This document shows, piece by piece, positions 1-64,000 of a DNA stretch of 64,000 bases. The stretch's first letter is position 1, and every line of letters starts with the position of its first letter. The stretch is from Rufibacter sp. DG15C (lineage in GTDB: Bacteria > Bacteroidota > Bacteroidia > Cytophagales > Hymenobacteraceae), in the NCBI RefSeq assembly GCF_001577755.1, contig NZ_CP010776.1, positions 3,038,001 to 3,102,000 of the forward strand, in the 5' to 3' direction. The translations under genes were made by a program, and so were the position numbers. Below the pieces are notes generated by a model. It saw only the letters and a program-made list of their open reading frames with translations, ran no database searches and was not told the origin of the DNA.

Positions 1-538
1 CTACAATCCTGCTGCGCAGACGGGCGCCGCCGGTCTCTACTTCACGTTTACCTACCTCTAAATTTTCTTCAATGATGGGAATGGAGGTGTTGCTGGTTCT
101 GGCATTGTCTGTCCAACCGCTGGATTTGAAGCCATACTCAGAGGCACGCTGGTCTAAGTCTACAGAACCGTACTGGTCCAAAACACGGGCGGCACGTTGG
201 GCTTCCTCCTTATTTTGGGCATGCACAGTTACCATGCATTCACTTGTTCTGGCCACACTAGAATAAGCTCTGGCTGAAGTATCATCATCTGAGAACAGGG
301 ATTTGAAGAATCCTGAAATTCCATCATTGTCTGTGGCGTCATGGGCTAACGATTCACCACGAGTGTCCCCTAAATGCGAATTGGTAGCTCCAGTGGTGCC
401 TGAGCTAGAACCAACAGCACCTTGTCTACCGGTAGATACGTCTATGCGGTCATTGCTAATGCCTAGGCCTTTTAACTCTTGCACTGCTCTTTGTGCTTCT
501 CCTGAATTGTCGAATATTCCTATTACTGTCTGTGCCAT
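1..538 (-). CDS. YsnF/DUF2382-type stress protein (partial, C-terminus off window)
   Basis: An open frame on the minus strand starts at ATG 538 and runs without a stop through base 1, so only about 179 N-terminal residues are seen. The protein begins MAQTVIGIFDNSGEAQRAV, a general-stress-protein (YflT/GSP17M-like) fold that typically precedes DUF2382. The last visible stretch (SIPIIEENLEVGKREVETGG) is the start of a DUF2382/YsnF repeat, which has the typical pattern I-P-(I/V)-x-E-E-x-(L/V)-x-V-x-K-R. The middle is Gly/Ser/Thr-rich. Such proteins are induced by stress and their biochemical role is unknown. Two further DUF2382 genes follow on the same strand, so this end of the window is a small family cluster. 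The start is chosen because the conserved domain begins within three residues of it. Confidence 0.85.
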   Translation of the reverse strand, partial: MAQTVIGIFDNSGEAQRAVQELKGLGISNDRIDVSTGRQGAVGSSSGTTGATNSHLGDTRGESLAHDATDNDGISGFFKSLFSDDDTSARAYSSVARTSECMVTVHAQNKEEAQRAARVLDQYGSVDLDQRASEYGFKSSGWTDNARTSNTSIPIIEENLEVGKREVETGGARLRSRIV

Positions 539-600
539 AGTTTTATATTAGATTGATTGGTGAAAAAATAAACAAATAAAAAAGGGGCTGTGACCAGAGG

Positions 601-1080
601 TTACAGTGGGTTCTGCGCAGAATCAGTTCCGTCAGGGGAGATGCGTTCTATCCTAATTTCTTCTTTGCGGAGGTTCACTTGCTGCACGTCTTGGGTCTGC
701 GTTATATTTTTTGTGATGTGCAATTCTTCTATTACCATCAGGCGTTTCTCTACCACCATTACCTCCTGCACTATGGGTATAATCATGGTGTCTCCTTCGT
801 AGCGGATGGGTGGTGGTGGGGTGTCTACATATTTATTCACGGGTATGCGCTGAATGTCATGCTCCTCCTGCAGCAAGGGTATGTTGATGGGCACCTCCTG
901 CTCACTCACCACTTTCGTGATTCTGACGGCACCTTTCTCAACCACTCTTTTCTCTACCTGCACGCGTTCTTCAATCACCGGAATAGTGATATTGGTGGCC
1001 TGAGCCCGAGAGGTATCTGAATTTAGATGGGATGGGTTGTTATGAAGTGGTTCCTTCTCTTGATTTTCCATGTCATTCAT
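601..1080 (-). CDS. DUF2382 (YsnF-like) domain protein
   Basis: This 159-residue protein has no signal peptide or membrane segment. From about residue 32 it shows the DUF2382 pattern (TIPVIEERVQVEKRVVEKGAV), then two more beta-rich repeats with E-E-(L/V)-x-(I/V) cadence (about residues 65-80 and 100-135). The family is linked to stress responses with unknown biochemistry. A second Met four codons in (MENQEKEP) is an alternative start. It lies 62 bp upstream of the partial stress protein on the same strand, so the two may be cotranscribed. Function beyond the domain name is not known. Confidence 0.8.
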   Translation of the reverse strand: MNDMENQEKEPLHNNPSHLNSDTSRAQATNITIPVIEERVQVEKRVVEKGAVRITKVVSEQEVPINIPLLQEEHDIQRIPVNKYVDTPPPPIRYEGDTMIIPIVQEVMVVEKRLMVIEELHITKNITQTQDVQQVNLRKEEIRIERISPDGTDSAQNPL

Positions 1081-1349
1081 TTCATTTTCCCGTTTGTCAG
1101 CTTAACGAAGGAGAATTATTGAAGTTTGGAAATGTAATATAAAAATTGTATTTTATATAAATTAGTGGCAATGGTGTATTTAGGATAGGAAGAAGATTAG
1201 GTAATAAATAGTGTCTAAGATGGTGTTTAAAAGCATTTCTATGAATTGGAATGCTTCATTTGTAATGATTTAAATTGCGTTGGTAAATAATACTATATTT
1301 AGTTAGTAAGATGTATATTATTTATTGAATTAGATTAGACTATAAAGAT
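1081..1349. other. AT-rich intergenic region
   Basis: This gap precedes the 601-1080 gene on its strand and should contain its promoter. It is very AT-rich with no ORF, and I see no confident TTTG/TAnnTTTG pair or conserved RNA. Confidence 0.4.
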
Positions 1350-1389
1350 AAAGCCTGTTCTTTGTCATAATTGACAAAGAACAGGCTTT
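1350..1389. terminator. Hairpin terminator downstream of PRC-barrel/DUF2382 gene
   Basis: A perfect inverted repeat, AAAGCCTGTTCTTTGTCA with its complement, has a four-base loop. The A/T ends give it a T-run on the minus strand. It lies 34 bp beyond the stop of the minus-strand gene at 1423-2163. Confidence 0.75.
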
Positions 1390-1422
1390 AAGATAATGGC
1401 TACTTTTAATTAGGGGAAAATT

Positions 1423-2163
1423 TTAAGGGCGACCCCGCTGTAATAATGGATTAGTTAAATTTTCTGTTTTCATTTCGGTTCTTCTTACAGTTTCATGGAT
1501 GGTCTCTTCTTGTACTTGCACCTCTTTGCCCACCTCAATTTCCTCCACCACATAAGGGACTTTTGTCACCGTAGCCACCTCCATTTTTTCTGTGAGGTCA
1601 ATAGTGCCGTCTTTAAAACTGCCAAAGTCTGCGTCAGTAAAATGGTGTTCAAAAGGTATCTGTTGCGGAAAGTGTTGGTCGGTAAACTGGGTATCAGAAT
1701 CATGTGGTGCAGTACCTACTATATCTGTGGTATTGGTAAGCGGCTGGTTCCTGTTTTGCTCAATTTGAATGGACGGTTCTCCCGCGAACACCCGCAACAC
1801 TCTGGTTTCTACTTGCTGGATTAACTGACCTCGCTCATAAGGAGGCAGAGCCTGCAGTTGTGATAAGGATACTTTTGAAAGAATCACCATCCTGGTCTCT
1901 AGCTCAAGTTCGGTCATGCCCACCGGGACGAGCACCAGCCTAAGTGCCAGATTCACTTGGTTTCCCTCCAGGTCCAGCACCGCATAGCGCACCTTCTGCG
2001 CCTCTTGGTCATAGACCAATTCCTGCACTCTGCCTATAAACTGGTTCTGAAGGTCCACCACGTCCCAACCCCTGATGTCTGACTCGCCTTTAGCAATCTC
2101 ATACTGACTATCACCTAGCTCCTGCAAGTGGTACTTGCCTGAAGAATATCCACTGTTTTCCAT
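1423..2163 (-). CDS. PRC-barrel and DUF2382 domain protein
   Basis: The protein has about 246 residues from the preferred start MENSGYSSGKYHLQ at 2163. An upstream in-frame ATG at 2256 would add 31 low-complexity residues that do not resemble the family. Residues about 15-80 form a PRC-barrel (YEIAKGESDIRGWDVVDLQ, IGRVQELVYD, VRYAVLDLEG). The C-terminal third (ATVTKVPYVVEEIEVGKEVQ) is a DUF2382 repeat. The PRC-barrel/YsnF architecture is common in stress proteins of soil and desiccation-tolerant bacteria. It forms a same-strand cluster with the two DUF2382 genes downstream. No enzymatic motif is visible. Confidence 0.82.
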   Translation of the reverse strand: MENSGYSSGKYHLQELGDSQYEIAKGESDIRGWDVVDLQNQFIGRVQELVYDQEAQKVRYAVLDLEGNQVNLALRLVLVPVGMTELELETRMVILSKVSLSQLQALPPYERGQLIQQVETRVLRVFAGEPSIQIEQNRNQPLTNTTDIVGTAPHDSDTQFTDQHFPQQIPFEHHFTDADFGSFKDGTIDLTEKMEVATVTKVPYVVEEIEVGKEVQVQEETIHETVRRTEMKTENLTNPLLQRGRP

Positions 2164-2259
2164 ATCTCCTGTGGTTATGTGCCTCAATAGTGCTTGTTGG
2201 TTTACGGGCTGGAAGAGGAGTTGTTGAAAGCAGAGGGAGGAGGGGGGCTTCTTCAACTT

Positions 2260-2319
2260 CCATATGCTTTCGTTTTTTGCCTGTTTTCTGGAAATGAGGT
2301 AAAAAACGAAAGCATATGG
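2260..2319. repeat. Palindromic intergenic repeat, copy 1 (extended stem)
   Basis: The core is CGTTTTTTGCCTG, TTTTCTGGAAA, then TGAGGTAAAAAACG. The stem continues outward for 11 more bases (ccatatgcttt / aaagcatatgg) that are specific to this locus. It sits between the divergent genes at 2163(-) and 2382(+). Confidence 0.9.
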
Positions 2320-2381
2320 GCCAAGTGATGAAATTATAGCGGGCAGCTAAGTGTTACTGTTCCAGAAAAGGTATATTATTG

Positions 2382-2573
2382 ATGATGACCGAACAAGAAT
2401 TTGACGCCCATTATGCAGACGCCCTAGAAAACATCCTGGTGGCCATGGCAGAGAACGGTGAGATTGATCCTGCAAAGTTCTACAACATGGCGTGCGTCAT
2501 AGAGAACCTTCGGTTTTTCAGCCCGGTGTTGTTTGCCGCCATCAAACCCTCACAAGAGAATGAGTCCCTTTAA
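2382..2573 (+). CDS. Small conserved-looking hypothetical protein
   Basis: A 63-residue ORF begins MMTEQEFDAHYADALEN. The preceding in-frame TTG at 2379 could add one residue. It is acidic and predicted largely helical, with no membrane segment, signal peptide or metal motif. It sits between the extended palindromic repeat and the convergent 2H phosphoesterase gene. Its composition looks like real protein (amphipathic helices, few rare residues), but I do not recognise the family. Existence is probable; function is unknown. Confidence 0.6.
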   Translation: MMTEQEFDAHYADALENILVAMAENGEIDPAKFYNMACVIENLRFFSPVLFAAIKPSQENESL

Positions 2574-2609
2574 ACCAAAGCGTGGCTCTTTCTAAAAGAC
2601 ATGATTTAC

Positions 2610-3119
2610 CTATCTTCCTTGGAAGTCAAATCGCTCCAACAACTCCCATGGTCCGTTCATGTACCGCCACAGCGTAAGGCCCGTGGCAACTGTGACAAAC
2701 GGCTGAAAATCGCTGCTTAAGGTTTGCAACAAAGCGTTCGCCGCCTCAGGGGTTACCTTGTTTTGTACCGTGATGTGCGGCCTCAGCTTTTGTTGGTCCT
2801 GGGCAGTTAAGGATGAGAACCAGCGCTGTTGCAACTGTGCATGCAAGTTAGTAAGCGTTTCGCTCTCTATCTTAAAAGCCACTCCTCTTCCCAATGGCAT
2901 GAGCCCTGTCACTTGCAATGGAAAGCTGGCTTGCCGCTGGCATCCTTTCAGGATGGTTTCTCTAAGTTCCTGTTCAGGGAGGGTTAGGTGATGGAAGAGG
3001 GTGAGATGGGCGTCCAAGAAATTGCGTTCCTTGGGGAAGTGCTGTTTCCGTAACTGGTCAAAATACGCCTGCGCCTCTGGCATTATGGCCAAGGTTAGAA
3101 TAAGGGGAGCCTGTTCCAT
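2610..3119 (-). CDS. 2'-5' RNA ligase family protein (2H phosphoesterase)
   Basis: This 169-residue protein has the two signature motifs of the LigT/2H phosphoesterase superfamily: H-L-T-L around residue 39 (DAHLTLFHHL) and H-I-T-V around residue 115 (RPHITVQNK). These form the symmetric active site that opens or forms 2'-5' or cyclic phosphodiesters in RNA or nucleotides. Length matches the family. The N-terminus APLILTLAIMPEAQAYFDQLR fits the usual first strand and helix. It is convergent with the small ORF at 2382-2573. The physiological substrate cannot be told from sequence. Confidence 0.88.
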   Translation of the reverse strand: MEQAPLILTLAIMPEAQAYFDQLRKQHFPKERNFLDAHLTLFHHLTLPEQELRETILKGCQRQASFPLQVTGLMPLGRGVAFKIESETLTNLHAQLQQRWFSSLTAQDQQKLRPHITVQNKVTPEAANALLQTLSSDFQPFVTVATGLTLWRYMNGPWELLERFDFQGR

Positions 3120-3150
3120 AGAATTAATTTTTGCCCAAACACTTTAAACG

Positions 3151-3181
3151 AAAAGCCTCTCCCAACAGGAGAGGCTTTTTT
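3151..3181. terminator. Terminator downstream of gamma-glutamyltransferase gene
   Basis: AAAAGCCTCTCC-caac-aGGAGAGGCTTTTTTA is a GC stem with a T tract (A tract on the other strand). It lies between the ggt stop (3226) and the 2H phosphoesterase start (3119). It can act on either strand. Confidence 0.8.
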
Positions 3182-3225
3182 ATGCTAGGCTGAAAATAGG
3201 TAGCTGTGATTAGTTATAGGGGAGA

Positions 3226-5106
3226 TTACCAACCTATGCCGTAGTCTTCGCCGTGGTTGCTGGACCCGCCCCAGAGACTGCCGTGCTTCCAGTCCAAATA
3301 GATGGCATTGATAGGGCCGCTGGTGCGGTCATCGAAGCTCATGATGTAGCCCATTTTTTTCAGTTGCGCGCGCACTTCCTCGGGGGTGGTGTCATTTAAG
3401 AGAATCTGCCCGGGTTTGGGTTTACGATCCTCTGTTTTGGTGCCGCCCAAGGAGAGCCACAGTTGATTGGTGTTGAAGTTGGCCGCCTCAGAGGCCTGTT
3501 GCACGGTCATGCCAAACTCGGCCATGTTCAAGAAGAACTGCAACAGGTTCTGTTCCTGGGTATCGCCGCCCTGCACCGCGAAAGAAAGGTAAGGTTTGCC
3601 GTCTTTCAGGGCCATGGATGGCGTCAAAGTCACCCTGGGGCGCTTTCCGGGCTCCACCACGTTAAAAGGATTCAAGGACGCATCCAGCACAAAGCTCTGC
3701 ATGCGCTGGCTCATGCCAATGCCGGTATTACCCGCAATGGTGGCAGGCAACCAACCGCCGCTGGGCGTTATGGATACTACCCAACCTTTCTTGTCGGCGG
3801 CCTCAACGGTGGTGGTACCCAACCACAGGCGTTCCTGGTATTCGGCTAAGGAAGATTCATTACGCGTGTCGTGCTTGGGCGCGAAGTTGCGTTTGGTGGT
3901 GTCCATCTCATAGCCTCTGTTTTTGAGCAACTGCAGGTAGGGATTGGTTTTGCCTTCAAATGGGTAAGGGTCGCCGGGACCAATGTTCGGGTTGTTCTTG
4001 TCCATTTGGATGAGACTCGCGCGCTGCTTGGCGTAGGCATCGCTCAACAGACCTTTCATGGGCTCAGCAGGAGCAAACCTGGAATCACCATAGTAAAAAT
4101 CACGGTCGGCAAAGGACAGGCTCATGGCCTGATACACCGTATGTATGTACTGGGCGCTGTTGAAGCCCATCTTCTTCAGGTCAAAGTTCTCCAGGATGTT
4201 CAAGGCCTGCAGCAGCATGGGGCCTTGGGTCCATTGCTGTAACTTGTACACATCAATGCCCTTATAATTAACGGTTAAGGGTTCTTCTTCCAGGGGTTTC
4301 CATTTGGCCAGATCTTGCAGGGTGATGAGGCCGCCTTGTTCTTTGGATCCGCGCACAAACTCCTGGGCAATGTCTCCAGTATAGAAGCGGTCATAGGCGG
4401 CCAGGATGGCGTCTTTTCGGCTCTTTCCCTTCTTAAGCGCGGCGCGTTCGGTCTCTACCAGTTTGGTGAGCGTCTGGAGCAGATCCTTCTGCACGAAGAT
4501 CTCGCCGGCCTCGGGGGCTTCACGTTTCTCGCCGGCATGGGTTAAAAACACTTTTTTGCTGTACGGCCATTCCTTGATTTTGTCTTTGCCCCTCTCAATG
4601 CTGTTGGCGGTTTGCGCGTCAATGGGATAACCCGCCGCCAAGTCCATGGCGGGAGCCAGCACTTGCTCTAAACTAAGCGTGCCGTAGTTGGCCAGCATGT
4701 GCATGAGTCCGCCGGGCGTGCCGGGCGTGGTGGCCGCCAAAGGACCAAACTCCGGCGGAAAATTATAGCCTTTGCTTTTGAAGAATTCAGGGGTTGCACC
4801 CGTAGGCGCCACACCCATGGCATTGATGGCTATTACCTTTTTGGTCTTGGGGTTGTAGATGAGGGCCTGCGTTTCGCCACCCCAACTCAACACGTCCCAC
4901 ATGGTGCAGGTAGCGGCTAGCATGGCGCATGCGGCATCTACCGCGTTGCCGCCTTGATGGAACGTTATGGCGCCAGCAGTGGCGGCCAAGGGCTTACCCG
5001 TAATGGCCATCCAGTTCTTGCCGTGCAAAGGCGGTTTCTGGGTTTGTTGGGCGGCGGCAGACAGTGAAAGGGTTATGCCTACAGCCAATGCTATGAGTTT
5101 TTTCAT
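3226..5106 (-). CDS. ggt: Gamma-glutamyltransferase family protein (secreted)
   Basis: The protein has 626 residues with a clear signal peptide (MKKLIALAVGITLSLSAAAQ, cleavage near residue 20). Gamma-glutamyltransferases hydrolyse or transfer the gamma-glutamyl group of glutathione and related peptides. They self-cleave at a Thr that becomes the nucleophile. Here the junction is LGTTTVEAADKKGWVVSIT, with the candidate Thr at about 431. Other family marks are ITFHQGGNAVDAACAM (45-62), the TPGTPGG segment (127-133) and FAVQGGD near residue 515. The usual TTH(L/F)S signature reads TTTVE here, so it belongs to a divergent GGT subgroup and true glutathione activity is uncertain. It is divergent from the acylase-type lipoprotein; both are Ntn-hydrolases acting outside the cytoplasm. 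Confidence 0.9.
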   Translation of the reverse strand: MKKLIALAVGITLSLSAAAQQTQKPPLHGKNWMAITGKPLAATAGAITFHQGGNAVDAACAMLAATCTMWDVLSWGGETQALIYNPKTKKVIAINAMGVAPTGATPEFFKSKGYNFPPEFGPLAATTPGTPGGLMHMLANYGTLSLEQVLAPAMDLAAGYPIDAQTANSIERGKDKIKEWPYSKKVFLTHAGEKREAPEAGEIFVQKDLLQTLTKLVETERAALKKGKSRKDAILAAYDRFYTGDIAQEFVRGSKEQGGLITLQDLAKWKPLEEEPLTVNYKGIDVYKLQQWTQGPMLLQALNILENFDLKKMGFNSAQYIHTVYQAMSLSFADRDFYYGDSRFAPAEPMKGLLSDAYAKQRASLIQMDKNNPNIGPGDPYPFEGKTNPYLQLLKNRGYEMDTTKRNFAPKHDTRNESSLAEYQERLWLGTTTVEAADKKGWVVSITPSGGWLPATIAGNTGIGMSQRMQSFVLDASLNPFNVVEPGKRPRVTLTPSMALKDGKPYLSFAVQGGDTQEQNLLQFFLNMAEFGMTVQQASEAANFNTNQLWLSLGGTKTEDRKPKPGQILLNDTTPEEVRAQLKKMGYIMSFDDRTSGPINAIYLDWKHGSLWGGSSNHGEDYGIGW

Positions 5107-5296
5107 AAAGGCAAGATTAGTGGTAAGTAAGATAGCAAAATCCGAACATACATGCTGACCCGTGACTACGTGAGGCAGTCTTCTGGTCCGCTTAGATATT
5201 TAATGACTAAATGTACATACGGTTTTAACTGGCATAGAAGAAGCATACAATGTCTGACTATTCTACTTAAATTGTAACACCTAAAACTGGCACTCC

Positions 5297-7501
5297 ATGA
5301 GACAGATTCATAAGAACATAACCGCTTTCGTCTTGCTGCTTTCTTTTCTAGTTTCTTGCTCGGTGAGGGAGCAGGTTACATCAGGGCAAGAGCTTAAAAG
5401 ATGGAAAGAGCAGGCGGCGCGCGTAACCATTGTGCGCGATGATTTCGGGGTGCCGCATGTGTATGGCAAGACAGACGCCGACGCGGTGTTTGGCCTGCTG
5501 TATGCCCAGTGTGAGGATGATTTTAACAGGGTGGAGCGCAACTACCTCTGGGCTATTGGCCGCCTGGCCGAGGTGGAAGGAGAGGAGATGCTCTACAGTG
5601 ACCTCAGGGCCCGACTCTACATGTCCAAGGAAGAAGCCATCCAGAACTATGAACGCAGCCCCGAATGGCTCAAGGCCCTGTGCCTGGCCTTTGCCGACGG
5701 CATCAATTATTACTTGCTCACCCACCCCGAAGTAAAACCCAAACTGCTCACTCGCTTTGAACCCTGGATGCCCATGTACTTCAGTGAAGGGTCCATTGGC
5801 GGCGATATTGAAAGCATCTCTACGGCCAGAGTAAAGGCTTTTTATGAGTCAGACAAATCAATGGGTTATCTTCCTAAGGGCAGCGGTTTATTGAAACCCG
5901 GTATGCTAGAGGAGCCCAAAGGGTCTAACGGGTTTACCATTTCGGGTAAGCACACGGCTTCTGGCAAGGCTATGTTGTTGATCAACCCTCACACGTCTTT
6001 CTTCTTCAGGGGAGAGGTACACGCCGTGAGCGAAGAAGGTTTGAATGCCTACGGAGCCGTGACGTGGGGCCAATTCTTCATCTACCAGGGCTTTAACGAG
6101 AAGACTGGTTGGATGCACACCTCAGCGTATACAGATGTCATTGATGAGTTTGAAGAAACCATTACCAAAGAAGAAGGTAAGCTGTTTTACAAATACGGTA
6201 CTGAGAAACGGCCGGTGACTACCTCGCAGGTGACCCTGTCTTATAAAACCGGCGAAGGGGTGAAGCAAAAAATGTTTACCACCTACAAAACCCACCATGG
6301 CCCCATCACGCACCAAAACGGGGACAAATGGGTGGCCACCGCCCTCATGTGGAAACCGGTAGAGGCCCTGACTCAGTCTTTTATAAGGACCAAGCAAAGC
6401 AACCTGAAGGAGTTCAACCAGATGATGCAGATGCGGACCAACTCCTCTAATGGAACTGTCTATGCTGATGCGGATGGCAACATTGCCTACTACCACGGCA
6501 ACTTCTTTCCGCGCCGCGACACCTCCTTTGACTACACTAAGCCCGTGGATGGCAGCAACCCGAAAACGGACTGGCAGGGCCTGCACCCCCTGGAGGAAAC
6601 CATCAGAATCATCAACCCGCCCAACGGTTGGATTCAGAACTGCAACTCCACTCCCTTTACCGGGGCCGGCGAGTACAGCCCTAAAAAAGAAGATTATCCG
6701 GCGTACATGGCCCCGGCGCCAGAGAACTTTAGAGGCGTGCATGCCATTCGGTTGCTCAAGAAAGCCGACAACCTGACGCTGGACAAACTTATTAGGCTAG
6801 CCTATGACCCGTACTTGCCGGCTTTTGAAGTGTTGATTCCGGGCCTGGTGAAAGCCTATGACACGCAGAAACCCAATGACCCCAAACTGAAGGAAGCTAT
6901 AGAGGTGATGCGCCGCTGGGACTATGCCGTGTCTAAAGAATCTGTAGCGATGTCTTTGGCCCATTTCTATGCCACCAACCTTTTCAAGAGTGGCAGTGCC
7001 CCCAAAAGCCTGGCGCTCATGGACCGCGTGGCCTACTACGCCAACACAGCCCCAGCTCAGGAGCGGCTGGACGTGTTTGCCCAGACGGTGGCGCAGCTAG
7101 AGAAGGACTTTGGTCAGTGGAACACGCCCTGGGGCGAAATCAACCGCTTCCAACGGCTAACCGGTGACATCAAACCCACCTTCAATGATGCGCTGCCCAG
7201 CATTCCTATTGGCATGGCTTCGGGGAACTGGGGAGCCCTGGCGTCGTTCGGGTCAGCGGCGTATAACACCAAGCGTTTGTACGGCACCCTAGGTAACAGC
7301 TTTGTAGCGGTGGTGGAGTTTGGCGAGAAGGTAAAGGCCAAGTCACTGCTGGCCGGCGGGCAAAGCGGTGACCCGGCTTCCCCGCATTTCAATGACCAGG
7401 CCCAGCGCTATGCAGACGTGCAGTTCAAGGACGTGGCCTATTACCGGGAAGACGTAGAGAAGCGCGCCAAAGCCACCTACCACCCCGGCGAGAAACATTA
7501 G
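5297..7501 (+). CDS. Penicillin acylase family lipoprotein (Ntn-hydrolase)
   Basis: This 734-residue protein has a lipoprotein signal (FVLLLSFLVSC, Cys21). The first domain contains VTIVRDDFGVPHVYGKTDADAVFGLLYAQCEDDF (43-76), typical of the alpha chain of penicillin/acyl-homoserine-lactone acylases. The self-processing site is KGSNGFTISG, making Ser210 the predicted N-terminal nucleophile of the beta chain. NPHTSFFF (about 227-234) and later segments agree with the family. The enzyme should cleave amide-linked acyl groups; possible substrates include AHL signals, beta-lactam side chains or N-acyl amino acids, and the sequence does not decide among them. It sits head to head with ggt. Two palindromic repeats follow its stop. 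Confidence 0.9.
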   Translation: MRQIHKNITAFVLLLSFLVSCSVREQVTSGQELKRWKEQAARVTIVRDDFGVPHVYGKTDADAVFGLLYAQCEDDFNRVERNYLWAIGRLAEVEGEEMLYSDLRARLYMSKEEAIQNYERSPEWLKALCLAFADGINYYLLTHPEVKPKLLTRFEPWMPMYFSEGSIGGDIESISTARVKAFYESDKSMGYLPKGSGLLKPGMLEEPKGSNGFTISGKHTASGKAMLLINPHTSFFFRGEVHAVSEEGLNAYGAVTWGQFFIYQGFNEKTGWMHTSAYTDVIDEFEETITKEEGKLFYKYGTEKRPVTTSQVTLSYKTGEGVKQKMFTTYKTHHGPITHQNGDKWVATALMWKPVEALTQSFIRTKQSNLKEFNQMMQMRTNSSNGTVYADADGNIAYYHGNFFPRRDTSFDYTKPVDGSNPKTDWQGLHPLEETIRIINPPNGWIQNCNSTPFTGAGEYSPKKEDYPAYMAPAPENFRGVHAIRLLKKADNLTLDKLIRLAYDPYLPAFEVLIPGLVKAYDTQKPNDPKLKEAIEVMRRWDYAVSKESVAMSLAHFYATNLFKSGSAPKSLALMDRVAYYANTAPAQERLDVFAQTVAQLEKDFGQWNTPWGEINRFQRLTGDIKPTFNDALPSIPIGMASGNWGALASFGSAAYNTKRLYGTLGNSFVAVVEFGEKVKAKSLLAGGQSGDPASPHFNDQAQRYADVQFKDVAYYREDVEKRAKATYHPGEKH

Positions 7502-7620
7502 AGTCTTTACTTTCAATGGAATTTGCTTGCTGTTGAAGGCGGTAGCTTTCCTTGATAGCTTAATGAGAATTGGCAGGTCTTTCCTAATCAGCCTTGAATT
7601 TCCAATAGAAGGCACTATGT

Positions 7621-7676
7621 CTCTAGCTTCGTTTTTGGCTTCTTTCTCAGAAAACAAGCCAAAAACGAAGCTAGAG
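7621..7676. repeat. Palindromic intergenic repeat, copy 2 (extended stem)
   Basis: The core is CGTTTTTGGCTTC ... CAAGCCAAAAACG around TTTCTCAGAAAA. It is extended by nine locus-specific complementary bases on each side (ctctagctt / aagctagag). It lies between the convergent acylase and SIMPL genes. Confidence 0.92.
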
Positions 7677-7769
7677 TTTTCTGTAACTAGTGTTATTATT
7701 CAACCTCAAGAAACACTTGTTACTGACGTGCAGATTGCATCTTCCCTAAGGAAATCCATAAGTTTAAGC

Positions 7770-7813
7770 AGTCGTTTTTAGCCTATTTTCCAGGAAATAG
7801 GCTAAAAACGACT
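7770..7813. repeat. Palindromic intergenic repeat, copy 3
   Basis: AGTCGTTTTTAGCC, TATTTTCCAGGAAATA, GGCTAAAAACGACT is a perfect 14-bp stem. The usual GG/CC step is replaced by AG/CT on both arms, a compensatory change. It lies 94 bp after copy 2 in the same gap. Confidence 0.93.
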
Positions 7814-7852
7814 CAGAATTCTGAATGCTTTTCAAAGCATCATACTGATTGG

Positions 7853-8503
7853 TCAGCTTATTCGCCAGGTAATGGTGATGGTTTCATTGACGTCGATGTC
7901 ATCGGCTTCAAAGTCCACGGAGGGGGCTGCGGCATCCATCATCATGTCTGCCTCATACAAGGCGTTGCTGTAGCGCTGTGACCGTATCACAATTTCCCGG
8001 AAGGAATAGTCAATGTCTAGTATTTCTTGCAGTTCTACGCCGGTGGTGGTGGCAATTATGGTGGCATTCTCCTTTGCTTTGGAAATGGCCAGCTGGAGGA
8101 GTTGCTGTTGGTGGGCGGCTGCGTCCTTCACCCCGAAAGCGATGTTGAAATCCAGTGCTTTTATATGGCTCGCGATTTTAGAAAGCACCCGGTTGATGAG
8201 TTCTTTGTCTAAAGGCAGTTCTACCTCTAAACTATGCGAGGCGCCAAAACCATTAAAGTCATAGGTGCTGGTTGTCTTGTTATAGATGGTCTCTTTCCTG
8301 ACTCTAAAATCCTTGGTTTTGAGGCTGGTTCTGGCAATTCCTTCGGCTTCTAAGAGCGCGCGCAACTGTTCCACTTTTTTGTTGAGGGACAGAATCGTTT
8401 TCTCATATTCCCATTTATGGGCTTCGGCCTCAAATGAGAGAATGATGATGTCTGGGGTCACTGCCAGCGTGCCTTTGCCTGTAATTTTTAGAGTTCTTTC
8501 CAT
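7853..8503 (-). CDS. SIMPL (DUF541) domain protein
   Basis: This 216-residue protein has the DUF541/SIMPL fold: an N-terminal strand RTLKITGKGTLAVTPDIIILSFEAEA, a long helix with Lys/Leu heptads, and a C-terminal segment (VNETITITWRIS) typical of the last strand. It lacks a signal peptide, whereas many SIMPL proteins are exported. It therefore resembles the cytoplasmic or unclassified subgroup. Members form ring-like oligomers, with no established enzymatic role. The gene is monocistronic, convergent to the acylase gene and separated from it by two palindromic repeats. Confidence 0.82.
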   Translation of the reverse strand: MERTLKITGKGTLAVTPDIIILSFEAEAHKWEYEKTILSLNKKVEQLRALLEAEGIARTSLKTKDFRVRKETIYNKTTSTYDFNGFGASHSLEVELPLDKELINRVLSKIASHIKALDFNIAFGVKDAAAHQQQLLQLAISKAKENATIIATTTGVELQEILDIDYSFREIVIRSQRYSNALYEADMMMDAAAPSVDFEADDIDVNETITITWRIS

Positions 8504-8632
8504 AGCAAGTTTATTGCTAAAAGGTACAGGATTTTAGCATCACTTAGCGGACAATCCACACAAAGATTTACTAGCCGGCCATTCTGTTTTAGAGCATTCA
8601 GGTAGTTTGGTATAAGTCAGTTTAGGAGCCGT

Positions 8633-10006
8633 TTATAGCTGTATGTCTACCTGTTCCAGGAGGGTAGGGATATGGCTTTCCCAGCCTAACTGGACTTTTA
8701 TCTTTTGTTGTAAACCGGCAAGCGCATCTGGTTCGCCGTGGGTTAAGAACAGGTGCCGGGGTGGAGTTTCAAGGTCAGAGAGCCAGTCCAAAAGTTCCTT
8801 TTGGTCTGCGTGGCCAGAAAGTCCTTCCAGGGAGAAGACCTCTGCGTTTACCTGATAGATTTTTCCGAAGATTTTCAACTCTTTCGCGCCTTCCTCCAGG
8901 TCCCGGCCCCGCGTTCCCTCAGCTTGGTACCCTGCTAAAAGAATGGAGGTGGAGGCATCCTCCAGGTATTTACTCAAATAGGTGAGAATGCGGCCCCCGG
9001 TGACCATGCCGCTGCCCGCAATGACAATCTTGGGTTTGCGCTGATCAATGATTTCCCAGGTTTCTCTGTACGACGTCACAATCCTGAAGTCCTGGCACAT
9101 TTGGAGGGTTTCTTCTGCAGACAGCTTATGCCAAGAGAGGGACTGGTAAAATACCTTGAGCACGTCTGCCCCCATGGGGGTGTCCAAGATGATAGGAATG
9201 TTGGGCAGTTCGTTTTCTTTTTTGAGCTGCCATAGAAGGTACATGAGGGCCTGGGCCCTTTCCACCGCAAAACTTGGGATGAACAAGCTCCCGTTCTTGG
9301 ACAAGGTATGGGTGACTACTTCTTTCAGGCGGGCTTTGGTGTCTTCATTGGGATGGAGCTTGTCGCCGTAGGTACTTTCCAGTAACAGCACGTCTGCCTG
9401 GGTTGGTCTGTGAGGCGCATGCAACAGCCAATCTTGGGTGCGGCCAATGTCTCCAGAGAACACAATCCGCTTGCCGTTTACCTCCAGCTCAATAAACGTG
9501 GCCCCCAGTAAATGACCGTTGTACCTGAATTGGCATTTGAGGTTGTCTGTGATAGTAATCCAGTGGTCCAAAGGCTTCATTCTAAACTGCCGAATGGTTT
9601 TATCCACTTCCTTTAAGGTATAAAACGCCAAGGCAGGGTGGTGTTTGGAGTAGCCGTTTTCATTAGCTTGCTTGGCTTCTTCCTCTTGAATCTTGCCCGT
9701 GTCTCTTAAGATGATTTCTGCTATGTCCAGGGTAGGGTCTGTGCCCCAGACTTCGCCTCTAAACCCCAGTTGCACCAGTTTAGGAAGAGAGCCGGTATGG
9801 TCTAAGTGGGCGTGGGTGAGCAGCACCAGGTCAATTTCTTGTGGGTTAAAAGGCGGGTTTTCCCAGTTGAGCAGCCGCAGTTCCTTGATGCCCTGAAACA
9901 TGCCACAGTCAATGAGTATGGTCTTGCCTTGAGTTTTGAGCAGGAACTTGGAACCAGTGACAGTGCCGGCGGCACCCAAGAATTGTAGCGAAATGGTGGT
10001 ATCCAT
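8633..10006 (-). CDS. Metallo-beta-lactamase / beta-CASP RNA-processing family hydrolase
   Basis: This 457-residue protein has an MBL core with the zinc motif THAHLDH at 64-70, a DCGMFQG strand-loop at 33-39, and the second-zinc segment FSGDIGR. A beta-CASP insertion follows (FIPSFAVERAQALMYLL; VIAGSGMVTGGRI). The C-terminal RMMBL part ends with LSGHADQKELLDWL and LFLTHGEPDAL. This is the CPSF73/RNase-J-like arrangement used for RNA cleavage, though short archaeal-like members are poorly characterised. It starts 20 bp after the stop of the ATP-cone nuclease gene, which itself follows the P-type ATPase. The three are very likely one transcript. Confidence 0.9.
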   Translation of the reverse strand: MDTTISLQFLGAAGTVTGSKFLLKTQGKTILIDCGMFQGIKELRLLNWENPPFNPQEIDLVLLTHAHLDHTGSLPKLVQLGFRGEVWGTDPTLDIAEIILRDTGKIQEEEAKQANENGYSKHHPALAFYTLKEVDKTIRQFRMKPLDHWITITDNLKCQFRYNGHLLGATFIELEVNGKRIVFSGDIGRTQDWLLHAPHRPTQADVLLLESTYGDKLHPNEDTKARLKEVVTHTLSKNGSLFIPSFAVERAQALMYLLWQLKKENELPNIPIILDTPMGADVLKVFYQSLSWHKLSAEETLQMCQDFRIVTSYRETWEIIDQRKPKIVIAGSGMVTGGRILTYLSKYLEDASTSILLAGYQAEGTRGRDLEEGAKELKIFGKIYQVNAEVFSLEGLSGHADQKELLDWLSDLETPPRHLFLTHGEPDALAGLQQKIKVQLGWESHIPTLLEQVDIQL

Positions 10007-10026
10007 AGTAGAGAGAAATGGGATGG

Positions 10027-10875
10027 TTATTGGTCACATAAGTCATGGGCTTCCCGCAAAATGCGTTTCAGACGATCACTGCCAATGCCCAGGTCTTCTA
10101 ACAGGGCAGGCGCTTGGCATAATTCTTTGCAGAGGACCACTTTGTCTTCCAGCAGGTGCTGTTTTTCGGCGTGGGTGAGGGAGGTGAGGCTGGTAATGGG
10201 ATGAATGCCGCTTTGCTCCACCAACTCTTTGAGGCCGCGGCCTTCTGGGTAGTTCCAACTCAGCAACTGAAGGCCGGCACAAGTACCATAGGTGGTGGCG
10301 TCAACAGAGAAGCGGGTATTGGTGACAATCCAGCCTTGGTAGGAAAGGTTTTTGTTACCAGGTTTTTTGCGCTGCTCTTCTTCAATGTCTTTGAACCTGG
10401 AATGCACATACAAAGGGATCTTGACGTCACATTGGTAGTTGGGTAGGTTATGGAACTTGCACTCAATGAAGAGCTGCTCCAAGCCTTTGGTGGCAATCAC
10501 ATCCACTTCATGGGGCACACAGCGGCCTTGCAAGATCCTGCTTACCACCACCTGGTAGCCCTTGTATTGGAATAGCGCACCCACAAAACGCTCAAAAGCA
10601 AAACCCGCCGGGCCCAGTTCCATGATAGCTGACTTGAGTTTGTAGCGGGCCGCTAGAGCACCAGGTCTTCGTTTTAACAAGCTAAAGGCTTTCTTGTAGA
10701 TGAGTTTGGTGGAGATGCCTTGGTACAAGTCATTCTCTACCTGGGCAATGATGTCCTCTATCACGGGTTGGGTGGCACCCGCCGCTGCCAGAGACCGTTT
10801 AAGTTTGTGGTAAGAGAAGAGAGCAGATTCTCCAGAGGATTTGGTGATGTAGATGTCTTGCTTGTTCTTTTTCAT
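10027..10875 (-). CDS. ATP-cone domain fused to PD-(D/E)XK restriction-endonuclease-like domain
   Basis: The protein has 282 residues from MKKNKQDIYITKSSGE at 10875, which leaves a 10-bp gap after the ATPase stop. An upstream in-frame ATG at 10899 would overlap the ATPase. Residues about 5-90 match an ATP-cone (KSSGESALFSYHKLKRSLAAAG, then a TKLIYKKAFSLLKRR helix), a nucleotide-sensing domain best known from ribonucleotide reductases. Residues about 95-200 form a Mrr-like nuclease core: GFAFERFVGALFQYKGYQV, HEVDV (Asp125) and IECK (Glu138, Lys140). The C-terminus is helical with a possible HhH-like end. A nucleotide-gated nuclease is the plain reading. Whether it acts on DNA or RNA is unknown. 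Confidence 0.82.
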   Translation of the reverse strand: MKKNKQDIYITKSSGESALFSYHKLKRSLAAAGATQPVIEDIIAQVENDLYQGISTKLIYKKAFSLLKRRPGALAARYKLKSAIMELGPAGFAFERFVGALFQYKGYQVVVSRILQGRCVPHEVDVIATKGLEQLFIECKFHNLPNYQCDVKIPLYVHSRFKDIEEEQRKKPGNKNLSYQGWIVTNTRFSVDATTYGTCAGLQLLSWNYPEGRGLKELVEQSGIHPITSLTSLTHAEKQHLLEDKVVLCKELCQAPALLEDLGIGSDRLKRILREAHDLCDQ

Positions 10876-10885
10876 GACAGGCGTT

Positions 10886-13606
10886 TTACAAAATGACATT
10901 CCCCTTTCTTAACAAGAAAATAAGGAAGAAGGACAAGAGGCTGAAGGCAAAGGACACGCCCACATCCAGTAGGTTGATGGGTGAAATAGCCAAGGCCGCT
11001 GCCAAAGGTGGCACCAAGAAGACCAACAGTAAAATGAGGCCGCAAGCCAATAGTGCATACCACACATAAGGATTGGTCACTACCTCATTTTTTAGGAAGG
11101 AGATGTTCTTGTTGCCCATGTTGAACACATGCCACAACTGGCACAGAATCAAGGTGAGGAAGAGAATGTTGTTAGCGTGGGCTGCCTCTGCGCCGCTGTT
11201 TTCATACACGATCTGGTGGCCAAAAGAAACTGCCCCTAACACGCACATGGCAATGATCGCTGCATATGCCACCAAAGAAACCCAATGGGCATGCTGTAGG
11301 ATTGGTTCCTCTAAATGTCTGGGTTTCTGTAGCATGATGTCAGGGTTGCCGGGCCCGGCCCCCAATGCCAAAGCTGGTAACACATCTGTGATTAAATTGA
11401 TGAACAGAATCTGGATGGGAAGCAATTGAAACTGAAAGGCCAGCAAAGAGATCATGGTCACCACCAGCAACTCGCTTAAGTTACAGGACAACATGAAAAC
11501 CACGAATTTCCTGATGTTGTCAAAGATGATGCGCCCTTGTTTTATAGCCAGCACAATAGAGGAGAAGGAATCGTCTTTGAGCACCATGTCAGCGGCCTCT
11601 TGGGCTACCTGGGTGCCCCGTATGCCCATGGCAATGCCAATGTCGGCCTTTTGTAGGGCAGGGGCATCATTCACTCCATCGCCGGTCATGCCCACTACCA
11701 TTTGGTTGGCTTGTAGCAAGGCCACTAAATCTAGCTTCTGCTTTGGGCTTACCCTGGCAAAAATGGGTGCCTCCAGCCACTGCTGTTTTTGAGCGGTTGT
11801 CAAGGCAGCATACCCCGGCATTTGCGCGCCGTGCACCACAGGAATGGAATCTGTCTGCCCATTAGTGATGCCCACTTGGGCAGCAATGTTCCGCGCCGTG
11901 GAGGGATGGTCTCCGGTAATCATCTTCACGCAAATGCCGGCGCTGCGGCACTCGGCTAGGGCGTTTTTTACATCTTCCCGGGGCGGGTCCAGCAAGCCTG
12001 CCAAACCCAGGAAAATCAGCCCGTCCATGGACAAGGTATGGGTAAAGGCTGTTTCTTTGTAAGCGAAGGCCAGTACTTTTTGTCCTTGCTGCGCCATATT
12101 GGTTTCTTGCTCCTTCCAGTAGGTTTTCTTTTCTGGCGTTAACACTGAAATTTTGCCGTCTTGCAATATCTGCGTGCACTGCAACAACAACTCCTCCAAG
12201 GCGCCTTTGGCGTAGAGAATGGCAACGGTAGGTAGTTGGTGCAGGGTCCCCATCACTTTGGTTTCTGAGGTGAAGGATTCTTCTGCCATTTTGGGAAACT
12301 GTTGCCTGAGTTTCTCCAATTCAATGCCTGTGGATTGGGCAAACTTTAACAAGCCCACCTCCACCGGATCGCCTACGCCTTTTGCTTGCGGGCCCGTTCC
12401 AGTGTAATAGGCGGTATTGCAAAGCACCGCGGCCCGCAGAATATGGTGCACATTGTCATCTTGGCCTGAGTGCAAATAATCGGAAGAAGACGCTGGCAAT
12501 TGCTGATGAAGGAGTGCCTCTGCCTTCACAGGTTCATGCATGCCTGGTATCAGCAAGGTGTTGACTTCTATTTCGTTTTTTGTGAGCGTGCCGGTCTTGT
12601 CCGTGCAGATGACATTGGTGCCGCCCAGCGTCTCTACCGCCGACAGTTTCTTGACGATGACCTGGTACTTGGCCATCCTGAGCATTCCCTGCGCCAAAGC
12701 CAGCGTCACCACAATGCTCAAACCTTCTGGGATGGCTGCCACCGCCAACGCAATGGCGGTGCCCAGGCTGTCTGTCCAGGAGCGGTCTTGCCATAAGCCA
12801 GCTACTATGACTATGATGCAAAGCACGATGGTCACCTTTAAGAGTTTGTGACTAAACACCTCTAGTTTTATTTCTAGAGGCGTAATGCCTTGGTCTGCGG
12901 TCTGAAGGAGAGTGGCCACTTGCCCTAGTTCGGTATGGGAGCCAATGCCCGTCACCAAGGCGTGCGCATTGCCTTTGGTCACGTAACTTCCCTTAAAGAC
13001 CATGTTGGTTTTTTCTACCGTTGGAATCTGAGTTGAGAGGACATCCTCCTGTTTACTAACTGGCAAAGACTCACCCGTAAGCGCCGACTCATTGATTTCT
13101 AATTGCACGACCATGAAGAGGCGGGCATCGGCGGGCACTAGGTCGCCGGCCTCCAATAAGAGCACATCCCCGGGTACCACGTCTTCTGAAGAGATTTCCT
13201 GCACTTGTCCGTCCCGTATGACTTTGGCGGGCACCAAGGCCATCTGGCGGAGCGCTTCCATGGACTTGCCCGCGTTGAACTCCATGAAAAAACCAATGCC
13301 CGCGTTAATGAAGGTGACTATCAAAATGGCCGCGCCGTCCAGCCATTCTCTAAACAAAAATGACAGCGTAGCCGCCGCCAACAGAAGGTAGGTGATAGGG
13401 CTACTGAACTGCCGAAGGAACAGGAAAAACAGGCTCTTTTTTTTCTGTTGCGCTAGCTGATTTCTTCCCCACTTTTGCTGTCTTTCAGGTATTTCATTTG
13501 CTGCTAGGCCATGCTGTAAATGGGACTGCAATTCATGGGCTAGCTCCTGTGGAGAAGCGGCGTGCGGGGCAACCGGAAAGAGCGGGACAGTAGCAGTTTC
13601 TTTCAT
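10886..13606 (-). CDS. Cation-translocating P-type ATPase (Ca2+-type, P2 family)
   Basis: The protein has 906 residues from MKETATVPLF at 13606. It has an N-terminal cation ATPase domain (about 16-60), actuator motif TGES (177-180), TM4 motif PEGL (293-296), phosphorylation motif DKTGTLT (336-342), the MTGDGVNDAPAL hinge and a six-helix C-terminal transport domain. PEGL, rather than CPC, indicates a P2-type pump for Ca2+, Mn2+ or Na+/K+. The final choice is not decidable here. An in-frame ATG at 13708 lies inside a palindromic repeat and would add 34 residues that only translate the repeat and its flank, so I reject it. It is the first gene of an operon with the ATP-cone nuclease and the beta-CASP protein. 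Confidence 0.93.
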   Translation of the reverse strand: MKETATVPLFPVAPHAASPQELAHELQSHLQHGLAANEIPERQQKWGRNQLAQQKKKSLFFLFLRQFSSPITYLLLAAATLSFLFREWLDGAAILIVTFINAGIGFFMEFNAGKSMEALRQMALVPAKVIRDGQVQEISSEDVVPGDVLLLEAGDLVPADARLFMVVQLEINESALTGESLPVSKQEDVLSTQIPTVEKTNMVFKGSYVTKGNAHALVTGIGSHTELGQVATLLQTADQGITPLEIKLEVFSHKLLKVTIVLCIIVIVAGLWQDRSWTDSLGTAIALAVAAIPEGLSIVVTLALAQGMLRMAKYQVIVKKLSAVETLGGTNVICTDKTGTLTKNEIEVNTLLIPGMHEPVKAEALLHQQLPASSSDYLHSGQDDNVHHILRAAVLCNTAYYTGTGPQAKGVGDPVEVGLLKFAQSTGIELEKLRQQFPKMAEESFTSETKVMGTLHQLPTVAILYAKGALEELLLQCTQILQDGKISVLTPEKKTYWKEQETNMAQQGQKVLAFAYKETAFTHTLSMDGLIFLGLAGLLDPPREDVKNALAECRSAGICVKMITGDHPSTARNIAAQVGITNGQTDSIPVVHGAQMPGYAALTTAQKQQWLEAPIFARVSPKQKLDLVALLQANQMVVGMTGDGVNDAPALQKADIGIAMGIRGTQVAQEAADMVLKDDSFSSIVLAIKQGRIIFDNIRKFVVFMLSCNLSELLVVTMISLLAFQFQLLPIQILFINLITDVLPALALGAGPGNPDIMLQKPRHLEEPILQHAHWVSLVAYAAIIAMCVLGAVSFGHQIVYENSGAEAAHANNILFLTLILCQLWHVFNMGNKNISFLKNEVVTNPYVWYALLACGLILLLVFLVPPLAAALAISPINLLDVGVSFAFSLLSFFLIFLLRKGNVIL

Positions 13607-13675
13607 AATTGACACAGTCAGTTTCTGCCAGCTCCAACAACTTGCCAGCCATTCTCTTGCTAAATAAGGATGTTC

Positions 13676-13713
13676 CGTTTTTGGCTTATTTTCCAGAAAA
13701 CAGGCCAAAAACG
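13676..13713. repeat. Palindromic intergenic repeat, copy 4
   Basis: CGTTTTTGGCTTA, TTTTCCAGAAAA, CAGGCCAAAAACG. It lies 70 bp upstream of the P-type ATPase start. Read on the minus strand it is open and encodes the misleading peptide MACFLENKPKT. Confidence 0.93.
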
Positions 13714-13897
13714 AGCCTCCTATTTACGGTAAGCAACCTCCTCAGAGATTAAGTAATTCTGCAGTTGGGACATCACTTTTTAGCCATGTACTCAAAAAGC
13801 AACATGCAGTCAAATTCCTGAAAGAATTCCGTCAACTCAATGACAAAAAGCAGGTAGGATTATGATGGATGCCATCTTTTAAAACATTTCCCACCTG

Positions 13898-13943
13898 GTG
13901 TCATTTTTGGGCTATTTTCTAGAATATAAGCCAAAAACGGCAC
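13898..13943. repeat. Palindromic intergenic repeat, copy 5
   Basis: GTGTCATTTTTGGGCTA, TTTTCTAGAATA, TAAGCCAAAAACGGCAC. It is somewhat decayed (T/G mismatches), with gtg/cac closing the base. It lies just beyond the stop of the VIT-type transporter gene. Confidence 0.85.
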
Positions 13944-13954
13944 TCAGTAACTTC

Positions 13955-14725
13955 TTACGCATTTCCCAGAATCATCCCCACGCCATACGCCAAACTTGCG
14001 GCAGCTCCACCCAACAGTAATGTCTCTAGCCCAGAGGAATACCAAGGCTTATTGACGAACCTGCTTTTAAGTGCGCCAATGAAGAAAAAGGCAAAACCCG
14101 TACACACACTACTCCACCAAAAAGGGGCTTGCAACGGTGCAGAGAAGAGATAATTCCATAGATATGGTGCCACCGGAATGAGTCCGATTAATAGAAAAGC
14201 AGTGAAGGTGGCAAGGGCGGCTTTCCAGGCAGAAACGGGTAACAAACTGAGCCCGTGTTCTTCCTGCAGCATGGTGTCTGCCCAAATCTGCTTGTCCTTT
14301 ACCAGCGTTTCCACCACCTGTTCTAGCAGTTGGCCGGTGAATCCTTTCTTGGCGTAAATCTGCCGTATTTCTTCTTTCTCACCGTCGGGGTACTCTTCCA
14401 TCTGCCGCAATTCTTCTGCCAAGGTTTTTTCCAGAAACTGCTTTTCTGTCTGGGTGCCCAAGTAATTACTGACTGCCATGCTAAACCCATCCGCTAACAG
14501 ATTCGCCATGCCTAAAATGATGACAATTTTAGGGGAGAGGTGGGCGCCCGCCACCCCAGAAACCACTGCAAACGTAGTGACGGCCCCGTCTACCGCTCCA
14601 TACACAAAATCCTTTAGGTAGCTGTGTTTTGTCACATGCAGCAACCTATGATTTATTTGCTCTGGCGTATGTGATTGCTCTAATAAGAACCTTGAATTGG
14701 ATGGTGGAGTAGGCATGCGAACCAA
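13955..14725 (-). CDS. VIT1/CCC1 family transporter
   Basis: This 256-residue membrane protein starts its conserved region with LKDFVYGAVDGAVTTFAVVSGVAGAHLSPKIVIILGMANLLADGFSMAVSNYLG, the first two helices of the VIT1/CCC1 family. The middle carries an acidic cytoplasmic helical segment (about 95-140). Three further hydrophobic segments follow (ALATFTAFLLIGLIPVAPYLW; FWWSSVCTGFAFFFIGALKS; ASLAYGVGMILG). Family members move Fe2+ or Mn2+ out of the cytoplasm or into compartments. It shares its upstream region with the divergent universal stress gene and lies near a P2-type cation pump, so this stretch is rich in cation-stress genes. Confidence 0.88.
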   Translation of the reverse strand: MVRMPTPPSNSRFLLEQSHTPEQINHRLLHVTKHSYLKDFVYGAVDGAVTTFAVVSGVAGAHLSPKIVIILGMANLLADGFSMAVSNYLGTQTEKQFLEKTLAEELRQMEEYPDGEKEEIRQIYAKKGFTGQLLEQVVETLVKDKQIWADTMLQEEHGLSLLPVSAWKAALATFTAFLLIGLIPVAPYLWNYLFSAPLQAPFWWSSVCTGFAFFFIGALKSRFVNKPWYSSGLETLLLGGAAASLAYGVGMILGNA

Positions 14726-15020
14726 GATTTGCCCTGTTAATGAAACGCGTTGACTACTTGAAGGTTATGCGTAGATTTGGATGAACGGATGGTTTAAGCA
14801 TGAAGGTAGCGCCCTTCTAGTTTCTAGTTTCTAGTATTAGTATATAGGTGAATTTCCATGTATTTCTTGCTGCCTCTGCGCTTGAATTACGTATATGATA
14901 AGTGTCACCTTGGCTCAAGGCAATTGTCATGATTTGGGCGAACATTCTTAATGAGATTTGTAGAAGAGGAACCCATAATCCTGTTAGCCTTACCTGTTTA
15001 TTCACGCCAATACTACCGCT

Positions 15021-15899
15021 ATGAAAACCATCCTAGTTCCCACAGACTTCTCAAAAAACGCCCACAATGCCATGCGGTATGCGGCGGGCTTGGCCAGTCA
15101 GGTAGAGGCCAAAATAATCATTGCTCATATCATCCATTTGCCGGTCGCTCCTTTGGAAAGCGGCATGGTAATCACGCCAGACATGCACTTGGAAGAAGAC
15201 TTCTCTTTGGAACTAGGCACCCTGGCCAACAACCTTCGCCAAGAATACAACAATCAATTCGCCATAGAGACCATATGCCAGTATGGTTACCTGACCGGTG
15301 ATTTGAATGACCTGGTGAAAACTCATCAGGTGGATCTGGTGGTAATGGGTACCCACGGCGCTACTAATTTCTTAGACAAACTGATTGGCACCAACTCTTC
15401 TGAGTTTAGTAAATCTGCTGTTTGCCCGGTGTTGATTATTCCGGCCGTTGCCCAGTTTAAGCAGATAAAACACATTGCCTATGCCTCAGATTTTGAGAGC
15501 GAAGAAGGCGTCTTTCTCAGACAGCTATTTTCCATTGCCCAATTGTTCCAGGCCAAGGTGTCCATCATCAATGTGATAGATGACAAGGAACTGAACATTC
15601 TCTCAGACACGCAGGTGGTGGAGGACATCACCTCGCAGTTTCCTGAGGTTGTGTACAGCATCGCGCAGATGCGCATTCATGATGTATTGGAGGGTCTGCA
15701 CGCGTTTGTAGAAGAATCTCAGGCAGATGTTCTGGCGGTGTCCATTCATAAACGGGGGTTCTTTGATGAGCTTTTCCACTCCAGTATTTCCAAAAAATTA
15801 ATCTACCATACTACATCTCCCTTGCTGACCCTGCCAGAAAATCCTTATCAAAAGAGTTGGGAAAGCACCTCTACCCATAGTCCTTATAGCTCAATTTAA
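15021..15899 (+). CDS. Universal stress protein with two tandem UspA domains
   Basis: The protein has 292 residues with two UspA folds. The first (1-147) opens MKTILVPTDFSKNAHNAMRYA and ends with the ATP-binding signature GTHGATNFLDKLIGTNSSEFSKSAVCPVLIIP (G-x2-G-x9-G-S/T type). The second (about 153-275) begins KHIAYASDFESEEGVFLRQL and lacks a clean G-x2-G motif, as is usual for one half of tandem Usps in Bacteroidota. It is cytosolic and probably binds ATP. It is divergent from the VIT transporter across a 295-bp gap. The short TTCTAG direct repeats at about 14816-14835 in that gap are the only other feature I notice there. Confidence 0.92.
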   Translation: MKTILVPTDFSKNAHNAMRYAAGLASQVEAKIIIAHIIHLPVAPLESGMVITPDMHLEEDFSLELGTLANNLRQEYNNQFAIETICQYGYLTGDLNDLVKTHQVDLVVMGTHGATNFLDKLIGTNSSEFSKSAVCPVLIIPAVAQFKQIKHIAYASDFESEEGVFLRQLFSIAQLFQAKVSIINVIDDKELNILSDTQVVEDITSQFPEVVYSIAQMRIHDVLEGLHAFVEESQADVLAVSIHKRGFFDELFHSSISKKLIYHTTSPLLTLPENPYQKSWESTSTHSPYSSI

Positions 15900-15989
15900 G
15901 GCAGAGAAGTAATAGGAATTACCTGTTAAGAAATATCAGCCTAAACAACTGCCAATCACAAGCAAATCACTGCTTTAGAGCACCAAAAC

Positions 15990-17162
15990 ATGAACCGCCG
16001 GCATATTTTTCTAGTAGTGTTGATCATGCTTTTGGCTAATGGTGTTTTGTTTGCGCAGGCAGTGACAATGACGCCGGCTTCGCAACAACAGGCGTTGCAA
16101 AAGGCACTTCTACAGTATCAATCCATCATCAATACGGGTACTTGGCTGGCGTTTCCGGAGGACCTCTGTGTACAGCCGGGTGCACAAGACAAGTTTGTGC
16201 CAAAGGTCAGGAATCTGTTGTGCCTTACCCAGGATTTGACGCAGTGTGCCACCCAGGACAGCAGCTTTTTTGATGAGCATTTGGTAGCCGCCGTCAAGCG
16301 CTTTCAGAAGCGGCATGGTTTACCCGCAGACGGCATCATTGGGTGCAGAACCTTGACCGCCTTAAATGTGTCACCCGCTCAGCGCGTGCAGCAGATCATG
16401 GTCAACTTGGCCCGCTGGCAAGACTCTGCCTATGCCGTCACCACGTATCCTTTGGTGCTGGTCAATATCCCTGACTACCGCTTGCACCTTCTCAATAACC
16501 AGGCACAAACCATTTGGCAGACCAGGGTGATAGTGGGGCAGCGGACAAAGGCCTTACAAACCCGGCAAGTGAACAGCAGGATCAGTTACCTGGTGGTAAG
16601 GCCCACTTGGAACGTGCCCAAGAGCATCATCAAGAATGAGATAATACCTGCGGTAAGAAGAGACCGTAACTATCTGGCAAAAAACCACATGGCCTTGTAC
16701 AAAGACGGTAAACGCAGGCAAGTGCAGGTGAGCGTGAGCAGCATCCACTGGAAAACCGTCAATCCTGAAGACCTCACCGTCATCCAAAGTCCCGGATCCT
16801 GGAACGCGCTGGGTAAGGTGAAATTCATCTTCCACAACCCATTTCATATTTACCTGCATGACACGCCCGTCAAGTCTCTTTTTGACCACCCGGTAAGAGC
16901 CTACAGCCATGGGTGCGTGCGTGTAGAACAGCCAGAGAAGTTGGCGGCCTATCTTATGAATCCAGACTGGGGCAAACCTTCTTCCTTTTCATTGCAAGCC
17001 CAAAAAGGAATCAATGGAACCGTCTTTTTGCCTAAGCCAGTGGCGGTTCAGATACGGTATTTTACGTGTTGGGTAGATGGTCAAGGCGTGCTCCAGTTTA
17101 GAGATGATATCTATGGGTTGGATACCATCCAACAGCTTACCGTTGCGCCAACATTAGACTAA
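15990..17162 (+). CDS. L,D-transpeptidase (YkuD) with peptidoglycan-binding domain
   Basis: The protein has 390 residues, with a signal peptide at 1-23 (MNRRHIFLVVLIMLLANGVLFA). A peptidoglycan-binding 1 domain follows at about 80-125 (DEHLVAAVKRFQKRHGLPADGIIGCRTLTALN). The YkuD catalytic domain spans about 150-340 and has the signature HDTPVKSLF...YSHGCVRVEQP, with catalytic Cys in SHGCVRV. These periplasmic enzymes form 3-3 peptidoglycan cross-links or attach proteins to the wall. It belongs to the long YcbB-like type seen in Bacteroidota. The last four bases overlap the stop of the convergent pseudouridine synthase gene. Confidence 0.92.
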   Translation: MNRRHIFLVVLIMLLANGVLFAQAVTMTPASQQQALQKALLQYQSIINTGTWLAFPEDLCVQPGAQDKFVPKVRNLLCLTQDLTQCATQDSSFFDEHLVAAVKRFQKRHGLPADGIIGCRTLTALNVSPAQRVQQIMVNLARWQDSAYAVTTYPLVLVNIPDYRLHLLNNQAQTIWQTRVIVGQRTKALQTRQVNSRISYLVVRPTWNVPKSIIKNEIIPAVRRDRNYLAKNHMALYKDGKRRQVQVSVSSIHWKTVNPEDLTVIQSPGSWNALGKVKFIFHNPFHIYLHDTPVKSLFDHPVRAYSHGCVRVEQPEKLAAYLMNPDWGKPSSFSLQAQKGINGTVFLPKPVAVQIRYFTCWVDGQGVLQFRDDIYGLDTIQQLTVAPTLD

Positions 17163-17902
17163 CTTAGAGAAGGTAATGGCTCCGGAAGTTCTTCTTGGGT
17201 CGCCACCACTGGAGCCCAGTTAAACTCCTGGCATAGACGCCGGAAGTTGTCGGGTAGGGATGCTTTAATGGTAATGGTTTCTCCTGTAACTGGGTGCTCG
17301 AACTTTAGCGAGGCGGCGTGCAGTAAAAGGGTAGGGCTGTTTAATTCCTCCAGAAACATGCGGTTATGACGCCAGTCTCCGTGTTTTTTGTCTCCAACAA
17401 TGTAGTGCCGGGCATGCGCGAAATGCTTGCGTATCTGGTGCATTCTGCCCGTTTCAGGTTTAATCTTAACCAAGCTATAGCGTGCCGTCTGGTAGGGACC
17501 TACCGCAATGGGCAGCTCTACCGTGGCCAGGCACTTGAAATGCGTGACGGCGTCCTGTGCTTCTTTGTGCTGGTGATCCTTATCTGGCCGAATGGGGCTG
17601 TCAATGGTTCCTTCTTCTGGGGCGTACCCGCGCACAATGGCAAAATAGGTTTTGTCTGGCTGGCGCTCCGTGAAGGCTTTCACCAAAGGAGCTGTGGCCT
17701 CGGGGCTTTTGGCAAACAGCAACACGCCAGAGGTTCCTCTGTCCAGACGGTGAACGGCATGCAGGCGGTAGCCCAGTTGGTCGCGCAACAGCTGTAACGC
17801 GAACTCTTTTTTCTCTTCGGCTATGCGTGTCCTGTGTACCAGCAACCCATTGGGTTTATTGATGGCCACATACTGCGCATCTTCATAGATGATCTCCAGC
17901 AC
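17159..17902 (-). CDS. truC: RluA-family pseudouridine synthase (TruC-like)
   Basis: The 247-residue protein has the RluA-family catalytic motif HAVHRLDRGTSGVLLFAKS (Asp in HRLDRGTSG). It starts directly with the catalytic fold (MLEIIYEDAQYVAINKPNGLLVHRT) and lacks an S4 domain, matching TruC, which modifies tRNA U65. The insert HYIVGDKKHGDWRHNRMF is typical of TruC and helps separate it from RluA, RluC and RluD. It is convergent with the L,D-transpeptidase gene, and the two stop codons overlap. Confidence 0.85.
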   Translation of the reverse strand: MLEIIYEDAQYVAINKPNGLLVHRTRIAEEKKEFALQLLRDQLGYRLHAVHRLDRGTSGVLLFAKSPEATAPLVKAFTERQPDKTYFAIVRGYAPEEGTIDSPIRPDKDHQHKEAQDAVTHFKCLATVELPIAVGPYQTARYSLVKIKPETGRMHQIRKHFAHARHYIVGDKKHGDWRHNRMFLEELNSPTLLLHAASLKFEHPVTGETITIKASLPDNFRRLCQEFNWAPVVATQEELPEPLPSLS

Positions 17903-17979
17903 AGAATCAGTCTTAAGTAAGGCCGCAATTTACAGAAAATTAAGGGATCAAGGGTGATTAAGCATCAGGAGGTCATGCT

Positions 17980-19167
17980 TTAAAACAAGGTCAAAGGGAA
18001 AGATTCGCCCGCCAAAAAATGGTCTCTGTCTGCCGGAAGCATCAGTAGGCCATCGGCTATCAAGATACTAGTCAAATCACCGGAACCCGTGGTTGGCACG
18101 GCCGTGGCCTTTAACATTCCATCTTGATTGTTTAGGCTAACTGCCAGGTGATAGGTGAGGGATGGCTTGAATGTTACATCATGCTTTAGTTGCGCCCAGT
18201 CTTGTTTCTTCTGTAAGCCCAGGCAATGTCTCAACCAAGGCTTGAAATACAAATGGTAGCAAACGAATGTAGACACCGGGTTGCCGGGAAACCCGAAGAC
18301 CACCTGCCCACCAGGCATGCGGCCAAACAGCATGGGTTTGCCTGGTTTTTGGGCTATTTTATGGAAAACAGGCAAAAAACGGAGTTGCTCCAATACCTGC
18401 GGCAGGTAATCAAACTTGCCCTTAGACACGGCTCCTGAAAGTAATATCGCATCATGCTCCTCTAAAATGGAAGCCAATTGTTCACGCATCACCTCGGGAT
18501 CATCTGGCAGGTGAATCAATTGGACATTGATATGCTCTCGTTGCAACTCGGCTGCCAGCATGAACACGTTTGACTTCCTGATTTGATGAGGCAGGGGCGA
18601 CTGGTCTACGTCCACTAATTCATTCCCGGTGGAACAGATGGCCACTTTGGGCAGACGGTAGACCGGCACTGTGGAATACCCAACCGTAGCCAAGGTGCCA
18701 ATCATGGCAGGCGTGATGCGTTGGCCCCGGTGAAGCAAGACCGTGCCTTTTGGGCAATCTGCACCTTGCCGGTGAATGTTCTGCCCCAATAGAATTTGGT
18801 CTGTAAGAACAGTGGCTTGGTTGTCTTCTAGCTGGCAGCTTTCATAAGGTATTACTGCATTGGTATTTAAGGGAAGCATGGCGCCAGTCATTACTTCCAC
18901 ACAGTTCTTGGGATTGGACAAAGTGGTTGGCGGCTCACCGGCGGCTTGTATCTGTGAGATGGGAAAGGTCCTGGTGCCTTGCTCAAACTCCCCCAGATCA
19001 ATGGCAATCCCATCCATGGTCACGCGGTCAAACGGCGGAAAGTCGCGGTCTGCCTTCACCTCCTGCGCCAATACGCGGTTTAATGACTGCAACAAAGGCA
19101 CTACTTCCACCGGCAGGGAAAGGGTTTGCTGCAACACTAACTGCAAGGCTTGCTCTACTGAGATCAT
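17980..19167 (-). CDS. moeA: Molybdopterin molybdenumtransferase MoeA
   Basis: The 395-residue protein follows the MoeA/gephyrin-E layout: SLNRVLAQEVKADRDFPPFDRVTMDGIAI, the GAMLPLNTNAVIPYE segment, the MoCF-like core CSTGNELVD, SGAVSKGKFDYLPQVLEQL, then FHKIAQKPGKPMLFGRMPGGQVVFGFPGNPVS. MoeA inserts molybdate into adenylylated molybdopterin. It is the last gene of the tight run moaC-mobA-moeB-TSUP-moeA. At 18349-18392 the coding sequence itself contains a copy of the palindromic repeat, which encodes the RFLPVFHKIAQKPG stretch. Confidence 0.95.
   Translation of the reverse strand: MISVEQALQLVLQQTLSLPVEVVPLLQSLNRVLAQEVKADRDFPPFDRVTMDGIAIDLGEFEQGTRTFPISQIQAAGEPPTTLSNPKNCVEVMTGAMLPLNTNAVIPYESCQLEDNQATVLTDQILLGQNIHRQGADCPKGTVLLHRGQRITPAMIGTLATVGYSTVPVYRLPKVAICSTGNELVDVDQSPLPHQIRKSNVFMLAAELQREHINVQLIHLPDDPEVMREQLASILEEHDAILLSGAVSKGKFDYLPQVLEQLRFLPVFHKIAQKPGKPMLFGRMPGGQVVFGFPGNPVSTFVCYHLYFKPWLRHCLGLQKKQDWAQLKHDVTFKPSLTYHLAVSLNNQDGMLKATAVPTTGSGDLTSILIADGLLMLPADRDHFLAGESFPLTLF
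18349..18392. repeat. Palindromic repeat, copy 6, inside moeA coding sequence
   Basis: CCTGGTTTTTGGGCTA, TTTTATGGAAAA, CAGGCAAAAAACGGAG. It matches the family over its whole length with two stem mismatches. The moeA reading frame crosses it and encodes a peptide (FHKIAQKPGKP) that is itself conserved in MoeA proteins. Confidence 0.75.
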
Positions 19168-19188
19168 AACGCTGATAAGGAAAAGGGA

Positions 19189-19947
19189 TTAGCTGTAACT
19201 GAGAACTAATTTCAACCCGATGAACAAGACAAAAACGCCCGTCAACCCTTTGACAGCTCTGGGTTGGATCATTTTTAGGCTTACTCTAGTGCCCAGCTGG
19301 CCGCCAAGAAAAACGGCTAACAGCAAAGGGAATAGCACCATGTAATCTGCTTTAAAATTTCCACTCACGGCCTGCCCCAAAAGCCCGGCAAAGGAGTTCA
19401 CCAGAATAAAGAAAGAGGCGAGCGCAGCAATGGTTTTAGGTTGGGCCCATTTAAGAAGATGTAAGACCGGAGAGACCAGGATGCCCCCGCCAATGCCTAC
19501 CAAGCCAGACACCAAACCAGCACTTGTTCCTAAGAATATATTGAAGGCCTGTGGCTTGGAAGTAGTAGCTGGTTGAACTTGGGGCTGAAGAAAGAACTGT
19601 ACAATCAACAATGCCCCAGACAAAGCCAAAACCGTTCCCAGGCAAATGAAGAAGACTGCTTGCGACAAGCTGATGGTGGCTCCTATAAAAGCGGCCGGAA
19701 CACTGGAAATCACCAAAGGCGCAAACTTCTTTAGGTCAAAAAGCCCTTGCTTGAAAAACAGGTAGGTGCCGCCCGACACCACCACCAAATTACAGAGCAG
19801 CGCCGTGGTTTTAATCTCCAGAAAATTAGGCAGAAACAAGGCCAGCAAAGCCAAATAACTGGAACCACCCCCAAACCCAACCGAAGAGTACAAAGCGGCT
19901 ATGGCAAAAAAGCAAAGGACTAACCAAAGGAACGAGGTCTCCATCAT
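19189..19947 (-). CDS. TSUP / TauE-SafE family membrane transporter
   Basis: This 252-residue membrane protein has eight hydrophobic segments. Its two-half repeat matches TSUP proteins: SSVGFGGGSSYLALLALF near the N-terminus and GLVSGLVGIGGGILVSPVLHLLKWA in the second half. TSUP members move sulfite, organosulfonates or other small anions. The gene overlaps the moeB-rhodanese stop by four bases and lies 22 bp from moeA. Its place inside the Moco operon suggests a link to sulfur or oxyanion handling during cofactor synthesis, but that is inference. The start could be either of two adjacent ATGs. Confidence 0.88.
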   Translation of the reverse strand: MMETSFLWLVLCFFAIAALYSSVGFGGGSSYLALLALFLPNFLEIKTTALLCNLVVVSGGTYLFFKQGLFDLKKFAPLVISSVPAAFIGATISLSQAVFFICLGTVLALSGALLIVQFFLQPQVQPATTSKPQAFNIFLGTSAGLVSGLVGIGGGILVSPVLHLLKWAQPKTIAALASFFILVNSFAGLLGQAVSGNFKADYMVLFPLLLAVFLGGQLGTRVSLKMIQPRAVKGLTGVFVLFIGLKLVLSYS

Positions 19948-21029
19948 TTAACCACTAAGGTATTGGGCAACTCGGCTAGCCATTGGTCCATGCCTCCGAT
20001 CATGCTGTATACTTCCAGGGAGGCGTCATGCTCTAACAGCAATTGAGCGGCTTTCCTGCTTCTCCCTCCTTTTTGGCAGAGGGTCACAATAGGCAAATGT
20101 AAAGGGATTTGCTTCAACTGGGAAGGCAAAATGCCCAAAGGCGTAAGCAAGGCTCTCTGTAAATGACTTTGGTTGTATTCATCTTGCTCCCGCACGTCTA
20201 AGAGCAGGAATTTCTTCCCTCCGCTAAACCAATCATGCACCTCCTGCGGTGTTACTTCTGGAACGGTAGCGCAAGGTTTACTCACATATGATTCCTGCAA
20301 CGCGGTAATGGCCTGGTTTTCTGGGTTGGCTTTCAGCTTCACTCTATATTGCGTCTGGTGCAGGAAGTCAAATAACAAGAGGTATCCCCCACAGGAGGTG
20401 CCAATGCCTGTGATTACCTTCACTGTCTCTAGGGCCTGGTGCATGCCTACCAACCCCGGTACCACGCCCAGTACACCCGCCGTGTTGCAGTCCGGGATTT
20501 CTTGGGCCGAGGGCGGAGTAGGATAGAGGCAACGATAAGTAGGGCCGCCATTGAGATTGAAGATGCTTACCTGTCCTTCAAAATGATGCAGGGCACCATA
20601 TACAAACGGTTTCTGTAACAACACACAAGCATCATTGATGAGATACCGAGCCTCAAAATTATCCGTCGCGTCAATGACTAAGTCATAGCCTTGGATAATA
20701 TCAAGCGCGTTTTCTGGGGAAAGGTGATACGGGTAGGGGACAAGGTTTACCTCTGGATTGAGCAGGGATAATTTACGGACCGCTACAGTTACTTTGTATT
20801 CACCAACCTCAGGAGTGCTATACAATACTTGGCGGTGCAGGTTGCTTAGGCTAATAGTGTCACCGTCTACCAGGCCAATGGTGCCCATGCCCATGCCGGT
20901 AAGGTACTGCAAGACAGGCACCCCCAACCCACCGGCGCCCACCACCAAAACTTTGGCGGCCTGTAGTTTCTGCTGGGCCGCCGGCCCGAAACCCGGTAGC
21001 TGGATTTGCCTACTGTACCGTGGTTCCAT
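19944..21029 (-). CDS. moeB: MoeB/ThiF-type adenylyltransferase fused to rhodanese domain
   Basis: This 361-residue protein has residues 1-245 as a ThiF/MoeB E1-like fold: RYSRQIQLPGFG, the ATP-binding VLVVGAGGLGVPVLQYL, DGDTISLSNLHRQVLY, DATDNF. Residues about 262-355 are a rhodanese domain with active-site loop CQKGGRS. It should adenylate the C-terminal Gly of MoaD and help load sulfur. The two CxxC zinc pairs usual in MoeB look absent: the first reads TYRC (one Cys kept) and the second position reads NPENQAI. It overlaps mobA upstream by about 20 bp and the TSUP gene downstream by 4 bp. Confidence 0.92.
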   Translation of the reverse strand: MEPRYSRQIQLPGFGPAAQQKLQAAKVLVVGAGGLGVPVLQYLTGMGMGTIGLVDGDTISLSNLHRQVLYSTPEVGEYKVTVAVRKLSLLNPEVNLVPYPYHLSPENALDIIQGYDLVIDATDNFEARYLINDACVLLQKPFVYGALHHFEGQVSIFNLNGGPTYRCLYPTPPSAQEIPDCNTAGVLGVVPGLVGMHQALETVKVITGIGTSCGGYLLLFDFLHQTQYRVKLKANPENQAITALQESYVSKPCATVPEVTPQEVHDWFSGGKKFLLLDVREQDEYNQSHLQRALLTPLGILPSQLKQIPLHLPIVTLCQKGGRSRKAAQLLLEHDASLEVYSMIGGMDQWLAELPNTLVVK

Positions 21030-21624
21030 GGCTCAGCTTTTGAAGGATGTATGCGTATTCATGTGGATGGTTGGCGTTGTACAGTTCTTCGTCTTGGGCG
21101 GGGTGAATGAGCTTGGTATCTGCATTGAGAAGGAATTTACGCGGGCAGGTTTTGTCCGTTTGTACAAATGCCAAAGCCGGGGCATAAGAACTAGGTTCCC
21201 AAATGGCCAAAAGCGGCTCTGGCAAATCTGAGCCTTGTAGAGCATAGGCTGTGGCAGTTCTCCTGTCATCTCGTGCCGCTACCAGTGTTTGCAAAGTTTC
21301 AAATGCCACCAAAGGCATGTCACAGGCAATGACCAACCAAGCCGCCACTGGATGCTGTTGCATGGCGCTGAGAATCCCGTTGAGTGGCCCGCGTACCTCT
21401 AATTCATCTTTAATCACTGCCAACTCACTGGGAATTTCCTGTTCCTGACCTGCACGTACGCTCAGAAATACTTGGATGCAAACACCTTGAAGCAATTGGT
21501 ACAAATGGGAGCGTTGCGGCTGGCCGTGGTAGGAGATCAGGCTTTTATCCTGTCCCATTCTGGAGCTCTGTCCACCGCTCAGCACCAGGCCATAAAGAGG
21601 CTTAGTTTCCTGCATGTACATCAT
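21010..21624 (-). CDS. mobA: Molybdenum cofactor guanylyltransferase MobA
   Basis: The protein has about 204 residues with the NTP-transferase signature LVLSGGQSSRMGQDKSLI near the N-terminus, and IACDMPLVAFETLQTL as the metal-binding CDxP segment. MobA converts Mo-molybdopterin to the guanine dinucleotide form. Starts at 21624, 21621 or 21615 are all possible. Each overlaps or abuts moaC, and an upstream ATG at 21699 lies deep in moaC and is unlikely. Its end overlaps moeB by about 20 bp, so translation is probably coupled. Confidence 0.9.
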   Translation of the reverse strand: MMYMQETKPLYGLVLSGGQSSRMGQDKSLISYHGQPQRSHLYQLLQGVCIQVFLSVRAGQEQEIPSELAVIKDELEVRGPLNGILSAMQQHPVAAWLVIACDMPLVAFETLQTLVAARDDRRTATAYALQGSDLPEPLLAIWEPSSYAPALAFVQTDKTCPRKFLLNADTKLIHPAQDEELYNANHPHEYAYILQKLSHGTTVQ

Positions 21625-22081
21625 TTTTTCCGCCGGTTTTCTCCAGCAGATGAATATTAGAAATAGTGATGTTGTGGGTGAGGGCCTTGCACATGTCATA
21701 GATGCACAGCGCCGCTGCCGAAGCTCCCGTCAAGGCCTCCATCTCCACCCCGGTTTTGCCTTCGCAGCGCACCAGACACTTAACTTTCAGGGAAAAGTTC
21801 TCAGCTACAATAATGTCTATTTTGCACGTGGACAACGCCAAAGGATGACACAAGGGAATGATGTCTGAGGTTTTCTTGGCAGCCATGACGCCCGCAATGA
21901 TAGCCGTCTGCCACACGGCGCCCTTTTTGGTTAGGAAGTTCTGTTCAGCTAGCTGGTTGAAAACAGCCTCAGGAAAGCTAACGGTTGCTTCTGCCACCGC
22001 AGTTCTCTGAGTCACTTCTTTGGAAGAAACATCCACCATGCTGGGCAGGCCCTGGTCATCTATATGGGAAAGTGTGCTCAT
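21602..22081 (-). CDS. moaC: Cyclic pyranopterin monophosphate synthase MoaC
   Basis: The protein has 159 residues, the family length. Visible motifs are MVDVSSKEVTQRTAVAEA, KKGAVWQTAIIAGVMAAKKTSDIIPLCHPL (with the conserved CHPL) and GKTGVEMEALTGASAAALCIYDMCKA. With MoaA it makes cyclic pyranopterin monophosphate from GTP. It begins the tight five-gene run ending at moeA. A palindromic repeat separates it from moaA upstream. Confidence 0.96.
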   Translation of the reverse strand: MSTLSHIDDQGLPSMVDVSSKEVTQRTAVAEATVSFPEAVFNQLAEQNFLTKKGAVWQTAIIAGVMAAKKTSDIIPLCHPLALSTCKIDIIVAENFSLKVKCLVRCEGKTGVEMEALTGASAAALCIYDMCKALTHNITISNIHLLEKTGGKNDVHAGN

Positions 22082-22097
22082 GTATTATGTTGGTTGT

Positions 22098-22135
22098 CGT
22101 TTTTGGCCTGATTTCTGGAAAAGAGGCCAAAAACG
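22098..22135. repeat. Palindromic intergenic repeat, copy 7
   Basis: CGTTTTTGGCCTG, ATTTCTGGAAAA, GAGGCCAAAAACG. It is a near-consensus copy between moaA and moaC, two genes on the same strand that would otherwise be cotranscribed. Confidence 0.95.
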
Positions 22136-22189
22136 GTTTTCTAAGGGATTCGGTCTTGCTTAGTTATTGTTCTGCTTGCCGGCAGGTTT

Positions 22190-23182
22190 CTACCCGCCCA
22201 ACACTGACATGGATTCATGAGCCGCAGCGCTGTGGCTGGCCTCGGCGGCGAAACCGTCTTTCTCGCGGTTGGCCACTGCCTCAACTATTGCTTGCTCAAG
22301 TTGCTCAGAACCAAGTCCTGCTCTTAATAAGTCTCTTAGGTTAGTAGCCGGCGGGCCATATAGGCAGGTTCTTAGCTCGCCGGTGGCGCCTAGTCTAATG
22401 CGGTTGCAGGTACCACAAAACGTTCTACTAAAGGAGGGGATGATGCCAAAGGAGCCGGCATAGCCAGGCACCTGGTAATTGACGGAGGTAGAGGACGGTT
22501 CGCTCTCTAGTTTTTCCAGGTTAGGGTGCGTTGAGGCAATGTGCTGGTAGATTTCGTGGTGGCTCCACTGCGGCGCTTGGAAAGAGTCACTTCCGTTAAA
22601 AGGCATCTCCTCCAGAAAACGCACCGCCAAAGGATAATCTTTCGTGAGTTCTATAAATGGCAAAATGTCTTGGATGTTCTTGTTCTCAGCGACCACGCAA
22701 TTCAATTTCACTTCGAACCCGGTGTTCAGCAAGTTGAGGATTGACGCGTAGACGGCGTCAAAGCTGTCGCGGCGGGTGATCTGGAAGAAGCGTTCCCGGT
22801 CCAGCGAATCCAGGCTGATGTTGATTTTTCGGATGCCAATCTCTTGCAGGATTTTGATCTGCTTGGCATTGAGCGTGCCGTTGCTGGTGACGGTAATTTC
22901 CTCCAGGCCAGGCAGCTGGCTTAGCTTGCGCAGAAAGGGCATGATGCCGGCCCGCACAAAGGGCTCACCGCCGGTAATCCTGATTTTGGTAATGCCTAGG
23001 CTACAGAACAGGGCAGACAGGTCATACAGCTCTTCAAACGACAGCAGTTCTTGGCGCGCGGCAAAGTCCATTCCTTCCTCGGGCATGCAATAGTAGCACC
23101 TAAAGTTGCACCGGTCCGTCACAGACAGGCGCAGATAGGTGAGTTGTCTGCCGTATTTATCAATCAATTGGGGATTGTGCAT
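22190..23182 (-). CDS. moaA: GTP 3',8-cyclase MoaA (radical SAM)
   Basis: The 330-residue protein has the radical SAM motif CNFRCYYC (residues about 25-32) directly after YLRLSVTDR. The GTP-binding C-terminal 4Fe-4S cluster has FCGTCNRIRLGATGELRTCLYG. GGEPFVRAG and the SLDSLDRERF strand also fit. The C-terminus ends in SVLGG, matching the conserved GG tail needed for activity. It catalyses the first Moco step. moaE lies 9 bp upstream on the same strand, so moaD-moaE-moaA form one unit. Confidence 0.96.
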   Translation of the reverse strand: MHNPQLIDKYGRQLTYLRLSVTDRCNFRCYYCMPEEGMDFAARQELLSFEELYDLSALFCSLGITKIRITGGEPFVRAGIMPFLRKLSQLPGLEEITVTSNGTLNAKQIKILQEIGIRKINISLDSLDRERFFQITRRDSFDAVYASILNLLNTGFEVKLNCVVAENKNIQDILPFIELTKDYPLAVRFLEEMPFNGSDSFQAPQWSHHEIYQHIASTHPNLEKLESEPSSTSVNYQVPGYAGSFGIIPSFSRTFCGTCNRIRLGATGELRTCLYGPPATNLRDLLRAGLGSEQLEQAIVEAVANREKDGFAAEASHSAAAHESMSVLGG

Positions 23183-23191
23183 GGTTGAAGG

Positions 23192-23602
23192 TTAGGGATG
23201 GGCATTTACCCAGATGCTGTTGTCTTGGTAATATTCTTTCTTCCAGATGGGTACCGTCTTCTTGAGCTCATCAATCAGAAACCGGCAGGCGGTAAAGGCC
23301 GCCTCTCGGTGTGCCGAGGCTACGCCAATGATCACCACCGGTTCACCTACCATTTTCTCGCCCACCGCATGCAGCATCACCAGTTTGGTGATGGGCCATT
23401 GCTGTTGAGCTTGTTGAGCCAGCTTTTGCATTTCTTTAAGGGCCATGGGCGCATAGGCCTCAAACACCAGCTTCACTACCTCCTTGCCTTGGGCATGGTT
23501 CCGGACGGTGCCCACAAACAAATCAATGCCGCCCGCTCCCGGGTCTTGCAAATACTGATAGGCCTCTTGGACCTCTACTTCGTCTACAATCTTAATCAGC
23601 AT
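23192..23602 (-). CDS. moaE: Molybdopterin synthase catalytic subunit MoaE
   Basis: The protein has about 136 residues from MLIKIVDEVEVQEAYQYL at 23602, 10 bp after the moaD stop. An upstream ATG at 23677 would lie inside moaD. Motifs include GGIDLFVGTVRNHAQGKEVVKLVFEAY, the HAVGEKMVGEPVVIIGVASAHREAAF segment, and the catalytic-lysine end VPIWKKEYYQDNSIWVN. It works with MoaD to convert cPMP to molybdopterin. Confidence 0.95.
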   Translation of the reverse strand: MLIKIVDEVEVQEAYQYLQDPGAGGIDLFVGTVRNHAQGKEVVKLVFEAYAPMALKEMQKLAQQAQQQWPITKLVMLHAVGEKMVGEPVVIIGVASAHREAAFTACRFLIDELKKTVPIWKKEYYQDNSIWVNAHP

Positions 23603-23612
23603 GGCATTTTTC

Positions 23613-23852
23613 TTAACCGCCGCTAACAGGTGGAATGAGTGCAATTTCTTGGTTAGGAAGCAGTTCTTGGGCGTCATCTGCGTAGGTACTGTCTACCGCC
23701 ACCGCCAGGGAACTTAGTTTTTTCATGCCCGGGAAGTGGTCTGCCAACCAGGCTTTTAACTGGCCCACGGTCTGTATGTTTTCTTCTGGGTGTATTGTGA
23801 GGGAGTTCTGGCCCACTATCTCACGGGTAATCCCAAACAATAGTATTTCCAT
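23613..23852 (-). CDS. moaD: Molybdopterin synthase sulfur-carrier subunit MoaD
   Basis: This 79-residue beta-grasp protein begins MEILLFGITREIVGQ and ends IALIPPVSGG. The C-terminal Gly-Gly is adenylated by MoeB and then carries the thiocarboxylate. Length and ends match MoaD exactly. It is the first gene of the moaD-moaE-moaA unit. The 270 bp upstream hold palindromic repeat copy 8 and presumably the promoter. Confidence 0.93.
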   Translation of the reverse strand: MEILLFGITREIVGQNSLTIHPEENIQTVGQLKAWLADHFPGMKKLSSLAVAVDSTYADDAQELLPNQEIALIPPVSGG

Positions 23853-24080
23853 GTTCTTAATGTAATCTGATCATCATCCGCCATAAAACAGGGAGGAGAT
23901 CAATAGTTAAATTTACTTCGGTTTGACGCGGTAATCAAATTTTAGTAATCCTTTGCCCTTTGGCAGTGTTAAATTCAAAACGCACGACCCACGTGCTTGG
24001 TATCAAAAGCTTCATTTACTCTAGCTTGAGCCATGTAATATTGTGGCAGGTTTTTTAGGAAGGGAACGCGGATATAACGT

Positions 24081-24120
24081 TCATTTTTGCCTTGTTTTCA
24101 GGAAAATCGGCTAAAAATGA
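24081..24120. repeat. Palindromic intergenic repeat, copy 8
   Basis: TCATTTTTGCCTTG, TTTTCAGGAAAA, TCGGCTAAAAATGA. Both outer arms changed together (TCATTTTT / AAAAATGA instead of CGTTTTT / AAAAACG), keeping the stem. It lies between moaD and the mocA-like gene. Confidence 0.88.
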
Positions 24121-24124
24121 GCAG

Positions 24125-24724
24125 TTAGGATGCCTCTAAATCCTGAAGTGCTTGGTAGTCTTGCTGAGTGTCAATGTCTAAGGCCGCATCAGGGAAAGGT
24201 ATAGCCACTATCTTCTCTGGATACTTTGAAAGCAGTTTTTTAGCGCCTTCCTGTCCGGACAGCTGCATCAATTCATTCAATAAAGAAGCGTCAAAAAGCA
24301 TGGGTGCTCCTATGGTGCCAGCATAAGAAGAGCCTACAATCTCTTTATGCGTCTGCTCTTTTGCCTGCATCATGGCATTCAATAATTCTGTGGTAATGAG
24401 CGGCTGGTCGCAGAGCATGAACAAAACATGGGTTGGAGCGGATTGAAAATCTTTTACTGCTTTCAGGCCCACTTTAATGGACGAGGCCATCCCAGATTCC
24501 CACTCCTCATTTTGCAGAAGGGAGATGTTATAGTGAGAAATCTGAGCAGTTAGGCTGTCGGCATTGGCGCCCAATACTACTAGCACCTGCTCTGCCTTAG
24601 TACCAAGAGCCGTTTCAATGGCGTGTTGCAGCAGCGTTTTTCCTTGGTAGTAGAGTTGCTGTTTGGCGTGCCCGAGCCTTGAGGAGGCACCTGCGGCCAA
24701 GATGATGATGCTTGTCGGGGCCAT
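24125..24724 (-). CDS. MocA-like molybdenum cofactor nucleotidyltransferase
   Basis: The 199-residue protein has the NTP-transferase P-loop-like signature IIILAAGASSRLGHAKQQLYYQGKTLL at the N-terminus and MLCDQPLITTELLNAM as the CDxP metal site. It belongs with MocA/NTP_transf_3 proteins that attach CMP to molybdopterin for xanthine-dehydrogenase-type enzymes. It is directly downstream of xdhC (3-bp gap), which supports a role in maturing an MCD-type hydroxylase. No such hydroxylase is in this window. Confidence 0.88.
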   Translation of the reverse strand: MAPTSIIILAAGASSRLGHAKQQLYYQGKTLLQHAIETALGTKAEQVLVVLGANADSLTAQISHYNISLLQNEEWESGMASSIKVGLKAVKDFQSAPTHVLFMLCDQPLITTELLNAMMQAKEQTHKEIVGSSYAGTIGAPMLFDASLLNELMQLSGQEGAKKLLSKYPEKIVAIPFPDAALDIDTQQDYQALQDLEAS

Positions 24725-24727
24725 GCG

Positions 24728-25888
24728 TTAGCCTATGGGGTTTTCTAGCACAACTTCCCCTTCTGGGGCATGGATGCTTTGTTTCTTGTCCCGTAGAAAA
24801 CCTCCTTGCCGTTGCGCGAAAACTGCTTTTATCTCAGAGAGAATGGATAAGGCTATCTCCTCTGGAGTTTCGGCGCCCAGGTCTAACCCAATGGGTCCAT
24901 ACAAGTTCATAAGCAACTTATCTGTTAGTTTTAAACCGGCATCCTGCAAATCTTGCAGGAGCAGGTTGAATTTCTTTTTGGGACCCAACACGCCTATATA
25001 AGGCAGGGAATGGGGTAGCAGCACTTTTAAGGCGGCCAAATCATAGTTGTAGTTGTGCGTCAACAAGACAACTGCGGTGTACTTGTCTAGTGTCAAATGG
25101 GTCAAAAGCGCTTCTGGTTTAGAAACTAAAATCTGCTGCGCCCAAGGAAATCTTTCTGCAGTGGCATAATTGGCCCTGCCGTCTACCACGGCTGTGTGCC
25201 AACCTAAGAGTTGGGCCATGTTCACCAAAGGCATGGCGTCGTTTCCGGCCCCACAAATCACCAGGGCTGGCGCTGGATGGATTACTTCTATAAAAGCGGT
25301 AAGCGACTGTTCTGCTAAAGCGTAGATATTGTTAATGGATTTTTCTTGATTCAAGGCAGTCTGGGCATCTTGCTCCAATTGGTGGGACAAAGCCTCTGGA
25401 ACAGTCTCAGAAGCCAAAGAAATGCCAGAAGGCAGTTGCGCCAGGCAAGTCCCTGGTTGATCCGCTTTGCGGTCTTGCAAGGAAAAAAGCGTGACTAGGA
25501 CCGCAGTCTGCCTTTTGGCAAGGACTTGCTGCAAAAGCGCAATGGGGTGATTGGTAATTGCTGGATTGATAGGCTCAATTAAGATATGGATGATGCCGTT
25601 ACACCCCAGACCTACCCCCAGTTGCGCGTCATCCTCGTCCATGGTGTCATATTTCACCAAGGAGGGTTTGCCTTGGGCCATGGCTAAGCGCGCCTTCCGG
25701 AGTGCATCGCCCTCCAGGCACCCGCCACTGATTGCCCCGGTGAGCTGCCCGTCTTCAGATACCAGCATGCGGGCGCCGGGTCTTCTGTAGGATGATCCTT
25801 CTAACTGAACCACGGTGGCCAGGGCCGTTTGCTTTCCCGCTTTCTGGTGCATGGCAAAAGCGTGTACAATGTCCGTGATTTCTTTCAT
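24728..25888 (-). CDS. xdhC: XdhC/CoxI family maturation factor
   Basis: The 386-residue protein has an N-terminal XdhC_CoxI domain (about 15-110: ALATVVQLEGSSYRRPGARMLVSEDGQLTGAISGGCLEGD). A C-terminal Rossmann domain carries VICGAGNDAMPLVNMAQLLGW and GPKKKFNLLL. XdhC proteins bind the molybdenum cofactor and help sulfurate and insert it into xanthine-dehydrogenase-family enzymes. It is the first gene of a two-gene unit with the mocA-like gene. Confidence 0.92.
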   Translation of the reverse strand: MKEITDIVHAFAMHQKAGKQTALATVVQLEGSSYRRPGARMLVSEDGQLTGAISGGCLEGDALRKARLAMAQGKPSLVKYDTMDEDDAQLGVGLGCNGIIHILIEPINPAITNHPIALLQQVLAKRQTAVLVTLFSLQDRKADQPGTCLAQLPSGISLASETVPEALSHQLEQDAQTALNQEKSINNIYALAEQSLTAFIEVIHPAPALVICGAGNDAMPLVNMAQLLGWHTAVVDGRANYATAERFPWAQQILVSKPEALLTHLTLDKYTAVVLLTHNYNYDLAALKVLLPHSLPYIGVLGPKKKFNLLLQDLQDAGLKLTDKLLMNLYGPIGLDLGAETPEEIALSILSEIKAVFAQRQGGFLRDKKQSIHAPEGEVVLENPIG

Positions 25889-25972
25889 GGGCGCGGGGCA
25901 AAAACTAACTGAAACGAACCTTTAAAGTACTGATTCTACTGGAGAAGGGAAAAATGGTTTTCGGCGTAGATC

Positions 25973-28168
25973 CTACAACGGCGGAAGATAGATCAGGAAC
26001 CTGGTGCCCACGCCAATCTGGCTGGTGACTTCAATGTGCCCGCCCATGGCATCTAAGTGGCTTTTAACCAGGTACAATCCCATGCCGCGCCCGTCCTGTT
26101 CTTTATGGAACCGCTTGTAGAGTTTAAAGATGTGGCCCCTGGCTTTTTCTGTGTCAAACCCAGAACCGTTGTCTGAAAAAGAGATGGCCGTGGCTTTCTC
26201 TTGGTTCCCGAAGCATTTGATGGAGATTTTGAGCGGTCTGTCCTCCGCCTTGTACTTGAGCGAATTGCTGATGAGGTTATGGAAGATGCTGTAAAGGTAG
26301 GCTTTGTTAGCCCTCGCAAACAGGCGCTCACTGGTCTTAATGGTTACCTCGGCGTTGGACTGGTCTAACTGCTCCTTGAAAGATGCCAGGGCTTGGTCCA
26401 GTACATCGCGCACGTCTACCTTCTCCAGCCATAGGTTCCCAGCGCTGTCTCGTACGGTTAGAATAGTGTTCATGTCCCGCAGCACCGTATCCAATTGCTG
26501 GATGCTCTGGCTAAGGTAGTCCAGGGAAATGTCAAAGGCCTTGGAGTTTTTGTCTGCCTGGCTCATGAGCTTGGTGATTCCCAGCGCATTAGAAACTGGC
26601 GACCGTAGGTTATGGGAGACAATGTAGGTAAACTTCTGCAGGTCGCTGTTCTGGCGGTACAAGTCATCTGCCAGCTTGGATAACTCCATCTCTGAGTTCT
26701 TAAGGTCTGTGATGTCTGTCTGTACCACCACATATGAAGTCAGTTCTCCTTTGTCATTGAAGATGGGAGAGATGTCCACGGAGAGCCACACGTCTGTGCC
26801 GTCTTTTCGGCCATTGGGGGCTTTAAAGGAGACCAACTCGCCTTTGTATAAATTTTCCCACGGCGGAGAAGCGTCTGTGTTTTGAGTATTATGGCTTTTT
26901 AAAAGGTGTTTGGGTTGTTGGCCAAGGGCTTCAGCCATGGTGTAGCCCATGAGTCTGGTAAAACCTACATTCACCCACTGAATGCGCCATTCACTGTCAC
27001 AAATGAGCACCCCGTTTTTGGTTTTGCTGGCAACAAGTGCTAGCCTTTCCAGTTCTTGTTCGTTGTGTACCTGGTCCGTGACATCTTGCAGGATGCCAAT
27101 AAAGCGCACCAATTTCCCTGCTTCTGAAAAGATTGGGGTAATGCCCATGGCAATGAATATCTCCTTGCCATCTTTGGTGTAATTGGTGAGCGTGGCATTA
27201 AACGGTTCTTGCTTGTGAAGCATGTCACGGATGTAACCTACCGTGGCTTGGTCTGTTTTAGGGCCTTGCATGAGTACCCCCGGCTTTTTGCCTACCATGT
27301 CTTCTAAGGTAAAGCCCATTAAATGGGTAAAGCCTTTGTTAACCCACTCCGTAATGCCATTGGCATCTGTGATGACCACCCCTTGGGTAATCTGGCTAGC
27401 CACCAATGCCAGTTTCTCTAGTTCTTCTTTGGTTTCTACAAACTCAGAGATATTATCAAAGTAGATGGATAGGCCTTCTTGAGAGGAGTATGCTTTGATT
27501 TTAAACCATTTCCCTAAGCCTCTGTGGTAGGTAGTAAAGGTAGCCGTGTTCCCTGTGTTCATCGCCTTGTATAGATGGGTATACGAAACTCCTCCAATGG
27601 CTTCTGGGAAAACCTTCCACAAAAACTCTCCATTGTGCAGGTGACGGTCTATGGGCAACAAACGCTCTGCTTCTTTATTGAAAAACGTAATCCGCCAATT
27701 GTTATCCACTATCAGCAAAGCGTCTGTGATACTTTCAAAAAGAGCATTCAGCTTCTGATTCTGCCTTTCTATGGTATAGGACGCCTCCACAATAGAAGAG
27801 ATGTCACGGGCCATGGAGTACATTGTGGCGTCTTCCTCTGACCAAACAGAAGACCATTGCACCGTCAATACATGTCCGTCTTTGTGCACGAGTCGGTTTT
27901 GAAAGTCCTTTCGTTTGGTGCCTGACATGAGCTCCTCTACCACCGCAATGGTTTTGGCAATGTCTGCTGGATAGATGAACTCTGTGAAATGCTTGTTAAT
28001 TACTTCTTCAGGGCGGTATCCAATGATGTCTAGGCTGGCATCGTTTATAAAAGTGTAAACACCATTGTAGTTTAAAGTGCATACCATGTCCAGGCAGACC
28101 TGCGCAAATTTCGGCCAATTGATGGTGCTATTTCCCATCTGCACAATATCTCTACTTTTCTCTCTCAC
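25973..28168 (-). CDS. Multi-PAS sensor histidine kinase (kinase A)
   Basis: This 731-residue soluble protein has no membrane segment. Four PAS units lie at about 18-125, 140-245, 252-365 and 373-490. The phospho-acceptor segment FTYIVSHNLRSPVSNALG has His519. The HATPase domain shows NLISNSLKYKAEDRPL (N box), SDNGSGF (G1) and GRGMGLYLVKSHLDAMGG (G2). It lacks a receiver domain. It is divergent from the kaiC-like gene across 555 bp. It is a clear paralogue of the kinase at 37876-40044, sharing GKWF(K/R)(I/V)KAY and GLSIYFD(N/D)I among others. MGNSTINWPK at 28138 is an alternative start. Confidence 0.92.
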   Translation of the reverse strand: MREKSRDIVQMGNSTINWPKFAQVCLDMVCTLNYNGVYTFINDASLDIIGYRPEEVINKHFTEFIYPADIAKTIAVVEELMSGTKRKDFQNRLVHKDGHVLTVQWSSVWSEEDATMYSMARDISSIVEASYTIERQNQKLNALFESITDALLIVDNNWRITFFNKEAERLLPIDRHLHNGEFLWKVFPEAIGGVSYTHLYKAMNTGNTATFTTYHRGLGKWFKIKAYSSQEGLSIYFDNISEFVETKEELEKLALVASQITQGVVITDANGITEWVNKGFTHLMGFTLEDMVGKKPGVLMQGPKTDQATVGYIRDMLHKQEPFNATLTNYTKDGKEIFIAMGITPIFSEAGKLVRFIGILQDVTDQVHNEQELERLALVASKTKNGVLICDSEWRIQWVNVGFTRLMGYTMAEALGQQPKHLLKSHNTQNTDASPPWENLYKGELVSFKAPNGRKDGTDVWLSVDISPIFNDKGELTSYVVVQTDITDLKNSEMELSKLADDLYRQNSDLQKFTYIVSHNLRSPVSNALGITKLMSQADKNSKAFDISLDYLSQSIQQLDTVLRDMNTILTVRDSAGNLWLEKVDVRDVLDQALASFKEQLDQSNAEVTIKTSERLFARANKAYLYSIFHNLISNSLKYKAEDRPLKISIKCFGNQEKATAISFSDNGSGFDTEKARGHIFKLYKRFHKEQDGRGMGLYLVKSHLDAMGGHIEVTSQIGVGTRFLIYLPPL

Positions 28169-28723
28169 AACACACCCCTTTGTTTTATAGAACGAAGTAT
28201 GTCCTTGATTGATTGGCTTTTACTGGAAAATAATTGAGCGTTAGCAAGAAATGCTATTTCTATAATTTTCCGATGCAATGTCTCCAGTAAATGGAGAGGT
28301 GAGTGTGACGAAAGAAAAGGAATAAGAGAGGTTTAATTACCAAGAGGTGCCGATTTTGGCTTGTTTTCTGGAAAGTAGTCCAAAATCGAGGTTAGTAATT
28401 TATTAGGGAAATAATACTGCCGAAGCGAAGATAAAGCAGATAGGTATAAATTCTGAGGTGAGGATATCTACATAAACGGCTCTTCTTTTCTTGGTGGCAT
28501 TATATCCAAGTAGCTGAGCATAGGGAGAATAAGGTTGAACCGTAAGTAATATCATCTCTCTTCCGGTTTAAATCTACCTTTCACGTATAAGCACATATAT
28601 AAGCGGTGTATCCAGCTACAGTTCAATGTTAAGAGAGCAAAATTAAGCTCTTCTCCTTTCCCTAAGGTCTTCCTTCAGGCCAAGGCCGCCTTTGTCCAAA
28701 TTCCACTCAGCTCTAATTTCAGT
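28169..28723. other. Divergent intergenic region between kinase A and kaiC-like gene
   Basis: This 555-bp non-coding region must hold the promoters of both divergent genes. It contains palindromic repeat copy 9. I see no confident promoter pair or recognisable RNA. Confidence 0.5.
28351..28388. repeat. Palindromic intergenic repeat, copy 9
   Basis: CGATTTTGGCTTG, TTTTCTGGAAAG, TAGTCCAAAATCG. The third stem base changed on both arms (CGA / TCG), a compensatory substitution. It is the last copy before an approximately 18.5-kb stretch with none. Confidence 0.9.
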
Positions 28724-30190
28724 ATGATTCTCAAGAAACTAATTACCGGCATTGCCGCATTTGACCATATCTCAGAGGGTGGCCTGCCATTAGGCAGAAC
28801 CACGCTTGTCACCGGCAGCACGGGCAGCGCTAAAACTCTTTTTGGTGCTCAGTTCCTAGCCATGGGTATCATGGAGTTTGACCAACCTGGCGTTTTCGTG
28901 ACGTTTGAAGAGCACCCAGATGACATACGAAGCAACTTGAGAAGCTTCAACTGGGACATAGATGCTTGGGAAAAGGCAGGGAAATGGGTGTTTGTAGACG
29001 CTTCGCCCAAAGAAGAGGATACAATAGCCGTGGGTGAGTTCAACTTGAACGCGTTTCGTGTACGGTTAGAACATGCCATTGCCAAAACCAAGGCGAAGCG
29101 GGTAGTAATTGATTCTATAGGCAGCGTTTTCTTACAATTTCCGGAAGAGACATTCACCATCAGGAGGGAGCTCTCCAAGATTGTGATGGCGTTGAGGCGG
29201 TTGCAAGTAACTTCCATCATTACGGCAGAGCGTACCGAGGAGTACGGGAAGATTTCAAGGTACGGGGTGGAGGAGTTCTTGACAGACAACGTCATCATTC
29301 TAAGGAATGTGCTCAGCAATGAAAAACGCCGCCGCACCATTGAAATCCTAAAGTTTAGAGGAAGCAATCATGTGAAAGGAGAGAGCCCTTTCACCTTGAC
29401 CCCAGAACGGGCAGTGGTGATTGTGCCCCTTTCTGCCATGCGCCTTGATCATAAATCTTCTAACAAAAGGATACCTTCAGGTGTACCGGCGCTAGACGAA
29501 ATGTGCGGGGGTGGCTTTTTTAGGGATTCACTCATTCTAATCTCTGGCGCTACAGGGGCGGGTAAGACGCTTATGGTTTCCAGTTTTATAAACGGCATGG
29601 AAGATGAGAAGGAAACCGGTCTTATCATGGCTTTTGAAGAAAGCCGGGAGCAGTTGTTCCGTAACTCAAAGGCCTGGGGACAGGATTTGGAAAAGCTAGA
29701 AAAGGATGGCCGGCTCAAAGTAGTATGCATTTATCCAGAGGTTGCTTCATTAGAAGAACACCTAGTCCACATCCAGGAACTGGTCAAGGAATTGAAGCCT
29801 TCACGCATTGCGATAGACAGTATATCTGCACTTACCCGAAATCCGTCTGATAGCGGGTTTCAGGAGTTTATAACCGCGCTAACGGCCTTCTTGAAACACG
29901 AGGAAATCACTTGCCTGTTCACTGCCACCACTCCTATGCTCACTGGAGGCACCTCGGTCACGGAAGGCAGCATTGCCACCATCACAGACACCATCATTTT
30001 ACTGCGTTACGTGGAGAAGCCCGGAAATATGCTCCGTTGCCTCTCTGTCCTGAAAATGCGCGGGACTAACCATGATTCTTCCATTAGAAGGTATTCTATA
30101 GACGGCGCCGGCATAAGAATAGGGGAGCCTCTGGAAATACTTAGTGGAATATTGAGTGGTAACCCAGTCGTTATCAGCCAGAATGAATAG
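28724..30190 (+). CDS. KaiC-like circadian-clock-family ATPase (two RecA domains)
   Basis: The 488-residue protein has two KaiC domains. CI (about 1-240) has Walker A GSTGSAKT (31-38) and catalytic Glu pair FEEH (62-63). CII (about 245-475) has Walker A GATGAGKT (275-282) and FEES (305-306). The region matching the cyanobacterial phosphorylation loop reads SVTEGSIATITDT (411-423): the Thr432 equivalent (Thr419) and Thr426 equivalent (Thr413) are kept, but the Ser431 equivalent is Ala418. The tail after the CII core is short (ends NPVVISQNE), so the peptide that binds KaiA in cyanobacteria seems missing. A KaiB-like gene follows 59 bp later. It could keep time, or act as a stress or redox switch. 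Confidence 0.92.
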   Translation: MILKKLITGIAAFDHISEGGLPLGRTTLVTGSTGSAKTLFGAQFLAMGIMEFDQPGVFVTFEEHPDDIRSNLRSFNWDIDAWEKAGKWVFVDASPKEEDTIAVGEFNLNAFRVRLEHAIAKTKAKRVVIDSIGSVFLQFPEETFTIRRELSKIVMALRRLQVTSIITAERTEEYGKISRYGVEEFLTDNVIILRNVLSNEKRRRTIEILKFRGSNHVKGESPFTLTPERAVVIVPLSAMRLDHKSSNKRIPSGVPALDEMCGGGFFRDSLILISGATGAGKTLMVSSFINGMEDEKETGLIMAFEESREQLFRNSKAWGQDLEKLEKDGRLKVVCIYPEVASLEEHLVHIQELVKELKPSRIAIDSISALTRNPSDSGFQEFITALTAFLKHEEITCLFTATTPMLTGGTSVTEGSIATITDTIILLRYVEKPGNMLRCLSVLKMRGTNHDSSIRRYSIDGAGIRIGEPLEILSGILSGNPVVISQNE

Positions 30191-30249
30191 AGAAACGCCA
30201 TTACGGCAGCTGCCGGATAAATTTTTGGCAGCGAAACAAAACAGCAACA

Positions 30250-30537
30250 ATGGCTAAATATAGAATACAGCTTTATATAAGCGGCGAGACGCAGACCACC
30301 ATCAAGGCCAAGGGGATGATGGACAGTATCTGCACAGATCACCTTAAGGGAGACTGTGATATAGAAGTGATTGACATCTTAGTTGATCCGGAGAAAGCTG
30401 AGGAGGAGGGAATCATGGCCATTCCTACATTGATTAGAAAATCACCTTTGCCAGAGATTAGACTTATAGGTGCTTTGACCATCAAAACCAGAATCATTAC
30501 AGGCCTTGGGATTGAGATGGAGGATGTAGAAGGGTAG
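30250..30537 (+). CDS. KaiB-like thioredoxin-fold protein
   Basis: The 95-residue protein starts MAKYRIQLYISGETQTTIKAK and contains IEVIDILVDPEKAEEEGIMAIPTLIRKSPLPEIRLIGAL. This matches the KaiB pattern of a strand, a helix, the V-I-D-(V/I)-L...P-x-x-A-E motif and a (A/I)-x-P-T-L turn. Length is close to KaiB (about 100). KaiB binds the KaiC CI ring in cyanobacteria after a fold switch. It follows the kaiC-like gene on the same strand, so the pair is almost certainly an operon. A SasA-type N-terminal sensor domain is an alternative relation, but the free-standing size favours KaiB. Confidence 0.88.
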   Translation: MAKYRIQLYISGETQTTIKAKGMMDSICTDHLKGDCDIEVIDILVDPEKAEEEGIMAIPTLIRKSPLPEIRLIGALTIKTRIITGLGIEMEDVEG

Positions 30538-30634
30538 GTACCTTAACATGATCCTAGATACATCACCAAATGCATATTTCCTTAAAAAGAGTAAGCAATA
30601 AAAGCATTCTATTCTGCGCAAGCCATTATTACCT

Positions 30635-30661
30635 AAAACCCCGGTTCATCCGGGGTTTTTA
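30635..30661. terminator. Bidirectional terminator after kaiB-like gene
   Basis: AAAACCCCGG-ttcat-CCGGGGTTTTT is a strong GC stem with a T tract. It lies between the kaiB-like gene (+) and the convergent small gene ending at 30669 (-). Confidence 0.85.
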
Positions 30662-30668
30662 ATTATTG

Positions 30669-30968
30669 TTAAAGATTACTTTCCCTTAAATAATACCAGA
30701 TGACCGCCTTGGCAAATCCAACGCCTTCTTCTACTGTGCCGCGTTCAATCTGTTGCTTTGCAAACTGCATTTTTATTCTGCAATAGTTGACAACGTGGTC
30801 ATAATGGTTCTCGGTGGGTTTGTGGGCAGTCAAATCCTCAAATACCTTAAGGGAACGGTCAATACAAAGAAGGTTCTCTTGCATGAAGCCAGATTTACCC
30901 TCGTTCAGCACTTCCATATCGCCAAGGATGGTGCGCAAAGCATATACACTCTTCTCAGAATATGGCAT
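30669..30968 (-). CDS. Hypothetical helical protein
   Basis: The 99-residue protein MPYSEKSVYALRTILGDMEV... is predicted to be mostly alpha-helical. It has two Cys (Cys35 and one in NYC), no signal peptide and no membrane segment. I do not recognise the family. It is convergent with kaiC-kaiB and shares their terminator. The AT-rich 255 bp on its upstream side should carry its promoter. A function related to the Kai module is possible only by position. Confidence 0.65.
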   Translation of the reverse strand: MPYSEKSVYALRTILGDMEVLNEGKSGFMQENLLCIDRSLKVFEDLTAHKPTENHYDHVVNYCRIKMQFAKQQIERGTVEEGVGFAKAVIWYYLRESNL

Positions 30969-31224
30969 TTAATTTACCTGTAGATTATGGCTGCGGTGTT
31001 GCCTCCATTAGTGTAAATCAAATGTACTGCTATTAAATGTTGTGATTTTGGAAAAGGTGATGGTATAAATACTGATTTATTTATTGACGTGATAACTAAT
31101 GGACATAGGTCCTTTGCCTATGTACTTAATTGAATCAATGAAGGTAAAGCATACATGCGATTATGCTTCTTATGGTAGTATCAATAAGCTAATTGCGAAA
31201 CATATTATACTTCACCAATAAAGA

Positions 31225-32661
31225 CTAACTCATGGCTACTTTCCTAGGGGCAATGTTCTGGTTGGATCTAAAGAGGTTGTCAGGGTCATATTTGGTTTTC
31301 ACTTCTACCAGGCGTTTATAGTTGGCGCCGTAGGCAGCCTTTATTCGGTCTGTTTCTTCTTCTGTGAGAAAGTTGACATAAACCCCGCCCGTTGCATACT
31401 CAGCTGTCTCCCGGAAGAAATTGCGAGACCAGGTAATGCAGGCTTCGTCTTCTGCAGGTGTTTCCCAGCGACCGTGTACGTTCATAATGAAATTGGAATC
31501 ACGGTGAGGGTAGGCCGTTTCTTCTTCGCCAATTCTGTTCATCTGTCCTCCTACCAGGCCAATAAAAATTTCTGTATGAGGAGATGGCAGCTTGTTCACG
31601 TATTCAATTACTTTGTCTAGCAATCCATCACTAAGGGTTTGGAAATTGTGTGACTTCCAATAGTTACGGGCACCTGCCGTTAATAATGGATCAAACGTTT
31701 TCTGCCAAGCGGCATAAGTATGGGGGCCTATCACGTCAGCAATAGGGCTTCCGAAGTTGCGTAATGGTTGTAGAATCCGTTCCCCTTCGCCAATATCTCC
31801 ATTATGGAAAGCAGCAAGCACCACTACTGGTTTGCCATGGAATTCTGTAGGTATAAAAGGGAGGGGTGGAGCGAGCCGCATCACGGTCCAGACTGCGGTT
31901 TCGTCAGGCAAATCTGCCACAAACGCGCGGTAAAACTGTAGAACTTGCTTTGCATTATCAAATGGATGCACAATAAGCCCAGAGAGTATTTCTGGCCCTA
32001 CTGGATGGAGCTGAAACTCAAAGGACGTCACAACCCCAAAATTACCGCCACCACCCCGAATAGCCCAAAATAAGTCTTGATTTGACTCCTTGCTTGCTTG
32101 GACTAGTTGCCCATCTGCTGTGACAACATCAGCTGAAAGTAAGTTGTCTATGGTCATGCCATACTTCCGGCTGAGCCAGCCAAATCCGCCACCAAGGGTA
32201 AGGCCAGAAATGCCGGTAGTGGAGTTGATGCCGGTTGGGGTGGCCAACCCGAAGGCTTGGGCCTCATGGTCAAAGTCTGCTAGCGTGCAACCTGGTTCTA
32301 CCCGTGCAGTGCGTCTCATAGGATCAATATGCACCGAGTCCATTGGCTTTAGATCTATCATCAGGCCTCCTTCACATACAGCGCTCCCAGCAATATTATG
32401 ACCACAGCCACGTACAGATATTCGCATCTCATGCTTTTTTGCAAAGTTGACTGCCTGCACCACATCTGCTGCGCCGTGGCATCGGACAATTAACCCGGGT
32501 CGGCGATTAATCATACCATTCCAAATTGCCCTAACCTCATCATACTGAGTTGAGGAAGGAGTAACGAGTTCACCATGCAGGCTTTCTGAGAAGCTGGAGA
32601 TTTCTTCTTCGGAAAGCTCAGTGGTAGAACCGTCAATCTTGCTGATGACATACTTGTTCAT
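31225..32661 (-). CDS. FAD-binding oxidoreductase with berberine-bridge (BBE) domain
   Basis: The 478-residue protein has a PCMH-type FAD domain: RPGLIVRCHGAADVVQAVNFAKKH, RGCGHNIAGSAVCEGG (His likely carries the covalent flavin), TGINSTTGISGLTLGGGFGWLSRKYG, and GGGGNFGVVTSFEF. The C-terminal BBE element is YKRLVEVKTKYDPDNLFRSNQNI. The family oxidises carbohydrates, alcohols or secondary metabolites with O2; the substrate is unknown. No signal peptide is seen. It is flanked by long AT-rich gaps and reads as a single transferred unit. Confidence 0.9.
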   Translation of the reverse strand: MNKYVISKIDGSTTELSEEEISSFSESLHGELVTPSSTQYDEVRAIWNGMINRRPGLIVRCHGAADVVQAVNFAKKHEMRISVRGCGHNIAGSAVCEGGLMIDLKPMDSVHIDPMRRTARVEPGCTLADFDHEAQAFGLATPTGINSTTGISGLTLGGGFGWLSRKYGMTIDNLLSADVVTADGQLVQASKESNQDLFWAIRGGGGNFGVVTSFEFQLHPVGPEILSGLIVHPFDNAKQVLQFYRAFVADLPDETAVWTVMRLAPPLPFIPTEFHGKPVVVLAAFHNGDIGEGERILQPLRNFGSPIADVIGPHTYAAWQKTFDPLLTAGARNYWKSHNFQTLSDGLLDKVIEYVNKLPSPHTEIFIGLVGGQMNRIGEEETAYPHRDSNFIMNVHGRWETPAEDEACITWSRNFFRETAEYATGGVYVNFLTEEETDRIKAAYGANYKRLVEVKTKYDPDNLFRSNQNIAPRKVAMS

Positions 32662-33642
32662 TTTACCTTCTTGCTTTAGTTTATTATCACGTTGAAGTCA
32701 AGGTGTACTAATTAACCTTGGGGGAGGCAATTGAAAGGAAGTAGTATTCTTAATTATAGTACGAAATTTTTGATAGTTATGGCTTGGTTAGTGAAAGGTG
32801 TTGCGGGTTTATTTATATATTAGTAATGAAATACTTAATTTATAAAGTAGTTGATAATAGATATATTTAAATTATTAATAATAAATTAGTTTAAGTGATT
32901 ATTTAACTAGCCTCTTCTTTTGGTGTAGGTGTTGCAGGTGTTACAAATCCAGGTCTTAATTTATTTAAATACACTTCTTCTTCAGTTTGTTTGATAGGAA
33001 AATATTGAATACAGTGATGCTGTTGTGTGTTATTTATAACAAATATGAAGATTAGTATTTTGCTGCAAAATATTTGTTATTTGTGACCAAACTTTCCTTA
33101 GTGAAATAAGTATAAACCTGTAGAGTTGGTATAAATACTTACTTTACGAGGACCCCTCTATCAATCCCCCCGATGAGGAAGAAAGGAACCGAGCCATACT
33201 AGTTGTCGGTTTTATACAAGCCATTGAGCGGTTAAAGCTGTTTGTAGCTGCTACTAATCAATTTCCAAGCTTGCGAGACTTTGTCTAAAAAAATTCATGC
33301 ATTTTATTTGGCATCCTGTACAGAAAAATTAACTGTCTAGTGGTTTTAATACTTAGGACGTAATTCTAATTACTTAGAATATTTTTTTTGTTATGCCCTC
33401 TATCGCAGGCCTTATCCTGCTCTATCTTGCTTTTCTATTTAAATCCTATTTTATTTTAATTGCTACCCTAAGGTCATAGCCAGTAGGCAGTTTCTCAATT
33501 GATTTCATGGTAATAATCAATTGGTGGTTTTTTTAAAACTATCCTAGTTATTCTTTTGCTAAAAAATATATTTGTTGCTATTGGGTTATGTGAGTTATTT
33601 GCTTTTATGTCATAATAATGAAATGAATTAATACTCAACATT
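32662..33642. other. Nearly 1-kb AT-rich region with a 54-codon open remnant
   Basis: This gap between the flavin oxidase and the T9SS gene is strongly AT-rich. From 33124 to the TAA at 33286 there is an open stretch with no start codon, reading ...EDPSINPPDEEERNRAILVVGFIQAIERLKLF..., which looks like the C-terminal end of a lost gene. I do not recognise it. The rest shows no ORF, tRNA or clear terminator. Confidence 0.4.
33124..33288 (+). pseudogene. Possible C-terminal gene remnant
   Basis: Fifty-four sense codons run from just after a TAG to a TAA. Composition is protein-like (acidic start, then an amphipathic helix ILVVGFIQAIERLKLFVAA and NQFPSLRDFV), unlike the AT-rich surroundings. There is no ATG, GTG or TTG near its beginning. 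I cannot name a family; it could be chance. Confidence 0.25.
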
Positions 33643-35091
33643 ATGGAAAATCTTTCCTTATCATATCTAACTCTTTGCTCTGCCGGATACAGCGGTAATT
33701 GTAAAGAGTCCCAAGTAAAGACTGTCACGTTTTGGAAAACAGCATTGGCCTTTATAGGTCTTTTACTAGTTGCATTCACCTCTTCTGCCCAAGTGGTACT
33801 ACCTCCTGAAAGCAGATGTACCTCTAAAGATCTTGAGCTGGTTGACGCTTTTCTGGACGTGCCTGCCTGCCAGTCCTGTGATCCAGGTGATTTAATAACC
33901 GCCCCATTGAAACTTTCCATTGCCAACAAGACAGGATCTACCCGAACTAGCTTCGCCTTTTGGGGAGATATTGTCATCAAAAGCAGTTACGGAAATGTGG
34001 TCTATCAAGCCCAGATAACAGGCTGTAAGGGCCCTATCATTAAAACTGACACTACTACACTGCCCTTTGAAGTAATTGTCATTGAAGTAAAAATTGATTC
34101 GACTAACTCTGGTTCTGGGATAAGTGGTACGCAGATTTCTTATGAGTGTGGCTCTACCATAGACCTCACCAACTTGTTCCTGGCCTGGACGGACGCCTCC
34201 CCAAAAAGTACTTGTAGTACTTTGAAATCTAATCTCATTGCCCCTAAATGTGGAACCTTGCCTGCCATTGCAGTATCTACCGGTTTAACAGCCTCTTCTG
34301 TACCCACCAATGTAACGTGCTCTGGCGATGGCAATGGAGCAATTGACTTATCAATATCTGGTGGTTCAGCTCCTTATACTTACGCCTGGGTAGCTTCTAA
34401 TGGTGGTGTTATCCCAACAGGACAAGAGGATAACCAAGACCTGACGGATCTTGTGCCTGGTACATATGTATGTACTGTGACAGATGGAAGCGGATGCCAG
34501 GCAACTAGTTCTGAAACAATCACTCAGCCAGATGAAGTCTTGAGGCCTGCTGTCACCGTGGTGGAACCATCTATTTGCGCACTTGTCCCATACGGCACGG
34601 TGACAGTAACCTCCCCGCTGGGTGCAGATTATGAGTATAGCAATGATGGGGGAAATGACTGGCAAGACAGCGTCACTTTCCATGTGAATGCCGGCGCCGG
34701 GTTCAGTATTACAGTAAGGAGTAAGAGCAGTGGTTGCGTATCTCCTGCAACAGATTGTGATAACTACCAATCAACAGACAGGGTGGTTCCAACTTCTATA
34801 AAAGCACCCAATTCCTCAGGTCCCCTTAAAGAGGAGATGATGGTCGCTTACCCTATTCCGTTCAGTGATAGAACAACAGTGGAGTTTAAGTCTAAGAAGG
34901 GTGAAGAATACGTGATCAACCTTTATGATATGAGCGGCACTATGGTAAAACAACTGAAATCTGGCAAAGCCAAAGCGAATGAAGTCGTCAAGGTAGAAGT
35001 TGATGGAAGAGGCATACAAGAGGGAGTATACCTGGCTCGCAAAATTAGTAAGTCAGGGGTGAGCTCTGTCAAGCTACTTAAAAAGAACTAA
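33643..35091 (+). CDS. Secreted protein with SprB-like repeat and type IX sorting domain
   Basis: The 482-residue protein has its signal peptide from about residue 26 (KTVTFWKTALAFIGLLLVAFTSSAQ), after an unusually long n-region, so the true start is uncertain. Residues about 45-200 are a Cys-containing domain that I do not recognise. Residues about 220-300 match a SprB-type repeat (VTCSGDGNGAIDLSISGGSAPYTYAW ... GTYVCTVTDGSGC). The end (AYPIPFSDRTTVEF ... LYDMSGTMVKQL ... GVYLARKI) is a type A T9SS sorting domain. It should be exported by the type IX system and be surface-linked or released. A hairpin follows its stop. Confidence 0.85.
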   Translation: MENLSLSYLTLCSAGYSGNCKESQVKTVTFWKTALAFIGLLLVAFTSSAQVVLPPESRCTSKDLELVDAFLDVPACQSCDPGDLITAPLKLSIANKTGSTRTSFAFWGDIVIKSSYGNVVYQAQITGCKGPIIKTDTTTLPFEVIVIEVKIDSTNSGSGISGTQISYECGSTIDLTNLFLAWTDASPKSTCSTLKSNLIAPKCGTLPAIAVSTGLTASSVPTNVTCSGDGNGAIDLSISGGSAPYTYAWVASNGGVIPTGQEDNQDLTDLVPGTYVCTVTDGSGCQATSSETITQPDEVLRPAVTVVEPSICALVPYGTVTVTSPLGADYEYSNDGGNDWQDSVTFHVNAGAGFSITVRSKSSGCVSPATDCDNYQSTDRVVPTSIKAPNSSGPLKEEMMVAYPIPFSDRTTVEFKSKKGEEYVINLYDMSGTMVKQLKSGKAKANEVVKVEVDGRGIQEGVYLARKISKSGVSSVKLLKKN

Positions 35092-35109
35092 CCAAGTATA
35101 TTAACTAAA

Positions 35110-35152
35110 CAGGAAGGCGTCAGCGAAATAAATATTTGCTGACGCCTTCCTG
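35110..35152. terminator. Long hairpin downstream of T9SS cargo gene
   Basis: CAGGAAGGCGTCAGCGAAATA pairs perfectly with its complement. No T tract follows, so it may terminate poorly or protect the 3' end. Confidence 0.65.
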
Positions 35153-35329
35153 TCTTAATGTAGTTAGTTAAAGTGAATTGTATAAGCTTAAAGGAAATTA
35201 GACTACAATGGTAAAATGCTGGTTGTTAGGAAGTTGAATAATTGAAATTTGTAACATTTCGTAACCAAATTGTATCATTTAGGTTTAAGATATAAATGGT
35301 ATTGTTACAATATAAATAAGTTAAATGTT

Positions 35330-36568
35330 ATGGCAGATTTACTAGATACCTTACGAGGATATATTACCCCAGACCTCATTTCAAGAACTAGCAGCCAATT
35401 AGGTGAAAGTGAACCTGCAACTGAAAAGGCATTTAATGGTGTCCTCCCAACCGTATTAGGTGGATTGGTGCACCGCGCTTCTGAACCGGGTGGAATAGGT
35501 TCTATCTTTAACCTCATCAGGCAGAGCGGTGACAGCGCCTTAAATAATCTTACTAATACCGTACCTGGTGCTCCAGATGGTACTTTACCTGCCGGTAATC
35601 AATTCTTATCCTCTATTTTTGGCAACAACCAGAGCGGAATAAGCAATGCGCTAAGTTCTTATGCGGGTATTAAATCTACTTCGGTAACTGCCATCCTTAG
35701 CTATATTGCTCCTTTGGTTTTAGGCTTTTTGGGTAAAAAAACCCAAGAGGATAGGCTAGATGAAGCAGGTTTTAGCAGTTACTTAAATAGCCAGAAATCA
35801 AGTATTATGAACGCTCTGCCTGCAGGCATTGGTAGTCTGTTGGGTATTGGTGGATTGGGCGGTGCGGCTGCTACGGCTGCTTCTCATTTTGACCGACCAA
35901 CGCACGCTACTGCGAGTGAAAGAATTCATGCCACCACGCCTGTTCCAGAGAAAAAAACTAATTGGCTTTGGCCATTAATCTTGGGGCTTGCTGCCATCCT
36001 GTTGTTGTTCTTTGGTTTACGAAGCTGCAATGATGAACCTGAAACCGAGACTGTAACCACTGAGACAGTAACTACAGAAACGGAAACCGCAGAGCCCATT
36101 GACAATGCTTCTGGTCTTACTGAAAGAGAGATACCAGGAGGAGTAAGGCTTAACATATCGCCAAATGGGATAGAAAGTAAATTGATTGCCTTTATTGAAG
36201 ACGGTAGTAAATCTCCAGATAAAACCAGCTGGTTTAGTTTTGATCGTTTGAATTTTGAAACTGGCAGCGCTCGTATTCAGCCTCAGTCACAAGAACAGAT
36301 TGATAACATAGCGCAAATTCTCAAAGCCTACCCAAATGTTTCAATTAAGATAGGTGGCTATACAGATAATGTAGGGCAGCCGGCTTCTAATCTTACGCTC
36401 TCTCAGAACAGAGCAATTGCGGTGAAAGATGCTATCCAAAAACTTGGGATTGATGCTTCACGGTTAGAAGCCGAAGGATATGGTGAACAGCACCCAGTAG
36501 CAGACAATACCACAGAAGAAGGTCGTGCCCGAAACAGACGCATTGATGTGTTAGTCACCAAGAAGTAA
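35330..36568 (+). CDS. DUF937-OmpA fusion membrane protein
   Basis: The protein has about 412 residues from MADLLDTLRGYITPDLISR at 35330; an upstream ATG at 35270 adds 20 AT-coded residues that do not fit. The N-terminal half (1-170) matches DUF937: ATEKAFNGVLPTVLGGLVHRA and the Ile-Leu-Ser-Tyr-Ile-Ala-Pro-Leu-Val-Leu-Gly-Phe-Leu segment. One membrane helix, NWLWPLILGLAAILLLFFG (about 212-230), follows. An acidic Thr/Glu linker (ETVTTETVTTETETAE) leads to a C-terminal OmpA domain (FETGSARIQPQSQEQIDNIAQ ... IKIGGYTDNVG ... RRIDVLV) that should bind peptidoglycan. This layout places DUF937 in the cytoplasm and OmpA in the periplasm. Its role is unknown. Confidence 0.87.
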   Translation: MADLLDTLRGYITPDLISRTSSQLGESEPATEKAFNGVLPTVLGGLVHRASEPGGIGSIFNLIRQSGDSALNNLTNTVPGAPDGTLPAGNQFLSSIFGNNQSGISNALSSYAGIKSTSVTAILSYIAPLVLGFLGKKTQEDRLDEAGFSSYLNSQKSSIMNALPAGIGSLLGIGGLGGAAATAASHFDRPTHATASERIHATTPVPEKKTNWLWPLILGLAAILLLFFGLRSCNDEPETETVTTETVTTETETAEPIDNASGLTEREIPGGVRLNISPNGIESKLIAFIEDGSKSPDKTSWFSFDRLNFETGSARIQPQSQEQIDNIAQILKAYPNVSIKIGGYTDNVGQPASNLTLSQNRAIAVKDAIQKLGIDASRLEAEGYGEQHPVADNTTEEGRARNRRIDVLVTKK

Positions 36569-36694
36569 GCAAATTGTAACCTGCAGATTAGTAATTGCTT
36601 TCACCTTACTTCAGGGAGTTTTTGTAAAAATTTAGAATCCGGTTTTAGAATAATTATCACTGAAGGATAATCCATAATTTAATAACATTGAGGT

Positions 36695-36731
36695 AAAAAA
36701 GCCCGTCAGTCTATTCTGACGGGCTTTTTAA
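36695..36731. terminator. Bidirectional terminator between OmpA-fusion gene and corA
   Basis: AAAAAAGCCCGTCAG-tctatt-CTGACGGGCTTTTTA is a strong stem with A and T tracts, between the convergent genes ending at 36568 and 36798. Confidence 0.88.
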
Positions 36732-36797
36732 ATTTTATATTGAAAAATTTCTTCCAAAGCTCAATTAGCTGATTCTTAGAATAAGTAATGAATAGGG

Positions 36798-37703
36798 TTA
36801 TAACCAACGCTTCCGCTTAAACCAAAGAAATATTACTAATGACACAGCTCCCATTATGCCAATGACCGCAGGGTAACCTAACCGCTGCTTAAGTTCAGGC
36901 ATAAACTCGAAATTCATGCCGTATATACCGGCAATGAAGGTAAGTGGTAAGAAGAATGCTGAAAATAAGGTAAGCACGCGCATCACCTCATTTGTTTTTT
37001 GTGAAGAAAGGGATAAGTAGGTGTTGATGAGGTTGTTAGTTCCTTCATTTACCTCTTCAAATTGAGTCTCTAGATGAACATGTAGGTCTTCTGTGTCTTG
37101 TAAGGAAGTTGGTTGAAAAGCACCTTGCCGCATGCCTCCTAACACTGATTCTGTTAACCTAAGTACACGGCGGCATACCGCTCCTTTGCGCTTAAGATGG
37201 TAAAGGCCTTTTATTAAGGGAGGCATCTTTTCGTTGAGAAAAGTCTTGGCCTCATAATAGTCTAACTCCTCAGCCAGCCGATAAGAGGGTGTCTCATAAC
37301 TCCGCAGAGAGGCTTTTACTAATTTAGGTACTAAATCTGCGGGAGATTTTACGATAGAAGTCATCACATACTTTTCCCGCACAGACTCAATCATTTGGGA
37401 GGAGTTGCGGTGAATAGTAATCAGAAATGCTCCTGATTGAAAAATAGCCACTTTGTTAGTGATTTCTTGAATGGTGTCTGCTTCTCGGTGGGCTTGAGCG
37501 TCATATACCCGCAAAATCAAGAAGTTTATGTCTCCAATACTTTCAAACTTAGGGAGGTGTTCTGGCTGAAGGGAGTCAATCACTGAGGTTTTAGGTAGCT
37601 TATAGAATTCAGCTACTTCTAACAATTCTTTTTCAGAGGGGCTTTCCAAGTCAATCCATTGCCAAGTGGTAGAAGGATCTGATATTAAAGATTTTTTCAT
37701 CAC
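36798..37703 (-). CDS. corA: CorA-family magnesium/divalent cation transporter
   Basis: The 301-residue protein has a long soluble N-terminal part with the helical funnel. Two C-terminal membrane helices (VLTLFSAFFLPLTFIAGIYGMNF and PAVIGIMGAVSLVIFLWF) follow. The signature GMN is present in YGMNFEFMPEL at the pore mouth. The end RKRW is the usual basic tail. CorA forms a pentameric Mg2+ channel in the inner membrane. The second codon is also ATG. It is monocistronic, convergent with the OmpA fusion and divergent from kinase B. Confidence 0.93.
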   Translation of the reverse strand: MMKKSLISDPSTTWQWIDLESPSEKELLEVAEFYKLPKTSVIDSLQPEHLPKFESIGDINFLILRVYDAQAHREADTIQEITNKVAIFQSGAFLITIHRNSSQMIESVREKYVMTSIVKSPADLVPKLVKASLRSYETPSYRLAEELDYYEAKTFLNEKMPPLIKGLYHLKRKGAVCRRVLRLTESVLGGMRQGAFQPTSLQDTEDLHVHLETQFEEVNEGTNNLINTYLSLSSQKTNEVMRVLTLFSAFFLPLTFIAGIYGMNFEFMPELKQRLGYPAVIGIMGAVSLVIFLWFKRKRWL

Positions 37704-37875
37704 TAAGTATTATCAAGGATTGGTTTAGTTGTTAAGCAAAAATAAGCCCTTCCTAGTTATTAGCTGCTATGCTTTCTACCTATTGCGGGTAAAACTTTTA
37801 TTTGCAAAATGCACTATATTACGATGCGTCATAACGCTGTTGGTCCTAGTTTTTTTACTACCTGATTAAACTACT

Positions 37876-40044
37876 TTGAAGAGTTATCTGAATACAGCTG
37901 CATGGGGCAAGTTGGCGTATTATTCCCAAGATCTACTTTGTGTCACAGACAAAGAGGGGAAATTTCTCCATTTAAACGGGGCCTGCCATCAAATCTTGGG
38001 ATATACCAAAGAAGAGATGGTAGGCCACTTGTATTCAGAATTCCTTTTCCCTGAAGACTTACTCTTATCAGAGCAAACACGCTTACATCAATTTAAGACC
38101 TCCCGGAATATAAGCTATGAAAACAGGTATGTTCATAAAAATGGGCAGATAGTACACTTGCTATGGTCTACAACTTGGTCTGAGGAGGAGGAGGTATTTT
38201 ACGCGGTAGGACGCAACAACACCGAGCTCAAGGAAAGCAGGTTGAAACTACAGGAAAGTGAACAGAAATTTAAAGCCCTGTTTGAGAACAATCCAGACAT
38301 CATATTTCTTGAAAACACGCAAGGAGAACTTACAGATGTGAATATTAAATTCTGTGAGATTTTAGAAATTGACAAAGAGCAAGTGCTTGGGAAGAAGATG
38401 GTAGATTTTTTGCCTCCAGACATCGCTTCGCTTGAATCCTCTAGTTTTCAGGAAGCCTTAACCGATAAGACTGTTAATTTCATACAGGATTGGTTAACCA
38501 AAACAGGAGAAGTCCTGACTTTTGAAGTTGAAAGGATTCCCATTAAAATAGGTCATAAAATCGTTGGTGTACAGACGATTGCCGTTGATATAACAACCAA
38601 GGTGCGGGCGTATGAAACTATCCAAAATCAGGCCCATAAACTTAATGTAACGTTAGAGAGCATCACAGATGCTTTCTTGACGGTGGACAAAAATTGGCGA
38701 ATCACTTACCTCAACAACGAAGCAGAATCTGTTCTCCCTTTTAACAGAGAAAAAGATATTGGGGTCAGCATTTGGGACATATTTCCTGAGGAGGTGGGTG
38801 GGGAATCCTACACCCACTATCAAAATGCGGTAGCAACTGGACAAACTGCCAATTTTATCACCCATCTTAAGGAGTATGGTAAATGGTTTAGGGTCAAAGC
38901 CTATCCGTATGAAGACGGCCTCTCCATTTACTTTGATGATATAACGCAGCAAGTGCTTAGCCAGCATGAACTGGAAAAGCTATCCTTGGTGGCTAGTAAT
39001 ACTACCAACGGAGTAATGATTGCCAATAGGGAGTGGGAGATTGAGTGGGTTAACAAAGGGTTTACCCGGCTCACAGGTTTCAGCCCGGAAGAAGCAATCG
39101 GTAAAAAGCCAAGTGAATTTTTGCATACCTCCAACACAGATCAAAACTCCTTTGAACAGGTAAAAGATAAATTACTTGCAGGAGAGGCCGTGTTCTATGA
39201 ACTGCAGATAGCAAAAAAATCAGGAGAAGACCTATGGCTGAATATTGACATAAGTCCCATTTTGGATGAGGATGGTCAGATAAAGCGGTTTATAGGGATA
39301 CAGACAGACATTACCGCCCTTAAAAGGTCAGAGCTTGAACTTTCACATTTAGCCAAAGATCTTTATGTGCAAAATAGTGACCTGCAGCAATTTACGTACA
39401 TAGTGTCACACAACTTGCGGGCGCCCGTGGCCAATGTTATGGCCCTGTCAGACCTGCTTTTAAGTTTAGACAAAGGATCTGAAAAGTTTGATAAATCACT
39501 TAACTACCTTCGTTTGAGTGCTTATGAATTGGACAACGTCATGCGCGACATGAACACCATACTTAGCATTAGAGATAGCAAAGGCAATCTTGAAAGAGAA
39601 GAGTTTCTATTGGTAGATTTAGTGACTCAGGCCTTGTCTCCCTTTAAAGAGGTGGTTGAAAAGGCGGGAGATATGGTGAGCTTGAATATTCCTGAAAACT
39701 TTACTGTGCGTACAAACAAGGCTTACCTATACAGCATATTTTACAACCTCTTCTCAAATGCAGTAAAATACAAAGCCCAGGATAGGCGGCTTGAGATTAA
39801 GATCAAATGCTTCGGAACGCTGCAAGATGGTACTGTCATATCCTTTTCTGACAACGGAAGAGGGTTTGACCTTGACAAGGCAGGAGGAGACGTATTTAAA
39901 CTCTATAAACGATTTCATCATAACATTGAGGGGAGAGGTATGGGGCTCTTTTTAGTAAAATCTCATCTAGATGCTTTGGGGGGGCATGTTGAAGTGAGTA
40001 GTCAACCTGGCAAGGGTACAAGGTTCTTAATACACCTTCCATAG
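37876..40044 (+). CDS. Multi-PAS sensor histidine kinase (kinase B, paralogue of kinase A)
   Basis: The 722-residue protein starts at TTG 37876 (MKSYLNTAAWGKLAYYSQDLL); no ATG precedes the first PAS domain. PAS units lie at about 12-118, 125-240, 252-360 and 370-485. The phospho-acceptor segment FTYIVSHNLRAPVANVMA has His512. The HATPase domain shows NLFSNAVKYKAQDRRL, SDNGRGFD and GRGMGLFLVKSHLDALGG. No receiver or membrane segment is present. It shares the same plan and many identical blocks with kinase A near kaiC. A GAF-domain gene follows, with about 86 bp from stop to its ATG. Confidence 0.92.
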   Translation: MKSYLNTAAWGKLAYYSQDLLCVTDKEGKFLHLNGACHQILGYTKEEMVGHLYSEFLFPEDLLLSEQTRLHQFKTSRNISYENRYVHKNGQIVHLLWSTTWSEEEEVFYAVGRNNTELKESRLKLQESEQKFKALFENNPDIIFLENTQGELTDVNIKFCEILEIDKEQVLGKKMVDFLPPDIASLESSSFQEALTDKTVNFIQDWLTKTGEVLTFEVERIPIKIGHKIVGVQTIAVDITTKVRAYETIQNQAHKLNVTLESITDAFLTVDKNWRITYLNNEAESVLPFNREKDIGVSIWDIFPEEVGGESYTHYQNAVATGQTANFITHLKEYGKWFRVKAYPYEDGLSIYFDDITQQVLSQHELEKLSLVASNTTNGVMIANREWEIEWVNKGFTRLTGFSPEEAIGKKPSEFLHTSNTDQNSFEQVKDKLLAGEAVFYELQIAKKSGEDLWLNIDISPILDEDGQIKRFIGIQTDITALKRSELELSHLAKDLYVQNSDLQQFTYIVSHNLRAPVANVMALSDLLLSLDKGSEKFDKSLNYLRLSAYELDNVMRDMNTILSIRDSKGNLEREEFLLVDLVTQALSPFKEVVEKAGDMVSLNIPENFTVRTNKAYLYSIFYNLFSNAVKYKAQDRRLEIKIKCFGTLQDGTVISFSDNGRGFDLDKAGGDVFKLYKRFHHNIEGRGMGLFLVKSHLDALGGHVEVSSQPGKGTRFLIHLP

Positions 40045-40130
40045 TGACATAGCTTACACCCAATTTCTTGCGCAATCGTATAACCTAAGCCTTGGAAATT
40101 CATCCTAGGGTGAGAATTAAGGGTAGATAT

Positions 40131-40646
40131 ATGTGTAAGAGACCCAATGATCCTTATAATACTGTTGAAGAACAGACCAGGCTAGAAAAGCTTTATGGCT
40201 ACAGCGCCATTGATGATTATGAGCTTTCAGGCACTTTCAAACATGTAGCCAGTTTGGCAGCGCGCATCTTTGATGTACCACTTGCGTTCGTGAATTTTGT
40301 AGATAAAGAGAATGTGCTGATTAAGGCTAGTATTGGAGCTGATGGGGTAGAAAGTATTTCCAGAGAAATAGGGTTATGCTCCCTGGCCATCCAGCAGGAA
40401 AAAGTGACCGTGATCAAGAATGCCAAACTGGATCCACTTTTCTTTTCTAATCCAATTGTGCACGGGGACTTTGGCATGCAATTTTACGCTGGCGCTCCTA
40501 TCCGGACTCCAGATGGTTTTAACATTGGGGTAGTGGCCGTGGCAGACCGGAAACCTAGGCATTTTACAGCGGAGCAAGAGGAATTATTAGAAGAGTTAGC
40601 ATCCTTGGTCATGGATGAACTGGAAGAGTGGCAGTCCAAAAAATAG
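40131..40646 (+). CDS. GAF domain protein
   Basis: The protein has about 171 residues from MCKRPNDPYNTVEEQTRLEKLYGYSAID at 40131; a TTG at 40092 would add 13 residues. The N-terminal RLEKLYGYSAID is the typical lead-in to free-standing GAF proteins. The GAF core (about 35-160) has ARIFDVPLAFVNFVDKENVLIKASIG, ISREIGLCSLAIQQEKVTVIKNAKLDPLF, and MQFYAGAPIRTPDGFNIGVVAVADRKPR. It may bind a small ligand or chromophore. Position just after kinase B suggests a shared signalling role. Confidence 0.88.
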   Translation: MCKRPNDPYNTVEEQTRLEKLYGYSAIDDYELSGTFKHVASLAARIFDVPLAFVNFVDKENVLIKASIGADGVESISREIGLCSLAIQQEKVTVIKNAKLDPLFFSNPIVHGDFGMQFYAGAPIRTPDGFNIGVVAVADRKPRHFTAEQEELLEELASLVMDELEEWQSKK

Positions 40647-40649
40647 TAT

Positions 40650-40691
40650 AAAGCAAAAAGCCCAACCTTTTAAGGTTGGGCTTTTTGCTTT
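40650..40691. terminator. Bidirectional terminator after GAF gene
   Basis: AAAGCAAAAAGCCCAACCTT-ttaa-GGTTGGGCTTTTTGCTTT is near-perfect over 19-20 bp with A/T tracts. It separates the convergent GAF and YciE-like genes. Confidence 0.88.
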
Positions 40692-40705
40692 AGTCCTTGT
40701 CTAAA

Positions 40706-41197
40706 CTATTCTGCTTTCTGGTTGATATATCCTTTGGCAAGCTTGTTCAAGAGGGTGTCCGTTTTCTGTTCCTCCTCAAGAGTTTGTCTCAATAGTTGTG
40801 CGGCTTCTGGGTGGCCCAAGCGCTCTGCGTAGTGTGCTGCTGTACCATATCCAGCAATCTCATAATGCTCAATGCGTTGTGCAGAAGCAATTAGGCCCGC
40901 ATCTTTCACTTCTGGGCTAGCGTCTTCTTCTATGGTCTCTTCACCTTCTTCAACCAAGCCTTCCATGGCTTTACACTTAATGCGACCTGGGCTAATGCCA
41001 ATAAGCTCACAAACTTTTTCAAGACGGGCTTTCTGCTCTTTTGTTTCTTCTAAGTGGGTCTCAAAAGCTTTTCTAAGCTTAACGTCTTCGGTGGCTTTCG
41101 CCATTTTAGGAAGTGCCTCTATCAGTTGCTTTTCAGCACTGTACAGGTCTTTTAACTGGTGTTCAAACAGGTCTTCTAAGGTTTTTAATTTAGCCAT
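40706..41197 (-). CDS. YciE/DUF892 ferritin-like protein
   Basis: The 163-residue protein MAKLKTLEDLFEHQLKDLYSAEKQLIEALPKMAKA is the standard YciE start. It has the ferritin-like four-helix pattern with conserved E/H positions (LYSAEKQL, THLEETKEQ, AQRIEHYEIAGYGTA, LLRQTLEEEQKTD). The family is stress-induced and binds metal in a di-iron-type site. Its exact reaction is not established. It is monocistronic, ending at the shared terminator with the GAF gene. Confidence 0.92.
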   Translation of the reverse strand: MAKLKTLEDLFEHQLKDLYSAEKQLIEALPKMAKATEDVKLRKAFETHLEETKEQKARLEKVCELIGISPGRIKCKAMEGLVEEGEETIEEDASPEVKDAGLIASAQRIEHYEIAGYGTAAHYAERLGHPEAAQLLRQTLEEEQKTDTLLNKLAKGYINQKAE

Positions 41198-41518
41198 AAT
41201 GGTATAGGTTCTGTTGGATAGTTTTCGCTTGGTCTATACGCGGGGGCTACCAAAGAGTTAATCTTAAAAGTGGATTGTATGAAACTTGCCAAGCAGGATT
41301 CATACAACACTCTTATCTGTTTCTACTTGGTTGCTAGAAAGAACCCATACAAATAGGTTGATTTCAAGAGGCTGTCGCTGTGAATGAAATATTGTTGAAG
41401 TTCTTTTGAAAAAGTAACTCAATTCCACTTTTTCAAAAGAATAATTCTATATAGATGCCATCAAATAAACCAGACTATTTGTAAGTTTAAAGAACGAAAC
41501 TCTTCCCTCTACACCTAC
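41198..41518. other. Intergenic region upstream of alpha-2-macroglobulin gene, with two hairpins
   Basis: This 321-bp region separates divergent genes. It holds an inverted repeat TTGTATGAA / TTCATACAA (41275-41307) and a perfect 15-bp inverted repeat (41401-41441). No ORF is present. Confidence 0.6.
41401..41441. repeat. Perfect 15-bp inverted repeat upstream of alpha-2-macroglobulin gene
   Basis: TTCTTTTGAAAAAGT, an 11-base loop, then ACTTTTTCAAAAGAA. It lies 78 bp before the gene start and could be an operator or an RNA hairpin in the leader. It is unrelated to the palindromic repeat family. Confidence 0.65.
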
Positions 41519-44500
41519 ATGAAGTTTTCTGCCACCTCCTTTTTCATCCGTGCTTTGCAGGGATTGAGTCTTCTAATTCTAATTTGTACGGTCAGTTGCC
41601 GCGGCAAAAGTGATGAGCTTAGGTTGGACCGCCAGAACTTTCAAGAGGAGATTGAACAGGAGCAGAACCTAGTCTTCACCTTTGATAAAAAGTTGGTGTC
41701 AGATTCCCTGCTGAACCAATGGGACACGGTACCCTATATTAAGTTCACCCCGGCGGTTGAAGGCAAGTTCAAATGGGCCAGCCCCGATGAATTGGTGTTT
41801 TCACCCACCAAACCTTTTGCTCCGTCTACCAATTATAAGGCAGAGTTGACACCTAATCTGCTCAAGCACGCAGAGAATAAATTCAAGATTCCGGCAGGGC
41901 AAGAGGTTCAGTTTCATACACCCTTTCTGGTACTAGAAAAAACCAGAACGTTTTGGGTACAGAACCAAAACAACCCCAATGAACTAGAAGCCAGCATTCA
42001 GTTGAACTTTAACTATCCGGTGACTTATGCCAAGCTGATAGATCTTTTGAAAGTGTATCAAGAACAGACCGCTTTGCCATTTGAATTAGTAAGCAGCAAC
42101 CGAGATCAGCTGACGCTTAAAGTAAAGCAAGTCAACCAAAGCTCAAGTGGTCCCATTGCCCTACGTCTTATCATTGCCAAAGGCCTCACTACTGCCGGCA
42201 GTTCTTACGCTACTCCCCAAACCATAGACAAAGAAATTTCCCTTCCCACCAAGGCGCAGATGCAAGTTCGGGAAGTATATGGCACACAAGAAGAAGGACA
42301 GGAAAGCATTTATGTGTACACTTCACAACCCGTTACCAATCCAGATGTGCAGAGCTTAGTGACCGTAAGTCCCTACCGAACCTTTACAGTTGAACGACTG
42401 GACAATGGGTTGGTGCTCAGAGGCAGTTTTACCGGAAGCTCTGCCTATACAGTTTCTGTTTCTGGGGAACTAAGCGGCATCGTTGGGCAACCATTGGGGC
42501 AGACTTCCCAACATAGGGTTGACTTTGGGAACACTACACCCACGCTTTCATTTGTGGACCAAAAAGCCGTGTACCTCAGCAGTCAGGGTTCCCGAAACCT
42601 TGCTTTAAATCTAGCCCAGGTACCCCGCATCAAAGTGACCATCAGCAAGGTGTATGAAAACAACATTCTTCGTTTCCTGCAAGAGGGCAAGTCTTATGAC
42701 GGCTATTATAATGAGGAAACGGAGGAGTATCATGATTATGAAACTTATCAGGTAAGCGAGCAGAACGGTAAAGTTATTTATGAACGGGAGTACGAAGCTG
42801 GGAGCCTGCCTAAAAGTGGAAGCCAATCCTTGCTAAATCTTGATCTAGCCGACCTGGATTTTGACAGCCAGTTCAAAGGCCTGTATGTCTTGACCGTGGC
42901 CAGCGCTGATAAAATCTGGATGCAGGATTCCAAAATCATCTCGGTCTCGGATATAGGCTTGATTGCCAAGCAAGGCCAGAATGAGGTAATGCTGTTTGCC
43001 AATTCCATCCATACCGCCGAGGCCCTGTCTGGAGTAGAGGTAAGGTTCATTAGCACCAACAACCAGGTGGTATACAAAGCCACGACAGATGACGATGGAG
43101 TAGCCCGTCTGCCAGATATGGCCAAGAACGCGCCTGACTTTAAAATTAGCCTCATCACGGCGCGCCAAGGACAGGACTTTAACTACCTGCCCTACAGCCA
43201 GACCACCGTCAACACCTCGCGCTTTGACGTGGGCGGCAAGCGCTTGGAAGGCGTAATCTATGACGCATTCATATACGGAGACCGCGACTTGTACCGGCCC
43301 GGCGACACCGTGCACGTGAATACGCTGGTACGTACCCCAGAATGGAAAACCGTGGCCAGCCTGCCCATTAAAATCAAGCTCCTATTGCCCAATGGAAAAG
43401 AGTACCGCAGCCAGAAGGGCACCTTGAACCAAGAGGGAGCCCGCACGACAGATTTCTACCTGCCAGCCTCGGCGGTGACCGGTACCTACACGCTAGAGGT
43501 GTATTCTGGAAATGACGTGCTTTTGAATTCTCAGAAGATTGGCGTGGAGGAGTTCATGCCTGACCGCCTCAAAGTCACTACCAAACTCAATAAAACCAAT
43601 TTCAAAACAGGAGAGCAGGTGCAGGTAAGTCTGAATGCATTGAACCTCTTCGGGCCGCCCGCCGCCGGACGTGATTATGAAGTGCAGTTGAGCTTAAAGA
43701 AGAAAGATTTTGAACCGAAGAATTATCCTGACTACAACTTTGAGATTAATACGTCTAACGAGGTAGAGATTCAGACCAGCGTACGGCAAGGCCAGACAGA
43801 TGCGCAGGGGAACGGACAGGAGCAGTTTGAGTTGATGGGCCATAAAGATATTGGCATGCTGGACGGCTCCGTGTTTACCACCGTGTTTGATGAAACCGGC
43901 CGGCCCGTGAACCGCCTCAACCGCTTTACCGTGAGTACCCAAGAAAGCTTCTTCGGGATTAAGAAGTTTGACACCTACGTGAATACTCAAACGGCCATGC
44001 AAGTGCCGCTTATTGCCTTGAATAGCGCCGGCAGACCTACATTTGCCCGGGCACGCGTGCAGGTAGTGCGGTACTTATATGAATCGGTGATTGAGCGCAT
44101 GGACCAAAGCTACGGCTATAACTCGCAGCGCAAAGAGATTGTGTTGGTAGATGAAGCCATGGATATTCCGGCCGCTGGCAAGGTCTTCTCGTTTACGCCT
44201 TCCGCGTCCGGTGAGTATGAACTGCGCATCATGCGTCCCAATGCCTATAATTACGTGGTGCAGCGGTTCTATGCCTACGGGTATGGAAATACCCAGAATA
44301 CCTCCTTTGAAGTAAGCAAAGAAGGCGAGGTGGGCATTTCTTTGGACAAGGAAACCTATGAGGTAGGTGAAAAAGCTCAAGTCCTATTTAAGTCTCCGTT
44401 TGCAGGCAAGATTCTGGTAACCGTGGAGCAGAATAAGGTCCTGAGCTACCATTACCTGGACACCGATAAAAAAGCGGCCTCTTTTACTTTGCCCATTCAA

Positions 44501-46951
44501 GACGAATTCCTGCCCACGGTTTACATCTCGGCCATTGCCCTCCGTGAAATCAAGGACAACAGCCTGCCCATGACCATTGCCCGCGGGTTCAAGGCCGTGG
44601 CCGTCACCAAGAAGGCGACTAAGCTGGACGTAGCCGTAATAGCGCCAGAACTCACCCGCTCCAAAAGAACGCAGTTGGTGAAAGTGAAAACCGTTCCTAA
44701 TGCGCAGGTAACTTTAGCGGTAGTAGACGAAGGTATTCTACAGCTCAAAGACTTCAAGACGCCAGACCCGCACGGGTTTTTCTACCAGAAGCGCGCCCTG
44801 GAAGTGAATGCTTTTGATTTGTACCCATACCTGTTTCCTGAGATTGGCAACCGTCGTTCCAGCGTGGGCGGCGACGGCTATGACCTGGAGAAGCGTGTGA
44901 ATCCTTTGACCTCTAAGCGCGTGAAACTGGTCTCTATCTGGAGCGGCCACCTCAAAACCAATAGCAACGGCGAGGCTTCTGTCAACGTGAAAGTACCGGA
45001 ATTCTCAGGTACCTTGCGGGTGATGGCAGTGGCTTACAAAGGCAACTCCTTCGGTTCTGCAGAGAAGTTGCTCCGGGTAGCCGACCCGATTGTGCTGAGC
45101 ACCGCCTTGCCGCGATTTGCCAGTCCTAAAGATACTCTACAAGTGCCCGTCATGGTAAGCAATACCACTGGCAAGGCTACGGACTTGAAAAGTAGTATTA
45201 CCGTGACCGGACCGTTGCGCGTAGTGGGTGCAACCTCCAAAACCGCCAGAGTAAATGCCAATACTGAGACGCAGGTGGTCTACCAAGTGGTGGCGGCTTC
45301 GGCCACGGGGCCGGCCTCTGTGGTTGTAAAAGTTAATGCGCTAGGTGAACAGTTTAGTAGCAGCACGGATCTTACCGTTCGGCCGGCTGCGCCTTTAACT
45401 AAAATTACTGGAGCAGGTTCACTGAAAGATGCGGCCACTGCTACTATCACTCCGGCGCATGACTTCATCTCCACCTCAGTAGCGTCTAAAATAGTAGTGA
45501 GCAGTTCGCCTCTGGCACAGTTCACTGATGATATTACCTATTTGTTGCAGTATCCGCATGGCTGCTTAGAGCAGACGGTTTCTACCGCGTTTCCGCTGCT
45601 GTATTACGCAGACTTGGCCCGCGCCCTTAACCAAGGCCAGAAAGGCCGCGCCTTCAACCCGAACCACCTGGTACAGGAAGGCATCACCAAGGTGGAGCTC
45701 ATGCAGCAATATGACGGTGGCTTTACCTATTGGCCCGGTGCCACCCAAACCGATTGGTGGAGCAGCGCTTACGGTACCCATTTCTTGCTGGAGGCCAAGA
45801 AAGCAGGCTACCCGGTAAGCCAGGAAGTATTGAAAAAGGCAGTTGCCTACCTTCAAAACAAGGTCAAAACCAAAGCCACCGAGGTATACAAATTCTACAA
45901 CGTTCAACGGAAAGTAGAAAGCAAACTGATTGCCGCCCATGAAGCGTCTTACTCCTTGTACGTGCTCAGTCTGGCAGGCAAACCAGATTGGCCTACCATG
46001 AACTACTACAAGTCCAAGCCAGACTTGTTGGCGATGGATTCTCGGTACTTGTTAGCCAGCACGTACGCGCTCAATGGAAGCTACCAGAGCTTCAGTCAGA
46101 TTCTACCAAAGTCATTTGCAGGCGAAACCTCAGTGCGAGCCTTGGATGGAAGCTTCTATTCGCCGGTGCGGGACATGGCCATCTCTCTGAACAGTTTGGT
46201 AGAGGCTAACCCAGAACATCCGCAGGTGGGCACCTTGTCTCGGCATTTGTCACAAGAACTCAAGTCCAAGCGGTGGTACAATACTCAGGAGCGGGCTTTC
46301 GCATTATTAGCCTTGGGCAAACTGGCCAGCCGAAGCAAGGGAAACCAGACGGCGCAGTTGATACAAAACGGGAAAGCCCTTGGAACCTACTCGGGCAAAG
46401 ACCTGACCTTATCCAATAAACTGAGCACCGTGCCCGTGAGCCTTCAGAGCAAAGGAAAAGGCATTCTGTATTACTATTGGGAACTGGAAGGCATTAGTCA
46501 GAGTGGTGCGTACAAGCAGGAAGACAGTTACCTGAAAGTGCGCAAAACCTTCTTTGACCGCAACGGGAAAGCCCTCACCAACAATACTTTCAAGCAGAAT
46601 GATTTGGTGATTGTACGGGTGGAGTTACAGACATTGGATACAAGGTCTATACCAAATGTAGCCATCACCGATATGCTGCCGGCAGGTTTTGAGATTGAGA
46701 ACCCCCGCCTGATGACGGCCCGTGAGTTTCAGTGGCTCCAAAAGATGAATCCCGGCACGCCAGACCACATGGACATCCGGGATGACCGCATCAACCTGTA
46801 TGCCACTGCCAGGCCAAAACCCCAATACTTCTTCTACCAGGTGCGGGCGGTAAGTAAGGGTACCTTCCAGATGGGACCCATTGGCGCCGACGCCATGTAC
46901 AACGCCGAGTACCATTCCTACAACGGAGCCGGGGTGGTGCGGGTGAGGTAG
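41519..46951 (+). CDS. Alpha-2-macroglobulin family lipoprotein
   Basis: The 1810-residue protein has a lipoprotein signal (LLILICTVSC, Cys about 27). The first 600 residues hold MG-type beta domains. The bait/MG region includes GGKRLEGVIYDAFIYGDRDLYRPGDTVHVNTLVRTPEW and VEEFMPDRLKVT. The thioester motif CLEQ is intact at about 1349-1352 (PHGCLEQTVSTAFPLLYYADL), followed by helical thioester-domain repeats (QQYDGGFTYWPG). Bacterial forms are periplasmic and trap proteases covalently. The thioester Cys and Gln are both present, so it should be active. pbpC follows after two palindromic repeats, the classic macroglobulin-PBP1C pairing. Confidence 0.95.
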   Translation: MKFSATSFFIRALQGLSLLILICTVSCRGKSDELRLDRQNFQEEIEQEQNLVFTFDKKLVSDSLLNQWDTVPYIKFTPAVEGKFKWASPDELVFSPTKPFAPSTNYKAELTPNLLKHAENKFKIPAGQEVQFHTPFLVLEKTRTFWVQNQNNPNELEASIQLNFNYPVTYAKLIDLLKVYQEQTALPFELVSSNRDQLTLKVKQVNQSSSGPIALRLIIAKGLTTAGSSYATPQTIDKEISLPTKAQMQVREVYGTQEEGQESIYVYTSQPVTNPDVQSLVTVSPYRTFTVERLDNGLVLRGSFTGSSAYTVSVSGELSGIVGQPLGQTSQHRVDFGNTTPTLSFVDQKAVYLSSQGSRNLALNLAQVPRIKVTISKVYENNILRFLQEGKSYDGYYNEETEEYHDYETYQVSEQNGKVIYEREYEAGSLPKSGSQSLLNLDLADLDFDSQFKGLYVLTVASADKIWMQDSKIISVSDIGLIAKQGQNEVMLFANSIHTAEALSGVEVRFISTNNQVVYKATTDDDGVARLPDMAKNAPDFKISLITARQGQDFNYLPYSQTTVNTSRFDVGGKRLEGVIYDAFIYGDRDLYRPGDTVHVNTLVRTPEWKTVASLPIKIKLLLPNGKEYRSQKGTLNQEGARTTDFYLPASAVTGTYTLEVYSGNDVLLNSQKIGVEEFMPDRLKVTTKLNKTNFKTGEQVQVSLNALNLFGPPAAGRDYEVQLSLKKKDFEPKNYPDYNFEINTSNEVEIQTSVRQGQTDAQGNGQEQFELMGHKDIGMLDGSVFTTVFDETGRPVNRLNRFTVSTQESFFGIKKFDTYVNTQTAMQVPLIALNSAGRPTFARARVQVVRYLYESVIERMDQSYGYNSQRKEIVLVDEAMDIPAAGKVFSFTPSASGEYELRIMRPNAYNYVVQRFYAYGYGNTQNTSFEVSKEGEVGISLDKETYEVGEKAQVLFKSPFAGKILVTVEQNKVLSYHYLDTDKKAASFTLPIQDEFLPTVYISAIALREIKDNSLPMTIARGFKAVAVTKKATKLDVAVIAPELTRSKRTQLVKVKTVPNAQVTLAVVDEGILQLKDFKTPDPHGFFYQKRALEVNAFDLYPYLFPEIGNRRSSVGGDGYDLEKRVNPLTSKRVKLVSIWSGHLKTNSNGEASVNVKVPEFSGTLRVMAVAYKGNSFGSAEKLLRVADPIVLSTALPRFASPKDTLQVPVMVSNTTGKATDLKSSITVTGPLRVVGATSKTARVNANTETQVVYQVVAASATGPASVVVKVNALGEQFSSSTDLTVRPAAPLTKITGAGSLKDAATATITPAHDFISTSVASKIVVSSSPLAQFTDDITYLLQYPHGCLEQTVSTAFPLLYYADLARALNQGQKGRAFNPNHLVQEGITKVELMQQYDGGFTYWPGATQTDWWSSAYGTHFLLEAKKAGYPVSQEVLKKAVAYLQNKVKTKATEVYKFYNVQRKVESKLIAAHEASYSLYVLSLAGKPDWPTMNYYKSKPDLLAMDSRYLLASTYALNGSYQSFSQILPKSFAGETSVRALDGSFYSPVRDMAISLNSLVEANPEHPQVGTLSRHLSQELKSKRWYNTQERAFALLALGKLASRSKGNQTAQLIQNGKALGTYSGKDLTLSNKLSTVPVSLQSKGKGILYYYWELEGISQSGAYKQEDSYLKVRKTFFDRNGKALTNNTFKQNDLVIVRVELQTLDTRSIPNVAITDMLPAGFEIENPRLMTAREFQWLQKMNPGTPDHMDIRDDRINLYATARPKPQYFFYQVRAVSKGTFQMGPIGADAMYNAEYHSYNGAGVVRVR

Positions 46952-46957
46952 ACATTT

Positions 46958-46995
46958 CGTTTTTGGCCTGATTTCCAGAAATCAGGCCAAAAACG
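46958..46995. repeat. Palindromic intergenic repeat, copy 10
   Basis: CGTTTTTGGCCTG, ATTTCCAGAAAT, CAGGCCAAAAACG is a perfect palindrome except the centre. It begins 7 bp after the macroglobulin stop. Confidence 0.96.
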
Positions 46996-47042
46996 GTTAC
47001 CAGTGAAATCGTCCTAACTATAGAAAGAGATTTCTATTCCCT

Positions 47043-47080
47043 CGTTTTTAGCCTATTTCCCAGAAACTAGGCTAAAAAAG
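47043..47080. repeat. Palindromic intergenic repeat, copy 11
   Basis: CGTTTTTAGCCTA, TTTCCCAGAAAC, TAGGCTAAAAAAG. It has paired AG/CT variants as in copy 3. It is 48 bp after copy 10 and 37 bp before the pbpC start. Confidence 0.92.
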
Positions 47081-47116
47081 AAGGAGTAGCTTTACCTGAG
47101 TACTTGCTTAACCAAA

Positions 47117-49459
47117 ATGCCGCTTCACCAAAATTCACCTGCTAAACTAACCCTCTTTTTTAGAAAGAAATGGGTGTTGCGCGTGTTGGCGGCAGTGGTC
47201 ATTCCAGTTGTGGTGTTTCTACTGTTGAACTGGGCATTTCCGTTGCAGGTGAAAGTATCGTACTCGCCCGTCATTACGGCGGCAGATGGGAGCGTGGTGC
47301 ATGCCTTTTTAAGCCGAGATGACAAGTGGCGCATGCAACTAGAGCCAGATGAAATCAATCCGGTGCTTAAGAAAGCCGTGATACTCAAGGAGGACCAATA
47401 CTTCTATGCTCACCCAGGCGTAAATCCGTTTGCCGTGGCGCGAGCAGTGGTAAACAATTTGACCAAAGGCCGAAAAACCTCAGGTGCCTCTACCATTACC
47501 ATGCAGGTGGCGCGTTTGCTGTACCCTAAAGACCGAACCTACGCCAACAAACTGGTGGAGGTATTCAGGGCGCTGCAATTGGAATGGGTGTATAGCAAAG
47601 ACGAAATTCTGCAGCTTTACCTCAACTTGGTACCCTACGGCGGAAACATTGAAGGCGTGAAAGCGGCCTCGGTGCTTTATTTTCAGCAGTCTCCGCGGGC
47701 TTTGAGTTTGGCACAAGCCGTGGCGCTTACGGTCATTCCCAATAAGCCTTCGTCTCTGAGGATTGGCGTGCAAAATGAGCGCATTGTGGCCTTCCGGAAC
47801 AAGTGGTTGCAGGAGTACCAGCAACTACACGCCTTCCCGAAGGAGGCCATTGAAGACGCCTTGCATGAACCGCTGGACGCCTTTAGAGTGCAGGCTCCCA
47901 AGTTGGCGCCGCACTTTGCCTACCGCATGCTCAAAAAATACCCGGGCAAGGCTATCATCAAAACCACGCTCAAACCCGCAGTGCAGGAGAAGGTACAACA
48001 GCTGGCTTTTAATTATCTGCAACGTCTCAAAGCCTTGAACATTCACAACGCGGCTGTGTTGGTGCTCAATAACCAAACCCAGGCCGTGGAAGCTTACTTG
48101 GGCTCCGCTGATTTTACAGATGACATGCACGCCGGGCAGGTGGACGGCGTACGCGCGCTGCGGTCGCCGGGCAGTACCCTGAAACCCTTTCTGTACGCCG
48201 CCGCCTTTGACAAAGGCCTGATTACGCCCAAGACCATTATCACTGATGTGCCCATAGACTATTCTGGATATCGCCCCGAAAACTACTATGGCACCTACAA
48301 CGGCAGCGTGACCATTGAACGAGCCTTGGCAACGTCATTGAATATTCCGGCGGTAAAAGTGCTGGACCAGATGGGCGTGGAGGCCTTCGTGCAGAAACTG
48401 CAGCAGGCTGAGTTTTCTGAGATGAAGGGCCGCGGCAAGCACATGGGCTTATCCATGATTCTAGGAGGGTGCGGCGCCACGTTAGAGGAATTGACCTCGT
48501 TGTACTCAGCCTTCGCGAATGGGGGGAAGCAAGCGCCGCTCAGGTGGTTGCAGCATAATACCTTAAGGCAGGAAAAGCAGTTAATATCGGAGGCCTCGGC
48601 GTTCATGGTGAACCAGATTCTTACCCAACTACAACGCCCCGACCTACCGCATAATGCCCAAAACAGCTCTTACTTGCCAAAAATCGCCTGGAAAACCGGG
48701 ACCTCCTACGGTCGCAAAGACGCTTGGAGCATTGGCTACAACCAGCACTACACCATTGGCGTATGGGTGGGCAATTTCTCAGGGGAAGGCGTACCCGAAT
48801 TGAACGGCACCGACACGGCCACTCCTTTGCTTTTTTCGCTCTTCAACACCATAGATTACAATAGCACTGGTAGTTGGTACCTAGCCCCCAAAGGCCTTGG
48901 TTTTAGAAGCGTTTGCCCCCAGAGTGGCTTGCCCGTGAACAGTTTCTGTCAAGACCAACTGGTTGACACCTACATTCCGGGAACGTCGTCTGTGAACAAG
49001 TGCGCGCACTTAAAGAAAGTGAATGTCTCTGAAGACGGTAAATTTGCCTATTGCACCAGTTGCCAACCAGAGAGCGGATTCACCCAGAAATGGTACCCCA
49101 ACCTGCCGCCTGAGCTGCTCAGTTTTTACGCTCAGGAAAACCTCCCGTTCCAGAAACTCCCTCCGCACAACCCCAACTGCAACCGTATTTTTCAGGAATT
49201 CGCGCCTGTTATCACTTCGCCCACAGCCAACATGGAATTTCTGCTGGAGCGCGAGGAGCGTCAAAAGCTCATGTTGCATTGCAATACCCTCAACGAAGTG
49301 AAAAAGGTCTATTGGTACGTAAACGACAAGCTCCTGCAAGCTGCTGCCTCTGATGAGCGAGTGTTCTTTGAACCAGACAAAGCCGGTAAGTACAAAATCT
49401 CCTGCACCGATGACCAAGGCCGCAACACCAACAGCTACATCACGGTTAAGTTTTTATAG
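47117..49459 (+). CDS. pbpC: Penicillin-binding protein 1C
   Basis: The 780-residue protein has an N-terminal membrane anchor (VLRVLAAVVIPVVVFLLLNWAF). A GT51 glycosyltransferase domain has EDQYFYAHPGVNP and SGASTITMQVARLLYP. The transpeptidase has active-site Ser353 in SPGSTLKP (SxxK) and the KTGTSYG motif near 530. A C-terminal BiPBP_C domain (about 690-780) ends the protein. It polymerises and cross-links peptidoglycan in the periplasm. The macroglobulin upstream probably protects against proteases when the wall is breached, as proposed for this gene pair in other bacteria. Five Cys in the 600-660 insert are unusual. Confidence 0.95.
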   Translation: MPLHQNSPAKLTLFFRKKWVLRVLAAVVIPVVVFLLLNWAFPLQVKVSYSPVITAADGSVVHAFLSRDDKWRMQLEPDEINPVLKKAVILKEDQYFYAHPGVNPFAVARAVVNNLTKGRKTSGASTITMQVARLLYPKDRTYANKLVEVFRALQLEWVYSKDEILQLYLNLVPYGGNIEGVKAASVLYFQQSPRALSLAQAVALTVIPNKPSSLRIGVQNERIVAFRNKWLQEYQQLHAFPKEAIEDALHEPLDAFRVQAPKLAPHFAYRMLKKYPGKAIIKTTLKPAVQEKVQQLAFNYLQRLKALNIHNAAVLVLNNQTQAVEAYLGSADFTDDMHAGQVDGVRALRSPGSTLKPFLYAAAFDKGLITPKTIITDVPIDYSGYRPENYYGTYNGSVTIERALATSLNIPAVKVLDQMGVEAFVQKLQQAEFSEMKGRGKHMGLSMILGGCGATLEELTSLYSAFANGGKQAPLRWLQHNTLRQEKQLISEASAFMVNQILTQLQRPDLPHNAQNSSYLPKIAWKTGTSYGRKDAWSIGYNQHYTIGVWVGNFSGEGVPELNGTDTATPLLFSLFNTIDYNSTGSWYLAPKGLGFRSVCPQSGLPVNSFCQDQLVDTYIPGTSSVNKCAHLKKVNVSEDGKFAYCTSCQPESGFTQKWYPNLPPELLSFYAQENLPFQKLPPHNPNCNRIFQEFAPVITSPTANMEFLLEREERQKLMLHCNTLNEVKKVYWYVNDKLLQAAASDERVFFEPDKAGKYKISCTDDQGRNTNSYITVKFL

Positions 49460-50012
49460 CAGACAATCTTGAGAATTACAGGGTAAAGAGCACGTAAATT
49501 AATTTATTCCCTAAAATGGAAAAGCTAATCTATTCTCATTAAGCAGCTTTTTTGGATTATTTGATTGAAATATCTAGCCAAACTTCCAGTGTATTGATCC
49601 TTGGCTGATTATTTACGATAAGAAGGAGCATTCTAGAATAAGCCCATCCCAAATAATGTTTCTTTAAAGAACAGAAGCCTCCTTTTACATTATTCAAAAT
49701 CGTGGGTTGACGTACCTTGGCAATCCGCCTTTACTGCTCTTACTGCATCCGAAAAACATATAAGTAGTAAGTAGTGACAAAGACTAAAATGGAAAGATGG
49801 ATCCAAGCATCACTCTGTTTCTGTATGCCGGTTTCTTTCCACATGAGCTTTTAGTCTACGTAATAATCTCTGCAATTAAATCCTTCTCTATACGCTTATA
49901 GAGGTTCTGTTAAAAAAACGTGCATCCATTGAGGGCGTCCACCGTTAAACTGGGAATAATAAATGGCAAGGCAACCTCATTGCCATTAGACTCTTTCTTA
50001 AAATGAATTACT
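49460..50012. other. Non-coding gap after pbpC
   Basis: This 553-bp gap is AT-rich with no ORF of note, no tRNA, no palindromic repeat copy and no clear terminator. The promoter of the metallopeptidase gene should lie in its last 150 bp, but I see no confident match. Confidence 0.4.
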
Positions 50013-50915
50013 ATGAAATGGCTAGGCAGAAGAAAAAGTAGCAATATTGAAGACCTGAGAGGCCAATCAGCAGGCGGTTTAGGTGGCGGTGGCAGGGGCA
50101 TCAGTCCTATGCTGATCTTGCCCTTGATTCGGCTTCTTTTCTCTAAGGCTGGATTGGTTATTGTTGCCATACTGGCCCTGGTCTTCTTTTTAACAGGAAC
50201 CAATCCTTTGACGCTTTTACAACAGTTTGTGGGAGGGGACCCTCAGTATGCGCAAACTTCTGCCACCCAGCAGAGCCCAGAAGAGCAGGCGCTGGCTGAC
50301 CAGACGGCAATTGTACTGGCAGATACTGAAGATGTCTGGAACAAGCTCATACAAGGATACAGAGAGCCAACACTGGTGATGTTTTCAGATCAGGTGAATT
50401 CAGCTTGTGGTACTGCATCTTCTGCCTCAGGCCCTTTCTATTGCCCAGGTGATGAAAAGCTGTACATAGATTTGAGCTTTTTTGAAGAGATGGATAACAA
50501 GCTTGGTGCCGAGGGGGATTTTGCGCAAGCCTATGTGATAGGCCATGAAGTAGGACACCATGTGCAGAAGCTTACAGGAGCCATGGACCAAGTTAACGCA
50601 ATGCGGGGCAAGCTTTCTGAAACAGAATTCAACAAACTTATGGTAAGGGTTGAATTGCAGGCAGACTTTTACGCCGGCGTATGGGCGCACCATACGCAAC
50701 GCTCCACAGGATTCATGGAACCTGGCGACCTAGAGGAAGCCCTGAATGCGGCAAGTGCCATTGGGGATGACCGTCTCCAGCAACAGTCCACCGGACGCGT
50801 AATTCCTGACTCCTTCACACACGGCACCTCAGCCCAGCGGGTTAGGTGGTTTAAGAAAGGCTTTGAGACAGGAGATGTGTCTCAGGGAGATACTTTTAAC
50901 GCAACTGTGTTGTAG
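50013..50915 (+). CDS. Neutral zinc metallopeptidase (YpfJ family)
   Basis: The 300-residue protein begins MKWLGRRKSSNIEDLRGQSAGGLGGGGRGI, the family's characteristic N-terminus. A single membrane helix follows (AGLVIVAILALVFFLTGTN, about 46-64). The catalytic HEVGHH lies at 178-183 (YVIGHEVGHHVQKL), and ELQADFYAGVWAHH supplies the third ligand. YpfJ-like proteins are membrane-anchored metalloproteases of unknown substrate. A strong terminator follows, then the tRNA-Glu gene on the other strand. Confidence 0.93.
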   Translation: MKWLGRRKSSNIEDLRGQSAGGLGGGGRGISPMLILPLIRLLFSKAGLVIVAILALVFFLTGTNPLTLLQQFVGGDPQYAQTSATQQSPEEQALADQTAIVLADTEDVWNKLIQGYREPTLVMFSDQVNSACGTASSASGPFYCPGDEKLYIDLSFFEEMDNKLGAEGDFAQAYVIGHEVGHHVQKLTGAMDQVNAMRGKLSETEFNKLMVRVELQADFYAGVWAHHTQRSTGFMEPGDLEEALNAASAIGDDRLQQQSTGRVIPDSFTHGTSAQRVRWFKKGFETGDVSQGDTFNATVL

Positions 50916-51020
50916 GGTATCAGATGCTACTGGTAGAATGGATGGCTTTGAATAAGAGCAACGATAAGGTGTTAGCTGTGCTAGCTTAACAGTTATAATT
51001 GCCAGCGTCCTTGTAGAAAT

Positions 51021-51055
51021 AAAAAAGCCCTTCAGTTTTTTCTGAAGGGCTTTTT
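51021..51055. terminator. Terminator shared by metallopeptidase gene (+) and tRNA-Glu (-)
   Basis: AAAAAAGCCCTTCAG-ttttt-tCTGAAGGGCTTTTT abuts the CCA end of the minus-strand tRNA and has T tracts in both directions. Confidence 0.85.
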
Positions 51056-51129
51056 GGTAGTCCGTAGGGGAATCGAACCCCTGTTACCAGAATGAAAATC
51101 TGGTGTCCTAACCCCTAGACGAACGGACC
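51055..51129 (-). tRNA. tRNA-Glu (UUC), copy 1
   Basis: On the minus strand GGTCCGT pairs with ACGGACT, and the anticodon stem-loop contains ATTTTCATT (anticodon TTC). The T-arm has GGTTCGATTCC, and discriminator A and CCA are encoded. A hairpin terminator follows directly. The 136-bp block with its promoter is identical to that of copy 2. Confidence 0.96.
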
Positions 51130-51149
51130 ATCTGTCGGTTTTGATGGTG

Positions 51150-51180
51150 CAAATATAGCGGGGTGATTTTGATTTGCAAA
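51150..51180 (-). promoter_or_regulatory. Bacteroidota-type promoter of tRNA-Glu copy 1
   Basis: On the minus strand TTTG, a 19-bp spacer, then TATATTTG is an exact match to the TTTG / TAnnTTTG primary-sigma consensus. It lies about 20 bp before the tRNA 5' end. Confidence 0.85.
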
Positions 51181-51346
51181 AGGGCAGTAAAGAAAAATTG
51201 AAGAATTATTGCTGTTTAGACTTGATGGGGCAAGGTTATTAGAAAATGTATTTAGGTAACCTGTTAATTGCCAATTCGTTATTTGTCCTCCTTTGATTCT
51301 AGAACTATCACACCTTATTAAATAAGTCTCGTTAAATTTTCACCTG

Positions 51347-52285
51347 TCAAACAGCTTCTGCTTTTTTAGACTTAAACAGCTTGCGCACCAGCGTCACTAC
51401 TTTTTCAATAAGGAAACCTAACACAATGCCTGCCAATGCACAAATAAGAGCCTTTGCAAACCACTGAAGAGCAGGAACATCAGGTAAAGAGTGAATGATG
51501 TTTTCCAAAGTATGATGCAAGAAAGGAATGCCATGGATTACAATTTCGGCACCCACCCAAAGCATAGCGGCCGTACCCACGTACGCCAAAATCTTTAAGA
51601 AAGCTGGCATGCCTTTAACCAATCCTCTACCAAATTTTTGTAACGCAGGATGGAATTTATCTTTAGCCATGTGCACGCCTATGTCGTCTGCTTTTACAAT
51701 TAAACCTACAAAGCCATACACAGCCACTGTAATAAAGACACCCACGGCAAGCATCACAATGATTTGGTTGGTTAGAGGCGTATTGGCTACAGTAGAGTAG
51801 GTAATGGCCACAATCTCAGAAGAAAGAATCAAGTCTGTTCTTACGGCGCCGCCAATTCTTTCCTTCTCTAATTCTTCTGGGGTAATCACCTGCATTTGAT
51901 CCTCTTCCCCGTGCCCTCCCTCATGGTGTTTGCTGAACATGGAATGTACCTTTTCATAGCCCTCAAAGCATAAAAAGGAGCCCCCCAGCATTAGTATAGG
52001 CGTTATGGCCCACGGCGCGAAAAAGCCTAACAACAATGCGGCTGGACTAAGAATCAGAATCTTGTTGATTAGTGACTTCTTGGCAATCTGGTAGATGATG
52101 CTAAGCTCACGGGAAGGATCCAGGCCCACTACATATTTAGGTGTCACTGCAGTATCGTCAATCACGATACCAGATACCTTACCAGTGGTTTTGGCCACTT
52201 GTGCCGGAACATCATCTAAACTGGCGGCACTAACTTTCACAAGCGCCGCTACATCATCTAATAAAGCAAGAAGACCTGAAGCCAT
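51347..52285 (-). CDS. DUF808 (YedI-like) inner-membrane protein
   Basis: The 312-residue protein begins MASGLLALLDDVAALVKVSAASLDDV, the standard DUF808 N-terminus. Next come KTTGKVSGIVIDDTAVTPKYVVG and several membrane segments (ILILSPAALLLGFFAPWAITPILMLGGSFLCFEG; NQIIVMLAVGVFITVAVYGFVGLIV; LKILAYVGTAAMLWVGAEIVI; ALICALAGIVLGFLIEK). A His/Glu-rich cytoplasmic loop (SKHHEGGHGEEDQ) is notable. Function is unknown. It sits between the two duplicated tRNA-Glu loci. Confidence 0.93.
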   Translation of the reverse strand: MASGLLALLDDVAALVKVSAASLDDVPAQVAKTTGKVSGIVIDDTAVTPKYVVGLDPSRELSIIYQIAKKSLINKILILSPAALLLGFFAPWAITPILMLGGSFLCFEGYEKVHSMFSKHHEGGHGEEDQMQVITPEELEKERIGGAVRTDLILSSEIVAITYSTVANTPLTNQIIVMLAVGVFITVAVYGFVGLIVKADDIGVHMAKDKFHPALQKFGRGLVKGMPAFLKILAYVGTAAMLWVGAEIVIHGIPFLHHTLENIIHSLPDVPALQWFAKALICALAGIVLGFLIEKVVTLVRKLFKSKKAEAV

Positions 52286-52492
52286 AAACTAAACTTTCAT
52301 TTAAAACTTGATACCGTCAGCAAAGGAGTGCTAACAGTTTTGCTTAAACGAACCAAACTGCATTTAGCCGTCTAAGCCGAAGAGTAATATTACGAATTTT
52401 ACCTTTGTGCATTTGTTTAGCCTTAAAATTTAACGACCGAATCATGGAGTAAAATGCTGGATTTATTTCCTTGAGCTAAATGTACATAAACG

Positions 52493-52527
52493 AAAAAAGC
52501 CGCTCCATTTACATGAAGCGGCTTTTT
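52493..52527. terminator. Terminator of tRNA-Glu copy 2
   Basis: AAAAAAGCCGCT-ccatttacatga-AGCGGCTTTTT abuts the CCA end of the minus-strand tRNA. It has a different stem sequence from the copy 1 terminator, which marks the edge of the duplication. Confidence 0.82.
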
Positions 52528-52601
52528 GGTAGTCCGTAGGGGAATCGAACCCCTGTTACCAGAATGAAAATCTGGTGTCCTAACCCCTAGACGAACGGAC
52601 C
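52527..52601 (-). tRNA. tRNA-Glu (UUC), copy 2
   Basis: This is identical in sequence to copy 1, including anticodon TTC, T-arm GGTTCGATTCC and encoded CCA. It has its own upstream promoter and downstream terminator. Confidence 0.96.
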
Positions 52602-52621
52602 ATCTGTCGGTTTTGATGGTG

Positions 52622-52652
52622 CAAATATAGCGGGGTGATTTTGATTTGCAAA
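52622..52652 (-). promoter_or_regulatory. Bacteroidota-type promoter of tRNA-Glu copy 2
   Basis: TTTG, 19-bp spacer, TATATTTG on the minus strand, identical to the promoter of copy 1. Confidence 0.85.
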
Positions 52653-52686
52653 AGGTGGCCACAAAAAAAAGTGCCTAATTTGGTAA

Positions 52687-53781
<1,095 letters not shown>

Positions 53782-53808
53782 TTAGCATAAAGCTTTTATA
53801 CTCTTAAG

Positions 53809-53843
53809 AAGTGGTGTTGCTGTAGAGCGGCACCACTTTTTTT
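53809..53843 (+). terminator. Terminator of gapA
   Basis: AAGTGGTGTTGC, loop TGTAGA, GCGGCACCACTT, then T7. It is a typical intrinsic terminator 28 bp after the gapA stop. Its T run is shared with the left end of palindromic repeat copy 12. Confidence 0.88.
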
Positions 53844-53874
53844 GTCTATTTTTACCAAAACAGGCCAAAAACGA
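53837..53874. repeat. Palindromic intergenic repeat, copy 12 (ACC-loop variant)
   Basis: TTTTTTTGTCTA, TTTTTACCAAAA, CAGGCCAAAAACG. The left arm is partly decayed and the centre is TTTTTACCAAAA rather than TTTTCTGGAAAA. It ends 15 bp before the lipid kinase start. Confidence 0.8.
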
Positions 53875-53889
53875 CGTACTAACCAACGC

Positions 53890-54786
53890 ATGAGCCAGAG
53901 CCAAACTCGTCAGAAAGTGTGTTTTATCTTGAATCCCAAGTCGGGGACCAAGAGCGGCGTGGACGTGCCCGCCCTGATTGAGCAAGGCTTGGACATGGAG
54001 CGCTGGGAGCCCTGTCTGCTTTTAACAGAGTACGCTGGCCATGCTACAATACTGGCTAGACAAGCCGCTGAAGAAGGCACTAGGTTAGTAGTAGCAGTAG
54101 GCGGAGACGGCACCGTGAATGAAGTGGCCAGAGGGCTGCTCAACACCAGCACCGCCTTAGGTATTCTGCCCAAGGGATCAGGCAACGGTTTGGCGCGACA
54201 TTTGAAAATTCCTCTTAAGTTGCCGCAGGCGCTGGAGTTGATTAACAAGGCCACTTTTCACCACATTGACTCATGCGCCATCAACGGGCATCCGTTTTTC
54301 TGCACCTCGGGCATTGGATTTGACGGCTTAGTGAGCTCCGCGTTTGCTAAGAGCGTGAAGCGCGGCTTGACCAGCTATGTGCAGTTGGTGATCAAAGAAT
54401 TTAGGGCATATTTTGCCCAAGAGGCCACGGTTCGCGTGAACGACCGGGAACTCAGTTCGGAATTCTTCGTGATTGCCTTTGCCAACGCCGCCCAGTACGG
54501 GAATGACGCGTTTATTGCACCTATGGCCGATATTCAGGATGGACTTTTGGATGTTTGCTTAATCAGGCACGTTGGGTTAATACAAGCTTTACAACTGGGA
54601 TATGGACTCATGACCAAAACTATTGCCACCTCGTCCCTAGCCGAGTTCCATACGTGTGCCACTGTGCAGGTGCAAAGCAAAGAGCCCCAGCATTTTCATG
54701 CAGATGGAGAGTATATTGGCCAGGCCACAGAATTTGAAGTGAAGCTATTCCCTAAATCACTGGAAGTAGTAGCCGCTTTAGCTTAA
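53890..54786 (+). CDS. Diacylglycerol kinase family lipid kinase (YegS/DagK-like)
   Basis: The protein has 298 residues from [23 protein letters not shown] at 53890; the ATG at 53842 lies in the palindromic repeat and its extra residues are repeat-derived. Motifs are [24 protein letters not shown] (the GGDGT signature), [13 protein letters not shown], and [12 protein letters not shown]. It phosphorylates diacylglycerol or related lipids at the membrane. The SUI1-like gene follows 10 bp later, so the two may be cotranscribed. Confidence 0.93.
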
Positions 54787-54796
54787 AGAAAAGAAG

Positions 54797-55141
54797 ATGA
54801 GTAAAAACAAAAAAAACCGGGACGGCGTGGTCTTCTCCACCAACCCAGACTTTGAATACGATTACCAGCAGGACGAAACCATTGCCACTCTGCCCCCCCA
54901 ACAGCAAGACCTACGCGTGCAACTAGACAAGAAAGCGCGCGGCGGTAAAAAAGTAACGTTGATTACGGGTTTCGTGGGGCAGGACGAGGACCTGCAGACC
55001 TTGGGCAAAACCCTCAAAAACAAATGCGGCGTGGGCGGGAGCGCCAAAGACAATGAAATCATGATCCAAGGCGACTTCCGGGACAAGGTCATGCAGGTAT
55101 TGTTGGACCTGGGCTACAAAGCCAAAAAGGCGGGAGGTTAG
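54797..55141 (+). CDS. SUI1/YciH-type translation factor
   Basis: The 114-residue protein has a short charged N-terminus and a SUI1 domain (about 38-112): [55 protein letters not shown]. The KKVT-x-I-x-G and CGVGG-(S/T)-x-K-D-x-E-I-x-(I/L)-Q-G-D motifs are diagnostic. Bacterial YciH-like factors resemble eIF1 and modulate initiation fidelity; their role in Bacteroidota is little known. Confidence 0.93.
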
Positions 55142-55194
55142 GTTTTAGTCCTGAGTCTTGTGCCGCGAGTCATGAGTCTGGAAAATTTTAATGT

Positions 55195-55232
55195 CATTTT
55201 TACCCTGTTTTCTGGAAATCAGGTCAAATACG
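55195..55232. repeat. Palindromic intergenic repeat, copy 13
   Basis: CATTTTTACCCTG, TTTTCTGGAAAT, CAGGTCAAATACG. It is a decayed copy between the convergent SUI1 and kdsB genes. Confidence 0.78.
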
Positions 55233-55240
55233 AGCTTTTC

Positions 55241-55981
55241 TTATTTCTTTAAATAAGCAAATGCCTTCTCTACATCCTCAGGGGTGTCAATGCCAATAGT
55301 CTCTAAATCAGTAACGGCGGTGACGATGCGGTAGCCGTGCTCCAGCCAGCGCAACTGCTCAAGGGACTCGGCCTTCTCCAAGGCAGAGGGAGCCAATTGC
55401 GTTAGTTCAGCTAGAACCTCGGAACGGTATCCGTAAATCCCGATGTGCTTGTAATACGCGTGTTTCTCTAGCCACTGGTCTTGCTCTGCTCCGCGCAAAT
55501 AGGGGATAGGATGCCGACTAAAATACAAGGCCTGATGCTGGGCGCCAATCACCACCTTGGGGCTGTTCGGGTTGAAGAGCTCTTCCTGGCTTTGGATCGG
55601 TTTTATCAACGTGGCAATCTGCGCTTCGGGTTGCTGAAAGCAGAAAATTGCCTTGTTAATCTGCTCGGGCTGGATGAAAGGCTCATCACCCTGGATGTTC
55701 ACCACCACGTCAAATTCCTGTCCAACTTGCGTGTACGCTTCGTAGCAACGATCGGAGCCGCTTTGGTGGTGCTCACCCGTCATCACTGCCTTTCCGCCAA
55801 AATCAAGCACATGCGTCAGAATACGTTCATCATCCGTAGCCACTACCACTGAGGTTAAATCAGATTTCAGGGCTTGTTCATACACCCGTTGTATCATGGT
55901 TTTTCCGGCTAGGTCCACCAAGGGCTTTCCCGGGAAACGGGTGGAGGCGTAGCGGGCAGGGATTATTCCTAAAGTGGTCAT
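55241..55981 (-). CDS. kdsB: 3-deoxy-manno-octulosonate cytidylyltransferase
   Basis: The 246-residue protein begins MTTLGIIPARYASTRFPGKPLVDLAGKTMIQRVYEQA, the KdsB nucleotide-binding start. It also has ATDDERI, the VVNIQGDEPFI metal-binding motif and PIPYLRG. It activates Kdo with CTP for lipopolysaccharide assembly, which agrees with an outer-membrane-bearing organism. It is monocistronic and divergent from the DUF4905 gene. Confidence 0.96.
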   Translation of the reverse strand: MTTLGIIPARYASTRFPGKPLVDLAGKTMIQRVYEQALKSDLTSVVVATDDERILTHVLDFGGKAVMTGEHHQSGSDRCYEAYTQVGQEFDVVVNIQGDEPFIQPEQINKAIFCFQQPEAQIATLIKPIQSQEELFNPNSPKVVIGAQHQALYFSRHPIPYLRGAEQDQWLEKHAYYKHIGIYGYRSEVLAELTQLAPSALEKAESLEQLRWLEHGYRIVTAVTDLETIGIDTPEDVEKAFAYLKK

Positions 55982-56055
55982 GGCGTTTCAAGTTTACAGG
56001 CCAAAGATAGTATTCTTCATGAAAGAGGGAGAGAAAGGATCTCCGGCATCATTTC

Positions 56056-56093
56056 CGTTTTTGGCTTACTTTTACCAAAACAGCCCAAAAACG
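56056..56093. repeat. Palindromic intergenic repeat, copy 14 (ACC-loop variant)
   Basis: CGTTTTTGGCTTA, CTTTTACCAAAA, CAGCCCAAAAACG. The repeat ends one base before the ATG of the DUF4905 gene, so it occupies the leader and would fold over the start region. Confidence 0.93.
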
Positions 56094-56094
56094 C

Positions 56095-56931
56095 ATGCCT
56101 TCCATTCCTGCTTCCGTTAGCTACAGTTTTAAGGGAGACATCTGGCGTCTGCTGCCAGACGAAGCCACGGGCCTGATAGGGATTGAAGTAAGAGACACGG
56201 CCTCTTTGCAGGTGTACTTTTGTATTCTTTCGCCCAATACGCCAGAGATGGTGTTAGACCACTTTCAGGTAGCAGAACTTTGGTGGACGGGTTTAGCAGG
56301 CTTCAATGACAAGGTGCTGTACCTACATGGATTTGAGCGGACGGGACATTTAGGCCAACCCAAAGGAATCACGGCCATAGAAATTGCCACTCAGAAAGTG
56401 TTGTTTGAGGAGCCCAATGCCCAATGGGTAGGGCAGCGCTCAGGTAGTATTCTCTTATCAGAGATTGGAGCCCAGCCTAAGGTAATTACAGAAGTTGACG
56501 CATTCTCAGGAAAAGTCCTGAAGGCCCAACCCAATTCAGAACCCGCTATTTTTCAGGAAAATACAAAGAGTGGTACGCAGTATCCTGTGAACTATCCAGA
56601 GTTGTATGAAGAGGGGAGTGATTACTTTGAGGATTTGGCCACCTTTTTGCTTAGGCACCGGGGGCATTCGGCCACAGGCTATATTGAGTACCTGGAGTTA
56701 GATAGTTGCTTTATTCTCAGCTACTATGTAGTGCAAGAGAACGGGTTGTTTGTGAAATTTTTGGTAACTTACAGCCTAAATGGCGAAGCATTATACGAGT
56801 GCTGCCCATTGAAAGATGCAGAAAGAATAGGAGGGCCTCCTTTTTTTGTTCAGGCCGGTCGCCTTTTTCTGGTACAGGGTAAAAATATCCTCTTGTCTGC
56901 GTCAATCCCTGTGAATGTGAATTTTGATTAA
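56095..56931 (+). CDS. DUF4905 family protein
   Basis: The 278-residue protein MPSIPASVSYSFKGDIWRLLPDEATGLIGIEVRD is soluble and beta-rich. Repeated motifs (ALLYLHGF-type, LEEPNAQWV, KVITEVDAFSGK) recall a WD/PQQ-like propeller without a complete signature. It resembles the Bacteroidota-specific DUF4905 group; function is unknown. The ATG directly abuts palindromic repeat copy 14. A LysM protein starts 13 bp downstream on the same strand. Confidence 0.75.
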   Translation: MPSIPASVSYSFKGDIWRLLPDEATGLIGIEVRDTASLQVYFCILSPNTPEMVLDHFQVAELWWTGLAGFNDKVLYLHGFERTGHLGQPKGITAIEIATQKVLFEEPNAQWVGQRSGSILLSEIGAQPKVITEVDAFSGKVLKAQPNSEPAIFQENTKSGTQYPVNYPELYEEGSDYFEDLATFLLRHRGHSATGYIEYLELDSCFILSYYVVQENGLFVKFLVTYSLNGEALYECCPLKDAERIGGPPFFVQAGRLFLVQGKNILLSASIPVNVNFD

Positions 56932-56944
56932 GAAATAGAGTCCA

Positions 56945-58129
56945 ATGTTGAAGAAATTTGTGTTTGTTCTAGGATGCGCCCTGGTTAGTGTTGGGGCGGC
57001 TCATGCGGGCACTATGGTGGTGCGTGATTCTGTGGGAACTAAGGCCGTAAACGGTAAAATTTTCATTACCCACAAAGTGGAACCCAGCGAAACCCTGTAC
57101 GCTCTCTCCAGAAAGTACGGTGTGCCGGTGGGTCAGATTGTGGCTGCCAACAAAAATATTGAGAAAGCCATCCATGTTGGGCAAATAGTCCTTGTGCCTT
57201 CTAAAACTGGTAGCGCCACGGCCACTGTGCCAGTGAAAACAGTTTCTGCCGTTACCAAACCAGCAACGCCCGCTGCAAAACCAGCTTCTCCGGCTGCAAC
57301 GCCTGCTTCTACTGCCGCGGTTCCAGCCGCTAGCAGAACGTATGTGGTAGATGCCAAAGGAAACAGAATCCATACGGTGTTGCCAAAGCAGACGCTTTAC
57401 GCCATCTCCAGGCTGCACCAAGTATCATTGGACAACCTTAAGAAGTGGAACAAGCTCACCGAAAACACGGTAGAGATTGGCCAGGAACTGATTGTGGGCA
57501 CCGGCGACAAGCCAAACGCGCAAGCGGCCGCTAAAAAGCCAATCTATGTGCCTGAGAAGGACGAAGACGTGACCCTGCCAAAACAAGCCGGTAGCACACC
57601 AGCGGCCACTGTAGCAGCCACCCCAGAAAAGACGGATAAGACTGAAAAGACAGAGAAGCCAGCCACGCCAGCAGTTTCTAAATCTAAAACAGGCGTGAAG
57701 CCGGTAACAGCCAAGCCAGCCATCCCAACTACCATCGCCAAACCAGTTGCCGCTAAAACCGAAGCGCCTAAATCTGAGACACCGGCTGCTTCTGCTGCCA
57801 AGCCAGCATCTACTAAAAGTGACTCTAAAGAAAACGAAACAGTTACCACTGAATACAGTGCCCGCGTTTCTGAGAGCGGCATGGCCGAAGCCATTGACCA
57901 GAAAGTGGACAACAACAAATTCTTAGCCTTGCACAAAACAGCTCCGGTAGGCACCATCATGGCGGTAAAAAACCCCATGAACAGCCAAACCGTGTACGTG
58001 CGTGTAATTGGTAAACTGCCTGAGACCGGCGAGAATGAGAAAGTAGTTATCAGGCTTTCCAAAAAGGCCTGCCAGCAGATTGGCGCCAATGATGCTCGCT
58101 TCAGAGTAGAGTTGTCTTACATGCCATAA
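56945..58129 (+). CDS. LysM-domain cell-wall protein with C-terminal RlpA-like barrel
   Basis: The 394-residue protein has a signal peptide MLKKFVFVLGCALVSVGAAHA. LysM 1 is at about 40-87 (HKVEPSETLYALSRKYGVPVGQIVAANKNI) and LysM 2 at about 138-182 (HTVLPKQTLYAISRLHQVSLDNLKKWNKL). A Pro/Ala/Lys/Thr-rich linker spans about 185-300. The C-terminal domain FLALHKTAPVGTIMAVKNPMNSQTVYVRVIGKLP ... RVELSYMP is a double-psi barrel like RlpA. It should bind peptidoglycan in the periplasm and may act on septal or sporulation-type glycans; catalytic residues are not clear. Confidence 0.88.
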   Translation: MLKKFVFVLGCALVSVGAAHAGTMVVRDSVGTKAVNGKIFITHKVEPSETLYALSRKYGVPVGQIVAANKNIEKAIHVGQIVLVPSKTGSATATVPVKTVSAVTKPATPAAKPASPAATPASTAAVPAASRTYVVDAKGNRIHTVLPKQTLYAISRLHQVSLDNLKKWNKLTENTVEIGQELIVGTGDKPNAQAAAKKPIYVPEKDEDVTLPKQAGSTPAATVAATPEKTDKTEKTEKPATPAVSKSKTGVKPVTAKPAIPTTIAKPVAAKTEAPKSETPAASAAKPASTKSDSKENETVTTEYSARVSESGMAEAIDQKVDNNKFLALHKTAPVGTIMAVKNPMNSQTVYVRVIGKLPETGENEKVVIRLSKKACQQIGANDARFRVELSYMP

Positions 58130-58131
58130 GG

Positions 58132-58168
58132 CGTTTTGCCCTGTTTTCACCAAAAGAGGCGAAAAACG
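58132..58168. repeat. Palindromic intergenic repeat, copy 15 (ACC-loop variant)
   Basis: CGTTTTGCCCTG, TTTTCACCAAAA, GAGGCGAAAAACG. It starts 2 bp after the LysM gene stop. Its right half is repeated in inverted orientation 18 bp later (58185-58204). Confidence 0.88.
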
Positions 58169-58204
58169 GAAATCCCCCAAGGACTCCGCTTTTCGCCTCT
58201 TTTG
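58151..58204. terminator. Second hairpin formed by half-copy of repeat 15
   Basis: CAAAAGAGGCGAAAAACGGA (58151-58170) pairs with TCCGCTTTTCGCCTCTTTTG (58185-58204), 19 of 20 positions. It competes with the repeat hairpin and could terminate transcription of the LysM gene. Confidence 0.7.
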
Positions 58205-58349
58205 TCTTAATGACTTTTTAATGAAAGGTGATTAATGACCAATTAATAATGGTGGCTTTCCCTTGTAGCGCTTCATTTTTCGTATGACTCATTCTAGATT
58301 GATCCTTCTTTATTAATCATCACTCACTATTCATTAATCATTAAAAAAG

Positions 58350-59120
58350 TTGTCCGCACAGATTAAAGCCTTGCTAGAAGACCGATACCGTCGGTACAAC
58401 ACGCTGGAGTTCATTGACAATGACCCTATCTGTATTCCGCACAGATTTGCGCACAAGCAGGACATTGAGCTAGCCGGGTTTTTCGCGTCTATTTTGGCGT
58501 GGGGCCAGCGCAAGACCATTATCAACAAGTGTACCGAGCTGATGACGCGCCTGGACAACGCCCCGTACCAATTCATTCTGCACCATCAGGACGAAGACCT
58601 CAAGAACCTATTGGGCTTCAAGCACCGCACCTTTAACGACACAGACTTGCTGTACCTGGTCCATTTCTTCAGGCGGTTTTATGAGCAGCATGACACGTTA
58701 GAAGAAGCATTTATAGGCACGGGCCATTCACCCTTGACCACTCAAAAAGCAAGGCTGGAGTATTTCTATAACTTGGTGTTTTCCTTGCCCGAGGCCCCGC
58801 ACAGAACCAGAAAGCACATCTCCACGCCGGCCAAGAAATCTGCCTGCAAGCGCGTCAACATGTACCTGCGCTGGATGGTGAGAAAGGACGAGTCTGGCGT
58901 GGATTTCGGGATTTGGAACCGCATGTCGCCCGCCGATTTGATTTGTCCTTGTGATGTGCACGTGCAGCGCGTGGCCCGCAAACTCAACCTCATTGAGCGC
59001 TCCCAGTCAGACTGGGCCATGGCCGAGGAGCTCATCGCCCACCTTCGCGCCTATGACCCATTAGATCCGGTCAAATATGACTTCGCATTGTTTGGGCTGG
59101 GGATAGAGGAGAAGTTTTAG
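58350..59120 (+). CDS. TIGR02757 family protein
   Basis: The 256-residue protein starts at TTG 58350 (MSAQIKALLEDRYRRYNTLEFIDNDPICIPHRF); no ATG occurs before the conserved region. Sequence blocks ASILAWGQRKTIINKCTELM, FKHRTFNDTDLLYLV, MYLRWMVRKDESGVDFGIW and LICPCDVHVQRVARKL match TIGR02757, a Bacteroidota-enriched family of unknown function. The late CPCDVHVQRVA motif hints at a helix-hairpin-helix DNA-glycosylase-like fold, which is a known suggestion but unproven. Confidence 0.88.
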   Translation: MSAQIKALLEDRYRRYNTLEFIDNDPICIPHRFAHKQDIELAGFFASILAWGQRKTIINKCTELMTRLDNAPYQFILHHQDEDLKNLLGFKHRTFNDTDLLYLVHFFRRFYEQHDTLEEAFIGTGHSPLTTQKARLEYFYNLVFSLPEAPHRTRKHISTPAKKSACKRVNMYLRWMVRKDESGVDFGIWNRMSPADLICPCDVHVQRVARKLNLIERSQSDWAMAEELIAHLRAYDPLDPVKYDFALFGLGIEEKF

Positions 59121-59245
59121 AGAAGTAGAATTTCCTCGGCTAGTCGCCATGCTCAAATTTTCAATCTTCAGAATCTATGCCTCTCTTTTGTCATCCTGAA
59201 AGGACCTTGAGGCCGAATTAGTTAGGCGGTGGCTAAAAGTGCATT

Positions 59246-59282
59246 CGTTTTCGGGTTGTTTTCTTTAAACTACCCAAAAACG
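59246..59282. repeat. Palindromic intergenic repeat, copy 16
   Basis: CGTTTTCGGGTTG, TTTTCTTTAAAC, TACCCAAAAACG. It is a diverged copy between the TIGR02757 gene and mutS2. Confidence 0.85.
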
Positions 59283-59375
59283 GATTCAAGCTTCAAACCC
59301 ATACCTTGTAAACTTTCCCTCAAATAATTCCTCCCACCAAGGAACATCCCATTACCTCAATCTGTTATCCAATGC

Positions 59376-59404
59376 TTGGCAATGCTGTTTTTAACCTACT
59401 TTTG
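59376..59404 (+). promoter_or_regulatory. Candidate mutS2 promoter, overlapping a repeat
   Basis: TTGG (59376), 17-bp spacer, TACTTTTG (59397-59404). The -7-like element lies inside the loop side of palindromic repeat copy 17. It is 53 bp before the TTG start. Confidence 0.45.
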
Positions 59405-59424
59405 TGAAAACAGGCCGCAGAACG
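59385..59424. repeat. Palindromic intergenic repeat, copy 17 (decayed)
   Basis: CTGTTTTTAACCTA, CTTTTGTGAAAA, CAGGCCGCAGAACG. The left arm and base are degraded but the order of elements is kept. It lies 33 bp before the mutS2 start. Confidence 0.7.
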
Positions 59425-59456
59425 AATTAAAACAACGAACTACACAAAAAGAGAAC

Positions 59457-61862
59457 TTGATATATCCATCAAATTTTGAACAGAAGATAGGTTTCGGGCA
59501 GATTAAAGAAATGCTGTCAGATGCTTGTCTAAGTCCCTTGGGCCGCCGCTTTGTAGACCGCGTTCAGTTCCTGAACCGCTTTGACCTGGTAGAGCGCCTT
59601 TTACACCAAGCTGATGAGTTTTCGCAAATTCTAAACTCTGGCGAGGATTTTCCTTCTCAATACTATTTTGACGTAACTGAGCACCTGAACCGTGCCGCCT
59701 TGGAAGGTGCGTTCATGGAGGTGCGCGGCGTCTTTGAAATCAAAATGTCTCTGCGGGCCATCCGGCAGGCGCTGGGCTTTTTCTATGAGTCGGATGAAGC
59801 CGCGTTCCCGGCCCTGAAAGCCCTGACCCAAGGCGTGGAAGTGGACCGTGCCCTGGTGGCCGCCATGGACAAGCTGGTGGATGATTCTGGCAATGTGCGC
59901 GAGGACGCCTCACCTGAGTTGCAGCGCGTAAAGCGCGAACTCATTGGCCAGCAAACGCAATTGCGTAAAACCATCAGCAGCATTCTACGCCACGCCAAGA
60001 ACGAAGGCTGGACGCCCGGTGATGCTGAGCCTACCATCAGGGGCGGTCGTTTGGTAATTCCTATCATCGCCGAGTACAAGCGCCGCATCAAAGGTCTCAT
60101 CCATGATGAGTCAACCACCGGCCAGACCATTTACCTGGAGCCCGAAAGCGTCTTTGAGCTCAACAATGACATCAAAGACCTGGAGAACGCCTACCACCGC
60201 GAGCTGATTAGACTGTTGACGGCTATCACCAACCAGGTACGTCATCATCTGCCTAACCTTAAGAAAGCGTATCAGTTCTTGTCTTTGCTGGATTTCATCA
60301 GAGCCAAGGCAGTTTTGGCCAACCGCATTGGTGGGGTCATGCCTAAGCTGCAGAAACAGCAAATCATTAAGTGGAAGGACGCGCGCCACCCCATCCTGCA
60401 TTTGACCATGCTGGCCCACGGCAAAAAGGCGGTTCCGCTGTCTTTGGAGTTAAACCCAGAGCAGCGCATCCTGTTGATTTCGGGCCCGAACGCCGGTGGT
60501 AAATCGGTGGCCATGAAGACGGTAGGGCTGTTGCAGTATATGCTGCAGTGCGGACTGCTCATTCCGGTAGGCGAGGGTTCTGAGGCAGGCATGTTTGATG
60601 ACGTCTTCCTGGACATGGGCGATGAGCAATCCATTGAAAACGACCTGAGTACCTACAGCTCGCACTTGCAGAACATGAAGCAATTTGTGCTCTTTGCGGG
60701 TAAGAAGTCATTGGTCTTGATAGATGAGTTTGGTACCGGTACAGAGCCTGTACTGGGTGGTGCCATAGCTGAGGCGGTGCTTGGTCAACTGCATCAAGCC
60801 AACGTGTACGGGGTCATCACTACCCACTATACCAACCTGAAGAACTTCGCAGAAAAGACGCCGGGTATTGTGAACGGGGCCATGCGCTATAATCCCGCCG
60901 AATTGCAACCGCTGTACCAGCTGGAGATTGGCAAGCCGGGTAGTTCGTTTGCCCTGGAGATTGCCCGCAAGATTGGCCTGCCTAAGAATATCCTTGACAA
61001 GGCCGGTAACTTGGTGGGCAAGGAAAAAATTCGCTATGACAAACTGCTGGAGCAATTAGAGCAGGAAAAAACCGACTTTGAGGTGCGCAATGCCAGCGTA
61101 GCCAAGCAGGAACGCAAACTGCAGAAAGCGGTGCAGGAATACACTGCCCTCAAGCAACACCTGGAAGAAAGCAAAACAGACGTTATCCGGAACGCCAAGG
61201 CCCAGGCCAAGCTCTTGCTCAAGGACGCCAATCAGCAGATTGAGAACACCATTGAGCAGATTAGAAAAAGTCAGGCCGAAAAGGAGCAAACCAAAGTGGC
61301 CCGCCAGGAACTGGAGACGTTCAAAGAAAAGCTATTGCCAGAGCCTAAGCCCATCATCAGAAACGGAAACGCCAAAAGCGGTCCGTTGCAGGTTGGTGAG
61401 CGCGTGGTGTTGCAGGGACAGGATTCTGTAGGTGAGTTGTTGGCTGTCAAAGGTAAAACCGCCGAGGTGAGCTTCGGGGGTTTGAAGACCATTGTGAAGC
61501 TGGACAAACTGGAACGCCCTGACCACAACGCCGCCTGGATGAAGGAGAAGAAAGCGAAGGAGCCAGCAGCTCCTTCGGGCCAGACCAAAGGCATGGACGT
61601 GACCCAGCGCATGGCCGACTTCCAGCACACCTTAGATGTGCGCGGCAGGTACGCAGAGGACGCCCTGACTACCGTCATGAACTTCATGGATGACGCCATC
61701 ATGTTGGGCATCCCCGAGGTGAAAATCATCCACGGCCGCGGCAACGGCGTCTTGAAGCAAGTGGTACGGGATTACGTGCGTACCTTGAAAGAAGTAGCCA
61801 GCGTGGGCAATGAGCACATAGAACGCGGCGGCGATGGAGCTTCTGTTATTGTTCTGAAATAA
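59457..61862 (+). CDS. mutS2: Endonuclease MutS2
   Basis: The protein has 801 residues from the TTG at 59457 (LIYPSNFEQKIGFGQIKEMLSD). The ATG at 59376 would add 27 residues partly encoded by the repeat and is rejected. It has MutS core and lever regions, then Walker A GPNAGGKSV, DEFGTGTEP (Walker B/D loop) and TTHYTNLK. A coiled-coil linker follows at about 520-620. A KOW-like segment (VGERVVLQGQDSVGELL) precedes the C-terminal Smr nuclease domain with LDVRGRYAEDA and IIHGRGNGVLKQVV. It acts on recombination intermediates or stalled ribosomes. Confidence 0.96.
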   Translation: MIYPSNFEQKIGFGQIKEMLSDACLSPLGRRFVDRVQFLNRFDLVERLLHQADEFSQILNSGEDFPSQYYFDVTEHLNRAALEGAFMEVRGVFEIKMSLRAIRQALGFFYESDEAAFPALKALTQGVEVDRALVAAMDKLVDDSGNVREDASPELQRVKRELIGQQTQLRKTISSILRHAKNEGWTPGDAEPTIRGGRLVIPIIAEYKRRIKGLIHDESTTGQTIYLEPESVFELNNDIKDLENAYHRELIRLLTAITNQVRHHLPNLKKAYQFLSLLDFIRAKAVLANRIGGVMPKLQKQQIIKWKDARHPILHLTMLAHGKKAVPLSLELNPEQRILLISGPNAGGKSVAMKTVGLLQYMLQCGLLIPVGEGSEAGMFDDVFLDMGDEQSIENDLSTYSSHLQNMKQFVLFAGKKSLVLIDEFGTGTEPVLGGAIAEAVLGQLHQANVYGVITTHYTNLKNFAEKTPGIVNGAMRYNPAELQPLYQLEIGKPGSSFALEIARKIGLPKNILDKAGNLVGKEKIRYDKLLEQLEQEKTDFEVRNASVAKQERKLQKAVQEYTALKQHLEESKTDVIRNAKAQAKLLLKDANQQIENTIEQIRKSQAEKEQTKVARQELETFKEKLLPEPKPIIRNGNAKSGPLQVGERVVLQGQDSVGELLAVKGKTAEVSFGGLKTIVKLDKLERPDHNAAWMKEKKAKEPAAPSGQTKGMDVTQRMADFQHTLDVRGRYAEDALTTVMNFMDDAIMLGIPEVKIIHGRGNGVLKQVVRDYVRTLKEVASVGNEHIERGGDGASVIVLK

Positions 61863-61865
61863 TAC

Positions 61866-61903
61866 CGTTTTTGGGCTATTTCTGAGAAAACAGACCAAAA
61901 ACG
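61866..61903. repeat. Palindromic intergenic repeat, copy 18
   Basis: CGTTTTTGGGCTA, TTTCTGAGAAAA, CAGACCAAAAACG. It begins 4 bp after the mutS2 stop and precedes a conventional terminator. Confidence 0.93.
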
Positions 61904-61912
61904 AACCTTAAG

Positions 61913-61943
61913 AAAAAGACCAGCCTTTTGAGCTGGTCTTTTT
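61913..61943. terminator. Bidirectional terminator between mutS2 and murB
   Basis: AAAAAGACCAGC-cttttga-GCTGGTCTTTTT is a strong GC stem with T tracts on both strands. Confidence 0.88.
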
Positions 61944-61991
61944 TATTTATAAGCTGGCATTCTTGTGCCTTAGTAAGTGGCAATTATATCT

Positions 61992-63011
61992 CTAAATGAT
62001 ATTCACCTCGGGTGTGAGCGTGATACCGAACTTCTCCTGCACCGAGTGGATGATTTCATAGGCCAGTTCTTTGACCTCATTGCCGGTGGCGCCGCCGTAG
62101 TTCACTAGCACCAAGGCTTGGTCTTTGTGCACACCGTGTTGGCCCAGGACTTTGCCCTTCCAACCGCATTGCTCAATCATCCAGCCGGCAGGTACTTTCA
62201 CGGTGAACTCGCTCACCGGATAGCCGGGCATGTTGGGGTATTGCGCTTTCAACAGCTCAAACTGGGCGATAGGAATCTCGGGGTTTTTGAAGAAGGAACC
62301 GGCGTTGCCAATCTTGGCCGGGTCTGGAAGCTTGCTTCTTCTAATATGAATCACTGCGTCACTGATGGCCTTCAAGCTCAACTCTTTCACCTGCATCTCT
62401 TCCAGCGTCTGACTTATCGCCCCATAAGAGGTGTTGAAGGTGGGTTTGCGGGTAAGTTGCAGAGTAACTGAGGTGACGATGTATTTGCCTTTGGCGTCTT
62501 TCTTGAAAATGCTTTCGCGATAGCCAAAGTTGCACTGGTCTTTGGTGAAGGTGATAAGCTTGCCCGTCTCCATCTCCACAGCCTCTAAAGAGTAGAACGT
62601 GTCTTTCAATTCTACCCCGTAGGCCCCAATGTTCTGCAAAGGCGCCGCGCCCACCGTGCCCGGTATTAAAGACAGATTCTCGATGCCGCCCAGGTGATGC
62701 TCGATGGAATACAGCACCAGGTCATGCCACGTCTCGCCGCTACCAGATGTCACCAGTACATGCTCGCCGTCGGGTTGGTCTTCCTGGGTGATGCCTTTGA
62801 TGCGGTTCAACAGCACGGCCGCCTCCACGTCCTGGGTGAAGAGCACGTTGCTTCCGCCGCCGAGAATCAGTTTAGGCAGGGGTTTGATGGCGGAATGCTG
62901 CAAGATGTCCTGAAGTTCCTGGGTAGTGGAAAACTCGGCCAATAAGCTGGCCTTGGCATCTATTCCAAACGTGTTGTAGGGCTTAAGAGAGACCTCTTTC
63001 TTGATTTGCAT
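61992..63011 (-). CDS. murB: UDP-N-acetylmuramate dehydrogenase
   Basis: The protein has 339 residues from MQIKKEVSLKPYNTFGIDAKASLL at 63011; an ATG at 63194 would add 61 residues overlapping the divergent gene's leader and is rejected. FAD-binding motifs are LILGGGSNVLFTQD, IPGTVGAAPLQNIGAYGVEL and FGYRESIFK. NAGSFFKNPEI carries the catalytic Ser. It is the long (type I) MurB with a C-terminal domain. It reduces the enolpyruvyl group in peptidoglycan precursor synthesis. Confidence 0.96.
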   Translation of the reverse strand: MQIKKEVSLKPYNTFGIDAKASLLAEFSTTQELQDILQHSAIKPLPKLILGGGSNVLFTQDVEAAVLLNRIKGITQEDQPDGEHVLVTSGSGETWHDLVLYSIEHHLGGIENLSLIPGTVGAAPLQNIGAYGVELKDTFYSLEAVEMETGKLITFTKDQCNFGYRESIFKKDAKGKYIVTSVTLQLTRKPTFNTSYGAISQTLEEMQVKELSLKAISDAVIHIRRSKLPDPAKIGNAGSFFKNPEIPIAQFELLKAQYPNMPGYPVSEFTVKVPAGWMIEQCGWKGKVLGQHGVHKDQALVLVNYGGATGNEVKELAYEIIHSVQEKFGITLTPEVNII

Positions 63012-63209
63012 GGGCAAAGGTGCTAATCTGGTGCGAGGTAAAATTACGGAAACGTATTGGGATTGGTAAGGCCTGCAGGTCAAACCTGCGAGAATCTTTT
63101 GAGAACCAGCCGGTCTTTGCGGGAGAATGCAACAGACGTGGGCTTTTTTTCTGAACTTGCGCCTATAAAACGCACCTGCGCTTTCATCATCCACCCAACC
63201 AATTTGTCT

Positions 63210-64000
63210 ATGGCCAAAGCTACCAAACCCGAAACCTTTAACATGACCGCCACCACTTTGGCCGGGTTGGAAGAAGTGCTGGCCCAGGAGTTGACGGATT
63301 TAGGGGCGAAGTTTGTGAAAGTGGGCGTACGTGCCGTGACCTTCTCTGGTGACCAACGACTGCTGTACAGCGCCAATCTTTGGTGCCGCACCGCCATCCG
63401 CATTCTCAAGCCCTTCGCGCAGTTCAAGGCCCGGGACGAGAAGGAACTGTACCTGAAAGTGCGGGAACAGGACTGGACCAGGTACCTAACCGTAGACAGC
63501 ACCTTTGCCATAAATGCCGTAGTGGCCCGCTCCACCTTTGAGCACTCGCTGTTCGTCTCGCAATTGACTAAAGATGCCATTGTAGACCAGTTCAGGGATA
63601 ATACCGGCAAGCGCCCCAGCGTAGACGTGGCCACGCCAGATGTGCGTATCAACCTGCACATGCATGAGAACATCGTCACGTTAGCCCTAGATGCCTCTGG
63701 TGATTCTCTGCACCGCCGCGGGTACCGTCAGCAGACCAATGTGGCGCCTTTGAACGAGGTACTAGCCGCCGGTATTTTGATGCTCTCAGGTTGGGATAGA
63801 AAGTCGCCGTTGTATGACCCCATGTGCGGCTCCGGTACCATCCTCGCCGAGGCCGCCATGATGGCCCATAACATTGCCCCCGGCGTGTACCGCCGGGACT
63901 ATGGCTTCATGCGCTGGCCCGACTACAACGCCGAGCTTTACAAGGAAGTCTATCAAGCCGCTTTGGCGCAGGAAGACAAAGAGGTTGAAGTGGAAATTTT
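63210..64000 (+). CDS. THUMP-domain class I SAM-dependent RNA methyltransferase (partial, C-terminus off window)
   Basis: An open frame from ATG 63210 runs off the window end after 263 codons. It starts MAKATKPETFNMTATTLAGLEEVLAQEL, the THUMP/RlmL-type N-terminus. It continues with RAVTFSGDQRLLYSANLWCRTAIRIL, and then THUMP residues to about 160. A methyltransferase domain begins with GYRQQTNVAPLNEVLAAGILMLSGW and the SAM-binding DPMCGSGTILAEAAMM. It resembles RlmL N-terminal part (YcbY) or YpsC, which methylate 23S rRNA. It is divergent from murB with about 200 bp between starts. Confidence 0.92.
   Translation, partial: MAKATKPETFNMTATTLAGLEEVLAQELTDLGAKFVKVGVRAVTFSGDQRLLYSANLWCRTAIRILKPFAQFKARDEKELYLKVREQDWTRYLTVDSTFAINAVVARSTFEHSLFVSQLTKDAIVDQFRDNTGKRPSVDVATPDVRINLHMHENIVTLALDASGDSLHRRGYRQQTNVAPLNEVLAAGILMLSGWDRKSPLYDPMCGSGTILAEAAMMAHNIAPGVYRRDYGFMRWPDYNAELYKEVYQAALAQEDKEVEVEI

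What the first reader, a model, noticed from the sequence alone, without database searches (positions are those of the whole stretch)
2260..61903. A dense family of 18 short palindromic repeats (about one per 3.5 kb)
Eighteen copies of a ~38-bp palindrome are visible. The arms read CGTTTTTGGCC(T)G and its complement, and the centre is TTTTCTGGAAAA or TTTTACCAAAA. Seventeen are intergenic, between genes in every relative orientation (convergent, divergent, tandem), so simple termination or a single promoter role does not explain them. They occur singly or in close pairs (7621/7770, 13676/13898, 46958/47043, 59246/59385). I know of no named family with this sequence, but I cannot search databases. 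REP/MITE-type elements mobilised in trans, or selected DNA/RNA hairpins, are the main explanations.
Basis: seen in the sequence. Interest (0 to 1): 0.75.

Follow-up and report, generated by a model that had tools for sequence, protein, structure and literature searches.

The report
Genus-wide palindromic DNA sites between genes
One bacterial genus carries from about a hundred to well over a thousand recognisable copies per genome of a 40-base palindrome, usually one per gap between genes and kept in place by selection, which looks like a DNA site for an unknown chromosome-wide protein rather than a jumping repeat.

Summary
The 18 copies are present, shuffled sequence gives none, and the genome has 1363. 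All 16 genomes held for the genus carry the family; 246 other genomes sampled across the phylum have no match and 134 of the same family have 0-2. A named relative with it is Rufibacter roseus. The real signature is a T/A frame, GTTT-N6-T-N2-TTT-N4-AAA-N2-A-N6-AAAC: four 7-bp units, two direct 11 bp apart, two inverted; letters between follow species dialects. It does not behave like a mobile-repeat relic: of 58 orthologous gaps, 31 have it in both species, 23 in neither, 4 in one, and the frame stays fixed while several neighbouring letters drift. Copies without an outer stem show little arm covariation, solo halves are rare, and divergent gaps carry copies, so a duplex DNA site fits better than an RNA hairpin. 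About 10% sit inside terminator-like hairpins. Gaps hold exactly one copy far more often than random placement predicts. Best reading: sites for an unidentified dimer-of-dimers protein marking transcription-unit boundaries. Main rivals: a nucleoid-organising site, or a DNA-uptake-type sequence.

The parts
2271..2308 (.). element copy (unique outer stem 2260-2319); divergent gap by the gene caller, whose right-hand ORF is short
7630..7667 (.). element copy with outer stem, convergent gap
7773..7810 (.). element copy, same convergent gap
13676..13713 (.). element copy, tandem gap
13902..13939 (.). element copy, 15 bp after a - strand stop
18344..18381 (.). the one genic copy, inside ORF 17980-19167 (-)
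22098..22135 (.). element copy (25/26), tandem gap
24082..24119 (.). element copy, 5 bp after a - strand stop
28351..28388 (.). element copy in a divergent gap (212 and 335 bp from the two called starts)
46958..46995 (.). perfect copy (26/26), 6 bp after the stop of a macroglobulin-like gene
   Evidence: gene
47043..47080 (.). element copy in the same tandem gap, before a penicillin-binding protein gene
   Evidence: gap compared across relatives
53836..53873 (.). element copy with a TTTTTACCAAAA centre, tandem gap
55195..55232 (.). element copy, convergent gap
56056..56093 (.). element copy, divergent gap by the gene caller
58131..58168 (.). element copy, 1 bp after a + strand stop
59246..59282 (.). 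37-nt copy (11-bp centre), tandem gap
59386..59423 (.). degenerate copy (17/26; frame 14/16), same tandem gap
61866..61903 (.). element copy, 3 bp after the stop of a MutS2-like gene
   Evidence: gene

Best explanation
Each copy is a double-stranded DNA site of about 40 bp for a sequence-specific protein that binds as a dimer of dimers: four 7-bp units (outer YCGTTTT, inner CTGTTTT, then both inverted), one helical turn (11 bp) apart within each half. The genus keeps about one site per gap between transcription units: just after a stop codon, just after or inside a terminator, or between divergent promoters. Shown: the frame, its presence in the whole genus, conservation in place, the rarity of solo halves, one-per-gap spacing, and weak arm pairing in copies without an outer stem. 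Inferred: that a protein binds, that it is a dimer of dimers, and that bound sites act as boundary elements (transcription insulator or roadblock, or a supercoiling barrier) that keep neighbouring units from disturbing each other. A minority of sites have a terminator-like hairpin grown around the same dyad.
For: 1363 forward matches in the genome against 0 for the reversed control. Exact frame in 16 of 16 genus genomes, 85-1332 copies, controls 0. Relaxed frame at 1.9-3.9 per 10 kb in the seven species with 100 kb or more sampled. 32 ortholog pairs: positions T3-T5, T14-T15, A22-A23 and A32-A34 are 0.94-1.00 identical, T11 and A26 0.94 and 0.91, against 0.41-0.66 at positions 7, 10, 12, 16, 18 and 0.28-0.59 in the ungapped flanks. 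Orthologs share more at variable positions than random pairs (0.663 vs 0.568, sd 0.015), so they descend in place. 31 both, 23 neither, 2 and 2 discordant in 58 gaps against G013. 895 gaps hold 0/1/2/3+ copies in 446/400/46/3 cases, against 574/209/69/43 expected per base; 199 half-sites inside full elements and 2 solo in 564 kb. Half-site self-match peaks at an 11-bp offset. Among 311 copies without an outer stem, inner pairs match 476 of 933 against 515 shuffled.
Against: No binder identified: HU (PF00216) and HU-HIG (PF18291) show no genus-consistent extra copy, and an OmpR/PhoB regulator lead is weak. Sites do not replace intrinsic terminators (tandem odds ratio 1.83, p 0.06; convergent 0.46, p 0.16), so a roadblock terminator role is not shown. 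Any site tolerated only in unconstrained DNA would sit at such gaps too. Some arm covariation is not explained by separate half-site binding: in the 252 full-frame copies spacer positions 5-7 and 9 and the flanks covary (z 3-7), as do the exact-frame copies of G004, G003 and G002 at positions 5-7; after splitting by outer stem it is strong with a stem, weak at 2-4 bp (z 3.5), and left at position 6 (z 4.9) without one. Some between-letters are also fairly conserved (0.69-0.84 at 8, 9, 13, 17, 29, 30). Two genus genomes have only 85 and 87 exact-frame copies, and one 20-kb stretch of G009 had none. Gene calls come from my own simple caller.
Confidence: 0.45

Rival explanations
1. Nucleoid-organising site: an abundant architectural protein uses the sites to fold or anchor the chromosome every few kb. 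Gaps are used only because they are the cheap places; transcription boundaries as such do not matter.
For: Copies in all 20 own stretches of 20 kb (2-11 each). Neighbouring gaps under 0.8 kb apart are both occupied less often than permuted (23 of 161 pairs vs 35.3, sd 4.9), and gaps 1.5-3 kb apart more often (99 of 297 vs 79.4, sd 6.4).
Against: The peak at 0-9 bp after stop codons (52 of 207 single tandem copies) and the nesting in terminators suggest a tie to transcription ends. No HU-type paralog is genus-specific.
Confidence: 0.2
2. DNA-uptake-type sequence: the genus recognises kin DNA by this motif during natural transformation, and uptake bias plus recombination maintains it genome-wide.
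For: Shares with the Neisseriaceae uptake sequence (passages of PMC3630211) thousands of copies, species dialects around a conserved core, and an association with permissive intergenic DNA and terminators. One useful copy per stretch of DNA would also give the spacing seen (inference).
Against: Only 16 of 526 copies are genic although about 82% of the 464 kb of own sequence is called coding, whereas intragenic uptake sequences are called common (same passages). The 40-bp palindromic unit and the rarity of solo halves differ from short asymmetric uptake motifs. The three papers listed do not, by title and abstract start, describe one in Bacteroidota.
Confidence: 0.13
3. Preferred site of a type IIA topoisomerase (gyrase-like) relieving supercoils at unit ends, as proposed for E. 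coli REPs.
For: Symmetric footprint of about 34 bp around a 4-bp centre with conserved bases near +/-3-5, +/-8 and +/-14-17, which resembles a topoisomerase gate (recalled). E. coli REPs are said to be gyrase targets (passage of PMC3733652).
Against: Topoisomerase preferences are usually weak and gyrase is near universal (recalled), but the element is genus-restricted. No topoisomerase gene was examined.
Confidence: 0.07
4. RNA hairpin at the 3' ends of transcripts (mRNA stabiliser or bidirectional terminator).
For: 51 of 526 copies have an outer stem of 6 bp or more, against 2.8 expected from swapped flanks; 49 lie beside a gene end, at a median of 28 bp from it. Copies with a stem of 5 bp or more pair throughout (spacer 266 of 290 against 228).
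Against: Divergent gaps carry 65 of 526 copies. Copies without an outer stem show no pairing constraint in the inner arm. No Rfam family matches the elements in the window.
Confidence: 0.08
5. Relic of a mobile palindrome (REP/MITE) that spread in the genus ancestor and is now inherited passively.
For: High copy number and intergenic location; a few gaps differ in occupancy between species.
Against: Position-specific conservation at individual orthologous copies, even spacing, no Y1_Tnp gene in the own genome while the other 15 genus genomes have one or more, and no viral contigs match to the exact consensus.
Confidence: 0.05

Closest known systems
REP/BIME repeats with RAYT transposases (GTAG and CGTC families)
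   Same: 20-40 bp palindromes in high copy, mostly in tandem and convergent gaps, some inside other palindromes (passages of PMC3733652)
   Different: No GTAG or CGTC foot, no Y1_Tnp in the own genome, 65 of 526 copies in divergent gaps, mostly one per gap, conserved in place, little pairing constraint in copies without an outer stem
DNA uptake sequences of Neisseriaceae and Pasteurellaceae
   Same: Thousands of copies, dialects around a fixed core, paired copies associated with terminators (passages of PMC3630211)
   Different: Uptake motifs are short and asymmetric (recalled) and common in genes (same passages); this is a 40-bp four-unit palindrome nearly absent from genes. Uptake was not testable here
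PhoB/OmpR-type operators (7-bp direct repeats with 4-bp spacers; recalled)
   Same: CTGTTTT-N4-CTGTTTT half-site with an 11-bp period
   Different: Two half-sites face each other, and over a thousand copies exist in this genome, mostly between genes; no regulator shown to bind
Bidirectional intrinsic terminators
   Same: About 10% of copies sit inside a hairpin of that kind
   Different: Most copies lack the outer stem, and the element's own T run lies 5' and A run 3', the reverse of a terminator

Membership tests
REP / RAYT system | GTAG (or CGTC) unpaired foot at one end of the hairpin | tested here: not met
   consensus ends YCGTTTTT...AAAAACGR
REP / RAYT system | RAYT (Y1_Tnp, PF01797) gene in the genome | tested here: not met
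   0 in the own genome; one or more in the other 15 genus genomes, few-copy ones included
REP / RAYT system | Folded hairpin with paired arms | tested here: inconclusive
   inner arm pairs in the 311 copies without an outer stem: 476 of 933 against 515 shuffled; met in the 60 stem-extended copies; full-frame copies covary at outer spacers
MITE / insertion-sequence derivative | Presence/absence polymorphism with target duplication | tested here: inconclusive
   4 of 58 gaps discordant with G013; sequences printed; flanks too diverged to score duplications
DNA uptake sequence | High copy with species dialects around a fixed core | tested here: met
DNA uptake sequence | Raises uptake or transformation of DNA that carries it | not testable with these tools
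   needs a transformation assay
DNA uptake sequence | Common inside coding sequence | tested here: not met
   16 of 526 copies genic
Intrinsic terminator | Stem followed by a U run on the transcribed strand | tested here: not met
   an outer stem is present in 51 of 526 copies only; T runs after it were seen in printed rows, not counted
HU/IHF-type site | Genus-specific HU-family protein | tested here: not met
   PF00216 and PF18291 counts alike in 12 genus and 10 other genomes
PhoB/OmpR-type operator | 7-bp direct repeats with an 11-bp period | tested here: met
PhoB/OmpR-type operator | Binding by a member of the family | not testable with these tools
   one RprY-like regulator is in 16 of 16 genus genomes and, at 67% identity, in 1 of 14 others; that one, G040, has a single element match
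Known structured RNA (Rfam 15) | Match above gathering score | tested here: not met
   only two tRNAs in the window

The most novel reading that the evidence does not exclude
A dedicated bacterial boundary system: a genus-specific DNA-binding protein occupies about one four-unit site in most gaps between transcription units and insulates neighbouring units (blocking read-through or supercoil spread). That would be a bacterial counterpart of insulator or roadblock factors, with the site dialect co-evolving with the protein.
Probability: 0.35. Interest if true: 0.93.

Novelty: new variant of a known kind. Interest (0 to 1): 0.77.

Why it matters
If the sites are bound by one protein, this genus has a chromosome-wide boundary or architecture system with over a thousand defined sites in the richest genomes, selected one by one and changing dialect between species. 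It would let one test directly whether bacteria insulate neighbouring transcription units, and how a genome-wide set of sites co-evolves with its binder. If it is instead an uptake code, it would be one in a phylum for which my one search on that point listed no earlier report (three papers, listing only).

Tried and rejected
RAYT-mobilised REP: rejected on PF01797 absence in the own genome, conserved positions and the missing foot. Decaying mobile family: rejected because conservation is position-specific at orthologous copies. RNA hairpin for all copies: first tested on score-selected copies, which biases against correlation; retested on frame-selected copies in 7 species. Full-frame copies did covary at spacers 5-7 and 9 and at flanks; splitting by outer stem put most of this in the stem-extended class, less in copies with 2-4 stem bp, with position 6 left over. 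HU paralogs: no genus-specific copy. OmpR/PhoB family: one genus-core RprY-like regulator, kept only as a lead because it looks like an ordinary two-component gene beside a kinase-like ORF (read by eye), because G040 has it without the element network, and because many genes are genus-core. 38 of the 40 fetched genes entered that comparison. Sites as substitutes for terminators: no clear anticorrelation. Other genera with their own such family: dyad scans of 80 kb each in five genera found none comparable; the same scan listed none for 40 kb of G004, a genus member, so it can miss sparse families. The named-genome query was a poor choice of protein (8 loci, few close) but gave Rufibacter roseus. 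The gapped flank identity was uninformative (0.775 against 0.734 for non-orthologous flanks). The first gene callers missed genes and were replaced. The central dinucleotide prefers CA/TG over TA/CG (positions 18/19 pair less than shuffled in 4 of 7 species) but is poorly conserved between orthologs (0.41 at position 18), with only a slight bias to gene direction (87 vs 56, p 0.012); not interpreted further. Literature: the listings showed no title or abstract start describing this family; passages only were read of PMC3733652, PMC3630211 and PMC2267715.
Full report
What is there. The window holds all 18 reported copies. Sixteen score 19-26 of 26 on the half-site scan, 59246-59282 is one base short, and 59386-59423 is degenerate. 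Forty first-order Markov shuffles gave no site at 20/26. The window is 3038001-3102000 of a 4,143,738-base single contig; that genome has 1363 forward matches at up to 3 mismatches, against 0 for the pattern read backwards.

Distribution. With up to 2 mismatches, 16 of 16 genomes of the genus match, with 17 to 1426 forward copies; the reversed control matched once in one of them and once per strand in one other genome. None of 9 other genomes of the family match, and 1 of 14 in the order has a single match. Reducing the motif to its invariant frame (TTT-N5-CT-N2-TTT-N4-AAA-N2-AG-N5-AAA), exact matches run from 85 to 1332 in 16 of 16 genus genomes; 126 of 134 other genomes of the family have none and 8 have one or two. 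With G and C added at the ends, 0 of 246 other genomes drawn across the phylum match. A named record with the elements is Rufibacter roseus (11 frame hits at 14/16 or better in 22.9 kb; at least one looks like chance); Pontibacter and Cesiribacter records have none and a Cytophagales MAG has one. That the genus is Rufibacter is my inference from this. Five other genera show no comparable dyad in 80 kb each.

Anatomy. 145 of 152 copies in 464 kb have the same 38-bp spacing. Conserved letters are T runs at positions 2-6, 11 and 14-16 and the mirrored A runs; the letters between are freer. In other species the frame stays but the between-letters change: G012 reads GTTTTCGGGCTCATTTC, G005 GTTTAGGGGCTGTTTTT. 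Relaxed-frame density is 1.9-3.9 per 10 kb in the seven species with at least 100 kb sampled; one 20-kb stretch of G009 had none. In G007 and G001 the dyad spacings show GTTTT twice per half, 11 bp apart, and the pooled half-site matches itself best at an 11-bp shift (0.66 against at most 0.53 at shifts of 6-10 and 12-16). The element is thus four 7-bp units with 4-bp spacers, two direct and two inverted. Full halves almost never occur alone: 199 half-sites (16/18 or better) lie inside full elements and 2 are solo in 564 kb.

Selection at each place. I fetched 100 kb beside one own stretch, giving 120 kb, and the matching regions of relatives. Of 58 conserved gaps compared with G013, 31 are occupied in both, 23 in neither, 4 in one only, with offsets often within a few bases. 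Raw counts (both, neither, relative only, own only) for G012 are 10/12/3/2 and for G007 4/5/1/2; with frame detection they become 11/12/3/1 of 27 and 4/5/1/1 of 11 gaps under 1.5 kb. In 32 ortholog pairs the core frame positions are 91-100% identical, while several between-letters are 41-66% and others 69-84% identical and the ungapped flanks 28-59%. Orthologous copies are still more alike at variable positions than random pairs (0.663 against 0.568, sd 0.015), so they descend in place rather than being re-inserted.

Placement. In seven species 526 copies fall into 328 tandem, 107 convergent, 65 divergent, 16 genic and 10 unassigned places (gene calls from a simple caller written here, final form). 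Tandem gaps of 150-250 bp are 73-90% occupied in four species. Across 895 gaps, 446 have none, 400 one, 46 two and 3 three or more; random placement per base would give 574, 209, 69 and 43. Gaps closer than 0.8 kb are both occupied less often than permuted, and gaps 1.5-3 kb apart more often; 0.8-1.5 kb and 3-8 kb show no difference. The commonest distance from a stop codon is 0-9 bp (52 of 207 single tandem copies). Copies lie right after the stop, right after a terminator, or inside one; 178 of 372 copies within 150 bp of a stop have no terminator that my scan could see.

Hairpin or duplex. 51 of 526 copies have an outer stem of at least 6 bp unique to the copy, against 2.8 from swapped flanks; 2 of these lie in divergent gaps. 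Copies with an outer stem of at least 5 bp (60 of 463; 58 tested) pair and covary right to the centre. The 311 copies with at most 1 bp show less inner pairing than shuffled arms (476 of 933 against 515) and no covariation at positions 7 and 9, but do covary at position 6 (z 4.9). Copies with 2-4 bp (92; 90 tested) covary weakly at the spacer (z 3.5). So copies without a stem behave as duplex DNA sites with two half-sites read separately, and a minority have been built into terminator-like hairpins. Against a clean split: in the 252 full-frame copies as a whole, spacer positions 5-7 and 9 and the flanks covary, and so do the exact-frame copies of G004, G003 and G002 at positions 5-7.

Who binds. 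Not found. The own genome has no Y1_Tnp match. HU and HU-HIG families show no genus-specific member in 12 genus and 10 other genomes. The 7+4 spacing recalls PhoB/OmpR operators (recalled). Among those genes, an RprY-like response regulator (name recalled) at 3658348-3659070 is in 16 of 16 genus genomes (75-82% identity outside its own) and, at 67%, in one of 14 others, G040, which has one element match. It is a lead only; genes were fetched for all PF00486 matches of five out-group genomes and for 3 of 7 in G023, and 38 of 40 fetched genes entered the comparison.

Reading. I hold that these are binding sites of a chromosome-wide protein (inferred, fairly likely) that mark boundaries of transcription units (inferred, about even against other roles of such a protein). 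The uptake-sequence reading shares copy number, dialects and terminator link (PMC3630211, passages) and fits the spacing; it cannot be excluded. Near-absence from genes and the long palindromic unit count against it. REPs are placed mainly in tandem and convergent gaps and proposed to act as RNA or gyrase targets (PMC3733652, passages); the present family differs in its foot, its divergent copies, the missing transposase and its per-site conservation.

Noticed in passing
window 51055-51129 and 52527-52601: Two tRNA-Glu (TTC) genes about 1.5 kb apart on the - strand, with equal Rfam scores, each with an inverted repeat directly downstream.
   Followed up: no
L045 (G000:C1:1300001-1320000): Part of this stretch is 92% identical to the second contig of G012 and 90% to G013, above the roughly 80% seen for other regions, with only 2 elements in 20 kb: may be a mobile or plasmid-derived region.
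   Followed up: no
window 41519-46951 and 47117-49459: Macroglobulin-like gene followed by a penicillin-binding protein gene, the longest stretch of the window found syntenic with the sampled relatives.
   Followed up: partly
window 28724-30190: KaiC-like ATPase gene next to a divergent gap that carries an element.
   Followed up: no
L206:548-1273 (G000:C1:3658348-3659070): RprY-like response regulator present in all 16 genus genomes and in 1 of 14 others at 67% identity; weak candidate binder.
   Followed up: partly
element copies in the window and L039-L058: Centre of the palindrome is mostly CA or TG rather than TA or CG, and is poorly conserved between orthologs.
   Followed up: partly
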